From contig NZ_NGUO01000013.1 of the NCBI RefSeq assembly GCF_002206635.1, positions 1 through 64,000 of the forward strand: 64,000 nt of DNA, given 5' to 3'. Below, piece after piece: positions 1 through 64,000 of the stretch. Below the pieces are notes generated by a model, which was not told the DNA's origin, ran no database searches, and saw only the letters and a list, made by a program, of their open reading frames with translations. The stretch is from Polynucleobacter aenigmaticus. Its GTDB lineage: Bacteria; Pseudomonadota; Gammaproteobacteria; Burkholderiales; Burkholderiaceae. The translations under genes were made by a program, and so were the position numbers. Each line of letters starts with the position of its first letter. The first letter of the stretch is position 1.

Positions 1-2
1 AT

Positions 3-473
3 GTCACTGAGTTCAATATTAAAGGCGAGAAGGTTTACCTCTCGCCAATATTGGATCTGTATAACCAAGAGATCATCTCTTATACGATTACCGATAGACC
101 ACAAGTGAGCATGGTGATGGAGATGCTAAAAGTGGCATTTAAACGTCTTAGAGGATGCAGCCAGCCTCAACCGGTATTGCACTCAGACCAAGGCTGGCAA
201 TACCAAATGGGGATTTATCAACAGGCTTTGAAGGTACAAGGTCTTAGCCAAAGCATGTCTAGAAAAGGAAACTGTCTGGATAACGCAGTCATGGAAAACT
301 GGTTTGGGATTATGAAAACCGAGTTCTTCTACCAAAAGAAGTTCTCAGATGTTCAATCATTTAAAACGGAGCTTAAGGACTACATCCACTACTACAACCA
401 TGATCGAATCAAGGAAAAACTAAAGGGATTGAGCCCGGTTCAATACCGAACTCAATCCCTCGTGCTAACCTGA
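3..473 (+). CDS. IS3-family transposase OrfB, C-terminal part (5' end outside window)
   Basis: The frame is open from base 3, so the visible protein begins upstream of the first in-window start at 51 (TTG) and is truncated only by the window edge. The catalytic DDE integrase core is visible: HSDQGWQY carries the second Asp, and DNAVMENWFG carries the Glu with a Lys seven residues later, as in IS3-family OrfB. The C-terminal YYNHDRIKEKLKGLSPVQY is the usual IS150-subgroup ending. It would cut and join the element ends, normally as an OrfAB frameshift product. The first Asp and OrfA lie outside, so element integrity cannot be judged. Confidence 0.93.
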   Translation, partial: VTEFNIKGEKVYLSPILDLYNQEIISYTITDRPQVSMVMEMLKVAFKRLRGCSQPQPVLHSDQGWQYQMGIYQQALKVQGLSQSMSRKGNCLDNAVMENWFGIMKTEFFYQKKFSDVQSFKTELKDYIHYYNHDRIKEKLKGLSPVQYRTQSLVLT

Positions 474-479
474 TTAAAC

Positions 480-504
480 TGTCCAACTTTTGTGGGTCAG
501 TTCA
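480..504 (+). repeat. Right terminal inverted repeat of the IS3-family element
   Basis: Six bases after the transposase stop comes a stretch ending in GGGTCAGTTCA, which matches the usual right end of IS150-subgroup elements (ends in CA). I place the boundary at base 504. The following AAT may be the target duplication, which cannot be confirmed without the left end. The insertion lies about 35 bases past the stop codon of the next gene. Confidence 0.7.
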
Positions 505-539
505 AATGCGGGCCTTTTCAATGATCTACAGTGGCGTGA

Positions 540-1133
540 TTATGAAACGATCACAAACCAGGTTGTGTTGTGTGACTGAGCAACCATCAAGAACAACATT
601 GGCACTGAAAGCATGGTGTTAAATCGTGAAGTCAGCATCGCGATACGTGCAGACTTGACCTTAACATCTGGCTCAACAGCAACGATGCCGAGGGCACGTT
701 TTTGATTTGGCCAAATAATGAACCAAACGTTGAAAGCCATTACCAAGGCAATCCACATGCCCAAACCGATTGCGCGGAAAGGGGCTTGCAATGTAAATGC
801 TTGATGCGCATAACCATTCAACACAGCCAGAATTAGACCGCTAACAACGGTAAATAAGGCCGCCCAACGGAACCAAAATAATGCTGTTGGAGCAATTACT
901 TTTCCAATAGCTGGCTTTTGTTCATCAGGGATTTTTGACATGGAAGGAATCTGCACAAAATTGAAATACCAAAGCAAACCGATCCACATAACGCCAACCA
1001 TGACGTGAATCCAGCGGAATAAGAAAGGCAATTCAATTGAGCTTAGGTTGGCACCCAAAGCCAAGATAATTAAAACGAGGAGCACAAACCCAGCTAAAAC
1101 TGTGCGTCCCAATGAGGTAAAGATAGATGACAT
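540..1133 (-). CDS. Urate_ox_N-type integral membrane protein (PuuD-like membrane domain only)
   Basis: A multi-pass membrane protein of about 197 residues with hydrophobic segments near residues 10-30, 40-60, 85-110, 120-145 and at the C-terminus. WIHVMVGVMWIGLLWYFNF and the WIIW/NQKRALG region resemble the membrane domain of PuuD-type urate hydroxylases (Urate_ox_N). The cytochrome c domain that follows it in full PuuD is absent, so a urate role is uncertain. I chose the ATG at 1133; the longer reading from 1205 would run into sodB. It lies 26 bases after sodB on the same strand, so co-transcription is likely. Confidence 0.7.
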   Translation of the reverse strand: MSSIFTSLGRTVLAGFVLLVLIILALGANLSSIELPFLFRWIHVMVGVMWIGLLWYFNFVQIPSMSKIPDEQKPAIGKVIAPTALFWFRWAALFTVVSGLILAVLNGYAHQAFTLQAPFRAIGLGMWIALVMAFNVWFIIWPNQKRALGIVAVEPDVKVKSARIAMLTSRFNTMLSVPMLFLMVAQSHNTTWFVIVS

Positions 1134-1159
1134 AAAAACTTTCTTAATGAAGGTGGATA

Positions 1160-1738
1160 TTAGGCAAAGTTCTTGCTTGCAAAATCCCAATTCACAACAT
1201 TCCAAAAATTCTCTAGGTACTTTGGACGTGCATTACGAGTATCAATGTAGTAAGCGTGCTCCCAAACATCACAAGTCATTAGTGGTTTTGCATCAGTAGT
1301 TAGTGGGGTTGCTGCGTTGCTTGTCGATACCAAATCTAAAGTGCCATCAGCTTTCTTCACGAGCCATGCCCAACCAGATCCAAATGTACCAACTGCACAC
1401 TTTGTAAATTCTTCCTTAAATTGGTCAAAAGAGCCCCACTTTGCATTAATAGCATCAGCCAATGCACCAGTAGGAGTCCCACCGCCATTTGGCTTCATGC
1501 TATTCCAGTAAAAAGTATGGTTCCATACTTGGGCTGCATTATTGAAAACACCGCCAGATGACTGTTTAATAATTTCTTCTAGGGAAGCATTTTCAAACTC
1601 AGTAGCTTTAATTAAATTATTTAAATTAGTGACATAAGTGTGGTGATGTTTTCCATAGTGAAACTCGAGGGTTTCTTTTGAGATGAATGGTGAAAGCGCA
1701 TCTAATGCGTAAGGTAACTGCGGTAATGTGTGTTCCAT
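1160..1738 (-). CDS. sodB: Superoxide dismutase [Fe]
   Basis: Converts superoxide to oxygen and hydrogen peroxide in the cytoplasm. The 192-residue length matches FeSOD. The four metal ligands are present: His27 (FHYGKHH), His73 (VWNHTFYWN), Asp156 and His160 (CDVWEHAYY). [11 protein letters not shown] and the Gly-rich segment before it favour iron over manganese. Two adjacent ATGs (1741 and 1738) follow an AAGGA ribosome site; I give the second because family members begin MEHTLP. The only close same-strand neighbour is the downstream Urate_ox_N-type membrane gene. Confidence 0.95.
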
Positions 1739-1829
1739 CATTTTTTCCTTGTAAAACATATCAATAGGAGGCTGCAGCAGCCATATTCGCCCTAACTATA
1801 GACGATTCTCGAGTTTTTGTTTGGGCGTG

Positions 1830-1859
1830 AAAAATTGGGGGTGAGGCTAGATTACCCCC
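1830..1859 (-). terminator. Rho-independent terminator after 3-hydroxybutyrate dehydrogenase gene
   Basis: Read on the minus strand, a GGGGGT...ACCCCC stem (1854-1859 with 1837-1842) with an 11-base loop is followed by AATTTTT. It lies directly after the stop codon of the dehydrogenase gene (1866). Confidence 0.7.
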
Positions 1860-1865
1860 TTGAGA

Positions 1866-2642
1866 TTACTGGGCTGTCCAGCCACCATCCATATTCCAAG
1901 CCACTCCGCGTACTTCAGATGCATCAGGGCCGCACAAGAAAACTGCTAAGGCGGCTAACTGCTCTGGTGCTACAAACTCACCAGAAGGCTGCTTTTCAGA
2001 AACTAAGGCATTCTTAGCCGCCTCATTTGAAATCCCCTCACGCTCTGCGCGCGCATCTACCTGCTTTTGAACTAGCGGTGTCAAAACCCAGCCTGGGCAA
2101 ATCGCATTACAAGTAACGCCCGTTTTTGCATTCTCTAGAGCAGTTACCTTGGTTAAACCAACGATGCCATGTTTGGCTGCAACATAAGCAGACTTTTGAG
2201 TGGATCCAACTAATCCATGAACAGAAGCAATATTGATAATGCGTCCCCAGTTGCGTTTTTTCATGCCAGGGAGCGCATGGTGCGAGGTGTAAAAAGCAGA
2301 ACTCAAATTGATTGCAATGATGGACTCCCACTTATCCGCTGGAAAGTCTTCAACATTTGCCGTGTATTGAATACCAGCATTGTTGACCAATATATCGAGT
2401 GTGCCAAAGCGCTTTTCAGTTTGCTCAATCAAATCCTGGATTTCAGCAGGCTTGCTCATATCAGCACCGTGATACTCAACTTCAACGCCGCAGGCTTTAA
2501 TTGCGGCAATAGCGGCATCTATCTCACCAAAGCCATTCGCCATAATATTGGCACCCTGCTTTGCCAACCCAATCGCTATTGCTAAACCAATGCCGCTTGT
2601 CGAACCAGTGACGAGGGCAGTTTTACCTTTTAAATGGGGCAT
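1866..2642 (-). CDS. bdhA: 3-hydroxybutyrate dehydrogenase (SDR family)
   Basis: NAD-dependent interconversion of D-3-hydroxybutyrate and acetoacetate, linked to polyhydroxybutyrate and ketone-body use. This is a classical short-chain dehydrogenase of 258 residues: the cofactor motif TGSTSGIG is near residue 13, NNAG near 88, the catalytic Ser in NIASVHG, and YVAAKHG gives the Tyr and Lys. The C-terminal VRGVAWNMDGGWTAQ and QKQVDARAEREGIS segments are typical of 3-hydroxybutyrate dehydrogenases. It lies 129 bases after the molybdenum hydroxylase large-subunit gene on the same strand, with a hairpin between them, so it may be expressed with that operon or on its own. Confidence 0.88.
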   Translation of the reverse strand: MPHLKGKTALVTGSTSGIGLAIAIGLAKQGANIMANGFGEIDAAIAAIKACGVEVEYHGADMSKPAEIQDLIEQTEKRFGTLDILVNNAGIQYTANVEDFPADKWESIIAINLSSAFYTSHHALPGMKKRNWGRIINIASVHGLVGSTQKSAYVAAKHGIVGLTKVTALENAKTGVTCNAICPGWVLTPLVQKQVDARAEREGISNEAAKNALVSEKQPSGEFVAPEQLAALAVFLCGPDASEVRGVAWNMDGGWTAQ

Positions 2643-2668
2643 GTTCTTATTCGCTATATCAAGTTAAG

Positions 2669-2694
2669 CCTAAATCCCCGCCAAGGGATTTAGG
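2669..2694. repeat. Perfect 10-bp inverted repeat between hydroxylase and bdhA genes
   Basis: CCTAAATCCC at 2669-2678 pairs exactly with GGGATTTAGG at 2685-2694 across a six-base loop. Neither strand has a T tract after it, so it is not a textbook terminator. It lies in the bdhA leader, about 27 bases upstream of the start codon, and could be an RNA-processing or regulatory hairpin. Confidence 0.6.
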
Positions 2695-2771
2695 TATGGT
2701 CAAAACTTGATGTTACAGGATGCGGAATCCCCAGGGATATCAGGGATACACTTATTAAGGTAGGCCTTGGA

Positions 2772-5168
2772 TTAGACCTTTCCAAGCGCCTTCAGAATCT
2801 TTTCGCAAGTGATAGGCTGGTCAAAGACCGCTGTATTAAATGGTGCCAGAGCATCATTAATTGCGTTCTGAACAGCCCCAGGAGCTCCAGCAGTACCAGC
2901 CTCACCGGCACCTTTTGCCCCCAATTTAGATGACTGGGTTGGAGTCTCTACGTGAGCGACTTCAATATCCGGCATCTCATAGGCCATCGGCACCAAATAG
3001 TCGGCCATGCTGCCATTACGTAGCAAACCACTATCGTCATAGAGGCACTCTTCGAAAAGGACACCACCAATACCTTGAACAATCGCGCCACGAACCTGCT
3101 CATCCACCAACATCGGATTTAATACGCGACCGCAATCCTCAACCGCCCAATGCTTTAAGAGTTTCACGAAACCAGTATCCGGATCCACTTCAACGTAAGA
3201 AGCCTGGACACCATTGGTAAAGATAAATGGGTATTCTTTTTGGGTGTAATGGCGAGTGACCATCAAATCCGCGGAGAATCCCACGGGCAAGGTATCCGTG
3301 CGGAAATAACCAATTCGACCAATCTCACTAAATGGCAAGAGCTGCTCGCCACTCGCCTTATCTAAAACGTGACCACGGCGAACTGACAGCTCTTGCGCCG
3401 GTCTATTCAAAATTGCACCCGCAAGCTTTAGGATATTTTCTTGCAATGCCTGACAAGCCAGTAGAACGGCCTCACCACCTACTCCCGCACCACGTGAAGC
3501 CCATGTGCCTCCGCCGTAAGGGGTCACATCTGTGTCGCCAGTAATGATGCGCACATCTTTAATAGAAAGACCAACAGCATCGGCGGCAATTTGCGCATAG
3601 ATCCCTTCAGTGCCTTGACCTTGCTCACCAACGCCAATCAATATCGATACAACGCCGCTTGGATCCAGTCTCGCAGAAGCGCCATCCTGAGAAGCAATAC
3701 GTGCTCCACCCACCCCATAAAATGCAGGACTTGGATTAGTCAACTCAATTAAGGTAGCAAAGCCAATGCCACGATAAATCCCTTTTTTTCGCAACTCAGC
3801 CTGTTCTTTACGCAAGGCCGAGTAATCCATCATCTTTTCAATAGTTCGTAGGCATTGTTCATGCGATAACACCTCCAACTTAATTCCAGAAATTCCAGAG
3901 CAAGGATAGGCATCATCGGGAATGACATTGCGCTTACGAAACTCCAGGGGATCCATCTGCAACTTTTGTGCAGCTAGATCTACTAGGCCCTCGGTCACCG
4001 CACAAGCAATCGGATGGCCTACGCCACGATATTGACAGGTGGGTGTTTTATTCTGAAATACAACATTCAGTTTGGCTCTGTAATGTTGGTGCTTGTAAGG
4101 CCCACCAACCAAATTCACCACTTGATTTCCCTCGATCGCACTAGTTCTGGGGAACATAGAGTATGGACCAATGGCCGTGAGATCGTCGATCTCAAACGCC
4201 AAGATATCACCCTCTTTATTAGCTGCAATACGCCCTTTAATCCTATGCTCACGTGCATGAATATCACTTGTGAAGGACTCAAGACGATCTGCAACAAATT
4301 TTACTGGGCGCTCCAACATGATTGCCAGGCCAACAGTTGCAAAGTCATCCGGATACGCGTGCACCTTAATGCCGAAAGAACCACCCACATCTTTACAAAT
4401 AACATGCACATCTGATTCAGATAAGCCAAATTGACGGCAATACAAATCCTGCATCATGTGGGGCGCTTGTTGCGAGTGATAAACCGTCAGACGACGATCC
4501 CCTGGATTGTAATCAGCAATTTGACAGCGAGGCTCCAAAGTAACGCCTGTATGTCGACCAAATCCAAAGGTCGCTTCGGCAACAATATCTGCCGTTGCAA
4601 ACACTTCATCTACCTGGCCCACATCTAAAGTACGAGTAAAGCAAAGATTGTCGCCAAGCTCTGGATGGATCACTGGTGTTTCTGCGTCCAGCGCTGTTTC
4701 CATAGAAACTACTGCAGGCAACTCTTCCCACTCAACATCGACTAACTGCAAAGCATCCTCTGCTTGAGCCCGGGTTTCAGCAACTACTGCAACTACCGGC
4801 TCACCCTGCCAACAGGCGCGATCAATGGCCAAAGCATATTGAGGAGCCGATTTCATACCGGCCAAGTGGTCAAGCGTGGCAACCCATGGCTTGCAAAGCT
4901 CAGCCATCTTTACACCATCAACGATAGCCAGAACACCTGGCATCTTGCTTGCTTGTTCAATATGAATTTTTCCAATCTTCATATGGGCTACTGGTGAACG
5001 CCAGTACACCACATGCCCCATTCTGGGCAATTGGATATCGTCGACATAAGTGCCCTGACCTTCTAGCAGTCGACGTGCTTTGTGTCGGGGCTCGCTATTA
5101 CCAATATAGCGTTGATCATTGGTTACTGGATCAAGGACCAATCCCTTGAGATCTGTTGGCTTATTCAT
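2772..5168 (-). CDS. Molybdenum hydroxylase large subunit (CoxL/xanthine dehydrogenase family)
   Basis: The 798-residue molybdopterin-binding subunit of a three-part hydroxylase, which uses water as oxygen donor. The N-terminal a/b-hammerhead domain (about 25-150) is followed by the two molybdopterin domains. Visible motifs are GGSFG at 262-266, QYRGVGHP at 379-386, and GAKGAGEAG with the expected catalytic Glu at 756. The 379-386 loop is not the AYXCSFR of proven carbon monoxide dehydrogenases, so CO oxidation is unlikely. It resembles the YRGxGxP form of other substrates' hydroxylases. Gene order on this strand is coxG-like, FAD, FeS and large subunit. The substrate is inferred from context only. 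Confidence 0.85.
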   Translation of the reverse strand: MNKPTDLKGLVLDPVTNDQRYIGNSEPRHKARRLLEGQGTYVDDIQLPRMGHVVYWRSPVAHMKIGKIHIEQASKMPGVLAIVDGVKMAELCKPWVATLDHLAGMKSAPQYALAIDRACWQGEPVVAVVAETRAQAEDALQLVDVEWEELPAVVSMETALDAETPVIHPELGDNLCFTRTLDVGQVDEVFATADIVAEATFGFGRHTGVTLEPRCQIADYNPGDRRLTVYHSQQAPHMMQDLYCRQFGLSESDVHVICKDVGGSFGIKVHAYPDDFATVGLAIMLERPVKFVADRLESFTSDIHAREHRIKGRIAANKEGDILAFEIDDLTAIGPYSMFPRTSAIEGNQVVNLVGGPYKHQHYRAKLNVVFQNKTPTCQYRGVGHPIACAVTEGLVDLAAQKLQMDPLEFRKRNVIPDDAYPCSGISGIKLEVLSHEQCLRTIEKMMDYSALRKEQAELRKKGIYRGIGFATLIELTNPSPAFYGVGGARIASQDGASARLDPSGVVSILIGVGEQGQGTEGIYAQIAADAVGLSIKDVRIITGDTDVTPYGGGTWASRGAGVGGEAVLLACQALQENILKLAGAILNRPAQELSVRRGHVLDKASGEQLLPFSEIGRIGYFRTDTLPVGFSADLMVTRHYTQKEYPFIFTNGVQASYVEVDPDTGFVKLLKHWAVEDCGRVLNPMLVDEQVRGAIVQGIGGVLFEECLYDDSGLLRNGSMADYLVPMAYEMPDIEVAHVETPTQSSKLGAKGAGEAGTAGAPGAVQNAINDALAPFNTAVFDQPITCEKILKALGKV

Positions 5169-5188
5169 AATCAGTTTTCTCAGTCCTC

Positions 5189-5698
5189 TTAAGCGTGAGC
5201 AACAACAGGTTTAATTTTTTCACCTTTGGCGCGAGCTTCAAGTACAGCCATGATGGCATCCACTATAGAGTGATAGCCAGTGCAGCGACAATAATTTCCA
5301 GAGATCCATTCGCGCACTTCTTCGCGAGTAGCCTTAGGCTGCTTTTCAACTAATTCTGAAGCAGCAAGTAACATCCCGGAAGAACAGAAACCACATTGCA
5401 TGGCGTTATGCCGCATAAAGGATTCCTGCAGGTCTGCTAATGCGCCGCTTTTAGTTAAGCCCTCAACTGTCTCCACCACACATCCATCAGCCTGCACAGC
5501 CAAATACAAACAGCCACGAATAATTTGCCCATCAACCTTAACGGTGCAGGCGCCACAAGCACCCTGCTCGCAACCTAAATGTGGACCCTTTAGATGAAGA
5601 TCTTCTCGTAAAAAATCGACCAAATGGCGACGCGGCTCAATCTCAGCGTTCACCACTGATCCATTAACGGTCATCGTAATTTTTTTCTTTAAGCTCAT
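5189..5698 (-). CDS. Molybdenum hydroxylase [2Fe-2S] small subunit (CoxS-like)
   Basis: A 169-residue electron-transfer subunit. The N-terminal plant-type ferredoxin domain has Cys43, Cys48, Cys51 and Cys63 (GCEQGACGACT). The C-terminal helical domain has Cys102, Cys105, Cys137 and Cys139 (CGFC, CRC). This is the standard double-cluster arrangement that carries electrons from the molybdenum site to FAD. It sits between the FAD and large-subunit genes, with 20 bases to the latter. Confidence 0.93.
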   Translation of the reverse strand: MSLKKKITMTVNGSVVNAEIEPRRHLVDFLREDLHLKGPHLGCEQGACGACTVKVDGQIIRGCLYLAVQADGCVVETVEGLTKSGALADLQESFMRHNAMQCGFCSSGMLLAASELVEKQPKATREEVREWISGNYCRCTGYHSIVDAIMAVLEARAKGEKIKPVVAHA

Positions 5699-5740
5699 TT
5701 CAATCTCCGAACTCGGTTTATCTTTTTATGTCTTGATTTC

Positions 5741-6595
5741 TTAAGCAATTAGATGCTTCAAGCCACGCTCCAACAAAACACCGATTAAATGTTGTTTTGT
5801 TTCTACGCTATTCGTAATATCAGCAATGGCCTCAATTTCGCCTCTTGCAACAGCAACGGCACTGGCAATTAATTCTTCAGTAAGTGGCTTACCATTTACC
5901 AATGCTTGCGCCTTGAGAGCCATGACTGGCGTGGCACCAACTGAAAAGAAAGTAAATGCGCATTCACTAAGAACGGTCCCTTGCTTTTGCGCCACTAATG
6001 CAGCACCAGCAACGGCGTAATCACCATGACGACGTGCTAGCTCATGGAAATAAAATACTTGATTGGTATTAGCAACTGAAATTTCTGTAGCCACTAGAAT
6101 TTCATTGGGCTCCAAAGAAGTCGTATACAGATCAATAAAAAAATCTTGCGCTGAAATTCGGCGTTCTCCATCTGGACCCGCAATCAACATGGTTGCATTG
6201 AGAGCCAGACTGCATGCCGGCCATTCAGCAGCCGGATCACCATAAGCTAAAGATCCACCCCAGGTTCCTAAATTACGAATCGCGCGATGGGCAATATGGG
6301 GTACTGCAGCCTTCAGAAGTGGTGCATGCTGCGCAATCAACTTGGAATCTTCAATTTCGGTGTGAGTTACCAAAGCACCGATACGTAATTGATCGCCAAT
6401 GACTGAAATGCCTTTAAGCTCATCCAAATTAGTGATATCAATCAGAATGCTAGGCTCAGAAAGGCGTAGATTCAGCGTAGCTAATAGCGTCTGACCACCT
6501 GCGATCAAGCGTGCATCCTCACCAGCCTCAGCCAGCAAAGCTAAGGCCTCACTTAGAGCCTTTGGTTTTGCATAATCAAATGCTGCTGCTTTCAT
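5741..6595 (-). CDS. Molybdenum hydroxylase FAD-binding medium subunit (CoxM-like)
   Basis: A 284-residue FAD subunit. AGGQTLLATLNLRL is the first FAD pyrophosphate motif and TWGGSLAYGDPAAEWP the second, as in CoxM/KdhM-type proteins, followed by the CO_deh_flav_C domain. The reading frame is open to 6718, but the ATG at 6595 is preceded by a strong GGAGGAG site and begins MKAAAFDY, the normal family start. The longer version would overlap the upstream CoxG-like gene. It passes electrons from the iron-sulfur clusters to the terminal acceptor. Confidence 0.92.
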   Translation of the reverse strand: MKAAAFDYAKPKALSEALALLAEAGEDARLIAGGQTLLATLNLRLSEPSILIDITNLDELKGISVIGDQLRIGALVTHTEIEDSKLIAQHAPLLKAAVPHIAHRAIRNLGTWGGSLAYGDPAAEWPACSLALNATMLIAGPDGERRISAQDFFIDLYTTSLEPNEILVATEISVANTNQVFYFHELARRHGDYAVAGAALVAQKQGTVLSECAFTFFSVGATPVMALKAQALVNGKPLTEELIASAVAVARGEIEAIADITNSVETKQHLIGVLLERGLKHLIA

Positions 6596-6635
6596 TGCGT
6601 CTCCTCCACTACTTTTATATTTATAGGGCCGAGCT

Positions 6636-7112
6636 TTACTCGGCCTGTGCGTCTGACTCCAGTGGCGCCACTTCACCACCCAATTCTTTTGCAAATCGTT
6701 GAAAAAAATCATCTGCAATTTTTTTGGCAGAAGCGCTAATTAAGCGCCCACCAATTTGTCCTAGCTTTCCCCCTATGGAGGCTTCTGTCGTATAAGAAAT
6801 CAAAGTTCCACCTTCAGCAGCCTTCAATTCAACGCGAGAACGCCCCTTAGCGAACCCTGCCGCACCACCTGAGCCCTCAAATGCCATCGAACAGGATTGA
6901 TCTGGAATGACATCGCTCAAAAGGAGTTTTCCAGCAAATCTCGCTCTAACAGGGCCAATCTTGAACATGACCTTGGCATGAACCTCTTCCGGAGAGATAC
7001 GGCTGATTTCTTCACATCCTGGGATGGACTTCGCTAGAACATCAATATCATTCAACCCCCTCCACACGTCAGGGATTGGAGCGGCAATCAGCTGCTCGCC
7101 ATTTAGTTCCAT
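6636..7112 (-). CDS. CoxG-like SRPBCC-domain protein
   Basis: A 158-residue START/SRPBCC-fold protein. The N-terminal MELNGEQLIAAP and DVWRGLNDIDVLAKSIPGCE match the CoxG family encoded with molybdenum hydroxylases; members have been proposed to help attach the enzyme to the membrane or to bind hydrophobic ligands such as quinones. It is the first gene of the minus-strand hydroxylase operon, with an upstream GGAG ribosome site. The 111-base gap to the divergent TetR gene holds the likely promoters and operator. Confidence 0.88.
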   Translation of the reverse strand: MELNGEQLIAAPIPDVWRGLNDIDVLAKSIPGCEEISRISPEEVHAKVMFKIGPVRARFAGKLLLSDVIPDQSCSMAFEGSGGAAGFAKGRSRVELKAAEGGTLISYTTEASIGGKLGQIGGRLISASAKKIADDFFQRFAKELGGEVAPLESDAQAE

Positions 7113-7154
7113 TGCATCTCCTTGGGGTTTGTACGAATAGAGTGTTATCTACCA

Positions 7155-7167
7155 ATTGTTCAACAAT
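7155..7167. promoter_or_regulatory. Candidate TetR operator palindrome
   Basis: ATTGTTCAACAAT is a perfect 13-base palindrome in the 111-base region between the divergent hydroxylase operon and the TetR gene. Its position suits autoregulation and control of both directions. The assignment to this regulator is inference. Confidence 0.45.
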
Positions 7168-7223
7168 GTACCATTATTTAACTTTTGGTCAATAAGGCCA
7201 AATTCGGATAAACCCTGACAACA

Positions 7224-7928
7224 ATGAGTTTTACACAAGACCGCATCTCCAAAAACAGTGCCACTGTAGAAGTAGCTGAAGCTCCTGCGCCTGCTCGCCG
7301 CAGAATGAGTACGACGGAACGCAAGCGCCAAATACTAGATCGCGCAATTCAGTACTTTGCAAAGCATGGGATTGATGGGCAACTCAGAAACTTAACAAAA
7401 GGCCTTGGTGTTACGCATACCCTGCTTTATCACTACTTCCCCACCAAAGACGCTTTAATTAAGGCGGTCTATGAAGACGTGTTTGAGTCACGCTGGAAGC
7501 CTGAGTGGGAGCTATTGCTAGACGATAAAACCCTATCCCCCGAAGAAAAGCTAAATGCGTTTTATATCGACTACTCGAATACCGTCCTTACTTATGACTT
7601 CGTTCGTATTCTGATTTTCTCAGGGCTAAGTGATCATTCCATTAGTGACCGATTCTTTGAATTACTACGTGATCGTTTATTACCTCGTCTCATTCGTGAA
7701 ACCCGCAAACACTGTGGTCGCAGCTTACGCAGCAAACCCTCCCAGCGGGAGTTGGAATTTTTGATGGGCTTACATGGCGGCATCTTTTATATCGGGATGC
7801 GCCGCTGGATCTATGGTCAAGCTATTTATGACGCCGGCAACCCCAATACAGAGCAAGAGATTATTCAAGATCGTATTAGCTCCTACCTCCATTCAGCAAA
7901 AATTTTGTTTACTACTGGTAAAAAATAA
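7224..7928 (+). CDS. TetR/AcrR-family transcriptional regulator
   Basis: A 234-residue DNA-binding repressor or activator. The N-terminal helix-turn-helix domain is at roughly residues 34-80 (RQILDRAIQYFAKHGIDG; GVTHTLLYHYFPTKDAL), followed by an all-helical ligand domain. A roughly 30-residue N-terminal tail rich in Ala, Pro and Arg precedes the domain, which is long for the family. Divergent placement from the molybdenum hydroxylase operon, and position as first gene ahead of the VOC and monooxygenase genes, suggest it senses the pathway substrate. The ligand is unknown. Confidence 0.9.
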   Translation: MSFTQDRISKNSATVEVAEAPAPARRRMSTTERKRQILDRAIQYFAKHGIDGQLRNLTKGLGVTHTLLYHYFPTKDALIKAVYEDVFESRWKPEWELLLDDKTLSPEEKLNAFYIDYSNTVLTYDFVRILIFSGLSDHSISDRFFELLRDRLLPRLIRETRKHCGRSLRSKPSQRELEFLMGLHGGIFYIGMRRWIYGQAIYDAGNPNTEQEIIQDRISSYLHSAKILFTTGKK

Positions 7929-7929
7929 C

Positions 7930-8388
7930 ATGACGAACTTAAGCCTAAACCACTTCTCAATCCGTAGTTTAGAGATTGAGCAAACTACCAAGTTCTATAG
8001 TGAAGTATTGGGCCTCGCGGTTGGGCCTCGCCCTGAATTTCCATTCCCTGGGGTCTGGCTATACAGCGGCGATGAAAACGACTGGGCTAATGCAGTGTTG
8101 CATTTGATTGCAATTGATAAGAACGATCCCAACGGTCTAAAGCAGTATCTTGGCGAACGTGATCCTAGTTCGCTCTATGGCTCGGGGGCAGTGGATCACA
8201 TCGCCTTCTTCGCCACGGGTCTAGAAGCCAAGCTTGCTCTGCTGGATAAGTTGGGCGTGCCCTGCAGACAGCGCACGGTTCCCGTCCTCAAACTACATCA
8301 ACTCTTTTTGGATGACCCTAATGGCATCGTCATTGAATTGAATTACCCTGCTGCCGAAAAAGCAGTACTTGATGCCAAGGGTGCATAA
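7930..8388 (+). CDS. VOC-family metalloenzyme (glyoxalase/ring-cleavage dioxygenase-like)
   Basis: A 152-residue single-chain VOC protein with two beta-alpha-beta-beta-beta modules. Candidate metal ligands are His8 (LNHFS), His58 (VLHLIA), His90 (VDHIAF) and Glu136 (IVIELNY), which fits a functional metal site. I chose the ATG at 7930, directly after the TetR stop; the same frame is open to 7774 inside the TetR gene, but that start would overlap by more than 150 bases. VOC proteins include glyoxalases, isomerases and extradiol dioxygenases; the reaction here cannot be told. Tight linkage to the monooxygenase suggests it acts on the same compound. Confidence 0.85.
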   Translation: MTNLSLNHFSIRSLEIEQTTKFYSEVLGLAVGPRPEFPFPGVWLYSGDENDWANAVLHLIAIDKNDPNGLKQYLGERDPSSLYGSGAVDHIAFFATGLEAKLALLDKLGVPCRQRTVPVLKLHQLFLDDPNGIVIELNYPAAEKAVLDAKGA

Positions 8389-8394
8389 ATAAAG

Positions 8395-9633
8395 ATGGCC
8401 AAAATTCTTGTTATTGGCGGATCCCTTGGAGGCTTATTTGCGGCAAATATATTGCTACGCCAAGGTCATGATGTCACCTTGCTGGAAAAGGCCATTGGCT
8501 CGTTAGATGGACGAGGCGCTGGGATCGTGACTCATGACGCGCTAGCAGATGCTTTGCGGGAAGCTGGCATTGCCGTTGATGACAGCCTGGGTGTCGCTGT
8601 ATCTAAGCGCGTTACCCTGGGTGCTGATGGCGAGAGTTTAGGTGAAATGCCGCTATCACAAATATTGACCTCATGGAGTCGCCTTTATCACCTACTGAAA
8701 GAGAATTTTCCAAGCGAGCGCTACTTGCAGGGTAAGAATGTAAAGACCGTGAGTCAGGATGCCAGCAGTGTTCAGGTGACTTGCGAAGATGGCAGCTCTT
8801 ATGAGGCGGAGCTACTGATTGCTTCGGATGGCATACGCTCAGCGGTTCGCGCGCAAGTGGCACCAGAGATTCAACCTGAATATGCGGGATATATTGCATG
8901 GCGAGGCGTTTGTGATGAAAGTCATTTATCCAATTACACCCTAGATACCCTCTTCAATTATTTTGGATTCTGCCTGCCAAACGGCGAGCAGATGCTGGGC
9001 TATCCAGTTGCGGGATCTGGCAATGACACTAGGCCAGGTAAACGACGTTACAACTTTGTTTGGTATCGACCCGCATCCGAAGATGGCGAACTAGTAAAAC
9101 TTCTTACTGATGCCGATGGTCATTACTATCCAACTGGCATCCCTCCGCTGAAGGTGTCATGGAAACATATTGCTGAAATGCGTAAAGTTGCCCGTGACAT
9201 TCTGGCGCCTCAATATGCAGAAATTCTAGAGAAGACAGCCTCTCCGTTCTTGCAAGCTATTTACGACGTTCGTTCAGACCAAATTGTCTTTGGCAGAATT
9301 GCACTAATGGGTGATGCCGCTTTTGTTGGTCGGCCCCACGTCGGCATGGGTGTTACCAAAGCGGGAGATGAGGCAATAGTGATTGCACGCCATATCGCTC
9401 AATTTGGCGCGACTCCAGCTGCGCTTGACGCCTATAGCAATGAGCGACTTACACTTGGGCAGCAGGTTGTTGCAAGAGCACAATATTTGGGGCGTTACAT
9501 GCAAGCGCAAGGTAGCAAAGGTACAAGAGATAGTAATAGCCTCCGCAGAAATGCAGATACGGTAATGGCCGAAACAGCCATTGATATCAGCACTTTGTTA
9601 GTAGAAGGAAAAGCAGTTCCAGAGTCACTTTAA
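8395..9633 (+). CDS. FAD-dependent aromatic monooxygenase, 2,6-dihydroxypyridine hydroxylase-like
   Basis: A 412-residue class A flavoprotein hydroxylase. The Rossmann motif GGSLGGLFAA is at 8-17, the second NAD(P)H/FAD motif ASDGIRSAVR at 143-152, and GDAAFVGRPH at 306-315. The YAGYIAWRG segment (163-171), the RPH motif and the overall layout recall 2,6-dihydroxypyridine 3-monooxygenase of nicotine-degrading bacteria; HpxO-like urate hydroxylases are more distant relatives. The resemblance is from memory and the substrate is inference. It starts six bases after the VOC gene, in the same operon. Confidence 0.82.
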   Translation: MAKILVIGGSLGGLFAANILLRQGHDVTLLEKAIGSLDGRGAGIVTHDALADALREAGIAVDDSLGVAVSKRVTLGADGESLGEMPLSQILTSWSRLYHLLKENFPSERYLQGKNVKTVSQDASSVQVTCEDGSSYEAELLIASDGIRSAVRAQVAPEIQPEYAGYIAWRGVCDESHLSNYTLDTLFNYFGFCLPNGEQMLGYPVAGSGNDTRPGKRRYNFVWYRPASEDGELVKLLTDADGHYYPTGIPPLKVSWKHIAEMRKVARDILAPQYAEILEKTASPFLQAIYDVRSDQIVFGRIALMGDAAFVGRPHVGMGVTKAGDEAIVIARHIAQFGATPAALDAYSNERLTLGQQVVARAQYLGRYMQAQGSKGTRDSNSLRRNADTVMAETAIDISTLLVEGKAVPESL

Positions 9634-9738
9634 TAAAATTGAGATGTAGAGTTGAGTATTACAAGAAACATTGAGATAAGATTTATGAAATAAAAAAGTA
9701 TTCTTATTAATAAACTGTTTTAAATGGAGGAGATAACC

Positions 9739-10974
9739 ATGAAACAAAAAGTAATGAATCAAACAAGAAGAACGATGTTGATCGGCGGGGCGACTGCAGC
9801 AAGCGCTCCACTTTGGATGAATATGGCAAGTGCCCAATCTGAAACCATCAAGATTGGCTTTCCAACACCATTAACGGGCCCTTTCTCTGCCGAAGCGCAG
9901 GATCAAGTTAAGGCTGCTGAGTTAGCTATTAAAGAATTTAATGATGCCGGTGGTTTTAATGGTCGCAAAGCTGAACTCCTGGTTCGTGATGACAAACTTA
10001 ATCCCGGTGAAGCTGCAACACGTACGCTTGAGTTGATTGAAAAAGATAAGGTGAATTTTGTTGTGGGCTCACTCTCTGCCGCAACTCAACTCTCTATTAA
10101 TGCTGTTTGTAAAGAGCGTAAGGTTCTCTTTAATTCAATTAGCCAGTCGGATGCGATTAATGAAGCGAAGGATTGGAGTGTTTACACATTCCACGAAGCA
10201 CTTAATCCAACCATGACTGCTGGTGCAGTTGCACGCTACTCCATCCCCCGTTTTGGTAAAAAGATTGTATTTTTAACGGCAGACTATGCTTATGGTCACG
10301 AGATGGTGCGAGCATTTGAACGTGCCGGCAAAGAAATGGGTGCCACCACATTGGCAGATATTCGTCATCCACTAGGCGCCTCTGATTACTCGGCATTTTT
10401 ACCGCGCATCAAAGCCTTGAACCCAGATATCTTGGTTCTCTGCAATTTTGGCCGCGACCTAGTGAATGCCGCTAAGCAATGTACCGACTTTGGCTTGAAA
10501 TCTAGCATGAAGATTGTGACACCAGTCCTGCTCTACACATCCCGTCTTGCTGGTGGATCAGAAGCCTTTGAAGGCATTATCGGCGGTACATCCTACTACT
10601 GGGGTCTTGAGGATCGCATCCCAACAGCAAAAATATTTAATGATGCATTCCGAAAAATGTACAACGGCTCAGTACCATCCGATTACGGTGCACTAGGCTA
10701 CGCCGGCGTAAAGAGTGTGCTGGCCTCTATCAAGATTGCAAAATCTACTGAGACTTTGAAAGTTATTACTGCAATGGAGAATCTTAAGTACGACTGGTAC
10801 AAGGGTCCTGAGTACTACCGCAAATGTGATCACCAGGCAGTTCAAACGGTCATCATCGTTGAATCCAAGTCAAAGAACATGAAAGACAAATATGACGTCT
10901 TTAATATCCTGACGATTGAACCGACTACCGAGAAGAATATGCGTAGTTGCGCAGAGCTAGGCCACAAGGCTTAA
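9739..10974 (+). CDS. Branched-chain amino acid-type ABC transporter substrate-binding protein
   Basis: A 411-residue periplasmic binding protein of the LivJ/Peripla_BP_6 family. The N-terminus has a twin-arginine-like signal (TRRTMLIGG, then an Ala-rich stretch ending near ASAQS). The mature part starts ETIKIGFPTPLTGPFS, with two periplasmic lobes. The start at 9739 follows a strong GGAGGA site; an in-frame ATG at 9724 lies upstream of it. Such proteins also bind aromatic acids, amides and other carboxylates, so the ligand is open. It precedes livHMGF and is separated from them by a terminator-like hairpin. Confidence 0.9.
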   Translation: MKQKVMNQTRRTMLIGGATAASAPLWMNMASAQSETIKIGFPTPLTGPFSAEAQDQVKAAELAIKEFNDAGGFNGRKAELLVRDDKLNPGEAATRTLELIEKDKVNFVVGSLSAATQLSINAVCKERKVLFNSISQSDAINEAKDWSVYTFHEALNPTMTAGAVARYSIPRFGKKIVFLTADYAYGHEMVRAFERAGKEMGATTLADIRHPLGASDYSAFLPRIKALNPDILVLCNFGRDLVNAAKQCTDFGLKSSMKIVTPVLLYTSRLAGGSEAFEGIIGGTSYYWGLEDRIPTAKIFNDAFRKMYNGSVPSDYGALGYAGVKSVLASIKIAKSTETLKVITAMENLKYDWYKGPEYYRKCDHQAVQTVIIVESKSKNMKDKYDVFNILTIEPTTEKNMRSCAELGHKA

Positions 10975-11016
10975 ATCTGAAATTTCAAGGCAGATTCTCT
11001 GATTTGCCCTGGGTCC

Positions 11017-11050
11017 CTCCCCTGATGCCGATGGTTGAAGGGGAGTTTTT
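11017..11050 (+). terminator. Terminator/attenuator between binding-protein and permease genes
   Basis: CTCCCCT (11017-11023) pairs with AGGGGAG (11039-11045) across a 15-base loop, followed by TTTTT. It lies in the 88-base gap after the binding-protein gene and ends 13 bases before the permease start. Partial read-through would give more binding protein than membrane components. Confidence 0.65.
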
Positions 11051-11062
11051 CTGAGTACATAT

Positions 11063-11947
11063 ATGACCGGTCTTACATTTGAACTTCTATGCATGCAGTT
11101 GCTGACAGGGATTGCCTTGGGCAGCATCTATGCACTTCTAGCCCTAGGCTTATGCCTTATTTTTGGCATGCTCAACGTAGTGAACTTCGCACATGGCGCC
11201 TTCTTCATGGTTGGCGCATTCATGGGCGTCTACTTTCTGGGCGTAACAGGCAACTTTTGGTTTAGCTTAATCCTTACCCCAATCGCTACCGGCGCCCTTG
11301 GATTGCTCACTGAGCGATTCCTAGTGCGACCTCTTTATGGTCGCGGCATTGACTACCCGCTACTCCTCACTTTTGGATTGTCTTATGTATTGATTGAGGC
11401 AATGCGCGTGACATTTGGTATTGAAGGCCTCCCATCCATCACTCCCGATGAACTTAAAGGTACTCTTGATGTTGGATTTGGCTTCTTCCCTAAGTACCGT
11501 CTCTTCTTGATTGCAGCTACAGCCGTGATTATTTTTGCGGTCTGGTTCTTTATCCAAAAGACGCGTTATGGCCTCATCATTAAAGCTGGTGCTGCTGACC
11601 AGGAGATCGTCAAAGTACTTGGTGTAGACATTGCTAAGGTATGGCTAATGGTATTTGGTCTTGGTTGTGCGATTGCCGGCCTCTCCGGAATACTGGCCTC
11701 ACCCACACGCTCCGTTAACCCAGAGATGGGTATTCCCATCTTGGCGGAGTCCTTTGTTGTGACAGTGGTTGGTGGCATGGGATCACCTGTGGGGGCGGTT
11801 GTTGCGGGTCTATTGGTTGGCGTGGTCTATAGCCTCACCTCCCTCTTTTTTCCAGATCTTTCCGAACTATCTATTTTTGTTTTGATGGCGGTAGTCCTCT
11901 TAATTCGACCTCAAGGTTTATTTGGTAAAGCGGGGGCAATGGGTTAA
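11063..11947 (+). CDS. livH: Branched-chain amino acid-type ABC transporter permease LivH
   Basis: A 294-residue inner-membrane permease with about eight hydrophobic segments. The N-terminal LLTGIALGSIYALLALGL and NVVNFAHGAFFMVGAF are hallmarks of LivH. It pairs with LivM to form the channel for the ligand delivered by the upstream binding protein. The ribosome site is weak (GAG in CTGAGTACATAT), so expression may depend on the adjacent hairpin region. Confidence 0.92.
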   Translation: MTGLTFELLCMQLLTGIALGSIYALLALGLCLIFGMLNVVNFAHGAFFMVGAFMGVYFLGVTGNFWFSLILTPIATGALGLLTERFLVRPLYGRGIDYPLLLTFGLSYVLIEAMRVTFGIEGLPSITPDELKGTLDVGFGFFPKYRLFLIAATAVIIFAVWFFIQKTRYGLIIKAGAADQEIVKVLGVDIAKVWLMVFGLGCAIAGLSGILASPTRSVNPEMGIPILAESFVVTVVGGMGSPVGAVVAGLLVGVVYSLTSLFFPDLSELSIFVLMAVVLLIRPQGLFGKAGAMG

Positions 11948-11960
11948 TCCCCCAATATTT

Positions 11961-12920
11961 ATGAAATCATTTTTCCATCTCATTGCACGTCATCGCGTGT
12001 TGGCAAGCAGCCTTTTCTTGATGGTCTTCCCGTTCATCATGCCGTATGAGGCGCTTGCAATCAATATCCTGATCTTTGGCTTATTTGCCATGGGATTCAA
12101 CCTCCTATTTGGTTATATGGGTTTGTTGTCCTTCGGACATGCAGCCTTTTTAGGAATCGGTAGCTACCTCACCGGGATTAGCATCGTTCATTATTCCCTG
12201 CCGTGGGGTACTGCAATTCTGGTAGGCGTAATTGGGGCAGCCATTGGTGGGCTCATCATGGGTTTCTTGGCTATTCGTACCAGAGGCATCTACTTCTCGA
12301 TGGTCACCCTCGCCTTAGGTCAAATTGTTTTCTATGGCTTTTATAAGGCGGAAAGTTTGACGGGCGGAGAGAATGGTTTGCGTGGCGTGCGAGTTGACTC
12401 TTTCAATATTCTGGGTATTCCAGTGGATTTTCTAAATCCACTTGTCAAGTACTACATCATTCTCTTCTTTGTGGTCATTGCAATTTGGCTGATCTCGCGC
12501 ATTCTCAACTCTCCATTAGGTGCGGTGATGGAAGCTATTCGTGAGAATGAAAAACGTGCAGCCGCCTGCGGATTTGATGTAACACGTACAAAGCTCCTAG
12601 TATTCGTATTGTCGGCTGCAATCTGTGGATTAGCCGGCTCATTACGCGCCTTGCATCTCTCCATTGTGCCGATTGACTCCCTGCACTACCTGCAATCAGG
12701 ACAGGCGGTAATGATGAGTATTTTGGGTGGTATGGGCACTTTCTTTGGTCCATTTTTCGGCGCCGCTGTCATGCTGTACTTGGAAGATGTGGTAACTACC
12801 TTTACTAGACATTGGATGGCCGTTATTGGACTAGTCTTTATGTTCTTTGTATTGTTCTTCCCGAAAGGAATCTGGGGAACTATCTTGAGCAAGCTAAACA
12901 TGAATCAGGATACAAAATAA
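11961..12920 (+). CDS. livM: Branched-chain amino acid-type ABC transporter permease LivM
   Basis: A 319-residue membrane permease. LLFGYMGLLSFGHAAFLGIG and the loop with VTLALGQI and FTGGENGLRG-like residues (LTGGENGLRG) are typical of LivM. I chose the ATG at 11961, 13 bases past livH; the frame extends to 11922 inside livH. Its stop overlaps the livG start (TAATG), which suggests translational coupling. Confidence 0.92.
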   Translation: MKSFFHLIARHRVLASSLFLMVFPFIMPYEALAINILIFGLFAMGFNLLFGYMGLLSFGHAAFLGIGSYLTGISIVHYSLPWGTAILVGVIGAAIGGLIMGFLAIRTRGIYFSMVTLALGQIVFYGFYKAESLTGGENGLRGVRVDSFNILGIPVDFLNPLVKYYIILFFVVIAIWLISRILNSPLGAVMEAIRENEKRAAACGFDVTRTKLLVFVLSAAICGLAGSLRALHLSIVPIDSLHYLQSGQAVMMSILGGMGTFFGPFFGAAVMLYLEDVVTTFTRHWMAVIGLVFMFFVLFFPKGIWGTILSKLNMNQDTK

Positions 12921-13675
12921 TGAGTAGCCCAAATCAAACCCCCATCCTTGAGGCTCGAAATGTCAGCAAGAGTTTTGGGAAATTCAAAGCCTTGCAGAAT
13001 GTCTCCACTACGTTTATGCCAGGAAGCCTCACGGCCATCATTGGCCCTAATGGCGCAGGCAAGAGCACTTTCTTTAACATACTCAGTGGAGCCTTCCCCC
13101 CAACAAGCGGTCAAATCTTATTTAACGGTAAAGATATTACCGGCATGCAACAGCATGAATTTGCACGTATTGGCATCTCCAAGAGCTTCCAAATTACCAA
13201 TGTGTTTAAGCAGTTGACCGTTCATGAGAATGTTCGTGTAGCGGCGCAAATGGAAACTGCTCGGTATAACTTTCTGCGTAATGCGAAAAGCTACCCAGAG
13301 CCTATCGAACTTGCGGATCAACTCTTACGTCGCGTCAACCTAGAACATCTGCGCAATAAGAAAACAGGTGATCTGGCGCACGGGCAACAACGCGCCCTCG
13401 AAATTGCCATGGCTCTAGCCTGCAACCCTAGCCTCCTATTGCTTGATGAGCCAACTGCTGGAATGTCTCCTGAAGAGACGCTCGTGATGATGGATCTCAT
13501 TCGCACACTTGCCAATGAAAGAACTGTTATTTTGGTTGAGCACAAAATGAAACTCATCATGGGCTTATGTAAGCGAATCATTGTTCTTCATCATGGCGAG
13601 TTTTTGGCTGAAGGCACTCCAGAAGATATTCAAAATAATGCTGAGGTACGTCGTGTGTACCTAGGCCAAGGTTAA
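12920..13675 (+). CDS. livG: ABC transporter ATP-binding protein LivG
   Basis: A 251-residue ATPase. Walker A is GPNGAGKST near residue 41, the signature is LAHGQQRALEIA (LivG proteins typically have this degenerate form), and Walker B is LLLLDEPTAGMSPEE. The ATG at 12920 overlaps the livM stop by one base; the longer frame back to 12812 lies inside livM. It powers import together with LivF. Confidence 0.93.
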   Translation: MSSPNQTPILEARNVSKSFGKFKALQNVSTTFMPGSLTAIIGPNGAGKSTFFNILSGAFPPTSGQILFNGKDITGMQQHEFARIGISKSFQITNVFKQLTVHENVRVAAQMETARYNFLRNAKSYPEPIELADQLLRRVNLEHLRNKKTGDLAHGQQRALEIAMALACNPSLLLLDEPTAGMSPEETLVMMDLIRTLANERTVILVEHKMKLIMGLCKRIIVLHHGEFLAEGTPEDIQNNAEVRRVYLGQG

Positions 13676-13688
13676 TGAAGGTTTATAT

Positions 13689-14393
13689 ATGCTGCGCGTA
13701 GAAAATTTAAATGCCTGGTATGACCGTAGCCACGTTCTTCAAGGCATCTCACTAGAGGTAAACAAAGGTGAAATTGTTACCTTAATGGGCCGAAATGGTG
13801 CCGGTAAAACTACTACCCTGCGCTCCTTAATGGGCTTGCTCCCAAAAAGAGAAGGGAAAGCCTCAATCGATGGCACTTCTTTCCTAGATCTCGCCGCCCA
13901 TGAGCGCTATCACCTTGGCTTGGCATACGTCCCAGAGGATCGCCGCATTGTTCCGGGCCTCACTGTCAAAGAAAATCTAGAGCTGGGCGTGATTTCCAAG
14001 AAAAATCATGGCGACATGAGTGCTATGGTCGATGAAATCGCCGAAACCTTTCCGCGCCTCAAAGAAAGATTGCATCAGGATGGCACATCCATGTCTGGAG
14101 GTGAGCAGCAGATGCTAGCTATTGCTAGAGCCATGATTGCCAAGCCTAAGGTCATTCTGCTAGATGAGCCATCAGAAGGCATCATGCCGGTCCTAGTAGA
14201 GGAAATGTTTGAATTATTTTCCAATCTCAAGCAACAGGGTCTAACCATCCTACTGGTTGAACAAAACGTACAGCAAGCACTAAAAATTTCGGACCGTGCC
14301 TATATTCTTGATCAAGGCGAAATTGTCTTTCACGATACCGCTCAAAATCTCTTAAACAACGATGAGATTCAACAGAAGTATTGTGCTGTCTAA
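13689..14393 (+). CDS. livF: ABC transporter ATP-binding protein LivF
   Basis: A 234-residue ATPase. Walker A is GRNGAGKTT near residue 35, the signature is MSGGEQQMLAIARAM, and Walker B is VILLDEPSEG, which is the normal LivF form. It starts 13 bases after livG and is the last gene of the transporter block. The next gene is convergent, with 18 bases between stops that hold only a short GCCTTTTAAGGC palindrome. Confidence 0.93.
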   Translation: MLRVENLNAWYDRSHVLQGISLEVNKGEIVTLMGRNGAGKTTTLRSLMGLLPKREGKASIDGTSFLDLAAHERYHLGLAYVPEDRRIVPGLTVKENLELGVISKKNHGDMSAMVDEIAETFPRLKERLHQDGTSMSGGEQQMLAIARAMIAKPKVILLDEPSEGIMPVLVEEMFELFSNLKQQGLTILLVEQNVQQALKISDRAYILDQGEIVFHDTAQNLLNNDEIQQKYCAV

Positions 14394-14411
14394 TGCCTTT
14401 TAAGGCTTGAC

Positions 14412-14915
14412 TTAGATGATATGAAGCCAGTGTCCTAGCTGGTGCCAAAAACTGTTTGGTACCAGAGTTAAGAGCCAAGTCATGGTGAGGTAGCGCAGTA
14501 GCTTGCCTACTGTCATATATCCTAAGCACGGCAGCCAAGGCAACCTTAGCCACCCCGCTGCTAGACACAGAGGATCACCGAACCCAGGCAGCCAAGAAAG
14601 AAGTAGCATCTTTGGGCCACGCTCTTCAAGCCAACGCTGCATCCTGCTATTGGTAGGCCCCTTGAGAGATTCAAAGCTATTGCGACTCATTAATCCTAGC
14701 CACCAATCCAGCATGCCTCCCAAAGTATTACCGATGGTTGCAACCATAATGGCCGTCCAATATAAGTCGGGATTTAAGGAGATGTAGCCAAACAGCATAG
14801 GCTCCGAACCCATCGGCAGCAAAGTTGCAGAGATAAAGGCGCTGATAAATACAGCTGGCAAACCAATCGATGGCATCCCAAAAAAGTCAAAGAATTGACT
14901 GAGTATTTGCTCCAT
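14412..14915 (-). CDS. YqaA/DedA-family (SNARE-associated) membrane protein
   Basis: A 167-residue membrane protein. Segments include LPAVFISAFISATLLPMGSE near the N-terminus and GNTLGGMLDWWLG around residue 60-72, matching the YqaA subgroup of the DedA superfamily, followed by the charged RWLEERGPKMLLLSWLPGFGD region. DedA proteins take part in lipid carrier recycling and membrane homeostasis; the role of this branch is not established. It stands alone between oppositely directed genes and probably does not belong to the catabolic locus. Confidence 0.82.
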   Translation of the reverse strand: MEQILSQFFDFFGMPSIGLPAVFISAFISATLLPMGSEPMLFGYISLNPDLYWTAIMVATIGNTLGGMLDWWLGLMSRNSFESLKGPTNSRMQRWLEERGPKMLLLSWLPGFGDPLCLAAGWLRLPWLPCLGYMTVGKLLRYLTMTWLLTLVPNSFWHQLGHWLHII

Positions 14916-15104
14916 TAAGCAAGGACTCCGGGCAGACTAACAGTAAATGACTTATACATCTTCTTAGTATGCCCCAACAGATATCCAGCCCAAGAATGCG
15001 GGTCAGAACCACCGCCCATTACCGGTCGCCCAGCAATTCTGAAATCTTGCTTAAACTGTAGGTATTCCCATCTTTATTAACTCCTTTTAAGCGCTGATAT
15101 ACAC

Positions 15105-16274
15105 ATGAATCACCCCATCCCAAAGCCTGACCAATATCAAGATATGCGCGAAGCCTTGCGTGACCTCTGCGGAAGTTTTGATTCCGCCTATTGGCAAAAA
15201 GTTGATCACGAGCGCGCTTATCCAGAAGCCTTTGTGGATGCCATGGCACAAGCTGGCTGGTTAGCTGCCTTAATTCCGGAGGAATATGGTGGCTCTGGTT
15301 TAGGTCTTGCCGAGGCCTCTGTGATCATGGAAGAAATTAACTTTGCTGGCGGCAATGCGGGCTCTTGCCATGGTCAGATGTACAACATGGGCACTTTGCT
15401 GCGCCATGGTTCTGACGCCCAGAAAAAACTCTACCTCCCTAAAATTGCTACTGGCGAATTACGCCTACAGTCGATGGCAGTAACTGAACCAAGCACTGGT
15501 ACCGACACCACCAAACTTAAAACCACCGCCCTCAAAAAGGGTGACAAATATATTGTGAATGGTCAGAAGGTTTGGATCTCTCGTATTCAGCACTCTGATT
15601 TGATGATTCTGCTGGCACGCACCACACCGCTAACAGAGGTAAAGAAAAAATCAGAAGGTATGTCGATTTTTATCGTTAACCTAAAAGATGCCATTGGCAA
15701 AGGCATGGATATCCAGCCAATCGCCAATATGGTGAATCATGAAACTAATGAAGTCTTTTTCGATAACTTAGAGATCCCTGCTGAAAATTTGATCGGTGAA
15801 GAAGGTCAAGGATTTAAATACATCCTAGATGGCCTCAATGCAGAGCGCACCCTCATTGCCGCGGAATGTATTGGTGATGCTTATTGGTTTGTCGATAAGG
15901 CACGACGTTATGCAAATGAACGCGTGGTATTTGATCGTCCGATTGGCAAAAACCAAGGCATCCAATTTCCAATTGCAGACTCTTATATCGAAACTGAAGC
16001 GGCTAACCTCATGCGCTTTAAGGCATGCGAGCTCTTCGATGCCAAACAGCCTTGCGGTGCTGAAGCCAATATGGCGAAGTACCTTGCTGCCAAAGCCTCT
16101 TGGGAGGCAGCCAACGTTTGTCTTCAGACGCATGGCGGTTTCGGTTTTGCCAATGAATATGATGTCGAACGCAAGTTCCGTGAAACACGCCTCTATCAAG
16201 TGGCGCCAATTTCGACTAACTTAATTTATTCCTATATAGCTGAGCATGTCCTCGGCCTCCCACGCTCCTTCTGA
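15105..16274 (+). CDS. Acyl-CoA dehydrogenase family protein
   Basis: A 389-residue flavoprotein with the N-terminal helical, middle beta (AVTEPSTGTDTT near 125-136) and C-terminal helical domains. It probably introduces a double bond into an acyl-CoA. The usual MCAD-type catalytic Glu position near the C-terminus (YEGT) reads YQVAPIST here. Glu247 in LNAERTLIAA sits where isovaleryl-CoA dehydrogenase carries its base and is the better candidate. A 189-base leader precedes it, so it likely has its own promoter. It is followed 11 bases later by a CoA-transferase, suggesting joint activation and oxidation of an organic acid. Confidence 0.88.
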   Translation: MNHPIPKPDQYQDMREALRDLCGSFDSAYWQKVDHERAYPEAFVDAMAQAGWLAALIPEEYGGSGLGLAEASVIMEEINFAGGNAGSCHGQMYNMGTLLRHGSDAQKKLYLPKIATGELRLQSMAVTEPSTGTDTTKLKTTALKKGDKYIVNGQKVWISRIQHSDLMILLARTTPLTEVKKKSEGMSIFIVNLKDAIGKGMDIQPIANMVNHETNEVFFDNLEIPAENLIGEEGQGFKYILDGLNAERTLIAAECIGDAYWFVDKARRYANERVVFDRPIGKNQGIQFPIADSYIETEAANLMRFKACELFDAKQPCGAEANMAKYLAAKASWEAANVCLQTHGGFGFANEYDVERKFRETRLYQVAPISTNLIYSYIAEHVLGLPRSF

Positions 16275-16285
16275 TAGGCCTCATC

Positions 16286-17470
16286 ATGAGCATTCGTCCA
16301 TTGGATGGCATTACTGTTGTTGCACTAGAGCATGTGATTGCTGCACCCTTCTGCACGCGTCAATTGGCCGACTTGGGGGCGCGCATTATCAAGATCGAAC
16401 GCCCAGGGGATGGAGATTTTGCCCGAGGCTATGACACCCAAGTAGAAGGACTTTCCTCCCACTTCGTTTGGGTGAATCGATCAAAAGAAAGTCTCACTCT
16501 CGACCTCAAGCAAGAATCTGCATTAGCAATATTGAGGGGCTTGTTAAAAACCGCTGATGTCTTCATACAAAATCTTGCTCCAGGTGCAGCAGCTCGCATG
16601 GGGCTGACTGCTGAAGTATTGCAAAAGGATAATCCTGGACTCATTCTTTGCTCTATCTCTGGCTACGGTAACGATGGCCCCTATCGCGACAAAAAAGCTT
16701 ATGACCTGTTGATTCAGAGCGAAGCAGGCTTCCTATCCATTACCGGCACACCAGAGACGCCAAGCAAGGCCGGCAACTCCATAGCCGATATTGCCGCAGG
16801 GATGTATGCCTATACCAATATTTTGGCTGCGCTATTGCAAAGAGGAAAGACTGGTAAGGGCACTGTCATCGACATCTCCATGCTCGAAGCCTTAAGCGAA
16901 TGGATGAGCTTTCCAATGTATTACGCGTACAAGGGTGCCAACCCGCCATCCAGAAGTGGCGCTTCACATGCCACCATTTATCCCTACGGTCCATTCATGG
17001 CTGGTGACGGCAAAACAGTGATGCTGGGACTACAAAACGAACGGGAATGGGCGCAGTTTTGCGCGTTGGTTTTAGAAAACCCCGCTCTGGCACAGGATGA
17101 TCGCTTTGATCGAAACTTTAAGCGCAATGAAAAACGCACCGAACTTCTGAAAATCATTGACGCTTGCTTTAGTCAAATGACGTCCGAGCAATTAATTGCA
17201 CGATTAGAAAAAGCCCAAATAGCTAATGCTCATCTGAATGACATGGAAGGCCTTTGGAAGCATGAGCAACTGAAAGCGCGTAATCGCTTCACAGAGGTGG
17301 GCACACCGAATGGCGCTATTACCGCGTTGTTGCCGCCAGGACTAAATGACAGTTACGACTATCGTATGGATCCCGTTCCTGCGGTAGGAGAACATACCAA
17401 TGCCATTCTCTCGGAATTGGGAATATCTTCCGCTGAAATTGAGGTGCTAAGAGCCGAAGGTGCAATTTAA
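16286..17470 (+). CDS. CaiB/BaiF (class III) CoA-transferase
   Basis: A 394-residue family III CoA-transferase that moves CoA between acids through an aspartyl-CoA anhydride. The N-terminal LDGITVVALEHVIAAPFCTR, the GARIIKIERPGDGDFAR segment and Asp168 (IADIAAGMYA, the likely catalytic Asp) are typical. It is co-directional with the acyl-CoA dehydrogenase gene and probably makes its substrate. The specific acid is unknown. Its stop overlaps the convergent cardiolipin synthase stop by four bases. Confidence 0.9.
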   Translation: MSIRPLDGITVVALEHVIAAPFCTRQLADLGARIIKIERPGDGDFARGYDTQVEGLSSHFVWVNRSKESLTLDLKQESALAILRGLLKTADVFIQNLAPGAAARMGLTAEVLQKDNPGLILCSISGYGNDGPYRDKKAYDLLIQSEAGFLSITGTPETPSKAGNSIADIAAGMYAYTNILAALLQRGKTGKGTVIDISMLEALSEWMSFPMYYAYKGANPPSRSGASHATIYPYGPFMAGDGKTVMLGLQNEREWAQFCALVLENPALAQDDRFDRNFKRNEKRTELLKIIDACFSQMTSEQLIARLEKAQIANAHLNDMEGLWKHEQLKARNRFTEVGTPNGAITALLPPGLNDSYDYRMDPVPAVGEHTNAILSELGISSAEIEVLRAEGAI

Positions 17471-18942
17471 AGTAAGGGTGATGCTAAGTGCGCCGCGTTC
17501 TCAAGAAGTACGCGCCAATGCGGCCGCTTAGCCCAAGCTACTGGATCTACCATATCGGATTGGGCAAGGTAAGACTCAATCAAAGCCTGAAGTTTGGAGC
17601 AAAACTCCAAGTTGTACACAATCAAACTAATCTCGAAATTGAGACGTAAGCTACGTTGATCAAAGTTCACCGAACCAAAAATTGCCACACGGCCATCTAT
17701 CAATAAGCTCTTCGTATGCAAAAGACCTCCATGAAATTCGGCGATATTGACACCTGCGCTCATGAGGTCGGTATAAAAACTACGGCTACTCCAAGCTACT
17801 AAAGTTGAATCATTTAACTTGGGGACAATTAAGGTCACCTTCACGCCACGACCTGCTGCTGCCATCAGCGCCTGAATCAAACCATCATCCGGACCAAAAT
17901 AAGGCGTAGTGATGGTGAGCTCCTCGCGCGCATCCATGATCGCAGAGAGCAGCACTTGATACAGAATGTCGTCTCGATACACTGGGCCAGAAGAAAACTC
18001 TTGTGCCAATACCTGCCCCTCGACTGGAGTTGGAGCTGGCGCCACAGCATTGAAATGCGTAATCTTAGGGTTATCGACACTCCAGTCAAACGAGAATGTC
18101 AGCTCAAACTGAGAGGCAACCGGACCCTCAATTCTGACCATGGCATCAACCCACTCACCCACGCCTGAATCTTGCTTAAAGGTGCGTGGATCAACCAAAT
18201 TCATACTGCCAGTCCATACAATCGAGTTATCAATCACAAATATTTTACGATGTAGCCGCAAATCTGCACGACGAAACTGAAAGCGGCCAATTTGAATAGG
18301 TAATGCCTCGGTAACCTCAATTCCAGCGCCTCTAAAACGATTGGGCCAACTCGATTTAAACCAATCCTTACTGCCTAAGGAGTCGAGTAAAACTCGACAA
18401 GCTACCCCTCGTTTAGCGGCTGCAATCAAAGCCTCGCCAACGCGATCGGCATCACCACCCAAGGCCCAAATATAGAACTCTAAATGTAGCGTATTTTTGG
18501 CTTGGTTAATCTCATCAATGAAATCCTGCAAGATCTCCAGCGAATTCGTGAACAATGCAATTTGGTTACCTGCGATCACCGGGGAGCCGTTCTTGGATTC
18601 TGCCAATAAACTAAGTGCCCTACCCTCTACTGGCAGCTGCTGCTTATCTGCCGAATAGCGCTTGCGCATATCTTCAGTGATGGCTGCGTACTCTTTGTCC
18701 ATGCGGATAATTTTTCGAGTCAGTCTGCGACCAACGGGGCGCTCACCAATCAAGATATATAAGCTAACGCCAACCAGCGGGAACATCACCACAATCAAAA
18801 ACCAGGCAATCGCAACTGCGACTGGCCGCCTCACTGAAATCATGCGAAATCCAAAAAGCAAGACGATGATTGCATGAGCAATTGGAACCCAAATTAAAGA
18901 GAATCCAAAAATAGAGCCCAAAAGATAATTTAATACACTCAT
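17467..18942 (-). CDS. cls: Cardiolipin synthase (phospholipase D family)
   Basis: A 491-residue membrane enzyme that joins phosphatidylglycerols to cardiolipin. Two N-terminal hydrophobic segments lie near residues 6-32 and 42-66, followed by two PLD domains with complete HKD motifs (His231/Lys233/Asp238 and His409/Lys411/Asp416). I took the ATG at 18942, which overlaps the upstream stop as ATGA; the longer frame to 18993 lies inside that gene. Length and the two membrane segments resemble ClsA, but the pairing with an EEP protein recalls clsB-ybhP of enterobacteria. Confidence 0.9.
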   Translation of the reverse strand: MSVLNYLLGSIFGFSLIWVPIAHAIIVLLFGFRMISVRRPVAVAIAWFLIVVMFPLVGVSLYILIGERPVGRRLTRKIIRMDKEYAAITEDMRKRYSADKQQLPVEGRALSLLAESKNGSPVIAGNQIALFTNSLEILQDFIDEINQAKNTLHLEFYIWALGGDADRVGEALIAAAKRGVACRVLLDSLGSKDWFKSSWPNRFRGAGIEVTEALPIQIGRFQFRRADLRLHRKIFVIDNSIVWTGSMNLVDPRTFKQDSGVGEWVDAMVRIEGPVASQFELTFSFDWSVDNPKITHFNAVAPAPTPVEGQVLAQEFSSGPVYRDDILYQVLLSAIMDAREELTITTPYFGPDDGLIQALMAAAGRGVKVTLIVPKLNDSTLVAWSSRSFYTDLMSAGVNIAEFHGGLLHTKSLLIDGRVAIFGSVNFDQRSLRLNFEISLIVYNLEFCSKLQALIESYLAQSDMVDPVAWAKRPHWRVLLENAAHLASPLL

Positions 18943-19691
18943 ACGATTTCCAGTTCCGCAGTAATACCTAAGTGATCCGATAATTTCAACCATTCATACA
19001 GAATTTCTGCAGAATGGATTTTTAAGCCCCGCACATAGATACGATCCATCGGAAGCATCGGCCTCACACTAGGAAAGGTTTTTGCAGGGGCGCCAGTAAG
19101 CACTTCAAAGACTTCATGAAAGCCAGCGGCGAGCATCGGCGCGCTCACACGATTGCGCCAATCGTTAAAGTCGCCCGCAACAATCGTTGGGCCGCCCTCC
19201 GCAAGTGAATCAATATAACGAATGATCTCATCTAATTGACGCTCCCGCCCTCTTTCGAACAAAGCTAGATGGACGCAAAAGCAATGAATTGGTGTTGCCA
19301 CACCCTCTAACTGAGTGATGCTGTGGAGCAAGCCGCGCCTTTCAAACCGATAGGCCGAGATGTCGTAATTTTGACCTTTATGTAGTGGTCTTTTAGATAG
19401 AATTGCATTGCCATGATGTCCATCCGGATATTCAACATTTTTTCCGTAATGCCAATCATGCCAAAAATCTTCAGATAAGAAATGAGTGAGTTCTGTCAGT
19501 GGCCATTGGCCAAATCGCCTAATCCGTCCACGATGTTCTTGCTGAAGCTCTTGCAAGAACAGTAAATCTGGGTGGTGACTACGCATTTTCTGGCGTAACT
19601 CGTAAATGGTTGATCTTCTATGCAAAGGCGAAACGCCCTTATGCACATTCATGGTCATCACACTAAAGCGCCCTACTTTAGTTTGCGTCAT
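18939..19691 (-). CDS. Endonuclease/exonuclease/phosphatase family protein (YbhP-like)
   Basis: A 250-residue EEP-fold phosphoesterase. MTMNVHKG near the N-terminus, FLQELQQEH (metal-binding Glu), VAGDFNDW and SDHLGI are the conserved active-site blocks. Family members hydrolyse phosphodiesters or phosphate esters in nucleic acids or lipids. Its start overlaps the ferredoxin-like stop by one base (TAATG) and its stop overlaps the cls start by four, so the three genes form a translationally coupled operon. A role in phospholipid turnover is inference. Confidence 0.85.
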   Translation of the reverse strand: MTQTKVGRFSVMTMNVHKGVSPLHRRSTIYELRQKMRSHHPDLLFLQELQQEHRGRIRRFGQWPLTELTHFLSEDFWHDWHYGKNVEYPDGHHGNAILSKRPLHKGQNYDISAYRFERRGLLHSITQLEGVATPIHCFCVHLALFERGRERQLDEIIRYIDSLAEGGPTIVAGDFNDWRNRVSAPMLAAGFHEVFEVLTGAPAKTFPSVRPMLPMDRIYVRGLKIHSAEILYEWLKLSDHLGITAELEIV

Positions 19692-19891
19692 TAAAACTGC
19701 CCTGCAGCACGTTGTCGACGAACACGAGCAAGATAGATCTCAGACTCAACTGTATCTTGGCATTGCATACATTTATTGCAAATAGATGCTTGCTCGCGCA
19801 ACTCATCAATAGATTCAATCAAATGGTTATCGAGATATTCACGAAGATCGATATCGAGGACCTCATTACAGAGGCAAATGACTTCAGCCAT
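19691..19891 (-). CDS. Bfd-like [2Fe-2S] protein
   Basis: A 66-residue protein with CLC near residue 6-8 and CNKCMQC near 38-44, resembling the BFD-like [2Fe-2S] domain of bacterioferritin-associated ferredoxin, which reduces stored iron for release. The second motif has an extra Cys compared with the usual CxxC. No bacterioferritin gene is nearby. It is the first gene of the operon with EEP and cls. It is read divergently from the tungstate permease gene, with a 65-base gap. Confidence 0.78.
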   Translation of the reverse strand: MAEVICLCNEVLDIDLREYLDNHLIESIDELREQASICNKCMQCQDTVESEIYLARVRRQRAAGQF

Positions 19892-19956
19892 AGGTCAAAA
19901 TAGGGAAATTGTTTGCATTTATCCTATTTTGCCATCCCCTTGCTAGAATCAAGCCC

Positions 19957-20652
19957 ATGTTTACGACCTTTCAGGATGCCTTTAGACTTCTCGCACATTT
20001 AGATGCTGGGGTAGTGGGTATTGTCCTAGTCTCACTTCAGGTTAGCCTAACAGCACTACTCTTAGGGACCCTCATTGGCCTCCCCCTTGGAGCGCTACTG
20101 GCTACCGAAGAATTTCATGGCAAAAAGACGATTACAGTCATCCTCAATACGCTCATGGGCGTACCAACCGTGATCGTTGGCGTAGTAGTCTACTTGCTAC
20201 TCTCACGCACAGGGCCTTTAGGGGTGTGGGGTTGGCTTTTCACTCCCAAGGGAATGATCGTCGCTCAGACCCTCCTGACAACACCCTTAATTGCCGCTCT
20301 AAGCCGCCAAATCCTGGAAGATTCCTGGAGAATTCATCGGGATTCATTCAAGGCCTTGCGCTTGCCTAGACTCTCCGCCCTCAAATGGCTCATTTGGGAC
20401 TGCCGCTTTTCCCTCACGATTGCGGTATTGGCTGGACTAGCCAGAGCGATATCCGAAGTGGGCGCAGTCATGATCGTAGGCGGCAACATTGATCATTCCA
20501 CGCGTACTATGACCACTGCAATTGCCTTGGAAACTAGCAAGGGTGATCTACCCCTGGCTCTTGCCCTAGGCATCATCCTTTTAGGAATCGTGCTGTTAGC
20601 CAATCTATTTACCTTCGCTGTTCGTCAGATTGCAGAGCGTCGCTATGGTTAA
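19957..20652 (+). CDS. tupB: Tungstate-type ABC transporter permease
   Basis: A 231-residue inner-membrane permease with about five to six hydrophobic segments. The segment TLMGVPTVIVGVVVYLLLSR and the cytoplasmic EAA-like loop (DSFKALRLPRLSALKWLIWD) match TupB/WtpB-type oxyanion permeases. I chose the ATG at 19957; the upstream reading from 19909 enters the promoter gap. It overlaps the ATPase gene by eight bases. The cognate periplasmic protein (TupA) is not encoded in this window. Supply of tungstate or molybdate to the nearby molybdopterin enzymes is a reasonable inference. Confidence 0.85.
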   Translation: MFTTFQDAFRLLAHLDAGVVGIVLVSLQVSLTALLLGTLIGLPLGALLATEEFHGKKTITVILNTLMGVPTVIVGVVVYLLLSRTGPLGVWGWLFTPKGMIVAQTLLTTPLIAALSRQILEDSWRIHRDSFKALRLPRLSALKWLIWDCRFSLTIAVLAGLARAISEVGAVMIVGGNIDHSTRTMTTAIALETSKGDLPLALALGIILLGIVLLANLFTFAVRQIAERRYG

Positions 20653-21355
20653 CTCATCTGTAGAATTTAAACGGTTCATTGAACTCAAAGAGGTCATTGT
20701 AAAAAGCGATGGCCGAATCATCCTCAACATTCCCCATGCAGTGATTCCTGCCGATCGGATCTGCGCCTGCATAGGTCCGAACGGTGCTGGAAAAACTACT
20801 CTCTTGAAATTGCTGGACGGTTTAATTAAGCCAGACTCCGGCAGCATCGCCTACTCCACTGGCCCCATCAAATCTGCATTAGTACTACACCATACGCCAA
20901 TGATTAAAGCATCGGCACGAGTCAACATTGCTATGGTGAGAGATGCGGATGCATCGATTAGCTCCACAGAAATTGATGCAGTCATAGAACAAATTGGCTT
21001 ACGTCATCTTGCCAATAGCCCTGCACACAAACTCTCAGCAGGTGAAAGACAAAAGCTTTGCTTAGGGCGCGCTATTTTGCAAAATCCAAACTTAGTATTG
21101 CTAGATGAGCCCACCGCTAACCTAGATCCCAACACGACCGAACAAGTTGAAGAAATCATTCGTCAATTTAAAGTTCAAGGTTCAGACGTCATCTTTACCT
21201 CCCACCAACTTGCACAAGTACAAAGACTGGCTGAGTACATCGTCTTTATTGACCATGGGGAGATCAAAGAAAAAGGACCCGTAGGTCCTTTCTTTTCCGA
21301 CCCCCAGACACAAGCAGCACAACGCTACTTACATCAAGAGTTGCTGGCAGACTAA
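20645..21355 (+). CDS. tupC: Tungstate-type ABC transporter ATP-binding protein
   Basis: A 236-residue ATPase. Walker A is GPNGAGKTT near residue 46, the signature LSAGERQKLCLGRA, and Walker B VLLDEPTANLDPN. A single short ATPase domain without a C-terminal TOBE/MOP domain fits TupC rather than ModC. The ATG at 20645 lies inside the last codons of the permease gene. Its stop abuts the stop of the convergent small secreted protein at 21356. Confidence 0.85.
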   Translation: MVNSSVEFKRFIELKEVIVKSDGRIILNIPHAVIPADRICACIGPNGAGKTTLLKLLDGLIKPDSGSIAYSTGPIKSALVLHHTPMIKASARVNIAMVRDADASISSTEIDAVIEQIGLRHLANSPAHKLSAGERQKLCLGRAILQNPNLVLLDEPTANLDPNTTEQVEEIIRQFKVQGSDVIFTSHQLAQVQRLAEYIVFIDHGEIKEKGPVGPFFSDPQTQAAQRYLHQELLAD

Positions 21356-21652
21356 TTACTTCGCTGCTGGCGTTACCGCTGGAGCTGGAACTGCTGCAGC
21401 AGCAGCTACTGGAGCAACAAATGGCGGTGGAGCCACACAAGCTGCTGGAGCTGGAGTACCTGACACCCTAAATTGATCAGCCACTTTATTTTGAGCTAGG
21501 CACAACTTATAAGCGCCAACCTTATCACCATAAGCGCTCTTTGCTTTTGCCATAGTCGCAGCTTCTTGAGCTTCAGGTGTCAGCGGTGGCAATGCAGCGA
21601 AAGCAACAGTAGTTGCAAATGAGCAGAGTGTGAAAGCGATGATTTTTTTCAT
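21356..21652 (-). CDS. Small secreted Ala/Pro-rich protein of unknown function
   Basis: A 98-residue protein with a clear signal peptide (MKKIIAFTLCSFATTVAFA, cleavage near residue 19). A central region (residues 25-60, AYKLCLAQNKVADQF) has one Cys and a second follows at AACVAPP, then an Ala/Pro/Val-rich tail. I do not recognise a domain. I chose the ATG at 21652; the longer frame runs into fdhC. It lies ten bases downstream of fdhC and is probably the last gene of that operon, but no function is implied by sequence. Confidence 0.7.
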   Translation of the reverse strand: MKKIIAFTLCSFATTVAFAALPPLTPEAQEAATMAKAKSAYGDKVGAYKLCLAQNKVADQFRVSGTPAPAACVAPPPFVAPVAAAAAVPAPAVTPAAK

Positions 21653-21662
21653 GGCTTTGTCC

Positions 21663-22718
21663 TTATTTATTAATCTTGTTGTACCAAATTTCATGGTGTT
21701 CTTTAGCCCAAGTTGCATCAACATAGCCAGTCTTCATGCCATCGATAGAGCCTTGCATGCCGATCGTACCAATATAGATGTGACCCATCGCCATCGCCGT
21801 CATCAAGATCGCAGCTGAGCTATGAATGATATTTGCCAACTGCATCGTGCCACGTAGATATTGAATATCCATGAAAGGAACAATCATATCGAGCACAAAT
21901 CCAGAGGCTGAAATAATCAAACCGAGGAACACCATGCCGAACCAGAACCAGAATTTCTCACCAAAGTTAAAGAATCCAGCTGGCACATGCTTACCAGAGA
22001 ACATCCCACCGAAAGACATCAACCAAGCCATATCCCCTTCTCCAAAAATATTCTTACGAACAAATAGGAGGAAGAAAATCACAATGCTCAATGTAAACAA
22101 TGGGCCAGTGAAGTTATGAATATTTTTGCATACCATCAGGAATGAGCCGTACGCTGCGCCACCCATTAAAGGCATTGCAAAGTACTTTCCGTACAAAATC
22201 AACAAGCCAGTAAATGCAAGCGCAATAAAACTAAACGCCATGGTCCAATGAGTAAAGCGATCAAAGCCGCTGAAGCGCTTAACCTTCACGCCCGCCATAG
22301 GTGCACTTAATTTAATAGAGCCCTTTAACGTGTACATCGCCACAACACCAAAGAATGCCAGTGCCAGCAACCAAGCGCCGTAAACCGTAATAACGCCATT
22401 GCGAATCAAGCGCCATTGCTGACCAGATCGCTGAATCAATACACTCGCCTCTTTATCGGGGATGCTGACATAGTTGTAAGGGTCGCTATTGGCCGTATCC
22501 CAAATTGCACCTTCTTTTGGCGCAGTATTTGCTGGCTGAGATTGCGCTTGCGTGCCATTAGGAATGGCATTGAGATTCTTTGGGAAATCAATGCCACTCG
22601 GGGATGGCAGGGGCTGCATTGGCGCGCGCTCTGCTAAAGAGACGCCACTAAGCAAACTGAGCGATACGCCCAAAGCTAGAACCCAAGAGCGACTAACACT
22701 AGAGAATGATCGATTCAT
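21663..22718 (-). CDS. fdhC: Formate dehydrogenase cytochrome b (gamma) subunit
   Basis: A 351-residue protein. A signal-like N-terminus and a roughly 90-residue periplasmic extension precede the membrane domain, which has about five hydrophobic segments (one near 110-130, then four from residue about 155 onwards). Candidate haem b ligands are His in RFTHWTMAF, NIHNFTGP, ANIIHSSAA and GHIYIGT. It passes electrons from the FdhA/FdhB periplasmic arm to quinone, as in FdnI/FdoI-type subunits. It follows a small lipoprotein gene by 47 bases. Confidence 0.9.
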   Translation of the reverse strand: MNRSFSSVSRSWVLALGVSLSLLSGVSLAERAPMQPLPSPSGIDFPKNLNAIPNGTQAQSQPANTAPKEGAIWDTANSDPYNYVSIPDKEASVLIQRSGQQWRLIRNGVITVYGAWLLALAFFGVVAMYTLKGSIKLSAPMAGVKVKRFSGFDRFTHWTMAFSFIALAFTGLLILYGKYFAMPLMGGAAYGSFLMVCKNIHNFTGPLFTLSIVIFFLLFVRKNIFGEGDMAWLMSFGGMFSGKHVPAGFFNFGEKFWFWFGMVFLGLIISASGFVLDMIVPFMDIQYLRGTMQLANIIHSSAAILMTAMAMGHIYIGTIGMQGSIDGMKTGYVDATWAKEHHEIWYNKINK

Positions 22719-22765
22719 ACAAATATCCTTAAACGTTTTCGTTTTATTTATTGTTGTTTAACTGA

Positions 22766-23002
22766 TCACTTGACGCGTGAATATTCAGATTGCCTCTGAT
22801 TGCGCTTGTTAATCGCTTCGGCCCAACTTGCTTGATCACCTGGAGTCCAGCCCTTTGTCATGAAGCCATTATCAGCGCCCATGTAAGGTGCAACGTCAGG
22901 ACGCTTGGCCGCTTTGGCTGCAATTTCAGGAGGCTCGGAACAAGCCGTCAACATGATGCCCGCTACTAGACATGCTCCGAGAATTTTGAAAGTAGATTTC
23001 AT
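22766..23002 (-). CDS. Small lipoprotein encoded inside the formate dehydrogenase operon
   Basis: A 78-residue protein with a lipoprotein signal (lipobox LTAC, Cys at residue 21). The mature part has no recognisable domain; it contains PYMGADNGFMTKGW and WAEAINKRNQRQSEY. Its start overlaps the fdhB stop by four bases (ATGA), so it is translationally coupled and very likely made with the complex. An assembly or accessory role is inference. Confidence 0.8.
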   Translation of the reverse strand: MKSTFKILGACLVAGIMLTACSEPPEIAAKAAKRPDVAPYMGADNGFMTKGWTPGDQASWAEAINKRNQRQSEYSRVK

Positions 23003-23658
23003 GACTTTGCTCCTGGGATTTTGGCAGCAGGTGTCGGTGTTGGCGCGGGTGATCCCGTTGGACCATACGCAGTTGACCAGCCGAAAATATCGGTACTTGG
23101 GTATCTGCCATTAGACTCTCTGACCGATACGCGCTTAGCGTAGATAGCAGAGATCACCTCACTATCGCCACCAATCAATGCTTTGGTTGAACACATTTCT
23201 GCGCACAATGGCAACTTACCTTCTGCCAAGCGGTTACGACCATACTTTTCAAATTCGGCAACGCTGCCATTGGCTTCTGGACCACCACTACAGAATGTGC
23301 ATTTATCCATCTTGCTACGGACACCAAAAGCACCCGTACTCAAGAATTGAGGAGCGCCAAATGGGCAAGCAAAAGAGCAGTAGCCACAACCGATACAGAT
23401 ATCTTTGTCATGCAAAACTACACCTTCATCAGTGCGGTAGAAGCAATCCACTGGGCAAACGGCCATACAAGGCGCATCTGAGCAGTGCATACAAGCGACT
23501 GAAATAGATTTCTCTTGACCAATGATGCCGTCGTTCACCGTAACAACACGGCGACGGGTAATGCCCCAAGGAACTTCGTTTTCGTTTTTACAAGCAGTAA
23601 CACAGCCGTTGCACTCAATGCATCGCTCTGTATCACAAATAAATTTCATTCTTGCCAT
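22999..23658 (-). CDS. fdhB: Formate dehydrogenase iron-sulfur (beta) subunit
   Basis: A 219-residue electron-transfer subunit with four [4Fe-4S] motifs: CIECNGCVTAC at 13-23, CMHCSDAPCMAVCPVDC, CIGCGYCSFACP, and CTFC with the later CAEMC. No membrane anchor is visible, unlike E. coli FdnH, so attachment must be through FdhA/FdhC. It carries electrons from FdhA to the cytochrome. The gene lies 27 bases after fdhA. Confidence 0.93.
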   Translation of the reverse strand: MARMKFICDTERCIECNGCVTACKNENEVPWGITRRRVVTVNDGIIGQEKSISVACMHCSDAPCMAVCPVDCFYRTDEGVVLHDKDICIGCGYCSFACPFGAPQFLSTGAFGVRSKMDKCTFCSGGPEANGSVAEFEKYGRNRLAEGKLPLCAEMCSTKALIGGDSEVISAIYAKRVSVRESNGRYPSTDIFGWSTAYGPTGSPAPTPTPAAKIPGAKS

Positions 23659-23685
23659 GGTGTTCTCCTGACTTTATCTTTTATC

Positions 23686-26670
23686 TTAGGCAAATTTTTC
23701 GATTTGGCACATTGTGGTTTTGCTTTCTTGCATCATCGTTACCATGTCGTAGCCATAGGTAGTCGCCGTGTTGACAGCTTCCCCGAGGACCACGGGGGCT
23801 GCACCCTCTGGGTAATATTTGCGCAAGTCCGCACCCTGCCACCATCCCGCAAAGTGGAATGGTACGAATGCAGTGCCTTGATCAACACGCTCAGTCACCA
23901 TTGCACGAACCTTGATTCTGGCTCCCGTAGGTGATTTAACCCAAACGTAATCCCAATTCTTAATGCCACGAGCTTCCGCAGCTTTAGGATTGATCTCCAC
24001 AAAGTTTTCTTGTTGCAACTCTGCCAGCCATGGGTTGGAACGAGTCTCATCTCCTCCACCTTCGTACTCAACCAGTCGACCAGAAGTCAAAATGATTGGG
24101 AACTTTTCGTAGAGCTTCTCCCTCAAGTTCTGATCCTGAACTGTTTTGTAGAGAGTTGGCAAGCGCCAGAAATTCTTCTTATCGGCCGCAGTTGGATACT
24201 TGCGCATCATTGGCTCGTTAGTACTATAGAGAGCCTCACGGTGAATTGGAATAGCATCCGGGAAGTTCCACACTACCGCACGTGCTTTTGCATTACCAAA
24301 TGGATGGCAACCGTTTTTCATGACGACGCGCTGAATACCGCCTGATAAATCGGTCTTCCAGTTCTTGCCTTCGGCAAGCTTTTGCTCTTCCTCAGTCAAC
24401 TGATTCCACCAACCGAGTTTCTTAACGAGTACATGATCAAATTCTGGATAGCCAGTGGTAATCGCGGAACCTTTGGAGTAAGACCCATCTTCAGCCAACA
24501 AATTCTTGCCGTCTTTTTCGACACCGAAATTGGCGCGGAAGTTACCACCACCCTCCATGACGCTCTTGCTGGTGTCATAAAGATTTGGCGAGCCTGGATG
24601 CTTGATAGCGGCCGTGCCGTAGCAAGGCCAAGGCAAACCATAGTAGTCGCCCGCCGTGTCGTAACCAGTTACCTTATCAACACCACCACGTGACTTCAAA
24701 GTCTTAGGATCAAATACACCAACCATTCTCATGTGCGCCTTCAAGCGCTCAGGAGTTTGACCGGTGTAACCAATCGTCCATACAGAGCGATTAATCTCTC
24801 GCAAAATGGATTCGATTTCTGGCTCTCTCCACTGCTTACCAGCAAACTTGGAGTTGAGCATCTTGTAGTTCTTTGACAGCTCTTCACCAAAACCAAGGCG
24901 ATCCGCAAATGCCTGCATGAGCACATGGTCAGGAACCGACTCAAACAATGGATCGATGACTTTCTCGCGCCACTGCAATGAACGGTTTGAGGCAGTGGCA
25001 GAACCACATGTTTCAAACTGAGTTGTTGCTGGCAAGAGGTAGACATTACGATTTTTGTTTACTACATCGCCTTCAGCAGCTGGCATTGCTGCCATCGCCG
25101 CTGTGGCGCTTGGGTATGGATCAACCACAACCAATAAATCCAATTTATTCATCGCGCGCTTCATATCTAAGCCGCGAGTTTGTGAGTTAGGAGCATGACC
25201 CCAGAAGAACAAACCTTTTACATTGGTTTGCTGATCAATCATGTCATTCTTTTCTAGCACTGCGTCAACCCAACGGGAAACCGTAGTACCAGATTTCTCC
25301 ATCATGTCTGGAGCATAACGACCTTTGATCCACTCGTAATCAACACCCCACACGGTCGCAAAGTGCTTCCATGAACCAGCGGCAAGACCGTAGTAGCCAG
25401 GCAATGAATCTGGATTAGGGCCAACGTCCGTTGCACCCTGAACGTTATCGTGACCGCGGAAAATATTTGTACCGCCACCAGACTTACCCACGTTTCCTAA
25501 GGCGAGTTGCACGATGCAAGATGCACGCACCATAGCATTACCAATGGTGTGCTGTGTTTGACCCATACACCAAACTAAAGTGCTCGGACGATTCTTAGCC
25601 ATTGTTTCGGCTACCTTGTACATCTGCGCTTCTGGAACGCCACAAGCCTCTTCTACATTCTTTGGAGTCCACTTTTCCATTACCTCTTTGCGGATCTCGT
25701 CCATACCGTAAACGCGGTCATTGATGTACTTCTTATCTTCCCAGCCGTTATTAAAGATGTGATACAGAACACCAAACAAGAAAGGAATATCTGTGCCAGA
25801 ACGAATGCGCACATATTGATCAGACTTCGCAGCAGTGCGGGTATAGCGTGGGTCAACAACAATGACCTTGCAGCCATTTTCTTTAGCATGCAACAAACTT
25901 AACATCGATACGGGATGCGCTTCAGCCGCATTTGAACCAATGTACAAAGCTGCCTTGGAATTCATCATGTCGTTGTAGCTATTGGTCATCGCGCCATAGC
26001 CCCAGGTGTTTGCAACACCTGCAACAGTAGTGGAGTGACAGATACGAGCTTGATGGTCTGTGTTGTTGGTTCCAAAGAAAGAAACCCACTTACGCAATAA
26101 ATAAGCCTGCTCGTTATTGTGCTTTGAAGAGCCAATAAAGAATAAAGAATCTGGGCTGTACTTACTACGCAGATCTTTCATCTGGGCAGAAATTTCAGTT
26201 AAGGCCTGATCCCAAGAAATTCTTTGATACTTACCGTCAACCAATTTCATTGGGTAACGCAAGCGGAAGTCACCGTGGCCGTGCTCGCGTAAGGCGGCAC
26301 CTTTTGCGCAATAAGAGCCCATATTGATTGGAGAATCAAATACTGGGTCTTGACGAACCCAAACACCATTCTCAACAGTAGCGTCAGTTGCACAACCTAC
26401 GGAGCAGTGGGTACAAATCGTTCTCTTAACCTCAATCTTGCCCTTACCGTCTAGCATTGCTTTGCTTGGCTCAGCTACCGCTTTTTGCACGAGGCTTAGT
26501 TGGCTAGCAGCAATACCCGCCCCTACTCCAACTCCAGATCGCTTGAGGAATGTACGACGATCCATCGTTGGCACTGCAGATTGGAGTCCGCGTGACAGGC
26601 TACCGATGAGACGTGATGCAGGCGTAGAACGACTGCTTTGTGGGGTATTCGATTTACGAGTCAGACTCAT
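23686..26670 (-). CDS. fdhA: Formate dehydrogenase catalytic (alpha) subunit, Cys type
   Basis: A 994-residue molybdo/tungsto-bis-PGD enzyme that oxidises formate to CO2. A twin-arginine signal (DRRTFLKRSG, Arg38-Arg39) follows an unusually long 36-residue leader; the start at 26670 has an AGGGA site, and the ATG at codon 36 does not. One [4Fe-4S] cluster is bound by Cys86, Cys89, Cys93 and Cys121. The active site is RICHSTTVAG with Cys211 in place of selenocysteine, so no SECIS element is needed. The C-terminal molydopterin-binding domain is complete. The mature enzyme should be periplasmic. Confidence 0.94.
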   Translation of the reverse strand: MSLTRKSNTPQSSRSTPASRLIGSLSRGLQSAVPTMDRRTFLKRSGVGVGAGIAASQLSLVQKAVAEPSKAMLDGKGKIEVKRTICTHCSVGCATDATVENGVWVRQDPVFDSPINMGSYCAKGAALREHGHGDFRLRYPMKLVDGKYQRISWDQALTEISAQMKDLRSKYSPDSLFFIGSSKHNNEQAYLLRKWVSFFGTNNTDHQARICHSTTVAGVANTWGYGAMTNSYNDMMNSKAALYIGSNAAEAHPVSMLSLLHAKENGCKVIVVDPRYTRTAAKSDQYVRIRSGTDIPFLFGVLYHIFNNGWEDKKYINDRVYGMDEIRKEVMEKWTPKNVEEACGVPEAQMYKVAETMAKNRPSTLVWCMGQTQHTIGNAMVRASCIVQLALGNVGKSGGGTNIFRGHDNVQGATDVGPNPDSLPGYYGLAAGSWKHFATVWGVDYEWIKGRYAPDMMEKSGTTVSRWVDAVLEKNDMIDQQTNVKGLFFWGHAPNSQTRGLDMKRAMNKLDLLVVVDPYPSATAAMAAMPAAEGDVVNKNRNVYLLPATTQFETCGSATASNRSLQWREKVIDPLFESVPDHVLMQAFADRLGFGEELSKNYKMLNSKFAGKQWREPEIESILREINRSVWTIGYTGQTPERLKAHMRMVGVFDPKTLKSRGGVDKVTGYDTAGDYYGLPWPCYGTAAIKHPGSPNLYDTSKSVMEGGGNFRANFGVEKDGKNLLAEDGSYSKGSAITTGYPEFDHVLVKKLGWWNQLTEEEQKLAEGKNWKTDLSGGIQRVVMKNGCHPFGNAKARAVVWNFPDAIPIHREALYSTNEPMMRKYPTAADKKNFWRLPTLYKTVQDQNLREKLYEKFPIILTSGRLVEYEGGGDETRSNPWLAELQQENFVEINPKAAEARGIKNWDYVWVKSPTGARIKVRAMVTERVDQGTAFVPFHFAGWWQGADLRKYYPEGAAPVVLGEAVNTATTYGYDMVTMMQESKTTMCQIEKFA

Positions 26671-26732
26671 ATGTTGTCCCTGAGAAATATTTTTTATTAA
26701 TTATTTGGAAACGACTAAATCAACGACTTGAT

Positions 26733-26954
26733 TTAAAGCATGGTGGTTTCGTAGTACTTACGAATGTGCGCGGATAACTGATAGCCGTCATCTTTACCTT
26801 GAACGGTGCTACCGATTTCTTGAATCACAGCTTTACCAAGTGGGGTTTGCGAAGCAACGGCTACCGCACCAACAGCGGCTCCTGCTCCAATAAAAAACTT
26901 CCTACGGGAAGGTTTATTTTCTGCGGCTACTACAGTTGTGGATTTAGTGTTCAT
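26733..26954 (-). CDS. Small Tat-signal protein of formate dehydrogenase region (TIGR02811-like)
   Basis: A 73-residue protein with a twin-arginine motif (PSRRKFFIGAGA) and Ala-rich hydrophobic stretch, then a short tail (DDGYQLSAHIRKYYETTML). It matches the family described as formate dehydrogenase region TAT target, found just upstream of fdhA in proteobacteria. Its function is unknown; it could accompany FdhA through the Tat pore. It is 62 bases ahead of fdhA and directly follows the 123-base gap with the FNR-like site. Confidence 0.85.
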   Translation of the reverse strand: MNTKSTTVVAAENKPSRRKFFIGAGAAVGAVAVASQTPLGKAVIQEIGSTVQGKDDGYQLSAHIRKYYETTML

Positions 26955-26976
26955 CGCAAACTCCTATTTGGTGCAA

Positions 26977-26990
26977 TTGATATAGGTCAA
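26977..26990 (-). promoter_or_regulatory. FNR/Anr-type binding site upstream of formate dehydrogenase genes
   Basis: On the minus strand the site reads TTGACCTATATCAA, which fits the TTGAY-N4-ATCAA consensus of the FNR/ANR family. It is 23-36 bases ahead of the small Tat protein's start codon in the 123-base gap after the TorD-like gene. A centre at -41.5 would place the transcript start inside that small gene, so it may instead block a promoter, or the transcript may serve fdhA. No regulator gene is in the window. Confidence 0.5.
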
Positions 26991-27077
26991 GTGTAATTGG
27001 TAATTGCATTTTTGACATATTTGCTTCAAAAAGATTTGCTAAGGACAAACACTAATAATTTTTGATGCGATGCAACA

Positions 27078-27722
27078 TCAAATCATGTCGAAACTTTGTC
27101 CCTCGATCGCAAGGAATTCTCTAGTCAAGGCGGCAACTGGATGATAGAGATGCATCTCTGGAATGCCCTCTATTGCATCGCACAATTCGTCATACCAAGG
27201 GCGGATGTGCGCATTAAAAAAGACCCTTTGATTTGTAAGGTTTGAGATCTCTACATCATCACCTGCTATGAGGTAACGCATCACTTCACAGAGTGCCGAA
27301 AGATGATCCTCGGTCTCCGTAACTTCTTCGGCAGACTCTAGGCCAAATGTCTCTAGGGCACGACGAATATCCACTAAGGGCTTCTCATTTAAATGGCCGG
27401 CCATATAAAAGGAGCCATTGAGAACTACGTTGGGTCGACCTACGCTAATGAAATTGAGATCAAACTCATCGTGCCAAGCTTTGGCAGAATTGGATTTAGC
27501 AACCTCAACCACGCTATGCCAGACCTTGGCCAGCGGAGCATCCTCAGCCTTAGCTTCTTGGCCATCTGGAATAGAAGTGGCAATTTGATTTAGTAGTTCT
27601 TGGTCAGGCGCTTTGTGAAAGAGTCTGGCAATCAAGCCATATAGATCTGCCCTCGCTAAATCCTCTGGCAAACCCACATCACCCACTTCGGTAGTGGCAC
27701 CCTCTTTTATCTGCTCACTCAT
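27078..27722 (-). CDS. TorD/DmsD-family chaperone
   Basis: A 214-residue all-helical protein of the TorD/NarJ-type redox enzyme maturation family. DLYGLIARLFHKAPDQELL near residue 27 is the typical first helix. LSALCEVMRYLI and the VFFNAHIRPWYDELCDAI segment match the FNxHI-type motif. It probably binds the Tat signal of FdhA and holds it until the cofactor is in place. I chose the ATG at 27722, which overlaps the upstream stop as ATGA. Confidence 0.88.
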   Translation of the reverse strand: MSEQIKEGATTEVGDVGLPEDLARADLYGLIARLFHKAPDQELLNQIATSIPDGQEAKAEDAPLAKVWHSVVEVAKSNSAKAWHDEFDLNFISVGRPNVVLNGSFYMAGHLNEKPLVDIRRALETFGLESAEEVTETEDHLSALCEVMRYLIAGDDVEISNLTNQRVFFNAHIRPWYDELCDAIEGIPEMHLYHPVAALTREFLAIEGQSFDMI

Positions 27723-29809
27723 AGTTCTTTTTTCACCATATCTACAACGCGACAATCACTACACATCTTGAGTCTGTCTAGTGCCGCTCCAGCAAAGGCG
27801 CCATGAGCACCCAACTTAACTAACATCAAATCTACCATCTTTGCAGTTCCGAACACCTTGCCACAGCTAATGCAATGAAAGGGCTTAGTCTCATTGAGCT
27901 CTACTTTTTGCTTGCGTTCCTCAATCGTCTGCAAGCGAGGGGTTAATGCCAAGGCTTGCTCTGGGCAGGTTTGAACGCAAATGCCACATTGAACACACTG
28001 CTTTTCAATAAAGGAAAGTTTGGGCTCATCCAGGTTATCGAGCAAAGCCCCTTCAGGACAACTACCCACACAAGACATACAGAGTGTGCAAGCATCCTTA
28101 TTCATAGAGAGGCCACCTAAGAAAGATGACTTCGGCAAAGCAACTCCACCCGCCGGTAGAACCGTCTTAGCTTGCTTTTGCAAATACTCCAACACCATCT
28201 CAATGGTTTCACGCTTCTGATTACCCAAGCCAAAACTGGCAGGAGAGCAAATGGCTGGCAAAGCACCGCGCTGGCGAAGCTTACCCATCACAATCGACGC
28301 CGGCTGTAGATCGCCTGCGGACTCGAGTTGCACTAGCGAGAGTCTGGCATCAAATCCGTAGGCCGCCAAAATCGCATTCCCTAAATCAATTTGAGTTTCT
28401 AGCGCAGCACGGTAGGCAGGATCCTCATCACCCGTCAGCAGCAAAATGACTTCACCAAAGCCGTAACTGAGCGCACCCAGCCATAAATCTAAGCCGGTAG
28501 AGGCAATGTGCTCAATCCCATATGGCAATACAAAGGATGGTAATCCCTCAAACTGTTTTGGCCTAAGGTGGGCCGAGCGCCCAAGTGAATCCAGAAGCTG
28601 AGCTCCCGCCTTGAGCGTGTGCAACAACAAAGCCGGCATGGAAGACTGCTTGGCTTTAGCGCTCTCAGCAATAAACACATTGGCTAGTGTTTTAATTTCT
28701 TTACCTTGATGCGAAACACTAGGGTAGTTGTAACGCATTGCACCCGATGGGCAAACTGTCGAACAAGCACCACAACCCATGCAAAGATTGGGGTTCACCT
28801 CTACTGTGCCCTGGCCATTCTTGAACAAAGAGGATATGGCGCCTGTAGAGCACACATCGATACAGGCATTGCAACCTACTTTACCGTTACGACCGTGGGC
28901 GCAGACCTTCTCGTTATAAGCAAAGTATTTTGGCTTTTCAAACTCACCCACTAAACCTAGTAACTGATTCGCCACCAAAGCTTGCTCAAGGGGATCCCTA
29001 CCAGGAGCAAAGTAGCCTTGCGGAGGTTGACTCATGCGCATTTGAGGATTGGTACGCAGATCCATAATTAAGTCGAACTCAGAACTGCGCTGACGATCAA
29101 CTCGATCAAAATTGATGGCGCCTATACCGGCACAGGCCGTGATGCAATCACGGTGGGATTTGCATTTATTTAAATCAATCTGAAATGCATCATCAATCGC
29201 ACCTTCTGGGCAAACTTCAACGCAGGCGCCACAGCGAGTACACATCTCTGGATCAATCGGATTCTGTAAATTCCAGTCAACTGTAAAATGGCCAAGGTAG
29301 CCCTCCAGCTTACTTACTTCGCCTGTGTAGATCGGAAAATTTCTGGCGATCGGTAATGCGCCAGGCTCGGTACATAGAACTGACACGTCAAGAGAATCAC
29401 TCAGTTTTTCAGCCCAAGGCAAAGCTTGATCTCCAGGCCCAACAATTAACAAGCGCCCCTGACTTTCGTAATTCACAACTGGAACTGGTTCTGCTTCAGG
29501 CATGTCTGCTAAAGCGAGTAAGGCCGCGATCTTCGGTCCAGATGTTTTAGCCTCTTGAGTCCAGCCTGCCACCTCGCGAATATTGACAAAGCGTAATGGC
29601 GCCACTAAAGGCTTCTCGGATTGCTCTGCTAATTCGCTAAATAAGGCACCCTCTTGGGTGCAGGCAATGACGAGAGAATCATTACCGTCAAATGCCTTGA
29701 TGACCGTACCAATCTCCTGCCTGCATAAGGAGGTATGCACGGTGAGGCCTAAAGCCTTGGCATCCAAAGGCATGGTTCCATTGCAATTACAAATTAATTT
29801 TTGGCTCAT
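27719..29809 (-). CDS. Poly-ferredoxin 4Fe-4S protein of formate dehydrogenase cluster
   Basis: A 696-residue cytoplasmic-looking protein with several ferredoxin motifs in order: CTRCGACVEVCP with CKSHRDCITAC; CNACIDVC; CMGCGACSTVCP; CTLCMSCVGSCP with CVQCGICVQTCP; and a C-terminal CISCGK...CSDCR pair. No signal or membrane segment is visible. Members of this family occur beside formate dehydrogenase genes with DUF3305/DUF3306 partners; the precise task (electron transfer or cluster/cofactor delivery) is not known. It lies between DUF3306 and the TorD-like gene, coupled to the latter. Confidence 0.86.
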   Translation of the reverse strand: MSQKLICNCNGTMPLDAKALGLTVHTSLCRQEIGTVIKAFDGNDSLVIACTQEGALFSELAEQSEKPLVAPLRFVNIREVAGWTQEAKTSGPKIAALLALADMPEAEPVPVVNYESQGRLLIVGPGDQALPWAEKLSDSLDVSVLCTEPGALPIARNFPIYTGEVSKLEGYLGHFTVDWNLQNPIDPEMCTRCGACVEVCPEGAIDDAFQIDLNKCKSHRDCITACAGIGAINFDRVDRQRSSEFDLIMDLRTNPQMRMSQPPQGYFAPGRDPLEQALVANQLLGLVGEFEKPKYFAYNEKVCAHGRNGKVGCNACIDVCSTGAISSLFKNGQGTVEVNPNLCMGCGACSTVCPSGAMRYNYPSVSHQGKEIKTLANVFIAESAKAKQSSMPALLLHTLKAGAQLLDSLGRSAHLRPKQFEGLPSFVLPYGIEHIASTGLDLWLGALSYGFGEVILLLTGDEDPAYRAALETQIDLGNAILAAYGFDARLSLVQLESAGDLQPASIVMGKLRQRGALPAICSPASFGLGNQKRETIEMVLEYLQKQAKTVLPAGGVALPKSSFLGGLSMNKDACTLCMSCVGSCPEGALLDNLDEPKLSFIEKQCVQCGICVQTCPEQALALTPRLQTIEERKQKVELNETKPFHCISCGKVFGTAKMVDLMLVKLGAHGAFAGAALDRLKMCSDCRVVDMVKKEL

Positions 29810-29820
29810 AAATACTCTTC

Positions 29821-30381
29821 TTAACTGGTTTTCTTATCCACAGGTAAGGAGTCTTTATCCCCCACCTCCTGAACAGGTGTTTGTGTGGATGTTAAATCAG
29901 TCTGGTCTAGCGCCGGCAAAGCTGACTCTTTTGACCCCGGAAGATCGGTGGCAGCAACGATCGTAGATTCAAGCTCCTCACTGCTATCTTTGCGGAAGAT
30001 ATTCAGCATATCGGACTGAACCATGCGCTTGAGCATCTCCAAGGGGATGGGATCTGGCTTGGAATAGTCATCAATATAAATGTCTAAACCATCCATGACA
30101 TTAAAGTGCGGATCCGAAAACATCTTCTTCATAGCTGCTTGCTGTACCGCTGGATCAACACCAGGCTTCATAAACGCGGAGAAGTCAGGCGCAAAGCGAT
30201 CAATCTTCTCCACATCATCCAATGTCGCAGGTAGCGGAGCATCTTGAATCTCCACAACTTGCTCAGTCGCATCAGGGCTAGCCACTAATGCTTGCTTAGC
30301 ATCATCGGCTGATTTTTTTTCAGGCTCGAGGTGCTCCCCCGACTTACGTCGAGACCAGCGATTGAGAAATCCACCAGCCAT
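29821..30381 (-). CDS. DUF3306 domain-containing protein
   Basis: A roughly 186-residue acidic protein of the DUF3306 family. The N-terminal GGFLNRWSRRKSGE and central FAPDFSAFMKPGVDPAVQQAAMKKMFSDPHFNVMDGLDIYIDDY-type region are characteristic; no catalytic motif is visible. I chose the ATG at 30381, spaced five bases from GGAGG and overlapping the DUF3305 stop (TGATG), over an in-frame TTG three bases earlier. It is always seen with formate dehydrogenase genes in my recollection of the family. Function unknown. Confidence 0.85.
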   Translation of the reverse strand: MAGGFLNRWSRRKSGEHLEPEKKSADDAKQALVASPDATEQVVEIQDAPLPATLDDVEKIDRFAPDFSAFMKPGVDPAVQQAAMKKMFSDPHFNVMDGLDIYIDDYSKPDPIPLEMLKRMVQSDMLNIFRKDSSEELESTIVAATDLPGSKESALPALDQTDLTSTQTPVQEVGDKDSLPVDKKTS

Positions 30382-30920
30382 CAATCCTCCGCTGAGCGAT
30401 CAGCGCCCTTAAATGATGCGGGGCGATGACGTTTTTTGGGTTCAGGGCGATAGTGTTCGTTGACAAACTCCTGAAGCCAAGAGGCATGCTCCGGAGTCAA
30501 TGGAACACTATCAACCGATTCACCGCCATCTAATAAGCGCCCCGCTTCGTTATAGCTAACGCAGATGCGGTGAGGTATGGCAAACGAGGGATCTGATTTG
30601 GCCAACTCGATAGACTGCCCATCAATGTAGCGCTCCACATCCTCCTCTAGACGCCACATCACAAACCACGCAGGCAGAGTTGCTGACAAGTTGAGGTAAT
30701 AACCTTCAGCCTCATCCGGAAAGAGATTCAGCTCATACCCCGTAAATAACCAGGACTCACCCTGATCATCGCGCCCTAGAAACTGCCCAGAGATCTTATT
30801 GTCTGAGATCGAGGTGCTGCTAAATTGACCAAAATCAGGCAACACCTCCTGCGGCGCCCACCGAAATGAAATCCAGGGGTTATCAATAAACTGCTTGCGC
30901 ATGAGTACTGCAAAACGCAT
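30381..30920 (-). CDS. DUF3305 domain-containing protein
   Basis: A 179-residue protein of the DUF3305 family. The conserved pattern starts NPWISFRWAPQEVLPD and includes YYLNLSATLPAWFVMWR, which suggests a small beta-rich domain. A basic tail (PEPKKRHRPASFKG) ends the protein. It starts six bases after apbC and is coupled to DUF3306. Its function is unknown; the neighbourhood points to formate dehydrogenase maturation. Confidence 0.85.
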   Translation of the reverse strand: MRFAVLMRKQFIDNPWISFRWAPQEVLPDFGQFSSTSISDNKISGQFLGRDDQGESWLFTGYELNLFPDEAEGYYLNLSATLPAWFVMWRLEEDVERYIDGQSIELAKSDPSFAIPHRICVSYNEAGRLLDGGESVDSVPLTPEHASWLQEFVNEHYRPEPKKRHRPASFKGADRSAED

Positions 30921-30926
30921 AAGGCC

Positions 30927-32015
30927 TTAGGTATTCTGAACCACGATGTTAGGAAATTTACTGCTCATATCTTTTGAGAGAGTAGCCACCTTAATAGCGA
31001 CCCTTCTGGCAATCGTTTTATAAAGAGTGCTAATAGCGCCATCTGGATCAGCCACTACAGTAGGGCGACCTGCATCTGCCTGCTCACGAATCGATAAATT
31101 CAACGGTAAGTCGCCTAAGAAATCCACGCCATACTCTTTACACATCTTCTGGCCACCGCCCGAGCCAAACACATGCTCTTCATGACCGCAGCTTGGACAA
31201 ACATAAGTGCTCATATTTTCGATAATGCCAACAATCGGCACGCCGACCTTCTCAAACATCTTTAAACCCTTGCGGGCATCTAATAGCGCAATGTCTTGCG
31301 GCGTTGTCACGATGACCGCGCCCGTGACTGGTACCTTTTGCGCAAGTGTTAACTGAATATCGCCAGTACCTGGTGGCATATCCACAATTAAATAATCTAG
31401 ATCGCGCCAACGGGTCTGACGTAGCAGCTGCTCTAATGCAGAGGTAACCATTGGGCCGCGCCACACCATCGGCGCATCATCATCAATCAAGAAACCAATT
31501 GAGCTCGCTTGGAGACCATGACCCACCATAGGCTCCATGGTATTTTCTTCAATTGATTCTGGTCTGCCAGTAATACCGAGCATCATAGGTTGACTTGGGC
31601 CATAGATATCCGCATCCAATATGCCAACTTGAGCGCCTTCTGCAGATAAAGCCAATGCAAGGTTGACGGCAGTGGTGGATTTTCCGACACCACCCTTACC
31701 GCTAGCTACTGCAATAATATTTTTTACGCCTGGCAATAATTTGACGCCTCGTTGCACTGCATGCGCAACAATTTGACTACTGACATTCACGCTAACATTT
31801 TTAACATCAGGCAATTCACGAAGCATGTTAATCACTAATTTACGAATAATGTCAAACTGGCTTTTAGCGGGGTAACCAAGCACGATGTCCAGACTAATCT
31901 CTCCACCATCTACCCGTAAATTTTTGACGCTCTTTGCCGATACAAAATCAATTTGGGTATTTGGGTCAATTAAACCCTTTAATGCTGCTTGCACAGCCTC
32001 TACAGTAAGCGACAC
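30927..32015 (-). CDS. apbC: Iron-sulfur cluster carrier ATPase ApbC/Mrp
   Basis: A 362-residue P-loop ATPase that binds and transfers [4Fe-4S] clusters. It has an N-terminal MIP18/DUF59 domain (about 1-85), a deviant Walker A GKGGVGKSTTAVN near residue 105, and the bridging Cys pair in YVCPSCGHEEHVFG. The start is GTG at 32015 with an AGGAGA site seven bases ahead. It heads the minus-strand run of DUF3305, DUF3306, poly-ferredoxin and formate dehydrogenase genes, which are all rich in clusters. In many proteobacteria apbC is elsewhere, so this linkage is worth noting. Confidence 0.93.
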   Translation of the reverse strand: MSLTVEAVQAALKGLIDPNTQIDFVSAKSVKNLRVDGGEISLDIVLGYPAKSQFDIIRKLVINMLRELPDVKNVSVNVSSQIVAHAVQRGVKLLPGVKNIIAVASGKGGVGKSTTAVNLALALSAEGAQVGILDADIYGPSQPMMLGITGRPESIEENTMEPMVGHGLQASSIGFLIDDDAPMVWRGPMVTSALEQLLRQTRWRDLDYLIVDMPPGTGDIQLTLAQKVPVTGAVIVTTPQDIALLDARKGLKMFEKVGVPIVGIIENMSTYVCPSCGHEEHVFGSGGGQKMCKEYGVDFLGDLPLNLSIREQADAGRPTVVADPDGAISTLYKTIARRVAIKVATLSKDMSSKFPNIVVQNT

Positions 32016-32143
32016 AACTTTCTCCTATGAAGAACAACCCTTTTACGGGGCGTTCAATTTCTATTATTCAGTGTTATTGCGAAAAATGGATTAGAGGGTA
32101 GATTAACCGCACATGCAAAAAATTGCTAAAGCCAAATTTAGGG

Positions 32144-32338
32144 TTATTGAGAAACTGGAAAGCCTGCATCGGTGATCAGCTCTGCAGCCAGCCCTGGGGA
32201 TAGACTTGTTTCAAGGCTAACTACCTGAGTCGGCAAATCTGCCTGCACCTTGGCTTGAGGGTCTTGCGCCTGAATTGCACGAGTCACTGCGTTAATACAG
32301 CCGCCACAAGTCATTCCTGAGACCTTGAGAGTAAACAT
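32144..32338 (-). CDS. Heavy-metal-associated domain protein (CopZ-like copper chaperone)
   Basis: A 64-residue single HMA domain with the metal-binding GMTCGGC motif near residues 8-14. It would bind Cu(I) and pass it to CopA. AAAAGGAGTT gives a strong ribosome site. It is divergent from copA, 73 bases apart, so the two probably share a copper-responsive control region, though no CueR or CsoR gene is present here. Confidence 0.88.
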   Translation of the reverse strand: MFTLKVSGMTCGGCINAVTRAIQAQDPQAKVQADLPTQVVSLETSLSPGLAAELITDAGFPVSQ

Positions 32339-32411
32339 AAGAACTCCTTTTAAACTATCAAAATACTATTGTTAATGGCCTTTTTTTACCTTACGGTAGA
32401 TTATCTTCCAC

Positions 32412-34700
32412 ATGACACCTAAAGAACTGACCAATTCCGAGTTTTTCACCCTAGATATTGGCGGAATGACCTGCGCATCTTGCGTTGGTCGCGTGGAGAA
32501 GGCCTTAGGTAAGATTCCCGAGGTTGAGGCTGCCAGCGTCAATTTGGCAACCGAGCAGGCCAAAATTCGTATTAAGGCGGGCTCTATAAGTCTCGCAGAC
32601 ATCATCAAACTGGTTCAGAAGACGGGTTATGAAGCTAAAGAAAGCTCTGCACGGGGTAAGCTTGACCAGAGCATCGCCAAGTCATTCTGGGCTGCGGACG
32701 GCTTAGGTCGCGTCATTCTTAGTTTTCTACTTTCTGCCCCGCTGTTTTTACCCATGTTCTTCATGCCATTAGGCATTCACTGGTCTTTATCAGGATGGTG
32801 GCAGCTAGCTTTAGCTACTCCAGTGCAATTTGTATTTGGATGGCGTTTTTATAAAGCAGGTTACAAATCTCTCAAGGCTGGCGCTGGCAATATGGATTTA
32901 TTGGTAGCACTAGGAACCAGCGCTGCCTTCGGTCTCAGCTTGTACCTCTTGCTCGCCTCTACCCACACACATGAACTTTACTTTGAAGGCTCGGCTGTCA
33001 TTATCTGCATGGTCTTATTAGGCAAATGGCTAGAGGCTCGTGCCAAACAACAAACCAGCGAAGCCATTCGCGCCCTGCAACAACTCTGGCCAGAGCACGC
33101 CAAGGTATTGAATGCAGGTCTTGAACTCCAAGGTAATGCTGGCGTGAGTCCAGAGCAGTACCGCGACCTACCTTTAGACCAAGTGCTTCCCGGCGATAGA
33201 GTGGTGGCGCTCCCTGGTGAACGCATTCCAGTGGATGGCGTCATTATTTTGGGCGCTAGTCATATCGATGAATCCCTACTCACCGGTGAAAGTGAGCCCA
33301 TTAAAAAAACACATGGCTCCAAAGTCATCGGAGGCGCTTTGAATGGCGAGGGTGCGTTAGTGATCGTGGCAGAGGCAGTTGGTATTGAGAGTGTTCTCTC
33401 AAAAATCATCCATTTGGTTGAAGATGCACAAACCCAAAAAGCCCCCATTCAAAAACTAGTTGACCAAGTCAGCGCCATCTTTGTGCCCACCGTCATTCTG
33501 CTAGCAATTTTTACTGGCATTGGTAATTGGCTTTATTTTGACTCAACCTCCATTGCGATCTTGCGCGCCGTCTCTGTTTTAGTGATTGCCTGTCCTTGTG
33601 CATTAGGCTTAGCCACTCCAGCGGCAATCATGGCTGGTACCGGTGTCGCTGCACGCTTTGGCATTTTGATTAAGGATCCCCAGGTATTGGAACTGGCACA
33701 CAAACTCGACATTGTTGCTTTTGATAAGACTGGCACATTGACCGTTGGCAAACCACGCATGCTGGCCCTGCTGCCTTTTAATTTGTCATCAGTAGATGGG
33801 GGTCAAATACTCGCTACTGCTGCAGGCTTGCAATTGGGAAGTGAACATCCCTTGGCTAAAGCGCTCATCGACTCAGCTAAAGAAAAGAATATTTTACCGA
33901 TTGCGGCATCGGCCAGTAAGGCGCTACCAGGGATTGGCATTGAAGGTATTCCCAGCGCCGGTGTTTTTGCAGGACAAACCTTGCGCCTCCAAAGCGTGGC
34001 ATCTCTTGACGACTCTACTCACTACCCCATCATCTTAGAAAAAGCAGAGAGCTACTTCAATCAAGGTCAAACGGTTTCTGTACTCATGAATGCAGGCTCG
34101 GAAATAACTGCGGTCCCCACTCCAATTGCCATCATTGCTTTTGGAGATGAGCTCAAGCCAAATGCTCATGAGGCGATCCACACATTAAATGTATTAGATA
34201 TTCGGACAGTGATGTTGTCTGGCGATAATTTAGCCGCTGCTACGCGCGTAGGTAAAAAAATCGGAATAGATGAAGTCTTTGCGCAAATCCTGCCGGGCAA
34301 TAAAGCAGAAATAATTCAAAAACTGCAAACCGCACCGGAAGGTAGAAAACATTTTGTAGCAATGGTTGGTGATGGTGTAAACGATGCACCTGCATTGGCG
34401 ATGGCAGATGTGGGTATGGCAATGTCCACCGGAACTGATGTTGCCATGCAGGCCGCCGGTATTACCCTCATGCGCGGTGATCCCACTTTAGTGGCTGATG
34501 CAATTGATATTTCCAAGAAAACTTGGAACAAGATTCGTCAAAATTTATTTTGGGCATTTGCATTTAATACCATCGGCATACCGATGGCGGCGCTAGGCTA
34601 TTTAACACCGATGCTAGCAGGTAGCGCCATGGCACTCTCTAGCTTCTGCGTATTGAGCAATGCCCTACTCTTAAAGCGCTGGCATCCTAGTCATCGCTAG
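32412..34700 (+). CDS. copA: Copper-exporting P1B-type ATPase
   Basis: A 762-residue membrane ATPase that exports Cu(I). It has one N-terminal HMA domain (CASC, Cys21 and Cys24), the TGES loop at 291-294, the membrane metal site CPC at 394-396, phosphorylated Asp438 in DKTGT, and the GDGVNDAPAL hinge. The last membrane pair carries N-x6-FN-x4-P (711-724) and MALSSFCVLSNALL (740-753). The latter is the P1B-1 signature, but the former has Phe718 where most copper pumps have Tyr. It is divergent from the CopZ-like gene. Confidence 0.93.
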   Translation: MTPKELTNSEFFTLDIGGMTCASCVGRVEKALGKIPEVEAASVNLATEQAKIRIKAGSISLADIIKLVQKTGYEAKESSARGKLDQSIAKSFWAADGLGRVILSFLLSAPLFLPMFFMPLGIHWSLSGWWQLALATPVQFVFGWRFYKAGYKSLKAGAGNMDLLVALGTSAAFGLSLYLLLASTHTHELYFEGSAVIICMVLLGKWLEARAKQQTSEAIRALQQLWPEHAKVLNAGLELQGNAGVSPEQYRDLPLDQVLPGDRVVALPGERIPVDGVIILGASHIDESLLTGESEPIKKTHGSKVIGGALNGEGALVIVAEAVGIESVLSKIIHLVEDAQTQKAPIQKLVDQVSAIFVPTVILLAIFTGIGNWLYFDSTSIAILRAVSVLVIACPCALGLATPAAIMAGTGVAARFGILIKDPQVLELAHKLDIVAFDKTGTLTVGKPRMLALLPFNLSSVDGGQILATAAGLQLGSEHPLAKALIDSAKEKNILPIAASASKALPGIGIEGIPSAGVFAGQTLRLQSVASLDDSTHYPIILEKAESYFNQGQTVSVLMNAGSEITAVPTPIAIIAFGDELKPNAHEAIHTLNVLDIRTVMLSGDNLAAATRVGKKIGIDEVFAQILPGNKAEIIQKLQTAPEGRKHFVAMVGDGVNDAPALAMADVGMAMSTGTDVAMQAAGITLMRGDPTLVADAIDISKKTWNKIRQNLFWAFAFNTIGIPMAALGYLTPMLAGSAMALSSFCVLSNALLLKRWHPSHR

Positions 34701-34725
34701 AAAAGAGAGAGATAAAATCGGCGCC

Positions 34726-35532
34726 TTACTTTACGTTCTTACGTAATAGCTCGATATCGCCGTAGAGGGCGCGCACTTCTGATTTGGTGTTATCCGTATC
34801 GGTCAGCAGTGCGATACCAATTACATTGCCTGGTGCTTCTCCATAGGCTAGCTTGTAGTCTGCCGCAAGATCACGTTCATGCTTGCGCCACTCACCCAAG
34901 TTATCCCAACCAGAATCCACCACAATCATTTTCACTCGAGAGGTGTGCGCATTATTTAAAACAGTGTTGGACGCATTTTTACCAGACCAGATATACATCA
35001 CCGTGGCATACGGCATCTCTTGGCCGCTAATTAAATTAGCCATCTCAAAGGTCAGCTTTTCTTTAAGGGAGAGTTTTGATTTGTTGCCATCAAAGGCTAC
35101 GAGAAGCCGTAATGGCGCATCGTCGAGATAACTATCGGCATTGTCGGCTTGAGGCATTGCCCCTACAGCCTTCCACTCCCACTGTAGCCATAAGTTTTGT
35201 GCTGAGCGCGGGCGAAGTTTTACTGCAAGACCTGAAGCTGAGGTTTTGGAGTTGGCGGCAAGCACAGTTCGTCCTTGATACTTCTCAAGGCGATAAACCG
35301 TATTTTTCTTAAAGGGCGCTATACGATAAAAGTGCCATCCCTCCGGCATGCCATCTCGAGCCTTCTCGGCGGAGAATTTTGGCAAATCCTCCTGGGCAGG
35401 TAATTGATCTGCATTAAAAGCCTGGCCAGCCTCATTCTCAACAGAGTTACCAGTAAAGCCGGCGCAACCCGCCAAAAAGATGGATGCAGCAGTCAAAAGC
35501 AGTAGGGCTCGGGAGAAACTTCTTATGGACAT
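34726..35532 (-). CDS. DUF3047 lipoprotein
   Basis: A 268-residue lipoprotein with a lipobox (IFLAGC, Cys near residue 23). The mature part matches DUF3047, with LWLQWEWKA, RLLVAFDGNK, VMYIWSG, and DNLGEWRKHERDLAADY. Such proteins are predicted beta-rich periplasmic or outer-membrane proteins of unknown function. I chose the ATG at 35532; the longer frame to 35736 crosses into the divergent glycosyltransferase gene. Confidence 0.82.
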   Translation of the reverse strand: MSIRSFSRALLLLTAASIFLAGCAGFTGNSVENEAGQAFNADQLPAQEDLPKFSAEKARDGMPEGWHFYRIAPFKKNTVYRLEKYQGRTVLAANSKTSASGLAVKLRPRSAQNLWLQWEWKAVGAMPQADNADSYLDDAPLRLLVAFDGNKSKLSLKEKLTFEMANLISGQEMPYATVMYIWSGKNASNTVLNNAHTSRVKMIVVDSGWDNLGEWRKHERDLAADYKLAYGEAPGNVIGIALLTDTDNTKSEVRALYGDIELLRKNVK

Positions 35533-35579
35533 ACCCCTATTGTCCCAAAGAATGTAGGGAGTAAGTCTAAAATCATTGC

Positions 35580-37076
35580 ATGCGCCATCAATCACCCTCA
35601 AGCTGGGCCGCCATCTGCATCTGCATTGCCGCACTAGTGCACTTTGCTCTCGGGTTTTCGGTTGAATTCTCTGTCGATGAAGCCCATTACGCTTTATATG
35701 CAAAACACCTTGCTTGGAGTTATTTTGATCACCCACCGTTGGTGGGTTGGATTCAATGGCCTCTGGTTTCCCTCACATCATCCGAAGGCATCATTCGTTT
35801 AATTCCAGAATTACTCTGGGCGCTTTCTGCTTTTTTGGTCTATCAAGTAACTATTGAAATCCACCGCCTAATGCAAGGGCGTAATGCTGGATATTTAACT
35901 ACCGCACTACCTTCAGCTAACTTATGCGGCTTCATGGCTGTTTTAGCCATTATTGCGGCGCCGCTCCCTCATGTTTTGGCAATTGGTCTCTTGCCCGATA
36001 CTTTGCTTACCCCTTTAAGTCTTGGACTCATGTTGATGGCTTTGCGTTGGACTCGCAAAGATCAATTTTCTCTGGCTGACTGGGTGATCACGGGCCTACT
36101 ACTGGGCTTAGCAGGTCTTAGTAAGTACACCGCAGCATTTACTGCCTTTGCCTTGCTCTTGGTTTTTTTAGCTTCCCCCAAGAAAGCCTGGATCACAAAA
36201 GCGGGCTTCTGGATGGCCGTAGCGATCGCTTTAATTGTCATTAGCCCAGTGCTCTACTGGAACTGGATCAATGACTGGATCTCATTCAAGTATCAAATTG
36301 CCCATGGCAGTGGTGCTACTTGGGCATGGCGCAGAGTGGCTGCTTTTATTGGAATTCAGCTTGCGTGCTTTGGACCGCTATTAGTCTTGGGGGCATTTTC
36401 ATTTTTCAAGAGTTGCCTACGCGCGCAGAAGCTTATTCTCATTGCCTTACTGAGCTTCTTTATTATCCCCTTCATCATCTTTGCCGCCCTCTCTGGCGGT
36501 GGTAGCCTGCCACACTGGACTTCTCCCGCTTGGTTCTGCCTTGCACCTTTCGCTGGGATTGGTCTAGCTAAAGCATGGGCCATGCAACATCGCTCAGCCA
36601 TTCGCGTTCTAGTGATTGGGCAACTGCTCGTTTGCTTGCTAGGCTTTGGTTTTGTTTTGGTCGGCGGCATCAATTCCACGGCCATCAAGTCCAACCCGAT
36701 TGCGGATCTCTATGGCTGGAAATTGGCTGGACAAAAGGCGGCTCAGCTCTCTGAGGCAACAAAAGCAAGCGGTATTGCTGTGCAAAATTGGACGCTGGGT
36801 AGTCGGGCGGCTTGGTATGCCAAACCCCTGCCCGTCTATGTTCTAGACCAACGACAGGATCAATTTGATCTCTGGTTTGGGCCATTAGCCGCTGGTGCAA
36901 GTGTCTTACTCATTAACTGGTCGGGAATGGCATTTAATCCACCAATCGGGGGTAATTTAGCTTTTGAGCGGTGCGAGCCCCTAGATAGCCTAGAGATCAT
37001 CCGATTTGGGCAGGTTTTATCCAAATTTGACTACAGCCTCTGCCATAACTGGCAAGATGCTGGTGCAGCCCGTTAA
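35580..37076 (+). CDS. ArnT/PMT-type glycosyltransferase (GT39/GT83-like membrane protein)
   Basis: A 498-residue polytopic membrane protein with about 11-12 hydrophobic segments. The first periplasmic loop has EFSVDEAHYALYAKHLAW with the Asp-Glu pair, and YFDHPPLVGW, as in ArnT/PMT-like enzymes that use polyprenyl-phosphate sugars at the outer face of the inner membrane. The acceptor is probably a lipid A or other envelope molecule. It heads a plus-strand run of envelope genes, 47 bases from the divergent DUF3047 gene. Confidence 0.85.
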   Translation: MRHQSPSSWAAICICIAALVHFALGFSVEFSVDEAHYALYAKHLAWSYFDHPPLVGWIQWPLVSLTSSEGIIRLIPELLWALSAFLVYQVTIEIHRLMQGRNAGYLTTALPSANLCGFMAVLAIIAAPLPHVLAIGLLPDTLLTPLSLGLMLMALRWTRKDQFSLADWVITGLLLGLAGLSKYTAAFTAFALLLVFLASPKKAWITKAGFWMAVAIALIVISPVLYWNWINDWISFKYQIAHGSGATWAWRRVAAFIGIQLACFGPLLVLGAFSFFKSCLRAQKLILIALLSFFIIPFIIFAALSGGGSLPHWTSPAWFCLAPFAGIGLAKAWAMQHRSAIRVLVIGQLLVCLLGFGFVLVGGINSTAIKSNPIADLYGWKLAGQKAAQLSEATKASGIAVQNWTLGSRAAWYAKPLPVYVLDQRQDQFDLWFGPLAAGASVLLINWSGMAFNPPIGGNLAFERCEPLDSLEIIRFGQVLSKFDYSLCHNWQDAGAAR

Positions 37077-37136
37077 TTCCCTGAATTCAGGACCTTTTTA
37101 ATACCCCTCTGCGCTCAAGGCATTATCCTTACGCCT

Positions 37137-38180
37137 ATGAGTTCACAACCCCAAGCCACCCCAAAAGCCACACCTGGGTGGAAAGCTATCCTCAAGCGGG
37201 CTTGGCCCACTATTCGCATTTTGCTATCCGTCGCCCTGCTCTGGAAAGCCACCAGCGGAATTGATTGGCACGCACTCTTAAATTCTCAAATTCAAATGCA
37301 GCCTTGGTGGTTTTTGGCTGCTGGCTTCACAATGCTATGCGCCTTTATTTGCGGTGGCTTGCGCTGGGGATTTCTCATGCGCAAAGTGGGCTTTCAGGGA
37401 AGTCTCATAGACTTTGTAGCACTCTATTTTGCGGGCGGACTCATCAACCAAGGATTGCCCAGCACGCTTGGCGGCGATAGTTATCGCGCCATTACCGCAA
37501 CCCATTTAAATAGCAGCGGCAAATTGACCGAAGAAAAAGAGTTGGATGAACAGCTTCATCACTCTGTTGACTTAGGACATGCAACCCCAAAACTACGCCT
37601 GAGTTTTTCGATGGTCTTAGTGGATCGCTTACTCGGTTTAGCTGGCAACAATCTATTAGGTGGAATCGGTCTCATACTCGGTGGCGCCACCTTGGCTGCC
37701 TGGGGACAAGATCTAGGTTATGCCGTCACGGGCATCATGATTTTTTCAGGCTTACTCATTGCAGTCATTTTGGCCTGGGGCCCTAGCTGCAATCTTTTGC
37801 AAAAGTTACTTGACCGCCTCCAAATGAATCATGCCCTGCCCGGTATCAAGCTGGCTTTTTCTTGGCCAATGAATGTAGCTCAAGCCGCAGTCGCGATTGG
37901 CATTCATTCTCTAACGATTATGACGCTCTTATTTTGTCTGAAGGCTTATGGAGTAGATGCACCCATTGAAGCCCTGATGATTGGCTTGCCTGCACTGAGC
38001 CTGCTATTGATGTTACCCATCAGCATCTCTGGCTGGGGCTTGCGTGAGGCTACGCTCTCCTCTGTGCTGGCACTATGGGGCGTCAACCCATCTATGACAG
38101 TGCTGGCATCTATCAGCTACGGCGCCATTACCGTGTTATCCGTATTACCTGGTGCTTACTTTTTATTAAAACGGAAATAA
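37137..38180 (+). CDS. Lysylphosphatidylglycerol synthase-TM/UPF0104-family membrane protein
   Basis: A 347-residue multi-pass protein. WWFLAAGFTMLCAFICGGLRW, GGLINQGLPSTLGGDSYRA and LPISISGWGLREA match the flippase-like domain of AglD/MprF N-terminal proteins (LPG_synthase_TM). Such proteins are suggested to move lipid-linked molecules across the membrane. It lies 60 bases past the glycosyltransferase gene and 18 bases before the GT9 gene. Confidence 0.85.
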   Translation: MSSQPQATPKATPGWKAILKRAWPTIRILLSVALLWKATSGIDWHALLNSQIQMQPWWFLAAGFTMLCAFICGGLRWGFLMRKVGFQGSLIDFVALYFAGGLINQGLPSTLGGDSYRAITATHLNSSGKLTEEKELDEQLHHSVDLGHATPKLRLSFSMVLVDRLLGLAGNNLLGGIGLILGGATLAAWGQDLGYAVTGIMIFSGLLIAVILAWGPSCNLLQKLLDRLQMNHALPGIKLAFSWPMNVAQAAVAIGIHSLTIMTLLFCLKAYGVDAPIEALMIGLPALSLLLMLPISISGWGLREATLSSVLALWGVNPSMTVLASISYGAITVLSVLPGAYFLLKRK

Positions 38181-38198
38181 TTCTTTTAAAGTCCCACT

Positions 38199-39458
38199 AT
38201 GAGTATTAGCGTCAACACCATGCGCGCCATTGACCACTGGGTCGGTGTGCCACTCTGCGCAGTAGCAAGCCCGATCGTTGCTCTGATTGATGGAATCAAG
38301 AATGCCTTTAATCGAGGCTCAGACACGCCACGCAAGTTACTCTTTATTGAGTTATCCGAAATGGGTAGCGCTATTTTGGTTGATCCAGCCATGCGCAATG
38401 CACAAGCCCGCGGCGCTGAACTATTTTTTCTGATCTTTAAGAGCAATCGTGCCAGCTTAACTTTGCTAAATACGGTTAAGCCAGAGAATATTTTTACGAT
38501 CGACTCTTCTAGTCTGGGTGGCTTAATTAAAGATACCATCAAGTTCTTAATCGTGGCACGTAAGCACCGCATTGATACCGTGATTGATTTGGAGTTGTTC
38601 TCACGCTTTACTGCCCTGTTGACTGGTCTATGCGGCGCACGGCGTCGCGTTGGTTATCACATCTTTCATGGCGAAGGATTGTGGCGTGGCTTTATGTTGA
38701 CTCGCAAGGTTCATTACAACCCCCATATTCATATCACCAAAAACTTTCTTTCTTTGATTCATGCGGCATTCGCCAAAGAAATTGAAGTTCCTTTTAGTAA
38801 AATCCATATTACGGATTCCGAAGTGCGCTTAGAGCAAGCAATCATCGACCCTTCAGTTTTGAGCAAGGTTCGCGAGCGCATCGAAAAACTCAGTTCAGCT
38901 GCTGGCATTGAATTTACTCAGGGCAAACAACGTCTGATTTTGGTCAACCCCAATGCAAGTGATTTATTACCGCAAAGACGTTGGGCGCAGCAGCGCTTTT
39001 CGGAGTTGATCCAAGGGCTCAGCCAGCGCTACCCCCATGATCTAATTCTGATCACTGGCTCCCCCGCCGAATTTGAATACGTTGAAAAAGTACGCGCGAT
39101 AGCTAATGTCAAGAATGCCCTGAACTTTGCTGGCCAAGTGAGCTTTGCAGAACTGCCGCCGCTCTATACGCTCTCAGATGTAATGGTGACCAATGATTCG
39201 GGTCCAGGCCACTTCTCCGCAGTAACGCCATTAAGAACGGTGGTTCTATTTGGACCAGAAACTCCAGCCCTCTATGGCTCTGTTGGTAAGTCGATTTCGA
39301 TTACAGCCAATTTGGCTTGCTCCCCCTGCGTCAGTGCAGCCAATCACCGCAAAACACCTTGCCATGACAATGTTTGCATGCAAGCTATTACCGTCCCTCA
39401 AGTTTTAGAGAAGATGGTGCATCAATTAAATGAAGCTGATCAAGCGCGGGCGCACTAA
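38199..39458 (+). CDS. Glycosyltransferase family 9 (heptosyltransferase-like)
   Basis: A 419-residue cytoplasmic GT-B enzyme. KLLFIELSEMGSAIL near residue 46 is the N-terminal donor/acceptor motif, the linker has ILVNPNASDLLPQRRW, and the C-terminal domain has VTNDSGPGHFSAVTPLRTVVLFGP, a strong GT9 signature. It probably adds a heptose or other sugar to an LPS core or glycolipid. An N-terminal extension of about 40 residues includes a hydrophobic patch. Its neighbours are all envelope genes. Confidence 0.87.
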   Translation: MSISVNTMRAIDHWVGVPLCAVASPIVALIDGIKNAFNRGSDTPRKLLFIELSEMGSAILVDPAMRNAQARGAELFFLIFKSNRASLTLLNTVKPENIFTIDSSSLGGLIKDTIKFLIVARKHRIDTVIDLELFSRFTALLTGLCGARRRVGYHIFHGEGLWRGFMLTRKVHYNPHIHITKNFLSLIHAAFAKEIEVPFSKIHITDSEVRLEQAIIDPSVLSKVRERIEKLSSAAGIEFTQGKQRLILVNPNASDLLPQRRWAQQRFSELIQGLSQRYPHDLILITGSPAEFEYVEKVRAIANVKNALNFAGQVSFAELPPLYTLSDVMVTNDSGPGHFSAVTPLRTVVLFGPETPALYGSVGKSISITANLACSPCVSAANHRKTPCHDNVCMQAITVPQVLEKMVHQLNEADQARAH

Positions 39459-39463
39459 TTCGC

Positions 39464-40261
39464 ATGACTGAGCGGCACAAATCAGCTGTAGCTATTGCAT
39501 CGCTCTGGGTCTGGTGCATCCCGCTAATTCCACTTGGCCTAACAATCGCCATTTACTTTGGTGATTTACAAACACCCACGTTTTTATTCGTCAATCGTTA
39601 TACCCAGATGCTTCCCGATACTTTGTGGGCTTGGCTCACCTTCCTTGGCAATGGCTGGGGCATCTTTGCCATATGCTTCCCTTTGCTAGTACTGTCGCCT
39701 CGACTGCTTATCGCCGGACTCTTTGCCTCATCATTGGGCGGAATAGTGAGCCTCATCATTAAACCTCTTCTTGAGATGCCGAGGCCAGCCAGTATTCTTG
39801 CCCTGGAAGACTTCTATATCGTCGGGGGCCCGCTCCTGCACCGAGCAATGCCCTCTGGTCACACGCTGACTGCTTTTGCAGTTGCTTCTGGAATTTACTT
39901 TGCCAGCGATAAAAACAAAAGATCATCCCTTTGGTGGGTATTCGTTCTGGCTGGTTTTGCTGGACTCTCACGCAGTGCGCTTGGCGCTCACTGGCTTACC
40001 GATGTTTTTGCGGGCTCCGCCATTGGAATATGGTCGGGCATGCTTGGTGCTCTTTTAGCCGGCCTCATTCCAGAAGCTCAACTATCACCTACTAAAACTG
40101 GTCCCCGCTTGCTAGCTCTTGCTGGACTGGGGGGCATCTATGTCATGCTAACTCAGACTTTAGACTCTGAATTAAACCAATCTTTGCAATACGCCTGTGC
40201 GGCATTGATCAGCATCACCCTGGCTTTATTTATTAAAGCTCAAAAACCAAAGGCTATTTAA
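39464..40261 (+). CDS. PAP2-family membrane phosphatase
   Basis: A 265-residue membrane protein with about six or seven hydrophobic segments. The three phosphatase blocks are present: KPLLEMPRP (K-x6-RP), PSGHT, and SRSALGAHWLTDV. It would remove phosphate from a lipid carrier or lipid A. It starts five bases after the GT9 gene, which supports joint expression in lipid-linked sugar metabolism. A C-terminal extension of about 70 residues adds extra membrane segments. Confidence 0.88.
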   Translation: MTERHKSAVAIASLWVWCIPLIPLGLTIAIYFGDLQTPTFLFVNRYTQMLPDTLWAWLTFLGNGWGIFAICFPLLVLSPRLLIAGLFASSLGGIVSLIIKPLLEMPRPASILALEDFYIVGGPLLHRAMPSGHTLTAFAVASGIYFASDKNKRSSLWWVFVLAGFAGLSRSALGAHWLTDVFAGSAIGIWSGMLGALLAGLIPEAQLSPTKTGPRLLALAGLGGIYVMLTQTLDSELNQSLQYACAALISITLALFIKAQKPKAI

Positions 40262-40263
40262 AG

Positions 40264-41130
40264 ATGTTTAGTTATCGCCATGCTTTTCATGCAGGTAGTC
40301 ATGCGGATATTCTGAAGCATCTGATTTTGATTCATTTGGTGGAATATCTTCAAGAAAAGCCCGGCGCACTCACGATCGTTGATACCCATGCGGGTGCTGG
40401 CATCTACAGTCTGATTGACGGGTTTGCAACTGTCAGCAAAGAAGCTAACGAAGGTATTTATCGCTTGGCGAAATTTGCCAAGACCAATTCTTTGTGTCCA
40501 GGAATCGCTAACTATCTTGAGTGTATTCGCGCTGAAAATACCGAAGATGAAATCACAATTTATCCCGGCTCCCCATTTATCCTGGCGCGTTTATTAAGAC
40601 CCCAAGATCGCCTAAAGCTCTTTGAGCTACACCCCAAAGAAATTGATATCCTGCGTCACAACATCAGCGAGCTCAAACAGGCGAAACAAATTGATATTTA
40701 TGCAGAAGATAGTTTTGCCAGACTCAAGGGATTAGTGCCGCCGCCCAGTAGACGCGGGCTAGTCTTGATTGATCCTTCTTACGAAGATAAACAAGACTAC
40801 CGTTACCTTGAAACCGCTATGGAAGAAGCCCTGCACCGCTTCGCAACAGGGTGTTATGCCATTTGGTATCCAACCCTATCGAGAAGAGAGTCTGCCGCGC
40901 TACCCGATCGTATGAAAAAGATTGCTACAGCCCATAAACGCTCTTGGCTTCATACTGAACTACGAGTGGAAAACGCTCCTAAGGAGCGTCGCCTTCAAGC
41001 CAGCGGGATGTTCATCATCAACCCACCATGGACATTAGAAAAGCAGCTGGCTGAAAGTCTGCCTATCCTTATTAAAGCCCTAGGACAAGATAGTGGCACT
41101 GGATTTGTATTAAAGAGTTTTGAGGCTTAA
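40264..41130 (+). CDS. rlmJ: 23S rRNA (adenine(2030)-N(6))-methyltransferase
   Basis: A 288-residue SAM-dependent methyltransferase that modifies A2030 of 23S rRNA. The N-terminal FSYRHAFHAGSHADILKH is diagnostic. VDTHAGAGIYS near residue 39 is the SAM site, and the catalytic tetrapeptide reads DPSY (170-173) in place of the usual DPPY. The start is two bases after the PAP2 stop, so it shares the operon by position only. Confidence 0.93.
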   Translation: MFSYRHAFHAGSHADILKHLILIHLVEYLQEKPGALTIVDTHAGAGIYSLIDGFATVSKEANEGIYRLAKFAKTNSLCPGIANYLECIRAENTEDEITIYPGSPFILARLLRPQDRLKLFELHPKEIDILRHNISELKQAKQIDIYAEDSFARLKGLVPPPSRRGLVLIDPSYEDKQDYRYLETAMEEALHRFATGCYAIWYPTLSRRESAALPDRMKKIATAHKRSWLHTELRVENAPKERRLQASGMFIINPPWTLEKQLAESLPILIKALGQDSGTGFVLKSFEA

Positions 41131-41149
41131 TACTTAAGAATTAAGACGT

Positions 41150-41788
41150 CTATTCCAGCACCTGAATCATGACCTCATTACGCCGCATGAAGGGTAGGGT
41201 CCAGGGCGGGTTGTAGCGTGCAAACTGAGGCTCACCAATCGACTTCATATTCCTGGCTTTGATCCAGTCTTGGAGCGCCTGAGTTTTTTCTTGCACTTTA
41301 TCCTCATTGTAAAAACCAGAAAAAGTAATTACCGCACGCCTTTCTGATGGCACCTCCCTGATCTTCACCTGAGAATCCAATGGCTTAGGCAAGGTATTTA
41401 GCGTGTACTCTGCTGGCATTACAAACGATACCGTCCATTGATTTTGATTGCTCTTGTCCTGTGACTTCGGGCCCTCAATGGTTACTGGAGCAGTCATTGC
41501 AATCTTTGCGCTCTTGCTTTGATCGCCTGACTCAATTCCGACCGGAGCAGTCATGGCAATTTTTTCGCTCACCTGATTTTTTCCAAAGATGTAAGCGGCA
41601 ATGAGGCGAAAGCCCTGGTTAGAGGCTGCATCTAGATCACCATCTACCTTTACTTCAGCAACGATACGCGGTGCATAAGCACGCAATTCAAAGGGTTCAG
41701 ATTTTTCTAAGAGAACGTACTTGGGCTCTTCTGTTGCCATTGCAGCGCTCGCAATCAATATGCTGATTAAAAATACAAATACTCGCAA
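41150..41788 (-). CDS. SOUL haem-binding family protein, secreted
   Basis: A 212-residue protein. I place the start at a TTG (41788) seven bases after AAGGA, because it gives a clean signal peptide (LRVFVFLISILIASAAMA); upstream in-frame ATGs lie inside the LD-carboxypeptidase gene. The mature SOUL domain has the paired KIAMTAPV motifs near 85 and 103 and the FVMP block. SOUL proteins bind haem or other tetrapyrroles in some cases; the role in bacteria is not established. Confidence 0.85.
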   Translation of the reverse strand: MRVFVFLISILIASAAMATEEPKYVLLEKSEPFELRAYAPRIVAEVKVDGDLDAASNQGFRLIAAYIFGKNQVSEKIAMTAPVGIESGDQSKSAKIAMTAPVTIEGPKSQDKSNQNQWTVSFVMPAEYTLNTLPKPLDSQVKIREVPSERRAVITFSGFYNEDKVQEKTQALQDWIKARNMKSIGEPQFARYNPPWTLPFMRRNEVMIQVLE

Positions 41789-41813
41789 GGGGGAGTCCTT
41801 AATAATTAAGTTA

Positions 41814-42758
41814 TTACCACTGAGAGTGGATAGTAAAACCTTCCGCATCATATTGAATGTGCGCTTGCGCACCTACCGGTAGAGTGAGTTTTTCAACTTG
41901 ATGTCCAAACGGTAGGCCTGTTAATACTGGAATATTCTCGGGGAGACGCTTGCTAATAGCCTCGATAGCACTTTCCAAGGCATATCCACGATCATTCTCG
42001 TAAAGACGATATGCCGAGAATCCACCCAAAAGAATGGCGCCTTGATTACTCAAGATGCCCGCATCCAACAATTGCATCAACATGCGTTCGATGCGGTAGG
42101 GATGTTCATTCACATCCTCGATAAACAGAATGCCGCCTTGGGTTTGCTGACTATTAGGAAAATACGGGGTGCCAACTAGACCTGACAGCACTGTCAGATT
42201 TCCGCCCCAAAGTATTCCTGAACATTGACCAGTAGATAATTTTCTTAAATACGGCTGTGGCGCACTGATGGTGCAATCTAATTTTCGCTCCTTGATTGCT
42301 TCTTGAAAGTGATCCCACATAAATGCATTCGGAGTAACGCCTTTACCCTGCTCGCCCTGACATGCAAAGTCAAAATTGAGCATGGGTCCAGCCAGGGTAA
42401 TCGCACCAGTCTTTGCCAATATTCCCAACTGAAAGGCTGTGAAATCACTGTGACCACAAATTTGCAGTCCATTCTGAATCGCCTTGGCAATAGCATCCCA
42501 CTCAATATTTGGAAGCAGGCGATGCAAGCCGTAACCACCTCGCATTGCTACAACAGCAATCTCAGGAAGTAAATTGGCGAGTTGATTGATTTCTGTTAAA
42601 CGATCTGCATCCGAGCCTGCGAATCGCTGCTCGACCCGCTTGACACAATCGGTATTTAAAACTTCAAGACCCTGCTGCTTAAGCCACTCAATACCAGCTA
42701 ATGGACTAAGAGGATCTAAGCTAGCCCCAGAAGGAGCAATCAAATGAATTTGCTTCAA
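41814..42758 (-). CDS. ldcA: LD-carboxypeptidase (peptidase S66)
   Basis: A 314-residue cytoplasmic enzyme that removes the terminal D-Ala from murein tetrapeptides during cell-wall recycling. The nucleophile is Ser104 in GHSDFT; Glu in FIEDVNEHPYRIERM and His in GLPFGHQ complete the S66 triad. AMRGGYG is also conserved. The start is TTG, six bases after AAGGAG, and overlaps the tadA stop by four bases. Confidence 0.9.
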   Translation of the reverse strand: MKQIHLIAPSGASLDPLSPLAGIEWLKQQGLEVLNTDCVKRVEQRFAGSDADRLTEINQLANLLPEIAVVAMRGGYGLHRLLPNIEWDAIAKAIQNGLQICGHSDFTAFQLGILAKTGAITLAGPMLNFDFACQGEQGKGVTPNAFMWDHFQEAIKERKLDCTISAPQPYLRKLSTGQCSGILWGGNLTVLSGLVGTPYFPNSQQTQGGILFIEDVNEHPYRIERMLMQLLDAGILSNQGAILLGGFSAYRLYENDRGYALESAIEAISKRLPENIPVLTGLPFGHQVEKLTLPVGAQAHIQYDAEGFTIHSQW

Positions 42759-43210
42759 CGCCGCTCCTTAAAAAAATCACGCAGTACCTGGCTGCATTCA
42801 TCGCCCATGATGCCACCCTCAACCTGAGTCTGGTGGTTAATCTGCTTTTCAGAGAATACATTGAGCACGCTTCCTGCTGCACCGGTTTTAGGGTCAGTAG
42901 CGCCAAATACAACGCGCTCTACCCGAGCATGCAACATTGCTCCAGCACACATGGTACAAGGCTCTAGAGTGACATAAAGGGTGGTGCCCGGTAGGCGGTA
43001 ATTGGATTCATCTTGCGCAGCCGCCCTGATTGCCATCATCTCGGCATGAGCACTAGGATCGCTATTCATAATGGGTTTATTGAAGCCAGTGGAGATGACC
43101 TTACCCTCTCTAACTAGCACGGCACCCACAGGCACTTCACCAGCAATTGCAGCGAGCTTTGCTTGAACTAAAGCTTGCTGCATAAATTGACGATCAAGCT
43201 CAGCTTGCAT
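42755..43210 (-). CDS. tadA: tRNA adenosine(34) deaminase
   Basis: A 151-residue zinc deaminase that converts A34 to inosine in tRNA-Arg(ACG). The metal and catalytic residues are His55-x-Glu57 (HAEMMAI) and Cys85/Cys88 (PCTMCAGA). Its stop overlaps the ldcA start (TTGA), and queD ends eight bases upstream, so the genes are probably co-transcribed. Confidence 0.95.
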   Translation of the reverse strand: MQAELDRQFMQQALVQAKLAAIAGEVPVGAVLVREGKVISTGFNKPIMNSDPSAHAEMMAIRAAAQDESNYRLPGTTLYVTLEPCTMCAGAMLHARVERVVFGATDPKTGAAGSVLNVFSEKQINHQTQVEGGIMGDECSQVLRDFFKERR

Positions 43211-43218
43211 AGTGTTTC

Positions 43219-43683
43219 TTATGAATGAGAAACGTCAGCCCAGCAATTGGGGGTTTCATAAAGTCGAATAGATGAAAGCTTGAGTCGACCCTCAAACGCT
43301 TTTTCAAATACGGGTTGTAGCAAGTTAAATGCGGCGCTGGCTAAGTTCTCAACTGTAGGAACATGCTCCATCACCACCGTCTTGTGATCGGGAATAGTAT
43401 TTAGATACTCAACTAATCCCGCATCTTCCTTAGCCACTAAGAATGCATGATCCCAAGGCTCCACCACATATTGATTAGTGAGGCGCTTGATATCTCCAAA
43501 GTCCAAGACCATGCCATCATCGGCTTTGCCAGGATGGTCAGCAATCACGCCGGTCAAGGTAACCTCAATCGCATAACGATGACCATGCAAATGCCGACAC
43601 TGTCCATCATGATTCGGAATGCGGTGTCCTGAGTCAAACTCGAGTCGACGGGTAATGGAAATGGCTTCTTGCTTGGTGGTCAT
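43219..43683 (-). CDS. queD: 6-carboxy-5,6,7,8-tetrahydropterin synthase
   Basis: A 154-residue enzyme of the queuosine precursor pathway that turns dihydroneopterin triphosphate into 6-carboxytetrahydropterin. Zinc ligands His20, His33 and His35 (GHRIPNHD; HLHGH) and catalytic Cys29 are present. It lies 40 bases after queE on the same strand. The next enzymes queC and queF are not in the window. Confidence 0.93.
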   Translation of the reverse strand: MTTKQEAISITRRLEFDSGHRIPNHDGQCRHLHGHRYAIEVTLTGVIADHPGKADDGMVLDFGDIKRLTNQYVVEPWDHAFLVAKEDAGLVEYLNTIPDHKTVVMEHVPTVENLASAAFNLLQPVFEKAFEGRLKLSSIRLYETPNCWADVSHS

Positions 43684-43723
43684 TTTACTTTTCTGAGTAC
43701 TTAAAAATTACTTGATGCAGCTG

Positions 43724-44377
43724 CTATCGAATACCGATCATTTTATGGGTCTGAACACTCAAACGCCACAACGGTCTTTTTTGACATAGGCGCACTGCCA
43801 ATGCCATATTTTCCTGAAGATTGGGGCCATCCATGGCCTGCAAAAATCGATTACGGTAATCCATCTTCTCAAATCGGGCCAACAGGGTTTCTATAGGGCT
43901 GTGGCCTATTTGCGGAATCACTACTTTAATTTCATCAGCTTGCAGCACCAGCAGATCCGAACCTGCTTTAGGGCTAATGCATACCCAATCCACTCCCTTA
44001 GGAACTTTGATCGTGCCATTAGTCTCAATCGCAACGGTAAAGCCTTTGGCATGCAATGCATCAATTAAGGCGGTGTCGAGTTGAAGCAGTGGTTCACCAC
44101 CAGTAAAAACAACATATCGCTGCTGTGGCCCAGCTGAAGTGCTATTCCAGACCTCTTCAATAGTGTCAGCAAGCAAAACAGCAGTTTCAAATTTGCCGCC
44201 ACCAGCACCATTACTTCCAACAAAGTCAGTATCACAAAATTGACAAACTGCGGTAGACCGGTCTTCTTCGCGACCGCTCCACAAATTACAGCCAGCAAAA
44301 CGACAAAAGACAGCTGCGCGACCTGTGTGGGCGCCCTCACCCTGAAGGGTCGGAAAGAGTTCTTTTACGGTATACAT
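43724..44377 (-). CDS. queE: 7-carboxy-7-deazaguanine synthase (radical SAM)
   Basis: A 217-residue radical SAM enzyme that forms the 7-deazaguanine ring from 6-carboxytetrahydropterin. The cluster motif has the atypical CX14CX2C spacing (Cys30, Cys45, Cys48) seen in one QueE subgroup. FPTLQGEGAHTGR and VFTGGEPLLQ are conserved. It starts a minus-strand run with queD, tadA and ldcA, with a 28-base gap behind it that holds no visible riboswitch. Confidence 0.94.
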   Translation of the reverse strand: MYTVKELFPTLQGEGAHTGRAAVFCRFAGCNLWSGREEDRSTAVCQFCDTDFVGSNGAGGGKFETAVLLADTIEEVWNSTSAGPQQRYVVFTGGEPLLQLDTALIDALHAKGFTVAIETNGTIKVPKGVDWVCISPKAGSDLLVLQADEIKVVIPQIGHSPIETLLARFEKMDYRNRFLQAMDGPNLQENMALAVRLCQKRPLWRLSVQTHKMIGIR

Positions 44378-44405
44378 AGCTAAGTATTGATTTTAAGCTC
44401 TTTAC

Positions 44406-45134
44406 TTACTTCCAAGACACAAGCTCCCACTCTAGGTAATCCTCCCATAAGGCCTCTCGCCAATACATACCACCCAAGATGTAGCGCCCATACCCCCTGC
44501 GGATAGTCCAGCGGCCAATTTCCGGGGAAAGCCACACATCCTCCTGACGATAGCTGGCAACCCTGAAGACGTCATTGCTCTCAAAATACGGTGCTTCATT
44601 CTGATACTTGAGAGTCGCAAACTCACCAGCCGGAACAGAAACCCCCTCCCATTGGAGTGCCGTCACATTTAAACCCCAGTAATAACTACTATCGGGGTAG
44701 CCAAGAACTTGGTAGCGTGTCCGGTAAAAGCTAGACCATCCTGGAACCAGTTGCTCGGGCCACAATGGTAAAGCCTGCTGAAATTTTTGAGCGGGCATCC
44801 AATGAGGATCCTGAAGGATGTAACCCCAAGGTTCTTGAATTTCGTCAGGGAGTGGCCCTGCTTTGAGTCCACTACGCTGAATCCGAATCTGGGGCCCAAC
44901 AAAAACCACTTTCTCGGTGACAATATCCACCAACTCTTGGTTAAAGACATTGCGAACGTTGTAGACCCACTGCTGACCGACTTGTGGCACCCTCACCTTA
45001 GGAGGATTTACTGGCTGCGGCAATGGAATTGAGTTTGGGTAAGGCTGCGCAGAAATACAGGCTGCCAGCAATGCCGGCGACAACAATACAAGAAGTCTGC
45101 GAACTGCGTTTACTTGTAAGAGCTGAGTTGCCAT
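44406..45134 (-). CDS. Lipoprotein of unknown function, copy 2 of a tandem pair
   Basis: A 242-residue lipoprotein with lipobox LLAAC (Cys about residue 26). The mature part starts with a Pro-rich linker, then VPQVGQQWVYNVRNVFNQE, a middle GYILQDPHW block, and a tail RQEDVWLSPEIGRWTIRR. It aligns along its length with the upstream neighbour, so the two arose by tandem duplication. The start overlaps the neighbour's 3' end by 25 bases, with a GAAGG site. I do not recognise a named domain; the fold is probably beta-rich. Confidence 0.75.
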   Translation of the reverse strand: MATQLLQVNAVRRLLVLLSPALLAACISAQPYPNSIPLPQPVNPPKVRVPQVGQQWVYNVRNVFNQELVDIVTEKVVFVGPQIRIQRSGLKAGPLPDEIQEPWGYILQDPHWMPAQKFQQALPLWPEQLVPGWSSFYRTRYQVLGYPDSSYYWGLNVTALQWEGVSVPAGEFATLKYQNEAPYFESNDVFRVASYRQEDVWLSPEIGRWTIRRGYGRYILGGMYWREALWEDYLEWELVSWK

Positions 45135-45808
45135 TGATAACTGCCTTCTAGAATTACGGGCCCCAGTTGACCTTGAATTTGATATGAACCAGATGCCTCA
45201 CGCGCAACCCAGCGACCAATCTGCGGCGCGAACCAAACCGTTTCTTTTCGAATGCAATCCACTTTGTTAGGATCATCACTTTCATAATTAATGAGCGTCT
45301 GAAAACGTAATGCCACAAATTCTCCGGCGGGAACGGTAATTTTTTCCCAGCCTTGTACGCTCATATATTCCTGCCAATTCATTCGTGACTCAGAGTAACC
45401 CGCAATGCTGTACTTGGTATTGAACTGCTTTGCCCAAGTGGTGGAAAGTTGCTCTGGCCAGAGCGGTAAAGATGGGTTGAAATTGAGTAAACGTGACCAC
45501 TGGGTATCCGTAGCAACCATACCCCACGCAGTCTGAATCTCGCTGGGCAATCTAGCGCCATCAGTTGTCATTCGGTCAATCACAATAGTTGAGCCAATAC
45601 TTGCAACACGCTCATTAATCACACCCAGAGTTTTGCCGTCAAAGACATCTTTCTTTATATAGGTCCACTCTTGCCCCACTTGAGGGGGGCGTACTACAGG
45701 CAGCGGTTTTGGTTGAGCAACCGGAATACCGTGCTCATAAGAAAGACTCCCACAGGCAACAGGGGCTAAAGCAGCCGATGCGATGAAGGTGCGACGAGAT
45801 AAATTCAT
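45110..45808 (-). CDS. Lipoprotein of unknown function, copy 1 of a tandem pair
   Basis: A 232-residue secreted protein. The N-terminus NLSRRTFIASAALAPVACG has both a twin-arginine-like motif and a lipobox-like end, so it may be a Tat-exported lipoprotein. The mature part has PQVGQEWTYIKKDVFDGKT, WGMVATDTQWSR and RKETVWFAPQIGRWVARE, matching the downstream paralogue block by block. It lies 46 bases after the radical SAM gene. Function unknown. Confidence 0.75.
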   Translation of the reverse strand: MNLSRRTFIASAALAPVACGSLSYEHGIPVAQPKPLPVVRPPQVGQEWTYIKKDVFDGKTLGVINERVASIGSTIVIDRMTTDGARLPSEIQTAWGMVATDTQWSRLLNFNPSLPLWPEQLSTTWAKQFNTKYSIAGYSESRMNWQEYMSVQGWEKITVPAGEFVALRFQTLINYESDDPNKVDCIRKETVWFAPQIGRWVAREASGSYQIQGQLGPVILEGSYQWQLSSYK

Positions 45809-45854
45809 ATTGCCACCCAGGGTAATTAAATTCAGTAAATAGGTAACGCCAAGT

Positions 45855-47750
45855 TTATAGAAGCCTTAAGAATTTGGCTATTTTATTTCGGGCAACCGTC
45901 GTCTTTGGAATGTCAGATATCTCAAACCAAGTATCGACATCTTGCTCAAAGCCAACTCCGTGCATAAAGTTATAAATAGCCTTCTTCAAACCTACCCCAA
46001 GAAGATCATGATCCACCCCACTCGGGTCTATAAACGCCACATCGTTCTTGGCAAAACTAATCTCCGGCAATGGCACTAATGAAATACCATAGGCCTGCGG
46101 ATCTTGGCCGACCGGTGAATGTACAGTACAAGTAAAACGATGAAAGAAGCCACTCTGAATGCAGCCGGCTTCGAAAAACTGGCGGACATATTCCAAGGCA
46201 TCAACCGTCTCTTGGACGGTTTGTGTTGGGAAACCGTACATCAGATAAGCATGCACCAAGATTCCCGCATCAGAGAAGCCTTTGGTCACTTGAGCTACCT
46301 GCTCTACAGACACCCCTTTTTTCATGAGATCTAGTAGCCTGTCCGAGGCCACCTCTAAGCCACCCGACATGGCTATGCAGCCGCTTTGCGCTAACAACTC
46401 GGATAACTCTGGGGTGAAAGTCTTTTCAAAACGAATATTGCCCCACCAAGAAATAATTACCTTGCGACGTATCAACTCCTGGGCAAGGGCTTTCAAGACC
46501 TTGGGTGGTGCAGCCTCATCCACAAAATGAAATCCAGTCTGGCCGGTCTCTGCAACAATCGTTTCGATACGATCAACCAATAGGCTAGCTGAAGCGGTTT
46601 CATACCGTGAGATGTAATCCAGACTAACGTCACAGAAACTACATTTTTTCCAATAACAACCGTGGGCAACAGTGAGCTTGTTCCAGCGACCATCACTCCA
46701 GAGGCGATGCATGGGGTTCAACATATCCAGCAAAGACAAGTATGAATTAAGTGGAAGGCCATCCCAGGTGGCAGTACCTACGTCCTCAAATGGAACATCA
46801 GGTTCTTGCCAATTAATATAGCGGACTTCATTGTTAGTATTGCGGATAAATACACGCACTAATCTTTCAGCTGAGCGCTTTCCATTCAAATGCTCGATGA
46901 GCGCAAGCAAGGGTCGCTCCCCAGAGTCTAGTGTGATGTAGTCCACAAAATCAAAGATACGTAGATCTGTGAGCTCACGCAATTCGGTATTGACATATCC
47001 ACCGCCCAAACCAATCTTGATTTGTGGGTAAGATGATTTAATAGTTTGCGCAATTCTCAGGGCGGCATACATAGCACCAGGGAATGGTACAGATAACAAC
47101 ACCAATGTTGGTTGATGTTTCTCAATTGAAGACTTTGTTAGAGCCTGTAAATGCAAATCCATCAATGTGGGGCTTGCTGCTAAGGCATCTGCCAAAGGCG
47201 TAAAGGTAGGCTGACTGCCTGCCAGCGATTCCGCATAGCGGACAAACTCGAAACGCTCGTCTACTGCATCACGGAGCACATCGGATAGATCATTGAGATA
47301 GAGAGTTGCTAAATGACGTGCCCTATCCTGAGAACCGAGTGCACCGAATGCCCACGCCAATGAATCCCCACCCTCTTCTTCATCGTAAACATCTAAAGAT
47401 GCAAAACGAGGACCTTCTGGCAACAAGGTACGGCTGTTGATGCGATGGGCCAGAGTGCTATCGCGCCCCTGCAAAAATGCTATCGCCAATGCGATGGTAT
47501 TTTGGTAATCAGAAAAATAATCAAGGAAGAAGTTGACGCTAGCACTGCGCTTTTCTTCGGGCAGCATTAGAGCTGCCTCTTTAATCTCTGCTAAGCCTTC
47601 CGGAGTAAAGAATCCAAGTACTAAGGCCAAAGCTAAGTCTTCTTGAACTGCATCAACGCCTTGTGAACGTAAAAACCCCGTGAGATAAGCCGTTGATGGA
47701 TACGGCGTATTGAGTTGCGTCATCGGCGGAATTAAACTCAGAATCTTCAT
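45855..47750 (-). CDS. B12-binding-type radical SAM protein with CX4CX2C cluster motif
   Basis: A 631-residue protein. The N-terminal region (about 1-290) has a cobalamin-binding-like Rossmann part (LSLIPPMTQLNTPYPS start; IKIGLGGGYVNTE near 244; FVDYITLDSGERP near 268-280). The radical SAM core starts near 358, with Cys365, Cys370 and Cys373 in CYWKKCSFC, spaced CX4CX2C rather than CX3CX2C. It is followed by HFVDEAAPP and a late GFPTQT block. Reaction unknown. Its start overlaps the DUF455 stop by four bases. Confidence 0.85.
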   Translation of the reverse strand: MKILSLIPPMTQLNTPYPSTAYLTGFLRSQGVDAVQEDLALALVLGFFTPEGLAEIKEAALMLPEEKRSASVNFFLDYFSDYQNTIALAIAFLQGRDSTLAHRINSRTLLPEGPRFASLDVYDEEEGGDSLAWAFGALGSQDRARHLATLYLNDLSDVLRDAVDERFEFVRYAESLAGSQPTFTPLADALAASPTLMDLHLQALTKSSIEKHQPTLVLLSVPFPGAMYAALRIAQTIKSSYPQIKIGLGGGYVNTELRELTDLRIFDFVDYITLDSGERPLLALIEHLNGKRSAERLVRVFIRNTNNEVRYINWQEPDVPFEDVGTATWDGLPLNSYLSLLDMLNPMHRLWSDGRWNKLTVAHGCYWKKCSFCDVSLDYISRYETASASLLVDRIETIVAETGQTGFHFVDEAAPPKVLKALAQELIRRKVIISWWGNIRFEKTFTPELSELLAQSGCIAMSGGLEVASDRLLDLMKKGVSVEQVAQVTKGFSDAGILVHAYLMYGFPTQTVQETVDALEYVRQFFEAGCIQSGFFHRFTCTVHSPVGQDPQAYGISLVPLPEISFAKNDVAFIDPSGVDHDLLGVGLKKAIYNFMHGVGFEQDVDTWFEISDIPKTTVARNKIAKFLRLL

Positions 47751-48571
47751 GCTATCTGTGGCCGTTTCTCGCTGAGCGATTCGAGCAAGCTCAATTCTTC
47801 AGAAGTAAATCCCGCTTGCTTGCGAGCTTCGAAATTAAAGGGGCCCCTCAATGTAGGCGCATGATATTTTCTGGCCAACTCTCTATACGCAGTGATCGGA
47901 GATAAATTTTCACCAGCACACAAGAAATTAAACCAACGATTACCAATCAGCACATGGCCAATTTCATCATTAAGAATAATCTCTAGAATTTCCACAGCTT
48001 TGGCATCTTTGATTTGCTTAAAGCGATCCCGAATCCCCGGAACTGCATCAAGACCCCTTGCCTCCATTGTTCTGGGGACCAAGGCCATCCTGGCAATGAC
48101 TGAATCTGTAGTTCTCTCAACCATTTCCCACAAACTATTGTGCGCTGGAAAGTCACCATAGCTAAATCCAAAGGACTGCATATGCTGATTGACCAAGCTG
48201 AAATGGTATGCCTCTTCTTTGGCAACCTTTAACCAATCCTCATAGTATTCCTTAGGCATATCCGGAAAACGCCAGATTGCATCCAAGGCTAGATTCATGG
48301 CATTAAATTCAATATGCGCAAGTGAGTGCCAGAGAATGGATCTACCTTCAACGGTATCCATTCTTCTTTTGGGGACCCACTTCGGCGCCACTAAATCTGG
48401 CTTAGAAGGTCGCCCAGGAAGACTGAAACATTGACTATCAAAGCTAGTCGAAATATTTAAAGCAACGTGTTGATCTTGATACTCATCAAACAGACTGAGC
48501 AGCTCGCTAACTTTAGATTGCACATCGGTATTTGCCAGTATTGCGAGGGCAGTTTCTCGTAACTCAAGCAT
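47747..48571 (-). CDS. DUF455 ferritin-like protein
   Basis: A 274-residue helical protein of the DUF455 family. The residues expected of a four-helix di-iron site are present: His86/Glu88 (LAHIEF), Glu120-x2-His123 (EEAYHF), Glu170 (MEARGLD) and Glu203-x2-His206 (DEIGHV). An oxidase or hydroxylase is possible but not shown. It is translationally coupled (ATGA) to the radical SAM gene, so the two products probably act in one process. Confidence 0.85.
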   Translation of the reverse strand: MLELRETALAILANTDVQSKVSELLSLFDEYQDQHVALNISTSFDSQCFSLPGRPSKPDLVAPKWVPKRRMDTVEGRSILWHSLAHIEFNAMNLALDAIWRFPDMPKEYYEDWLKVAKEEAYHFSLVNQHMQSFGFSYGDFPAHNSLWEMVERTTDSVIARMALVPRTMEARGLDAVPGIRDRFKQIKDAKAVEILEIILNDEIGHVLIGNRWFNFLCAGENLSPITAYRELARKYHAPTLRGPFNFEARKQAGFTSEELSLLESLSEKRPQIA

Positions 48572-48614
48572 GGAGATGGGGGATAGGAAATGGGAAGCGG
48601 CAGACTAAAGCTAC

Positions 48615-50222
48615 CTATTCCCACTCAATGGTTGCCGGAGGTTTTCCGCTGATATCGTATACAACGCGATTGATACCACGCACTTCATTAATGATTCGAT
48701 TAGACACTTTACCAAGCAATTCATGTGGCAAATGGGCCCAATGCGCCGTCATAAAGTCTTGCGTTTGAACCGCCCTCAAGGCCACAACGTATTCATAGGT
48801 TCTACCGTCACCCATCACACCAACAGCCTTCACTGGCAAGAACACAGCAAAGGCTTGACTAGTCAGGTCATACCAAGATTTCTGACTGACTTCATCAATC
48901 GTATTGCGTAACTCTTCTATAAAGATCGCATCAGCACGCTGCAATAAGCTTGCAAACTCCTCCTTGACCTCACCTAAGATACGAACACCAAGGCCGGGTC
49001 CTGGGAATGGGTGGCGATATACCATCTCACGCGGTAACCCTAAGGCAACACCAAGCTCACGCACTTCATCTTTAAATAATTCACGCAATGGCTCAAGTAG
49101 TTTGAGATGCATATCTTCAGGCAAGCCACCAACGTTATGGTGACTCTTAATCATATGCGCACCTTTTTTACCCTTACCAGCAGATTCAATCACGTCTGGA
49201 TAAATAGTGCCTTGAGCAAGCCACTTCGCATTTTCAATCTTGCCGGACTCGCTTTGGAAAATCTCAACGAATTCTTTACCAATAATTTTGCGCTTGGCTT
49301 CGGGATCGGCGACGCCTGCAAGCTCAGACATAAACTTCTCTTTTGCATCCACACGAATCACTTTAACGCCGAGATTGCGTGCAAACATTTCCATGACCAT
49401 ATCGCCTTCGTTTAAACGAAGTAAGCCGTGGTCTACAAATACACAGGTGAGCTGATCACCAATCGCGCGATGAATTAATGCCGCAGCGACACTAGAGTCC
49501 ACACCGCCTGATAAACCGAGGATGACCTCTTCATCACCTACTTGCTTGCGAATGCTTTCAACGGCTTCGCTAATGTAGTCGCCCATCACCCAGTCTGGTT
49601 TGCAGCCGCAGATCTCGTGCACAAAGCGGCTTAATACTGCTTCGCCTTGCAAGGTATGTGTTACTTCAGGGTGGAACTGGAATGCATAAAAATGGCGCTC
49701 TTCATCAGCCATGCCAGCAATTGGGCAAGACTCTGTTGAAGCCATGAGTTTGAAAGCTGGCGGTAGAGTAGTTACTGAATCGCCATGACTCATCCAGACC
49801 TTTAGAATGCCATGGCCTTCACTAGTGGAGAAGTCTTGAATACCTTTGAGTAGGCTGGTGTGGCCATGAGCACGTACTTCGGAATAACCAAACTCACGGG
49901 CTTTACCTAAAGACTCAGCAGAAGCAACCGCACCACCGAGTTGGGTAGCCATGGTTTGCATGCCGTAGCAAATACCGAGTACGGGAACACCGAGTTCAAA
50001 AACGATTTGCGGCGCACGAGGACTTCCCTCTTCCGTAACCGAGCTTGGTCCACCGGAAAGAATAATTCCCTTGCCACCCTGCTCTTGTATAAATTTGCGG
50101 ATGAATTCTGGATCGCAATCGTAAGGATGGATTTCAGAATAGACACGTGCATCACGCACGCGCCGGGCAATCAGTTGGGTAACCTGTGAACCAAAGTCGA
50201 GAATCAGTATTTTGTCGTGCAC
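48615..50222 (-). CDS. guaA: GMP synthase (glutamine-hydrolysing)
   Basis: A 535-residue two-domain enzyme that aminates XMP to GMP. The N-terminal class I amidotransferase domain has the nucleophile in GICYGMQ and His/Glu in FHPEV. The ATP pyrophosphatase domain has the P-loop [11 protein letters not shown], and the C-terminal dimerisation domain ends PPATIEWE. The start is GTG ([13 protein letters not shown] follows). It lies 49 bases after guaB on the same strand. Confidence 0.97.
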
Positions 50223-50271
50223 GAAAGAACCAGTCTTAAATTCAGCCTTAATTTCAGCTTTTGTTTACTTA

Positions 50272-51747
<1,476 letters not shown>

Positions 51748-51764
51748 CTAGTCACAAAAGACGA

Positions 51765-52109
51765 TTATAGCCTCCTAGCCTTTCTTTTAGCTGCGGCCGC
51801 CTGGAATTTGGCATCCTGGTTCTGATTGGCCTTCTTTCGACGCACAGCCTTGGGGTCCACCAGGAGTGGCGAGTACAGCTCTAGACGGTCGCCCTCGTAG
51901 ATTGGGCTATCCCAGTCTTTGCGCTTGCCAAAGACGCCAAAACAGCCTTTTCTATCTAGGACTGGATCATCAGAAGCTGTTGCGATTCCAGTCTTTTGAA
52001 GAACTAAACCCACCGTAGGGCGCTCATGTGGAGCTAATTCTAATGTGAAGGGGCTTAGTTTTGGATCGCCTTGCCTAGCATCACATATCAGGAGATTCAA
52101 TGTGGTCAT
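51765..52109 (-). CDS. RnfH-family ubiquitin-fold protein (RatB-like)
   Basis: A 114-residue protein of the RnfH/UPF0125 family with a beta-grasp core (LNLLICDARQGDP; CFGVFGKRKDWDSPIYEGDRLELY-type end) and a Lys/Arg/Ala-rich tail. It is usually encoded next to ratA, as here; its job is unclear. The ATG at 52109 has a GGCGG site; an ATG at 52124 inside ratA is the alternative. Confidence 0.87.
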   Translation of the reverse strand: MTTLNLLICDARQGDPKLSPFTLELAPHERPTVGLVLQKTGIATASDDPVLDRKGCFGVFGKRKDWDSPIYEGDRLELYSPLLVDPKAVRRKKANQNQDAKFQAAAAKRKARRL

Positions 52110-52113
52110 GGAC

Positions 52114-52548
52114 TTACCGCCCATAGAGATCTTCAGCTCGCCTCACAAAGCAATCTACAAAAGTACCGGCAATGTGGCCAAAAACTGGACCAATGAGCTT
52201 ATCTAGAATGACGCTTTTGAACTCCCAATGAAGCTTAAATTCGACCTTACACGCATCTTCCTTGAGGGGGACAAAGTTCCACTGCCCTGAAAAATGCTTA
52301 AAGGGCCCATCCACAAAGACCATATCAATGGTTTCAGGGCGATGATTGATGTTTCGGGTATGAAAGTGCTGATTAATACCCTTAAAGTGAATATTGATTT
52401 TGGCATCCAAAACAGTCTCAGTTTGCTCAAAAATTTCCACTCCGCCACACCAGGGTAGGAACTCTGGGTAGCGGGCAACATCAGTTACTAAGCCATACAT
52501 GCGGTCGGCTGATTGGCCAATTAAAACGGTCTTGTAGACGTCTGCCAT
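52114..52548 (-). CDS. ratA: RatA-family START-domain protein
   Basis: A 144-residue SRPBCC/COQ10-type protein. VLIGQSADRMYGLVTDVARYPEFLPWC is the characteristic N-terminus. E. coli RatA was described as a toxin that blocks 70S ribosome formation, while relatives bind ubiquinone as Coq10 proteins do; sequence alone does not separate the two. It is divergent from smpB, 26 bases apart, the usual arrangement in proteobacteria. Confidence 0.9.
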   Translation of the reverse strand: MADVYKTVLIGQSADRMYGLVTDVARYPEFLPWCGGVEIFEQTETVLDAKINIHFKGINQHFHTRNINHRPETIDMVFVDGPFKHFSGQWNFVPLKEDACKVEFKLHWEFKSVILDKLIGPVFGHIAGTFVDCFVRRAEDLYGR

Positions 52549-52574
52549 AATCGATCTTGAGAAGCTAAATAAAT

Positions 52575-53027
52575 ATGAGTATCGTCGATAACAAAAAAGC
52601 CTTCTTCGATTATTTTATCGAGGAACGGTTCGAGGCAGGGCTGGTGCTGGAAGGCTGGGAAGTAAAAGCCATCCGCGCCGGTCGAGTGCACGTCAAAGAA
52701 GCGTATGTCGTCATCCGTCAGGCGGAGCTATTCCTGATCGGCTGCCATATCACCCCCCTACTTTCAGCCTCTACCCATATCGTTCCTGACAGCACCCGTA
52801 CTCGCAAACTCCTACTCAACGCGATTGAGATTAAAAAACTCATTGGCAAAGTTGAGCAAAAGGGCTACACCCTGGTTCCACTAAATTTGCATTTTTCTAA
52901 GGGGAATGTGAAATGTGAGATTGGTCTGGCTCGGGGTAAGAAACAGCACGACAAGCGCGCAGCAACCAAAGAGCGTGAGTGGGAAGTCCAAAAAGGTCGA
53001 ATTGCCCGGGGCGACCTAAACGCCTAA
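52575..53027 (+). CDS. smpB: SsrA-binding protein
   Basis: A 150-residue RNA-binding protein that brings tmRNA to stalled ribosomes. The OB-fold with [16 protein letters not shown], the conserved [25 protein letters not shown] block and the basic C-terminal tail ([15 protein letters not shown]) are typical. The tmRNA gene itself is not in the adjacent 150-base gap, which holds only a weak 5-bp hairpin. Confidence 0.96.
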
Positions 53028-53178
53028 TTGGGAAAAACAATCGGTGTACGCTGGGATCAAGGGCGAATAGCCCTATAGCAGTAAAAGCCGAGGATTTTTG
53101 CACCAATTAAGTGCATTAAGGCACCAAGCTGCCTCATCTCTAGATTTCTCAGCCAATCAAAGGCATTAGTTTGTAACT

Positions 53179-54591
53179 ATGAAATTGCCTTTTGACGAAA
53201 TGCTCGACGCCAGCGGAAAAGCGCGCCCCCATTACCAAGTTTTTCATAACTGGCTTAAGCAACAGAGTGACACCCTCATGGGCCTCAAGCGCGCAGAAGC
53301 TGACCTTATCTTCCGACGAGTCGGAATTACCTTTGCCGTCAATGGAGATGATCTAGGATCCGAGAGAACGATCCCCTTCGATCAAGTACCCCGTATTTTT
53401 ACTGCAAAAGAATGGGAGCAACTCGAGGCTGGCTTACGTCAACGGGTGAAAGCACTCAACCGCTTTATTTACGACGTGTATCACGATGAAGAAATCATCA
53501 AAGCAGGAATCATCCCTGCTGAACAAATCTATAACAATGCGCAGTATCGACCCGAGATGCGCAATGTCAATGTACCGCGCGATATTTATGCGCAGATCGC
53601 TGGCATTGATATTGTGCGCGCTGGAGAGGGCGAGTTCTACGTCTTAGAAGATAACTTGCGCGTTCCATCAGGCGTCTCTTATATGGTGGAAGACCGCAAG
53701 ATGATGATGCGCCTCTTCCCGGACCTGTTTCAAAAGTATCGCGTTGCTCCTGTTGAGCACTACCCCGATTTTCTACTAGAGTGTCTGAAGTCAGTAAAAC
53801 CAGATGATGTCAAAAAGCCCAATGTGGTCGTGTTGACTCCGGGCATGTATAACTCTGCGTATTTTGAACATAGCTACCTAGCCCAACAAATGGGCGTGGA
53901 ATTGGTGGAGGGTAAAGATTTATTCGTGAAAAACGAGCAAGTGTTTATGCGCACCACTCAAGGGCCTGAACGCGTTGATGTTATTTATCGCCGCGTAGAT
54001 GATGACTTCCTAGACCCTCTCGCATTCCGCTCCGACTCCACCTTAGGTGTTGCTGGACTACTCTCCGCGCATCGCGCCGGTAATGTCACCTTGGCCAATG
54101 CTATTGGTACCGGCATTGCTGATGACAAGTCAATCTACCCTTATGTTCCAGACATGATTGAATTTTATCTAGGAGAAAAACCAATTCTCAACAATGTACC
54201 CACCTTCCAATGTCGCAAGCCAGATGATCTTGCTTACACCTTAGTAAATTTAGATAAGTTAGTTGTGAAATTAACGCATGGTGCCGGCGGTTACGGTATG
54301 TTAGTTGGCCCTGCATCAACTAAAGCAGAGATTGAAGAATTTAGAGGGCATCTCATTGCCAATCCAGAAAAATATATTGCCCAGCCAACACTCGCGCTTT
54401 CTACCTGCCCAACATTTGTTGAATCCGGTGTAGCCCCACGTCATATTGATTTACGTCCCTTTGTCTTATCAGGTAAGACGATCAAGATGGTTCCAGGCGG
54501 TCTCACCCGCGTTGCCCTCAAAGAAGGCTCTTTGGTTGTGAACTCCTCTCAAGGTGGTGGCACTAAAGACACCTGGGTGCTAGAAGAATAA
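53179..54591 (+). CDS. Circularly permuted ATP-grasp protein of the Anbu cassette
   Basis: A 470-residue ATP-grasp ligase-like protein (DUF404/DUF407). FDEMLDASGKARPHY is the usual start, IYNNAQYRPEM and VLEDNLRVPSGVSYMVEDR carry conserved residues, and KLTHGAGGYGMLVGPAS is the glycine-rich nucleotide loop. It is predicted to join an amino group to a carboxylate using ATP; its substrate is unknown. It starts a plus-strand operon with the alpha-E, transglutaminase and Anbu genes. Confidence 0.9.
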   Translation: MKLPFDEMLDASGKARPHYQVFHNWLKQQSDTLMGLKRAEADLIFRRVGITFAVNGDDLGSERTIPFDQVPRIFTAKEWEQLEAGLRQRVKALNRFIYDVYHDEEIIKAGIIPAEQIYNNAQYRPEMRNVNVPRDIYAQIAGIDIVRAGEGEFYVLEDNLRVPSGVSYMVEDRKMMMRLFPDLFQKYRVAPVEHYPDFLLECLKSVKPDDVKKPNVVVLTPGMYNSAYFEHSYLAQQMGVELVEGKDLFVKNEQVFMRTTQGPERVDVIYRRVDDDFLDPLAFRSDSTLGVAGLLSAHRAGNVTLANAIGTGIADDKSIYPYVPDMIEFYLGEKPILNNVPTFQCRKPDDLAYTLVNLDKLVVKLTHGAGGYGMLVGPASTKAEIEEFRGHLIANPEKYIAQPTLALSTCPTFVESGVAPRHIDLRPFVLSGKTIKMVPGGLTRVALKEGSLVVNSSQGGGTKDTWVLEE

Positions 54592-54605
54592 AGGGATAAG
54601 TAAAT

Positions 54606-55586
54606 ATGCTGAGCCGTACCGCTGATTGCCTTTACTGGATGGCTCGCTATACAGAGCGAGCAGAAAACACCGCACGTATGTTGGATGTCAATCACCAGAC
54701 ATCTCTCCTTCCACAGCCCGCAGGCTTTTTAGAGCAAAGCTGGAAGAAGCTACTTACTATCTCAAAGCTGGAAGAGTCATTCTTGGAAAAGTATGATGTG
54801 GTGACACGCGAGAATGTTCTCGATTTCATGATCTACGAGACCAGCAATCCCTCCAGCATCGTCTCTTGCCTGTTTGCTGCCCGTGAAAATGCTCGGGTCA
54901 TTCGCGGAAGAATTACCTCCGAGGCATGGGAAACCCAAAATACCACCTGGTTGGAGTTGCAGCACATTCTTGAAGCCCGCACACAATCAGACCCCAGCAG
55001 ACTACTCGAATGGGTCAAGCACCGCTGCCACCTATTCAGAGGCGTGATGTATGGCACCATGCTCAAGAATGAAGCCTTCTACTTTATGAATGTGGGAACA
55101 CTTTTAGAGCGCGCAGATAACACTGCCCGTATTTTAGAAGCCAAGTATGAGGACCCGGCCGCACTTAAAGTATTGCGTACAGATAAAAAAAATGAAGTCG
55201 ATGGATCTGATGGCGACTTTTTTGACTTTTACCACTGGGCCGCCCTACTGCGTTCAGTCTCCGCCTTTGAAATCTATCGTCAGATCTATTCCGATCAAGT
55301 GACACCAAAGCAGGTGGCACAACTCTTGATTTTTAATAAACAAATGCCGCGCTCTCTAGTATGTTGCGTTAATGAGCTGATTCCATTAATTTCAGAGGTC
55401 AAGAATCAGCAATCAAAAGAAATTGAGCGGCTCCTTGGCAAGCTCAAAGCGAGCCTAGATTATTCCGATATTGATGAAGTCTTTTCACAAGGCCTAGAAG
55501 AATTTATCGAAGAATTCTTAGAACGTATTAATCACATTGCTGATGAATTCAGTAATGCCTACCTTATTCCATTAGCAGTAGCCTAA
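54606..55586 (+). CDS. Alpha-E domain protein of the Anbu cassette (DUF403)
   Basis: A 326-residue all-helical protein. LSRTADCLYWMARYTERAENTARML at the N-terminus is diagnostic for the alpha-E family; FYFMNVGTLLERADNTARIL near residue 160 is a second, related helix pair. It always accompanies the permuted ATP-grasp protein and probably forms a complex with it. It starts 14 bases after that gene. Confidence 0.92.
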   Translation: MLSRTADCLYWMARYTERAENTARMLDVNHQTSLLPQPAGFLEQSWKKLLTISKLEESFLEKYDVVTRENVLDFMIYETSNPSSIVSCLFAARENARVIRGRITSEAWETQNTTWLELQHILEARTQSDPSRLLEWVKHRCHLFRGVMYGTMLKNEAFYFMNVGTLLERADNTARILEAKYEDPAALKVLRTDKKNEVDGSDGDFFDFYHWAALLRSVSAFEIYRQIYSDQVTPKQVAQLLIFNKQMPRSLVCCVNELIPLISEVKNQQSKEIERLLGKLKASLDYSDIDEVFSQGLEEFIEEFLERINHIADEFSNAYLIPLAVA

Positions 55587-55594
55587 AAGTCACC

Positions 55595-56392
55595 ATGCAC
55601 CTGAAGATTCGTCACCGCACAGAATACCGCTATGAAACACCGGTACGCTACTCCATTCAGGAGTTACGCCTCACGCCATCTGATGTTGCAGGTCAAAAAA
55701 TTGACAAATGGAAGGTGAGTACACCGATCAAAGCAAGCAGCTCCCAAGACACTTTTGGAAATCTGTGTAGCGTTTTTGTCCAAGAGGCCTCCTATACCTC
55801 CATGATGATTGAAGCTGAAGGTGAAGTGCATACACAAGATGCATTTGAGTTTATTGATGCGCCCAAGGCAGTATCGCCTTACTACCTCCTTCAACAAACT
55901 AATTTGACAGAGCCCACGGCAGAAATGCTCGAGTTCTTCTCTGCCACCCTGCCAAAGAAAAATTCAATTGATGAGGTGATGGGGCTGGCTGCAGCAGTGC
56001 AAAACTCAATTTTGTACTTCCCTGGGCAAACCAATTTCGCCACAACAGCAGCCCAATCTTTTGCCATGAAATCTGGTGTTTGCCAAGATCACGCGCACAT
56101 CATGCTGGGCCTGTGTCGCGCATCTGGCATCCCAGCGCGATATGTCAGCGGATATTTCTTTGCTGAAAACTCACCAAACCTAGCAAGTCATGCCTGGATT
56201 GATTTCTGCGCAGATATTGATAAAGGACTCTGGACTAGCATCGATATTACTAACGCCTGCTTTACTGATGCGCGCCATGTTCGCCTGGCCATTGGCAGAG
56301 ACTATTACTCAGCCGCCCCCGTTAAAGGCGTCCGCTCAGGTGGCGGTGGCGAGGAATTAAGTGCCAGTATCTCCATTACCCTGCTGAACTAA
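55595..56392 (+). CDS. Transglutaminase-like cysteine peptidase of the Anbu cassette
   Basis: A 265-residue protein with an N-terminal beta domain (Bact_transglu_N, about 1-90) and a transglutaminase core. The triad is complete: Cys163 (SGVCQDHAH), His199 (SHAWIDF) and Asp217 (TSIDITN). It probably cleaves or transfers at amide bonds. No signal peptide is seen, so it acts in the cytoplasm with its neighbours. It starts eight bases after the alpha-E gene. Confidence 0.92.
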   Translation: MHLKIRHRTEYRYETPVRYSIQELRLTPSDVAGQKIDKWKVSTPIKASSSQDTFGNLCSVFVQEASYTSMMIEAEGEVHTQDAFEFIDAPKAVSPYYLLQQTNLTEPTAEMLEFFSATLPKKNSIDEVMGLAAAVQNSILYFPGQTNFATTAAQSFAMKSGVCQDHAHIMLGLCRASGIPARYVSGYFFAENSPNLASHAWIDFCADIDKGLWTSIDITNACFTDARHVRLAIGRDYYSAAPVKGVRSGGGGEELSASISITLLN

Positions 56393-56453
56393 ACCTATCC
56401 TAATACAAGTCAATTAAGAGATAATTCCAAGAAATAATTAAAGGGGTTGCAGG

Positions 56454-57335
56454 ATGACGTATTGCGTTGGGCTTTGCCTAAAAGATGGTTTAGTATTTTT
56501 ATCGGATACTCGCACTAATGCGGGTGTTGATCAAATTGGCACCTTTAGAAAGATGTCTTTATTTCAAAAAGATAAAGATCGTCTCTTTACCTTGATGAGT
56601 GCCGGCAATCTCGCCATTACTCAGGCTGTAAAAGAAATTTTGCTACAAGGGCAATTGCTCAACGGCAAGAATTTGTGGAATGTAGAGAATACGCATGATG
56701 CGGCCGTAGTGGTTGGCGATGCTATCAAGCAGGTCTACGAGAGAGATCACAAAGCATTAGAGAAGGCTGGTATCGATTTCAATTGCAATCTCATTTTTGG
56801 TGGTCAAGTAAAGGGTGAGCGTCCAAGACTTTTTAATATCTACTCAGCCGGTAACTTTATTGAGGCCACGCCTGAAACTTGTTACTTCCAGATTGGTGAA
56901 TCTAAATACGGCAAGCCAATCTTAGACAGGGTGATTAGTTTTGATACCCCACTAAATTTAGCGACGAAATGTGCCCTGATTTCAATGGACTCCACTTTAA
57001 ACAGCAACATCTCTGTGGGACTGCCATTGGATCTACTGGTCTATGAAAAGAATTCTTTGCAAGCAAGCAAGTTCGTCACCATGGATGAATCTAACCCCTA
57101 CTTTCAAATGATTCATGAGCTCTGGGGTGAGAAATTACGTGCTGCATTCAACTCCATTGCAGAACCAAGCTGGTCTGGGGCTGCGCCATCCAAATCGATT
57201 GCCACACCTGCTAAGAAAATGGGTGCCATACCTATTCATCGTGCTGGTAAGGCAGTTAAGAAGGTAGCGAGCCCCACCAAGACTGCAAGCAGGGTCATCC
57301 CAAAGAAAACAATGACTAGAAAAGCTAAGGGCTAA
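56454..57335 (+). CDS. Anbu proteasome-type protease with basic C-terminal tail
   Basis: A 293-residue member of the Ntn-hydrolase proteasome/HslV superfamily. Removal of Met leaves Thr2 (TYCVGLCLKDGLVFLSDTR) as the expected nucleophile, with Asp18 and Lys33 at the usual positions. The core ends near 240. The last 53 residues contain 14 Lys/Arg and no acidic residue, beyond the usual Anbu length. The gene lies 61 bases after the transglutaminase gene, a known pairing, and a hairpin terminator follows. Confidence 0.92.
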   Translation: MTYCVGLCLKDGLVFLSDTRTNAGVDQIGTFRKMSLFQKDKDRLFTLMSAGNLAITQAVKEILLQGQLLNGKNLWNVENTHDAAVVVGDAIKQVYERDHKALEKAGIDFNCNLIFGGQVKGERPRLFNIYSAGNFIEATPETCYFQIGESKYGKPILDRVISFDTPLNLATKCALISMDSTLNSNISVGLPLDLLVYEKNSLQASKFVTMDESNPYFQMIHELWGEKLRAAFNSIAEPSWSGAAPSKSIATPAKKMGAIPIHRAGKAVKKVASPTKTASRVIPKKTMTRKAKG

Positions 57336-57356
57336 TTTAGCTGACCGCTATAAAGC

Positions 57357-57391
57357 AAAAGGCCTAGATCGCGATGATCTAGGCCTTTTTT
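57357..57391. terminator. Bidirectional terminator between anbu and ppsA
   Basis: GGCCTAGATC (57361-57370) pairs perfectly with GATCTAGGCC (57376-57385) across a GCGAT loop, flanked by AAAA on the left and TTTTTT on the right. It can end transcripts of the plus-strand Anbu operon and the minus-strand ppsA gene. Confidence 0.92.
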
Positions 57392-57429
57392 ACATCTAAT
57401 TGACTTGGCTTATATTCAGCCGGAATACA

Positions 57430-59832
57430 TTACGCTTCTTTCTTACCCAGCATTTCCCAAGTAGCTATCACGCTATCTGGATTGAGAGAAATAGAAGTAA
57501 TTCCCTTGGCAACCAACCAACGCGCAAAGTCTGGATGATCTGAAGGGCCTTGGCCACAAATACCAACGTATTTATTTTGCTTGAGACATGCCTCAATTGA
57601 ACGCGCAATCATGAACACAACCGCAGGGTCGCGCTCATCAAAGTCAATTGCCAGCAATTCCATACCGGAGTCACGATCCAAGCCCAAGGTAAGCTGAGTC
57701 ATATCGTTCGAACCAATCGAGAACCCATCGAAATGCTCGAGGAATTGATCAGCCAAAATCGCATTTGATGGAATCTCGCACATCATGATGAGACGCAAGC
57801 CATTTTCACCACGCTTGAGCCCCAAGTTCGCCATCATGTCGATCACCCGCTCAGCCTGCTTAATGGTGCGCACAAACGGCACCATGATCTCCACGTTGTC
57901 GAGACCCATGTCTTCTCGAACGCGCTTCATTGCAGCGCACTCTAGGGCAAAAGCTTCGCCGAAATCTGCGGACACATAACGAGATGCACCACGGAAACCC
58001 AGCATTGGATTCTCTTCATCTGGTTCATAGCGTGAACCACCGATGAGTTTCTTATATTCGTTTGACTTAAAGTCAGACAAACGCACGATGACTGGTTTTG
58101 GATAGAACGCAGCAGCAATCGTAGCAACACCCTCAACCAATTTATCTTCATAAAACTGGCGTGGGCTCGCATAGCCACGAGCAACGCTCTCTACTGCACG
58201 CTTGAGATCAGGATCGATGTTTGGATATTCCAGAACAGCACGTGGGTGTACTCCAATGTAGTTATTAATAATGAACTCAAGGCGGGCCAAGCCAACACCG
58301 GCATTCGGGATTTGGCAGAAATCAAATGCTAACTGGGGATTGCCGATATTCATGGTGATCTTCACTGGAATCTCTGGCAATACACCACGAGAAACTTCAG
58401 TGACCTCAGTCTCAATCAAACCATCGTAGATATGACCTTCATCACCCTCTGCACAAGAAACCGTCACCATCATGCCGTCTTGCAGATGCTCAGTGGCATC
58501 GCCACAACCTACTACGGCAGGTACGCCCAACTCACGCGCAATAATTGCTGCGTGGCAGGTACGACCACCACGGTTAGTAACGATTGCAGAAGCGCGTTTC
58601 ATCACAGGCTCCCAATTTGGATCAGTCATGTCAGCAACCAATACATCTCCTGGCTGAACACGATCCATCTCGCTTGGATCACGAATCACGCGAACTGGAC
58701 CTGCGCCAATCTTTTGACCAATCGCACGACCTTTAGTCAATACTTTGGAGCTACCTTTGAGTTTGTAGCGCAGCTCTACTTGACCAGCAGCCTGACTCTT
58801 CACCGTCTCTGGGCGAGCTTGCAAAATATAGATACGGCCATCTTGACCATCTTTACCCCACTCGATGTCCATTGGACGACCATAGTGCTTTTCAATAATC
58901 ACCGCGTATTTTGCTAATTCAGTAATGTCCGCATCTTCCAATGAAAAACGATTGCGTTTTTCTGGAACCACATCCACAGTCACCACCTTCTCGGCAGAGC
59001 CTGCTGGAGCGAATTGCATCTGAATCAATTTGGAACCCAAGGAGCGGCGAATAATCGCTTTCTTATCAAGCGCTAATGTAGTTTTGAAGACATAGAACTC
59101 GTCAGGGTTGACAGCGCCCTGTACTACTGTCTCACCTAAACCATAGCTTGAAGTAATAAATACGACATCTTCGAAGCCAGACTCAGTATCCAAAGTAAAC
59201 ATCACGCCAGCAGCGCCTAGGTCTGAACGCACCATCCGTTGAATACCAGCAGACAAAGCTACTTCAGCGTGCGCAAAACCCTTGTGAACGCGATAGGAAA
59301 TAGCGCGATCGTTATAAAGGGAAGCAAATACTTCACGAATTTTCTCTAGAACATGATCAATACCTTCAACATTCAAGAATGTTTCTTGCTGTCCAGCAAA
59401 TGAAGCATCAGGCAAATCCTCTGCAGTTGCAGAAGAGCGAACTGCGAAAGAGCCGTTGCCAGATTCATCTAATTTCTTAAACGCCGTACGAATTTCTTCA
59501 TCGAGACGTGCCTGTAGCGGTGCAGTCTCAATCCAGCCGCGAATTTCTTTGCCGGCTTCTGCCAATGCACGAACATCATCAATATTGAGATTTTCTAAAC
59601 GCTTCTGAATACGCTCAGTCAAATTGTTGTGCTCTAAGAAATCACGAAATGCCAATGAGGTTGTCGCAAATCCGGTGGGTACACGCACTCCCGTGGAAGA
59701 CAACTGAGAAATCATTTCACCTAATGAAGCATTTTTACCGCCCACTGACTCTACGTCAGTCATGCGGAGTTGCTCAAAAGGCAAAACATAGGCATTTGCT
59801 ACATCGCTACTTTGTTGCTGTTGGTTGGACAT
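57430..59832 (-). CDS. ppsA: Phosphoenolpyruvate synthase
   Basis: An 800-residue enzyme that makes phosphoenolpyruvate from pyruvate and ATP for gluconeogenesis. The N-terminal ATP-binding domain has [19 protein letters not shown] near 131-149. The swivelling domain carries the phosphorylated His427 in GGRTCHAAI, and the C-terminal barrel has the substrate motifs. The regulatory Thr425 lies two residues before the histidine. It is divergent from ppsR, whose product controls it. Confidence 0.96.
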
Positions 59833-59937
59833 AAAATACTCTCTAAAGATAAGGAAACTGGTCGAGCGGCCGGATAAAATACGGCATACTTCATTAACTA
59901 CACATTGTAGTGCTGACCACGACTTTTAGGCCACCTC

Positions 59938-60765
59938 ATGAGCACCCAAACGCGTATTGTTTTTATTGTTTCTGACGGCACTGGAATTACCGCCGAGAAC
60001 TTCAGCCAGTCGATTTTGGCGCAATTTGAGGCCACTTTTAAGCACATTCGCGTCCCTTTTGTTGATAGCCCTGAAAAAGCTCATGATGCCGTTTCTAGCA
60101 TCAATCAGGCCGCCTCCAAATATGGAGTTCAACCTATCGTATTCACCACTTTAGTGAATCCCGAGCTGAATAAGATTGTTGGCAAGGCCAATGGCCTGAT
60201 TTTGGATATGTTCCAGACTTTCGTGGCGCCTTTAGAGCAGGCCCTAGGGCTTAAATCCACCCATGCGATGAACCGCCTCCATCACAATGCAGATACTGAG
60301 GCCTATAAGAGCCGCATTGAAGCCATTAATTATTCGTTGGCACACGATGATGGCCAATCGAACCGAAACCTAGCGGAAGCGGATGTAATTCTCGTGGGGA
60401 TATCGCGGGTAGGCAAAACGCCAACTAGCCTCTACTTGGCAATGCAATATGGCATGAAAGCCGCCAACTACCCCCTCATTCCAGAAGACTTTGAACGTGG
60501 TCAATTACCCAAAGACCTCACACCCTATCGCAGCAAGATTTTCGGCCTGATGATCGATGCCGAGCGCCTGTCAGAAATCCGTAATGAACGTCGCCCCGGC
60601 AGCAACTACGCCAAACTAGAGAATTGTCGCTACGAAATTAATGAAGCGACAGCGATGATGAAGAAAGAATCGATTCCTTGGGTGGTGACTACCAGTAAAT
60701 CCATTGAAGAGATCGCGACTACCGTGTTGCAATCCATCAAGTCGGATAAAACTATTTTAGGTTAA
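59938..60765 (+). CDS. ppsR: PEP synthase regulatory kinase/pyrophosphorylase
   Basis: A 275-residue bifunctional regulator that phosphorylates and dephosphorylates PpsA on a threonine by the ADP/Pi state of the cell. The N-terminal VFIVSDGTGITAENFSQS and P-loop GISRVGKTPTSLYLA (near 152) are conserved, as is the C-terminal block. The 105-base gap to ppsA contains both promoters. Confidence 0.95.
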   Translation: MSTQTRIVFIVSDGTGITAENFSQSILAQFEATFKHIRVPFVDSPEKAHDAVSSINQAASKYGVQPIVFTTLVNPELNKIVGKANGLILDMFQTFVAPLEQALGLKSTHAMNRLHHNADTEAYKSRIEAINYSLAHDDGQSNRNLAEADVILVGISRVGKTPTSLYLAMQYGMKAANYPLIPEDFERGQLPKDLTPYRSKIFGLMIDAERLSEIRNERRPGSNYAKLENCRYEINEATAMMKKESIPWVVTTSKSIEEIATTVLQSIKSDKTILG

Positions 60766-60789
60766 TGAAGCCGCCCTATATTGAGGGAT

Positions 60790-61614
60790 CTAGCTACGTC
60801 GAACTCGAACCGTCTCAAATAGACAGATAGCTGCGGCAGCAGAAACATTCAAAGACTCTACTCGCGGATCAATAGGTATCGAAACTCCTTTTGCCTGTGC
60901 CATAAGGTCATCAGAGATGCCCTGACCTTCGCTCCCCATCACCCACGCCACGGGATGCATTAGCTCTTTACGCATATTAAAGATATCTAGCTCACCACCT
61001 GCAGTAGCCGCCAATAAAGGGGCTGTAACTGCACTTAAGACTTGCTGATATGACCATCCCTCATAGAGGTCAAGCAAGCGATGTGCGCCCATACCGGCAC
61101 GCAATACTTTGCTCGACCACAGATGGGCACAGCCAGATAATGCGATCACCTGAGTAAAACCAGTTGCAGCAGCAGTTCGCAAGATAGATCCAAGATTGCC
61201 TGCATCTTGTATGCGATCCAGAATAATCACATCACCAGGTAGCGTGGCAATAGATTGTTGTGGTGCCAACGCAGATTGAGGTAAATCCAAAAGTCCAGCA
61301 ATGTGCGGAGCGTTTACTAAATCACTAAGTAAGCCCCATAAACCTTTATCCAACTGATATACGCGAGTCTCAGGGCAAATTTCAACATGGTCATATACGG
61401 CCTGAGCAATCTCGGGATTTTGCAAGCCCACCTCAGAAGTAATTAAGAACCTCAGAGCGGGATTACCTACCCAGGCTTGTACCAAATGAATTCCTTCAAG
61501 CAAAGTCTGACCTGAAATAAATCTCGCCTTTTGCCCTTTAGGGCCAACGGCCTGCAAATGTCTAATCTCTTTAAATAAAGGATTTTCTTTCGAGCTAATA
61601 AATTCAATTTTCAT
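60790..61614 (-). CDS. SpoU/TrmH-family RNA 2'-O-methyltransferase
   Basis: A 274-residue SPOUT methyltransferase. The N-terminal substrate-binding domain (about 1-105) is followed by the catalytic knot: ILDRIQDAGNLGSILRTAAATG (motif 1), WVMGSEGQGIS (motif 2) and the IPIDPRVESLNVSAAAAICLFE end (motif 3). It methylates ribose in rRNA or tRNA; the site cannot be told from sequence. It lies eight bases after rnhB. Confidence 0.9.
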   Translation of the reverse strand: MKIEFISSKENPLFKEIRHLQAVGPKGQKARFISGQTLLEGIHLVQAWVGNPALRFLITSEVGLQNPEIAQAVYDHVEICPETRVYQLDKGLWGLLSDLVNAPHIAGLLDLPQSALAPQQSIATLPGDVIILDRIQDAGNLGSILRTAAATGFTQVIALSGCAHLWSSKVLRAGMGAHRLLDLYEGWSYQQVLSAVTAPLLAATAGGELDIFNMRKELMHPVAWVMGSEGQGISDDLMAQAKGVSIPIDPRVESLNVSAAAAICLFETVRVRRS

Positions 61615-61622
61615 AACTTAGA

Positions 61623-62216
61623 TTATCGACTATGAAGCGCCAAAACATGACGAACAGGAGAAAAGCTGCGACGATGTTGATCGCAGGCGCCAAACTCCTT
61701 TAAGGCAGCGAAATGGGCTTCGGTTGGATATCCCATGTGCTGGGCAAAACCATACTGTGGATGTAATTCATGAAGAGCCCTCATTTGACGGTCGCGCGTT
61801 ACTTTAGCCAAGATTGATGCGGCGGATATTGCCGGCTCCTTGGTATCACCCTTGATGATGGCCTCTGCCGCAATGGGGAGCTCAGGACAGCGATTGCCAT
61901 CGATTAAAGCCTTATCAGGCCAGCCACCCAAACGCGTAGTGAGATCTTCAATCGCTCGGCGCATAGCCAGCATGGTTGCTTGCAAAATATTGATTTCATC
62001 GATCTCAACGGGACTGGCTTCACCAATACCCCAGGCTTTAGCCTTGAGTTGAATTTGCTCAAATAAAAACTCTCGTCTTGCGGGGGATAATTTTTTGGAA
62101 TCTTTTAATCCAGTGATGGGGTTCTCGGGATCAAGGACAACCGCACCAGCAACAACTGCTCCAGCCAATGGGCCACGCCCCGCTTCATCAACACCGCAAA
62201 CCCAAATCACGCTCAC
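61623..62216 (-). CDS. rnhB: Ribonuclease HII
   Basis: A 197-residue endonuclease that removes ribonucleotides and RNA from RNA-DNA hybrids. The metal ligands are Asp10 and Glu11 ([11 protein letters not shown]), the Asp in [10 protein letters not shown], and a later Asp in [12 protein letters not shown]. The start is GTG, overlapping the lpxB stop as GTGA, a common lpxB-rnhB coupling. Confidence 0.95.
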
Positions 62217-63415
62217 GCATTAACCCGATTTTTACCAGCAACAATAGTTTGCGCCACAGCTTGGGCAACTAGTAATCCGGTCGGGCGACGTAAGGTCTCA
62301 TGCATCTGCGCAAAACGGGATTTAAGCTGGTTTACTTTATCCGGATTATTCAACCAGTCCAATAGTGCATCCGCCAACTTGCTCGGAGTGGCATCGTCCT
62401 GCAGGAGTTCTGGAACAACAAACTCTCCGCATAAAATATTAGGGAGGCCTACATAAGGTAAATATCCTTGGCGCTTCATAATCTGGGCAGTAAGCCAGGG
62501 CACCTTATACGAAATCACCATTGGCTTTTTCCAGAGCGCCGCTTGTAAGGTGGCTGTGCCACTGGCAATCAACACGACATTGGCAGCCTCAAGTACGGCA
62601 TCCGCCTCGCCATCAATCAAATAAATGTGAAGGTCTGGATTTTTCTCTAAAGTGCTTTTGAGTAAAGCTTCAAGCGGTGTACGCAAGCGTGGTGTTGCCA
62701 CTGGAATCACAAAGTGCAGTGACTGTCCTTGCATGCGCTTAGTAAGCTCTGCCATCGCTTCAAAAAAGATAGGGGCAATCAGCTCGATCTCCGAAACACG
62801 GCTACCTGGTAATACTGAAACCAAAATTCCATTTAATGCATCGGTAGGCAGGTTTAAGATTTTTTCGATTCGTTGTTTGGCAGATGCCGGTTTTGGCTCT
62901 AGCGGAATCTCGCTTGCTAGAGGATGCCCAACATAGGTTGCGGGAATTCCAGCACGCTCGTAAATCTCGGTTTCAAATGGGAAGATGCAGAGCATTCTTT
63001 CGACAGCTTGTTTAATCTTGTGAATACGCCCTGCCCTCCAGGCCCAAATGGATGGGGAGACAAAATGCAAAGTGGGTATGCCGGCCTTACGCAAGGCTAG
63101 CTCAACCCCTAAATTGAAATCTGGTGCATCAACACCTAGGTAGACATCAGGACGATCTTCGCCCAAGAGATTATGAATGAGTTCTTTACGCAATCTCAGA
63201 ATCGCTGGAAGCTGTTTGATTGCCTCGACATATCCCCGGACACTTAATGTTTCCATGGGCCAATCTGAACGCAGGCCCTCTGCCTGCATGCGTGGACCGC
63301 CAATGCCGTACACCTCGAGCCCCGAGGTATCGGGGATTTGCTTTAAGGCACTCAGCACTGGTGCAGCCAGCAAATCACCCGAAGGCTCTCCGGCAACACA
63401 AGCGAGTTTAGGCAT
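62213..63415 (-). CDS. lpxB: Lipid-A-disaccharide synthase
   Basis: A 400-residue GT19 enzyme that joins UDP-2,3-diacylglucosamine and lipid X to form the lipid A disaccharide. The N-terminal [17 protein letters not shown], the [14 protein letters not shown] segment, [12 protein letters not shown] and [10 protein letters not shown] are conserved. It lies nine bases after lpxA on the same strand, as in most proteobacteria. Confidence 0.96.
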
Positions 63416-63424
63416 AGAGCTGCT

Positions 63425-64000
63425 CTATCGAATAATGCCGCGCGTAGATGCGGCAATAAAGTCGTAGAACTCAGTCAACTTCTCTGCGGTAGCAGCATCA
63501 GATGCACTAGCAGTAGCCATCTTCTGAATCTCTACCTTAGCCTCTTCAAAACTCAGACCGTCTTTGTAAAGCACCTTGTATGCCTGACGCAATGCAGAAA
63601 TGGTCTCACTTGAAAAGCCGCGACGCTTCAGACCTTCCACATTGATACCATGTGGAGATGCTTTATCCCCTGCCGCAATCACAAACGGTGGAATGTCTTG
63701 CACCAAAGCAGAAGCACCACCAAGCATAGCGTGCTGGCCAACTCGCACAAATTGATGCACGCCAGACATCCCCCCCATAATTGCCCAGTCATCTACTCGA
63801 ACATGACCAGCAATCTGCGCATTACTTGCAAAAATAGTGTTGCTTCCAATTTGGCAATCATGCGCAATATGTACATAAGCCATAATCCAGTTGTCATTAC
63901 CAATTCGGGTAATGCCCTCGTCTTGCGAAGTCCCTGTATGAATGGTCGTGAACTCTCGAATCGTGTTGCGATCGCCAATAATCAGTTGGGTCGGCTCGCC
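63425..64000 (-). CDS. lpxA: UDP-N-acetylglucosamine acyltransferase, 3' part (5' end outside window)
   Basis: The frame is open to the window edge, so about 190 C-terminal residues are visible and roughly 70 N-terminal residues are missing. The first internal ATG at 63883 is not the true start. Left-handed beta-helix hexapeptides run through [31 protein letters not shown] and [17 protein letters not shown]; the expected catalytic His lies in AYVHIAHDC. The C-terminal helical domain ([19 protein letters not shown]) is complete. It makes the first acyl transfer of lipid A synthesis. Confidence 0.95.

Follow-up and report, generated by a model that had tools for sequence, protein, structure and literature searches.

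The lower pyridine pathway of nicotine degradation, carried by Paenarthrobacter plasmids such as pCZY, comprises Kdh, 2,6-dihydroxypseudooxynicotine (DHPON) hydrolase, 2,6-dihydroxypyridine hydroxylase (DHPH), the PF04199-family cyclase PKC and an omega-amidase. According to a proposal in PMC6214936, the PF04199 enzyme of the nicotine cluster opens trihydroxypyridine, and for Rhodococcus that paper cites HpoH, a similar enzyme with activity on trihydroxypyridine; a 2018 review (PMC6122326) calls the fate of 2,3,6-trihydroxypyridine unclear in its account of nicotine degradation. In Pseudomonas sp. CBB1, caffeine is oxidized at C-8 by CdhABC, TmuM, TmuH and TmuD. Polynucleobacter is described in PMC3308952 as being among the most abundant freshwater bacterioplankton, and one well-studied strain is characterized there as having no mono- or dioxygenases for the aromatic rings of humic substances.

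The window analysed here, a 64,000-nucleotide stretch of Polynucleobacter aenigmaticus contig NZ_NGUO01000013.1, contains at positions 2772–14393 a self-contained island of 12 genes, which is conserved as one unit and has an empty site in relatives. Its two arms diverge, with a CoxLSM-type molybdenum hydroxylase and CoxG on one side and TetR, a VOC protein, a flavin monooxygenase (FMO) and LivJHMGF on the other:

1866–2642, minus strand: left flank, not island; 3-hydroxybutyrate-dehydrogenase-like SDR (NF009093, 364.7 bits, cut-off 258)
2772–5168, minus strand: CoxL-type molybdopterin (MoCo) subunit, 798 residues (PF01315, PF02738, PF20256)
5189–5698, minus strand: CoxS-type 2x[2Fe-2S] subunit, 169 residues (PF00111, PF01799)
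5741–6595, minus strand: CoxM-type FAD subunit, 284 residues (PF00941, PF03450); the start is a chosen ATG and the open frame extends to 6718
6636–7112, minus strand: CoxG-like protein, 158 residues (PF06240, 91.8 bits)
7145–7178, no strand: conserved block in the 111-bp divergent intergenic region, candidate TetR operator
7224–7928, plus strand: TetR-family regulator, 234 residues (PF00440)
7930–8388, plus strand: VOC-fold putative metalloenzyme, 152 residues (PF00903, 23.4 bits, cut-off 20.6)
8395–9633, plus strand: FAD-dependent aromatic-ring monooxygenase, DHPH-like, 412 residues (NF005566, 457 bits, cut-off 333)
9724–10974, plus strand: Liv-type substrate-binding protein, 416 residues (PF13458; best PDB match 3i09)
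11063–11947, plus strand: LivH-type permease (PF02653)
11961–12920, plus strand: LivM-type permease, chosen start (PF02653)
12920–13675, plus strand: LivG-type ATPase, chosen start (PF00005, PF12399)
13689–14393, plus strand: LivF-type ATPase, last island gene (PF00005)
14412–14915, minus strand: right flank, not island; VTT-domain protein, same order without the island in 5/5 genomes read
15105–16274, plus strand: right flank, not island; acyl-CoA dehydrogenase, likewise 5/5
16286–17470, plus strand: right flank, not island; class III CoA-transferase, likewise 5/5

CoxL was found in 76 and FMO in 78 of 151 Polynucleobacter genomes, with both in 75 and neither in 72, and in 73 of the genomes with both the two genes lie on a single contig, 2.0–4.0 kb apart. 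The linkage of the two genes is far above chance (Fisher p = 3e-38, a nominal value because related genomes are not independent). Four genomes depart from the all-or-none pattern, among them G076, whose contig ends within CoxM. G116, a genome that is 73% complete, has CoxL without FMO. In all five CoxL-less genomes read, SDR and VTT, the genes on either side of the island, stand next to each other with a gap of 45–87 bp by match ends. In G129 (locus L189) the island is decaying as a block, with 8 of its 12 genes split and the SDR, VTT, AcDH and CaiB genes whole. Outside the genus the gene order is kept in the three closest loci (L177–L179), with CoxG not found in L179. The VOC-FMO pair also occurs without CoxL. 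Of 80 named CoxL loci no more than 10 contain this FMO, so the pathway cannot be deduced from the molybdenum hydroxylase by itself; contig ends interrupt many of these loci, and the absences are to be read as lower bounds. This count used cut-offs of 40% identity for FMO, 55% for CoxL and 40% coverage, and it omits the window itself and 31 short loci (L001, L003–L025, L149–L155) that lie in the window or are present in longer form.

The genes named in the original prediction are all present, as open frames and in their places, but the locus is smaller than the 2772–17470 claimed, so that the prediction is partly confirmed. The variably present block stops at LivF (14393), and the VTT-domain gene just beyond it was missing from the predicted gene list. 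In 14 of the 18 Polynucleobacter loci read it is the next gene after LivF, the remaining four comprising one cut by a contig end and three with other surroundings. The acyl-CoA dehydrogenase and the CoA-transferase, which on the wider reading of the locus would be later pathway steps, adjoin the island in most Polynucleobacter loci read, and the dehydrogenase, present in 122 of the 151 genomes, is commoner with CoxL (71/76) than without it (51/75), above chance at a nominal p of 7e-5. It is nevertheless very unlikely that they belong to the pathway: the 51 CoxL-less genomes have the dehydrogenase all the same, the two genes keep their order beside the empty site in the five genomes read, G011 has the island without either of them, and neither occurs in the covered sequence of L177–L179.

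The three Cox-type subunits have the make-up of the xanthine oxidase family, with MoCo, FAD and 2x[2Fe-2S] domains over cut-off and the catalytic Glu. CoxS has nine Cys residues (43, 48, 51, 63, 73, 102, 105, 137 and 139), enough for two clusters. The best PDB match of CoxL is the large subunit of quinoline 2-oxidoreductase (458 bits), with mycobacterial carbon monoxide dehydrogenase (CODH) close behind (441 bits). The island genes are probably those tabulated earlier for this genus as carbon monoxide dehydrogenase, which Table 2 of PMC5018217 gives for two of four strains. However, an energy-yielding aerobic CODH is hardly tenable here. The active-site cysteine loop, AYxCSFR in the three CODH sequences printed, is replaced by QYRGVGHP in CoxL and occurs in none of 108 aligned CoxL sequences; the KG[AV]GE motif with the catalytic Glu (KGAGE in the window) is found in 107 of them, the remaining one being cut short. 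CODH models score 444–471 bits, under cut-offs of 950–991, and the genes belong to one unit with an ABC importer and a monooxygenase for aromatic rings. The original prediction had found no XdhC-like cofactor factor; this is correct for the window but not for the genome, whose single XdhC_C match lies on another contig.

The best PDB match of the FMO is 2vou, a 2,6-dihydroxypyridine hydroxylase, at 174 bits, the next solved chain reaching 60. It scores 457 bits on the PRK07236 model (cut-off 333), DHPH being the closest characterized solved member, and 15 of its 19 constant residues (types H, R, D, E, Y, W, K, N and Q, at least 97% constant in 56 sequences including that of the window) are identical in DhpH. 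With 31% identity to DhpH and a long end branch of 2.8, in a tree that omits 9 Polynucleobacter rows and L176, the FMO is, as far as sequence goes, a distant relative of DHPH only.

The best-supported reading is an N-heteroaromatic catabolic unit that has, to judge from sequence, a molybdenum hydroxylase and a DHPH-like monooxygenase at its core. This much of the original prediction stands, as quinoline 2-oxidoreductase and DHPH are the best solved relatives and the pair stays together both within the genus and in the three nearest loci from elsewhere; the two right-hand genes fall away, XdhC lies elsewhere, and the low identity to DHPH and the few CoxL loci with an FMO count against it. We give a probability of about one half to the island importing a small N-heteroaromatic compound with a predicted pyridine-type ring, hydroxylating it twice and opening the ring; chemistry and substrate we infer from enzyme families and context. 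The Liv importer would bring in the substrate, and CoxLSM, matured by the genome's one XdhC, would place water-derived oxygen on a ring carbon next to nitrogen to yield a 2,6-dihydroxypyridine-like (cyclic-imide-like) compound, with CoxG possibly helping in assembly or membrane attachment. The FMO would then add a third hydroxyl with NAD(P)H and O2, as DHPH does in forming 2,3,6-trihydroxypyridine, and the VOC protein, through its His/His/His/Glu site, may cleave or hydrolyse the trihydroxylated ring, a step for which relatives likely use a cupin, a PF04199 cyclase or a PuuE-like hydrolase. The products would reach central metabolism via a putative amidase.

The main rival is purine or methylxanthine C-8 oxidation, in which the molybdenum enzyme would yield urate, the FMO would be a urate hydroxylase like HpxO and TmuM, and a 5-hydroxyisourate-like product would be processed or decay. 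Genes for CoxMSL, FMO, Liv and CoxG, together with a cupin gene, also occur on plasmids of Methylobacterium, one of which comes from a coffee root, with 65% (CoxL) and 43–45% (FMO) identity to the island. Beside them are two uraH genes and uraD, as well as genes for an Asp/Glu/hydantoin racemase and for a nucleobase transporter of the NCS1 type; the ura genes suggest purines as the substrate in Methylobacterium. Both plasmids also have a PuuE-like gene some 6 kb away from the FMO. The caffeine pathway shares the Cdh-TmuM-TmuH-TmuD logic (PMC4408171). For the island this route is unlikely, however, since on the HpxO model, with its cut-off of 500, the FMO scores 98 bits (PMC4408171 describes TmuM as resembling HpxO), and the genome has no match to the TmuH/UraH and TmuD/UraD families, PF00576 (HIU hydrolase) and PF09349 (OHCU decarboxylase), for each of which 4 of 14 controls were positive. 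A PuuE-like protein likewise gave no genome match, in a search run without a positive control, and PF04199, the family with the known trihydroxypyridine candidates, gave none in the whole genome with 8 of 14 controls positive. For these four families, the lack of a ring-opening hydrolase that was first stated for the window holds for the whole genome, in which neither an amidohydrolase for ring opening nor an amidase could be identified.

It is equally improbable that the substrate is not an N-heterocycle, with the molybdenum enzyme oxidizing an aldehyde or other group, the FMO hydroxylating a phenolic acid and the VOC protein being an ordinary extradiol-type dioxygenase. The best solved matches of the first two enzymes act on quinoline and dihydroxypyridine, and hydrolase families that open amides or imides recur near CoxL relatives, as would suit rings of the lactam or imide kind (of 106 CoxL loci, 27 have a PF04199-type cyclase and 29 a PuuE-like protein). 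In the one pair compared, the PF04199 cyclase shows 32% identity to that of the nicotine cluster.

For ring opening on the preferred pyridine-type route, the candidate is the VOC protein. Its predicted structure (pLDDT 83.5) has a VOC fold and matches glyoxalases, antibiotic-binding proteins and dioxygenases alike, so that the ring-opening role rests on context. Residues H8, H58, H90 and E136 are invariant in 20 sequences; presumably they form a metal site, which would fit dioxygenases and glyoxalases alike. Of 67 FMO loci, 39 have a VOC gene no more than 2.5 kb from the FMO. In all 33 counted loci with both CoxL and FMO there is a single gene of the two kinds, VOC in 26 and cupin in 7, never both, the two having been swapped at least twice on the FMO tree. 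Neither lies within 2.5 kb in 19 of the 67, of which 15 (L156, L159, L161–L173) cover only about 1.5 kb beside the FMO, L156 showing a VOC piece under a laxer cut-off; L061–L064 are longer and have other neighbours. In G110, a species without CoxL, the VOC-FMO pair adjoins an alpha/beta hydrolase with DHPON hydrolase as its best solved match (102 bits, 28% identity to the plasmid enzyme), acylaminoacyl peptidase matching almost as well (96 bits). G146 has a frame at the corresponding position, known by its similar length and its place. It is possible, though rather doubtful, that the island encodes an undescribed N-heteroaromatic pathway in which rings of the trihydroxypyridine type are opened by a single-domain VOC metalloenzyme that a cupin can replace, whereas the only enzymes known for this task elsewhere belong to an unrelated family of cyclases. 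Half of the sampled Polynucleobacter species would then possess this pathway, and it would be what the genus literature lists as the carbon monoxide dehydrogenase trait.

The TetR regulator, for which no NCBIfam model scored above cut-off, may control both arms through the shared intergenic repeat. The conserved block has one exact match in the window and none in 100 shuffles with up to 3 mismatches. It contains the inverted repeat ATTGTT-C-AACAAT at 7155–7167, exact at this place; with one mismatch allowed the repeat has 2 matches, against a shuffle mean of 0.27. The block is kept, with changes, in 19 aligned sequences, including the window and L177 and L178 of another family.

An island with a ring monooxygenase that is all-or-nothing in its distribution, and present in 75 of 151 genomes (in one as a decayed copy), would set species apart by diet and give them a use for nitrogen-containing dissolved organic matter. 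It would also correct the CODH label in species descriptions, and the VOC/cupin exchange points to two small proteins as candidate openers of trihydroxylated N-heterocycles.

Aerobic CODH, CoxSML(G), shares with the island the subunit plan and the CoxG-like protein, whereas the island CoxL is devoid of the CSFR loop and its genes are embedded in a catabolic island. QorMSL, compared for the large subunit only, is the best solved match of CoxL, and the YRGVG loop and KGxGE motif are common to both in the printed alignment. The caffeine system similarly uses a molybdenum hydroxylase followed by an FMO, a likeness drawn from the description in PMC4408171, but the island genome shows no HIU hydrolase or OHCU decarboxylase match and its FMO belongs to the PRK07236 and not the HpxO model. 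The nicotine pathway likewise unites a three-subunit molybdenum hydroxylase and a PRK07236/DHPH-type FMO in one locus, and relatives of PKC and DHPON hydrolase occur near these gene families in other species. Unlike it, the island has an FMO and a CoxL with only 31% and 30% identity, a host genome without a PF04199 cyclase of the PKC kind, and a VOC protein beside the FMO, together with the Liv importer, CoxG and TetR.

The island comprises twelve genes in two divergent arms separated by 111 bp, in a Polynucleobacter-type genome of 2.13 Mb assembled in 37 contigs; the FMO it encodes shares 93% identity with proteins assigned to Polynucleobacter. Its frames are uninterrupted across the expected Pfam domains, and the plus-strand genes follow each other at 1 bp (TetR-VOC), 6 bp (VOC-FMO) and otherwise up to 90 bp.

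Gene layout of the island (window 2772-14393) and its flanks
Left flank: SDR gene
Island, minus strand: molybdenum hydroxylase genes for the MoCo (CoxL), [2Fe-2S] (CoxS) and FAD (CoxM) subunits, plus the gene of a CoxG-like protein
Island, plus strand, divergent from the minus-strand arm: TetR regulator, VOC (small putative metalloenzyme), FMO (FAD-dependent ring monooxygenase), and SBP (LivJ) and LivHMGF of an ABC importer
Right flank: VTT gene, then acyl-CoA dehydrogenase, CoA-transferase and PLD-type gene

In five genomes without CoxL, picked from single-contig genomes having the acyl-CoA dehydrogenase, SDR and VTT are adjacent (45 to 87 bp by match ends) and the VTT side continues with the dehydrogenase, CoA-transferase and PLD-type gene as in the window. 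Because the flank genes stand together without the island, its limits are set at 2772-14393, and the dehydrogenase and CoA-transferase, counted as locus members in the original prediction, belong to the flank. The dehydrogenase is present in 122 of 151 genomes, that is, in 71 of the 76 with CoxL and 51 of the 75 without it.

Loci L048, L051, L053 and L176 of Polynucleobacter carry a divergent second CoA-transferase (30-33% identical) between VTT and the dehydrogenase. The left end of the window (51-473) contains the C-terminal part of an IS3-family transposase. A TupB/ModB-like ABC permease and ATPase lie at 19909-21355 (best named model TupB, 170 bits, under the cut-off of 320); close to the molybdoenzyme genes, they could serve tungstate or molybdate uptake. 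A formate dehydrogenase gamma subunit, above its model cut-off and a nearby partner of another molybdo- or tungstoenzyme, is found at 21663-22718.

The island is real and sharply bounded and behaves as one functional unit. Its linkage in relatives, a point raised in the original prediction, is kept: among 151 Polynucleobacter genomes searched (CoxL at E <= 1e-150, FMO at E <= 1e-60), CoxL is found in 76 and FMO in 78, both together in 75 and neither in 72. The two genes lie 2000-3965 bases apart on one contig in 73 of the 75 genomes, and on separate contigs in two drafts. The four exceptions are G076, where the contig is cut inside CoxM, G116, a genome 73% complete, and G110 and G146, which retain VOC-FMO in a different gene cluster. 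CoxL, VOC and FMO occur together in all 18 Polynucleobacter loci first read; TetR and, as far as sequence reaches, the same Liv genes are kept in 15, the other three (L054-L056) having other surroundings. The order CoxLSM/TetR-VOC-FMO-SBP-LivHMGF is also kept in the closest loci outside the genus, those of G332 and G256, which share a family, and of G411, from a second family; CoxG is present in the first two and was not found in the otherwise identically ordered G411 locus.

A second CoxL relative, 46-58% identical to that of the window, is present in genomes G003, G025, G070, G102, G150, G173 and G174, and in locus L182 (genome G432) the otherwise full-length FMO match has one in-frame stop.

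In genome G129 (1.7 Mb, one contig; locus L189 at G129:C1:495000-514900) the island decays as a block. By tblastn, eight of the twelve island genes (CoxL, CoxM, VOC, FMO, SBP, LivH, LivG and LivF) are in two or three pieces, with stops within FMO, and CoxG, TetR, CoxS and LivM are in one; of the five flank genes only the PLD gene is incomplete, those for SDR, VTT, dehydrogenase and CoA-transferase each being whole. This breakdown may reflect general decay, since the endosymbiont species of the genus is known to have many pseudogenes, as stated in PMC5018217.

The best match of CoxL among solved structures is quinoline 2-oxidoreductase (Qor, 458 bits), followed by mycobacterial CODH (441), another CODH (342) and 6-hydroxypseudooxynicotine dehydrogenase (322); no NCBIfam model reaches its cut-off on the window CoxL. 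At the position where the three CODH rows of the alignment have the AYxCSFR loop, the window CoxL has instead QYRGVGHP, similar to AYRGVGF of Qor. The CODH cysteine loop is found in none of 108 CoxL sequences, window included, which have CQYRAVGHP (75), CQYRGVGHP (29), SQYRAVGHP (3) or GMYRGVGIP (1). MWH-HuW1 is a strain of P. sinensis. The Polynucleobacter species table within PMC5018217 marks “carbon monoxide dehydrogenase” as present in two of four strains and lists MWH-HuW1 without it; the entry probably denotes the island CoxLSM gene set. An XdhC gene is located on another contig of the genome, its best model being an XdhC-family aldehyde-oxidoreductase factor, below cut-off.

FMO reaches 457 bits on the PRK07236 model, above the cut-off of 333, and falls well short on the HpxO model (98 bits, cut-off 500). 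The predicted likeness to 2,6-dihydroxypyridine hydroxylase (DhpH) stands in that this enzyme is the best solved match (174 bits, 60 for the next) and that, of 19 residues (types H, R, D, E, Y, W, K, N and Q) at least 97% constant across 56 FMO sequences, window included, 15 are identical in DhpH, including R and H of the RPH motif. However, the identity is 31%, and since DhpH is a long-branched outgroup on the FMO tree, the tree leaves the substrate unsettled.

Among 67 FMO loci (FMO identity at least 40%), VOC lies within 2.5 kb of FMO in 39, a cupin in 9 and both in none; 15 of the 19 loci with neither are short. For the 33 loci with both CoxL and FMO the figures are 26 VOC (18 from Polynucleobacter), 7 cupin, none with both and none with neither, and VOC and cupin have been exchanged at least twice on the FMO tree. 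Because two unrelated small metal-binding folds interchange beside one monooxygenase, we argue that they act on the FMO product and predict that this act opens the ring. The window VOC is modelled with the VOC fold (pLDDT 83.5), and H8, H58, H90 and E136 are kept in 20 sequences of the family. Their spacing fits glyoxalase metal ligands and likewise those of extradiol dioxygenases, H58 then being the second-sphere histidine.

Degradation of an N-heteroaromatic compound, as originally proposed, is the best supported of the readings weighed. The Liv transporter would import the substrate, CoxLSM, matured by the XdhC encoded elsewhere, would hydroxylate the carbon next to the ring nitrogen, FMO would add a ring hydroxyl and VOC would open the ring. 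TetR may control both arms at the shared divergent region. There, ATTGTT-C-AACAAT lies within a stretch of 34 bases that is conserved, though not unchanged, across 19 aligned sequences.

The substrate could also be a purine rather than a pyridine. In Methylobacterium plasmids uraH, uraH and uraD adjoin FMO, and the loci concerned (L033 and L065, one plasmid coming from coffee root) combine the hydroxylase-monooxygenase-importer set with these genes, a nucleobase transporter and a racemase, making them candidate methylxanthine loci. Among 106 CoxL loci, FMO is found in 33, a PF04199-type cyclase in 27 and a PuuE-like protein in 29. The PuuE-like gene lies ~100 bp from FMO in Polynucleobacter G003 and G025; its best named solved match, behind one unnamed chain, is PuuE allantoinase, and this deacetylase family also includes cyclic-imide hydrolases. 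On the pyridine side, the VOC-FMO cluster of G110 (L174), which has no Mo hydroxylase, adjoins a 390-aa hydrolase best matched by 2,6-dihydroxypseudooxynicotine hydrolase (102 bits; acylaminoacyl peptidase 96). For the window's genome the pyridine branch is the more likely and the purine branch the less likely.

The G110 cluster also contains a CocE/NonD hydrolase, a flavin reductase and TctC. That of G146 (L175), likewise without Mo hydroxylase, has a 391-aa frame at the position of the G110 hydrolase, a PuuE-like gene and an amidase, with frame lengths like those of G110. In Burkholderia pyrrocinia, the genes that come some way after VOC-FMO include one for an Amidohydro_2 protein and, from a different type of Mo enzyme, those for cytochrome c, (2Fe-2S) and molybdopterin-binding proteins.

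In the nicotine plasmid pCZY a cyclase gene stands between kdhC and dhpH, and one PF04199-type cyclase from the CoxL loci is 32% identical to its product; a search of the window's genome found no member of this family. The nicotine-cluster cyclase is proposed in PMC6214936, which also cites the similar Rhodococcus HpoH, to split 2,3,6-trihydroxypyridine by hydrolysis at its N1-C6 bond.
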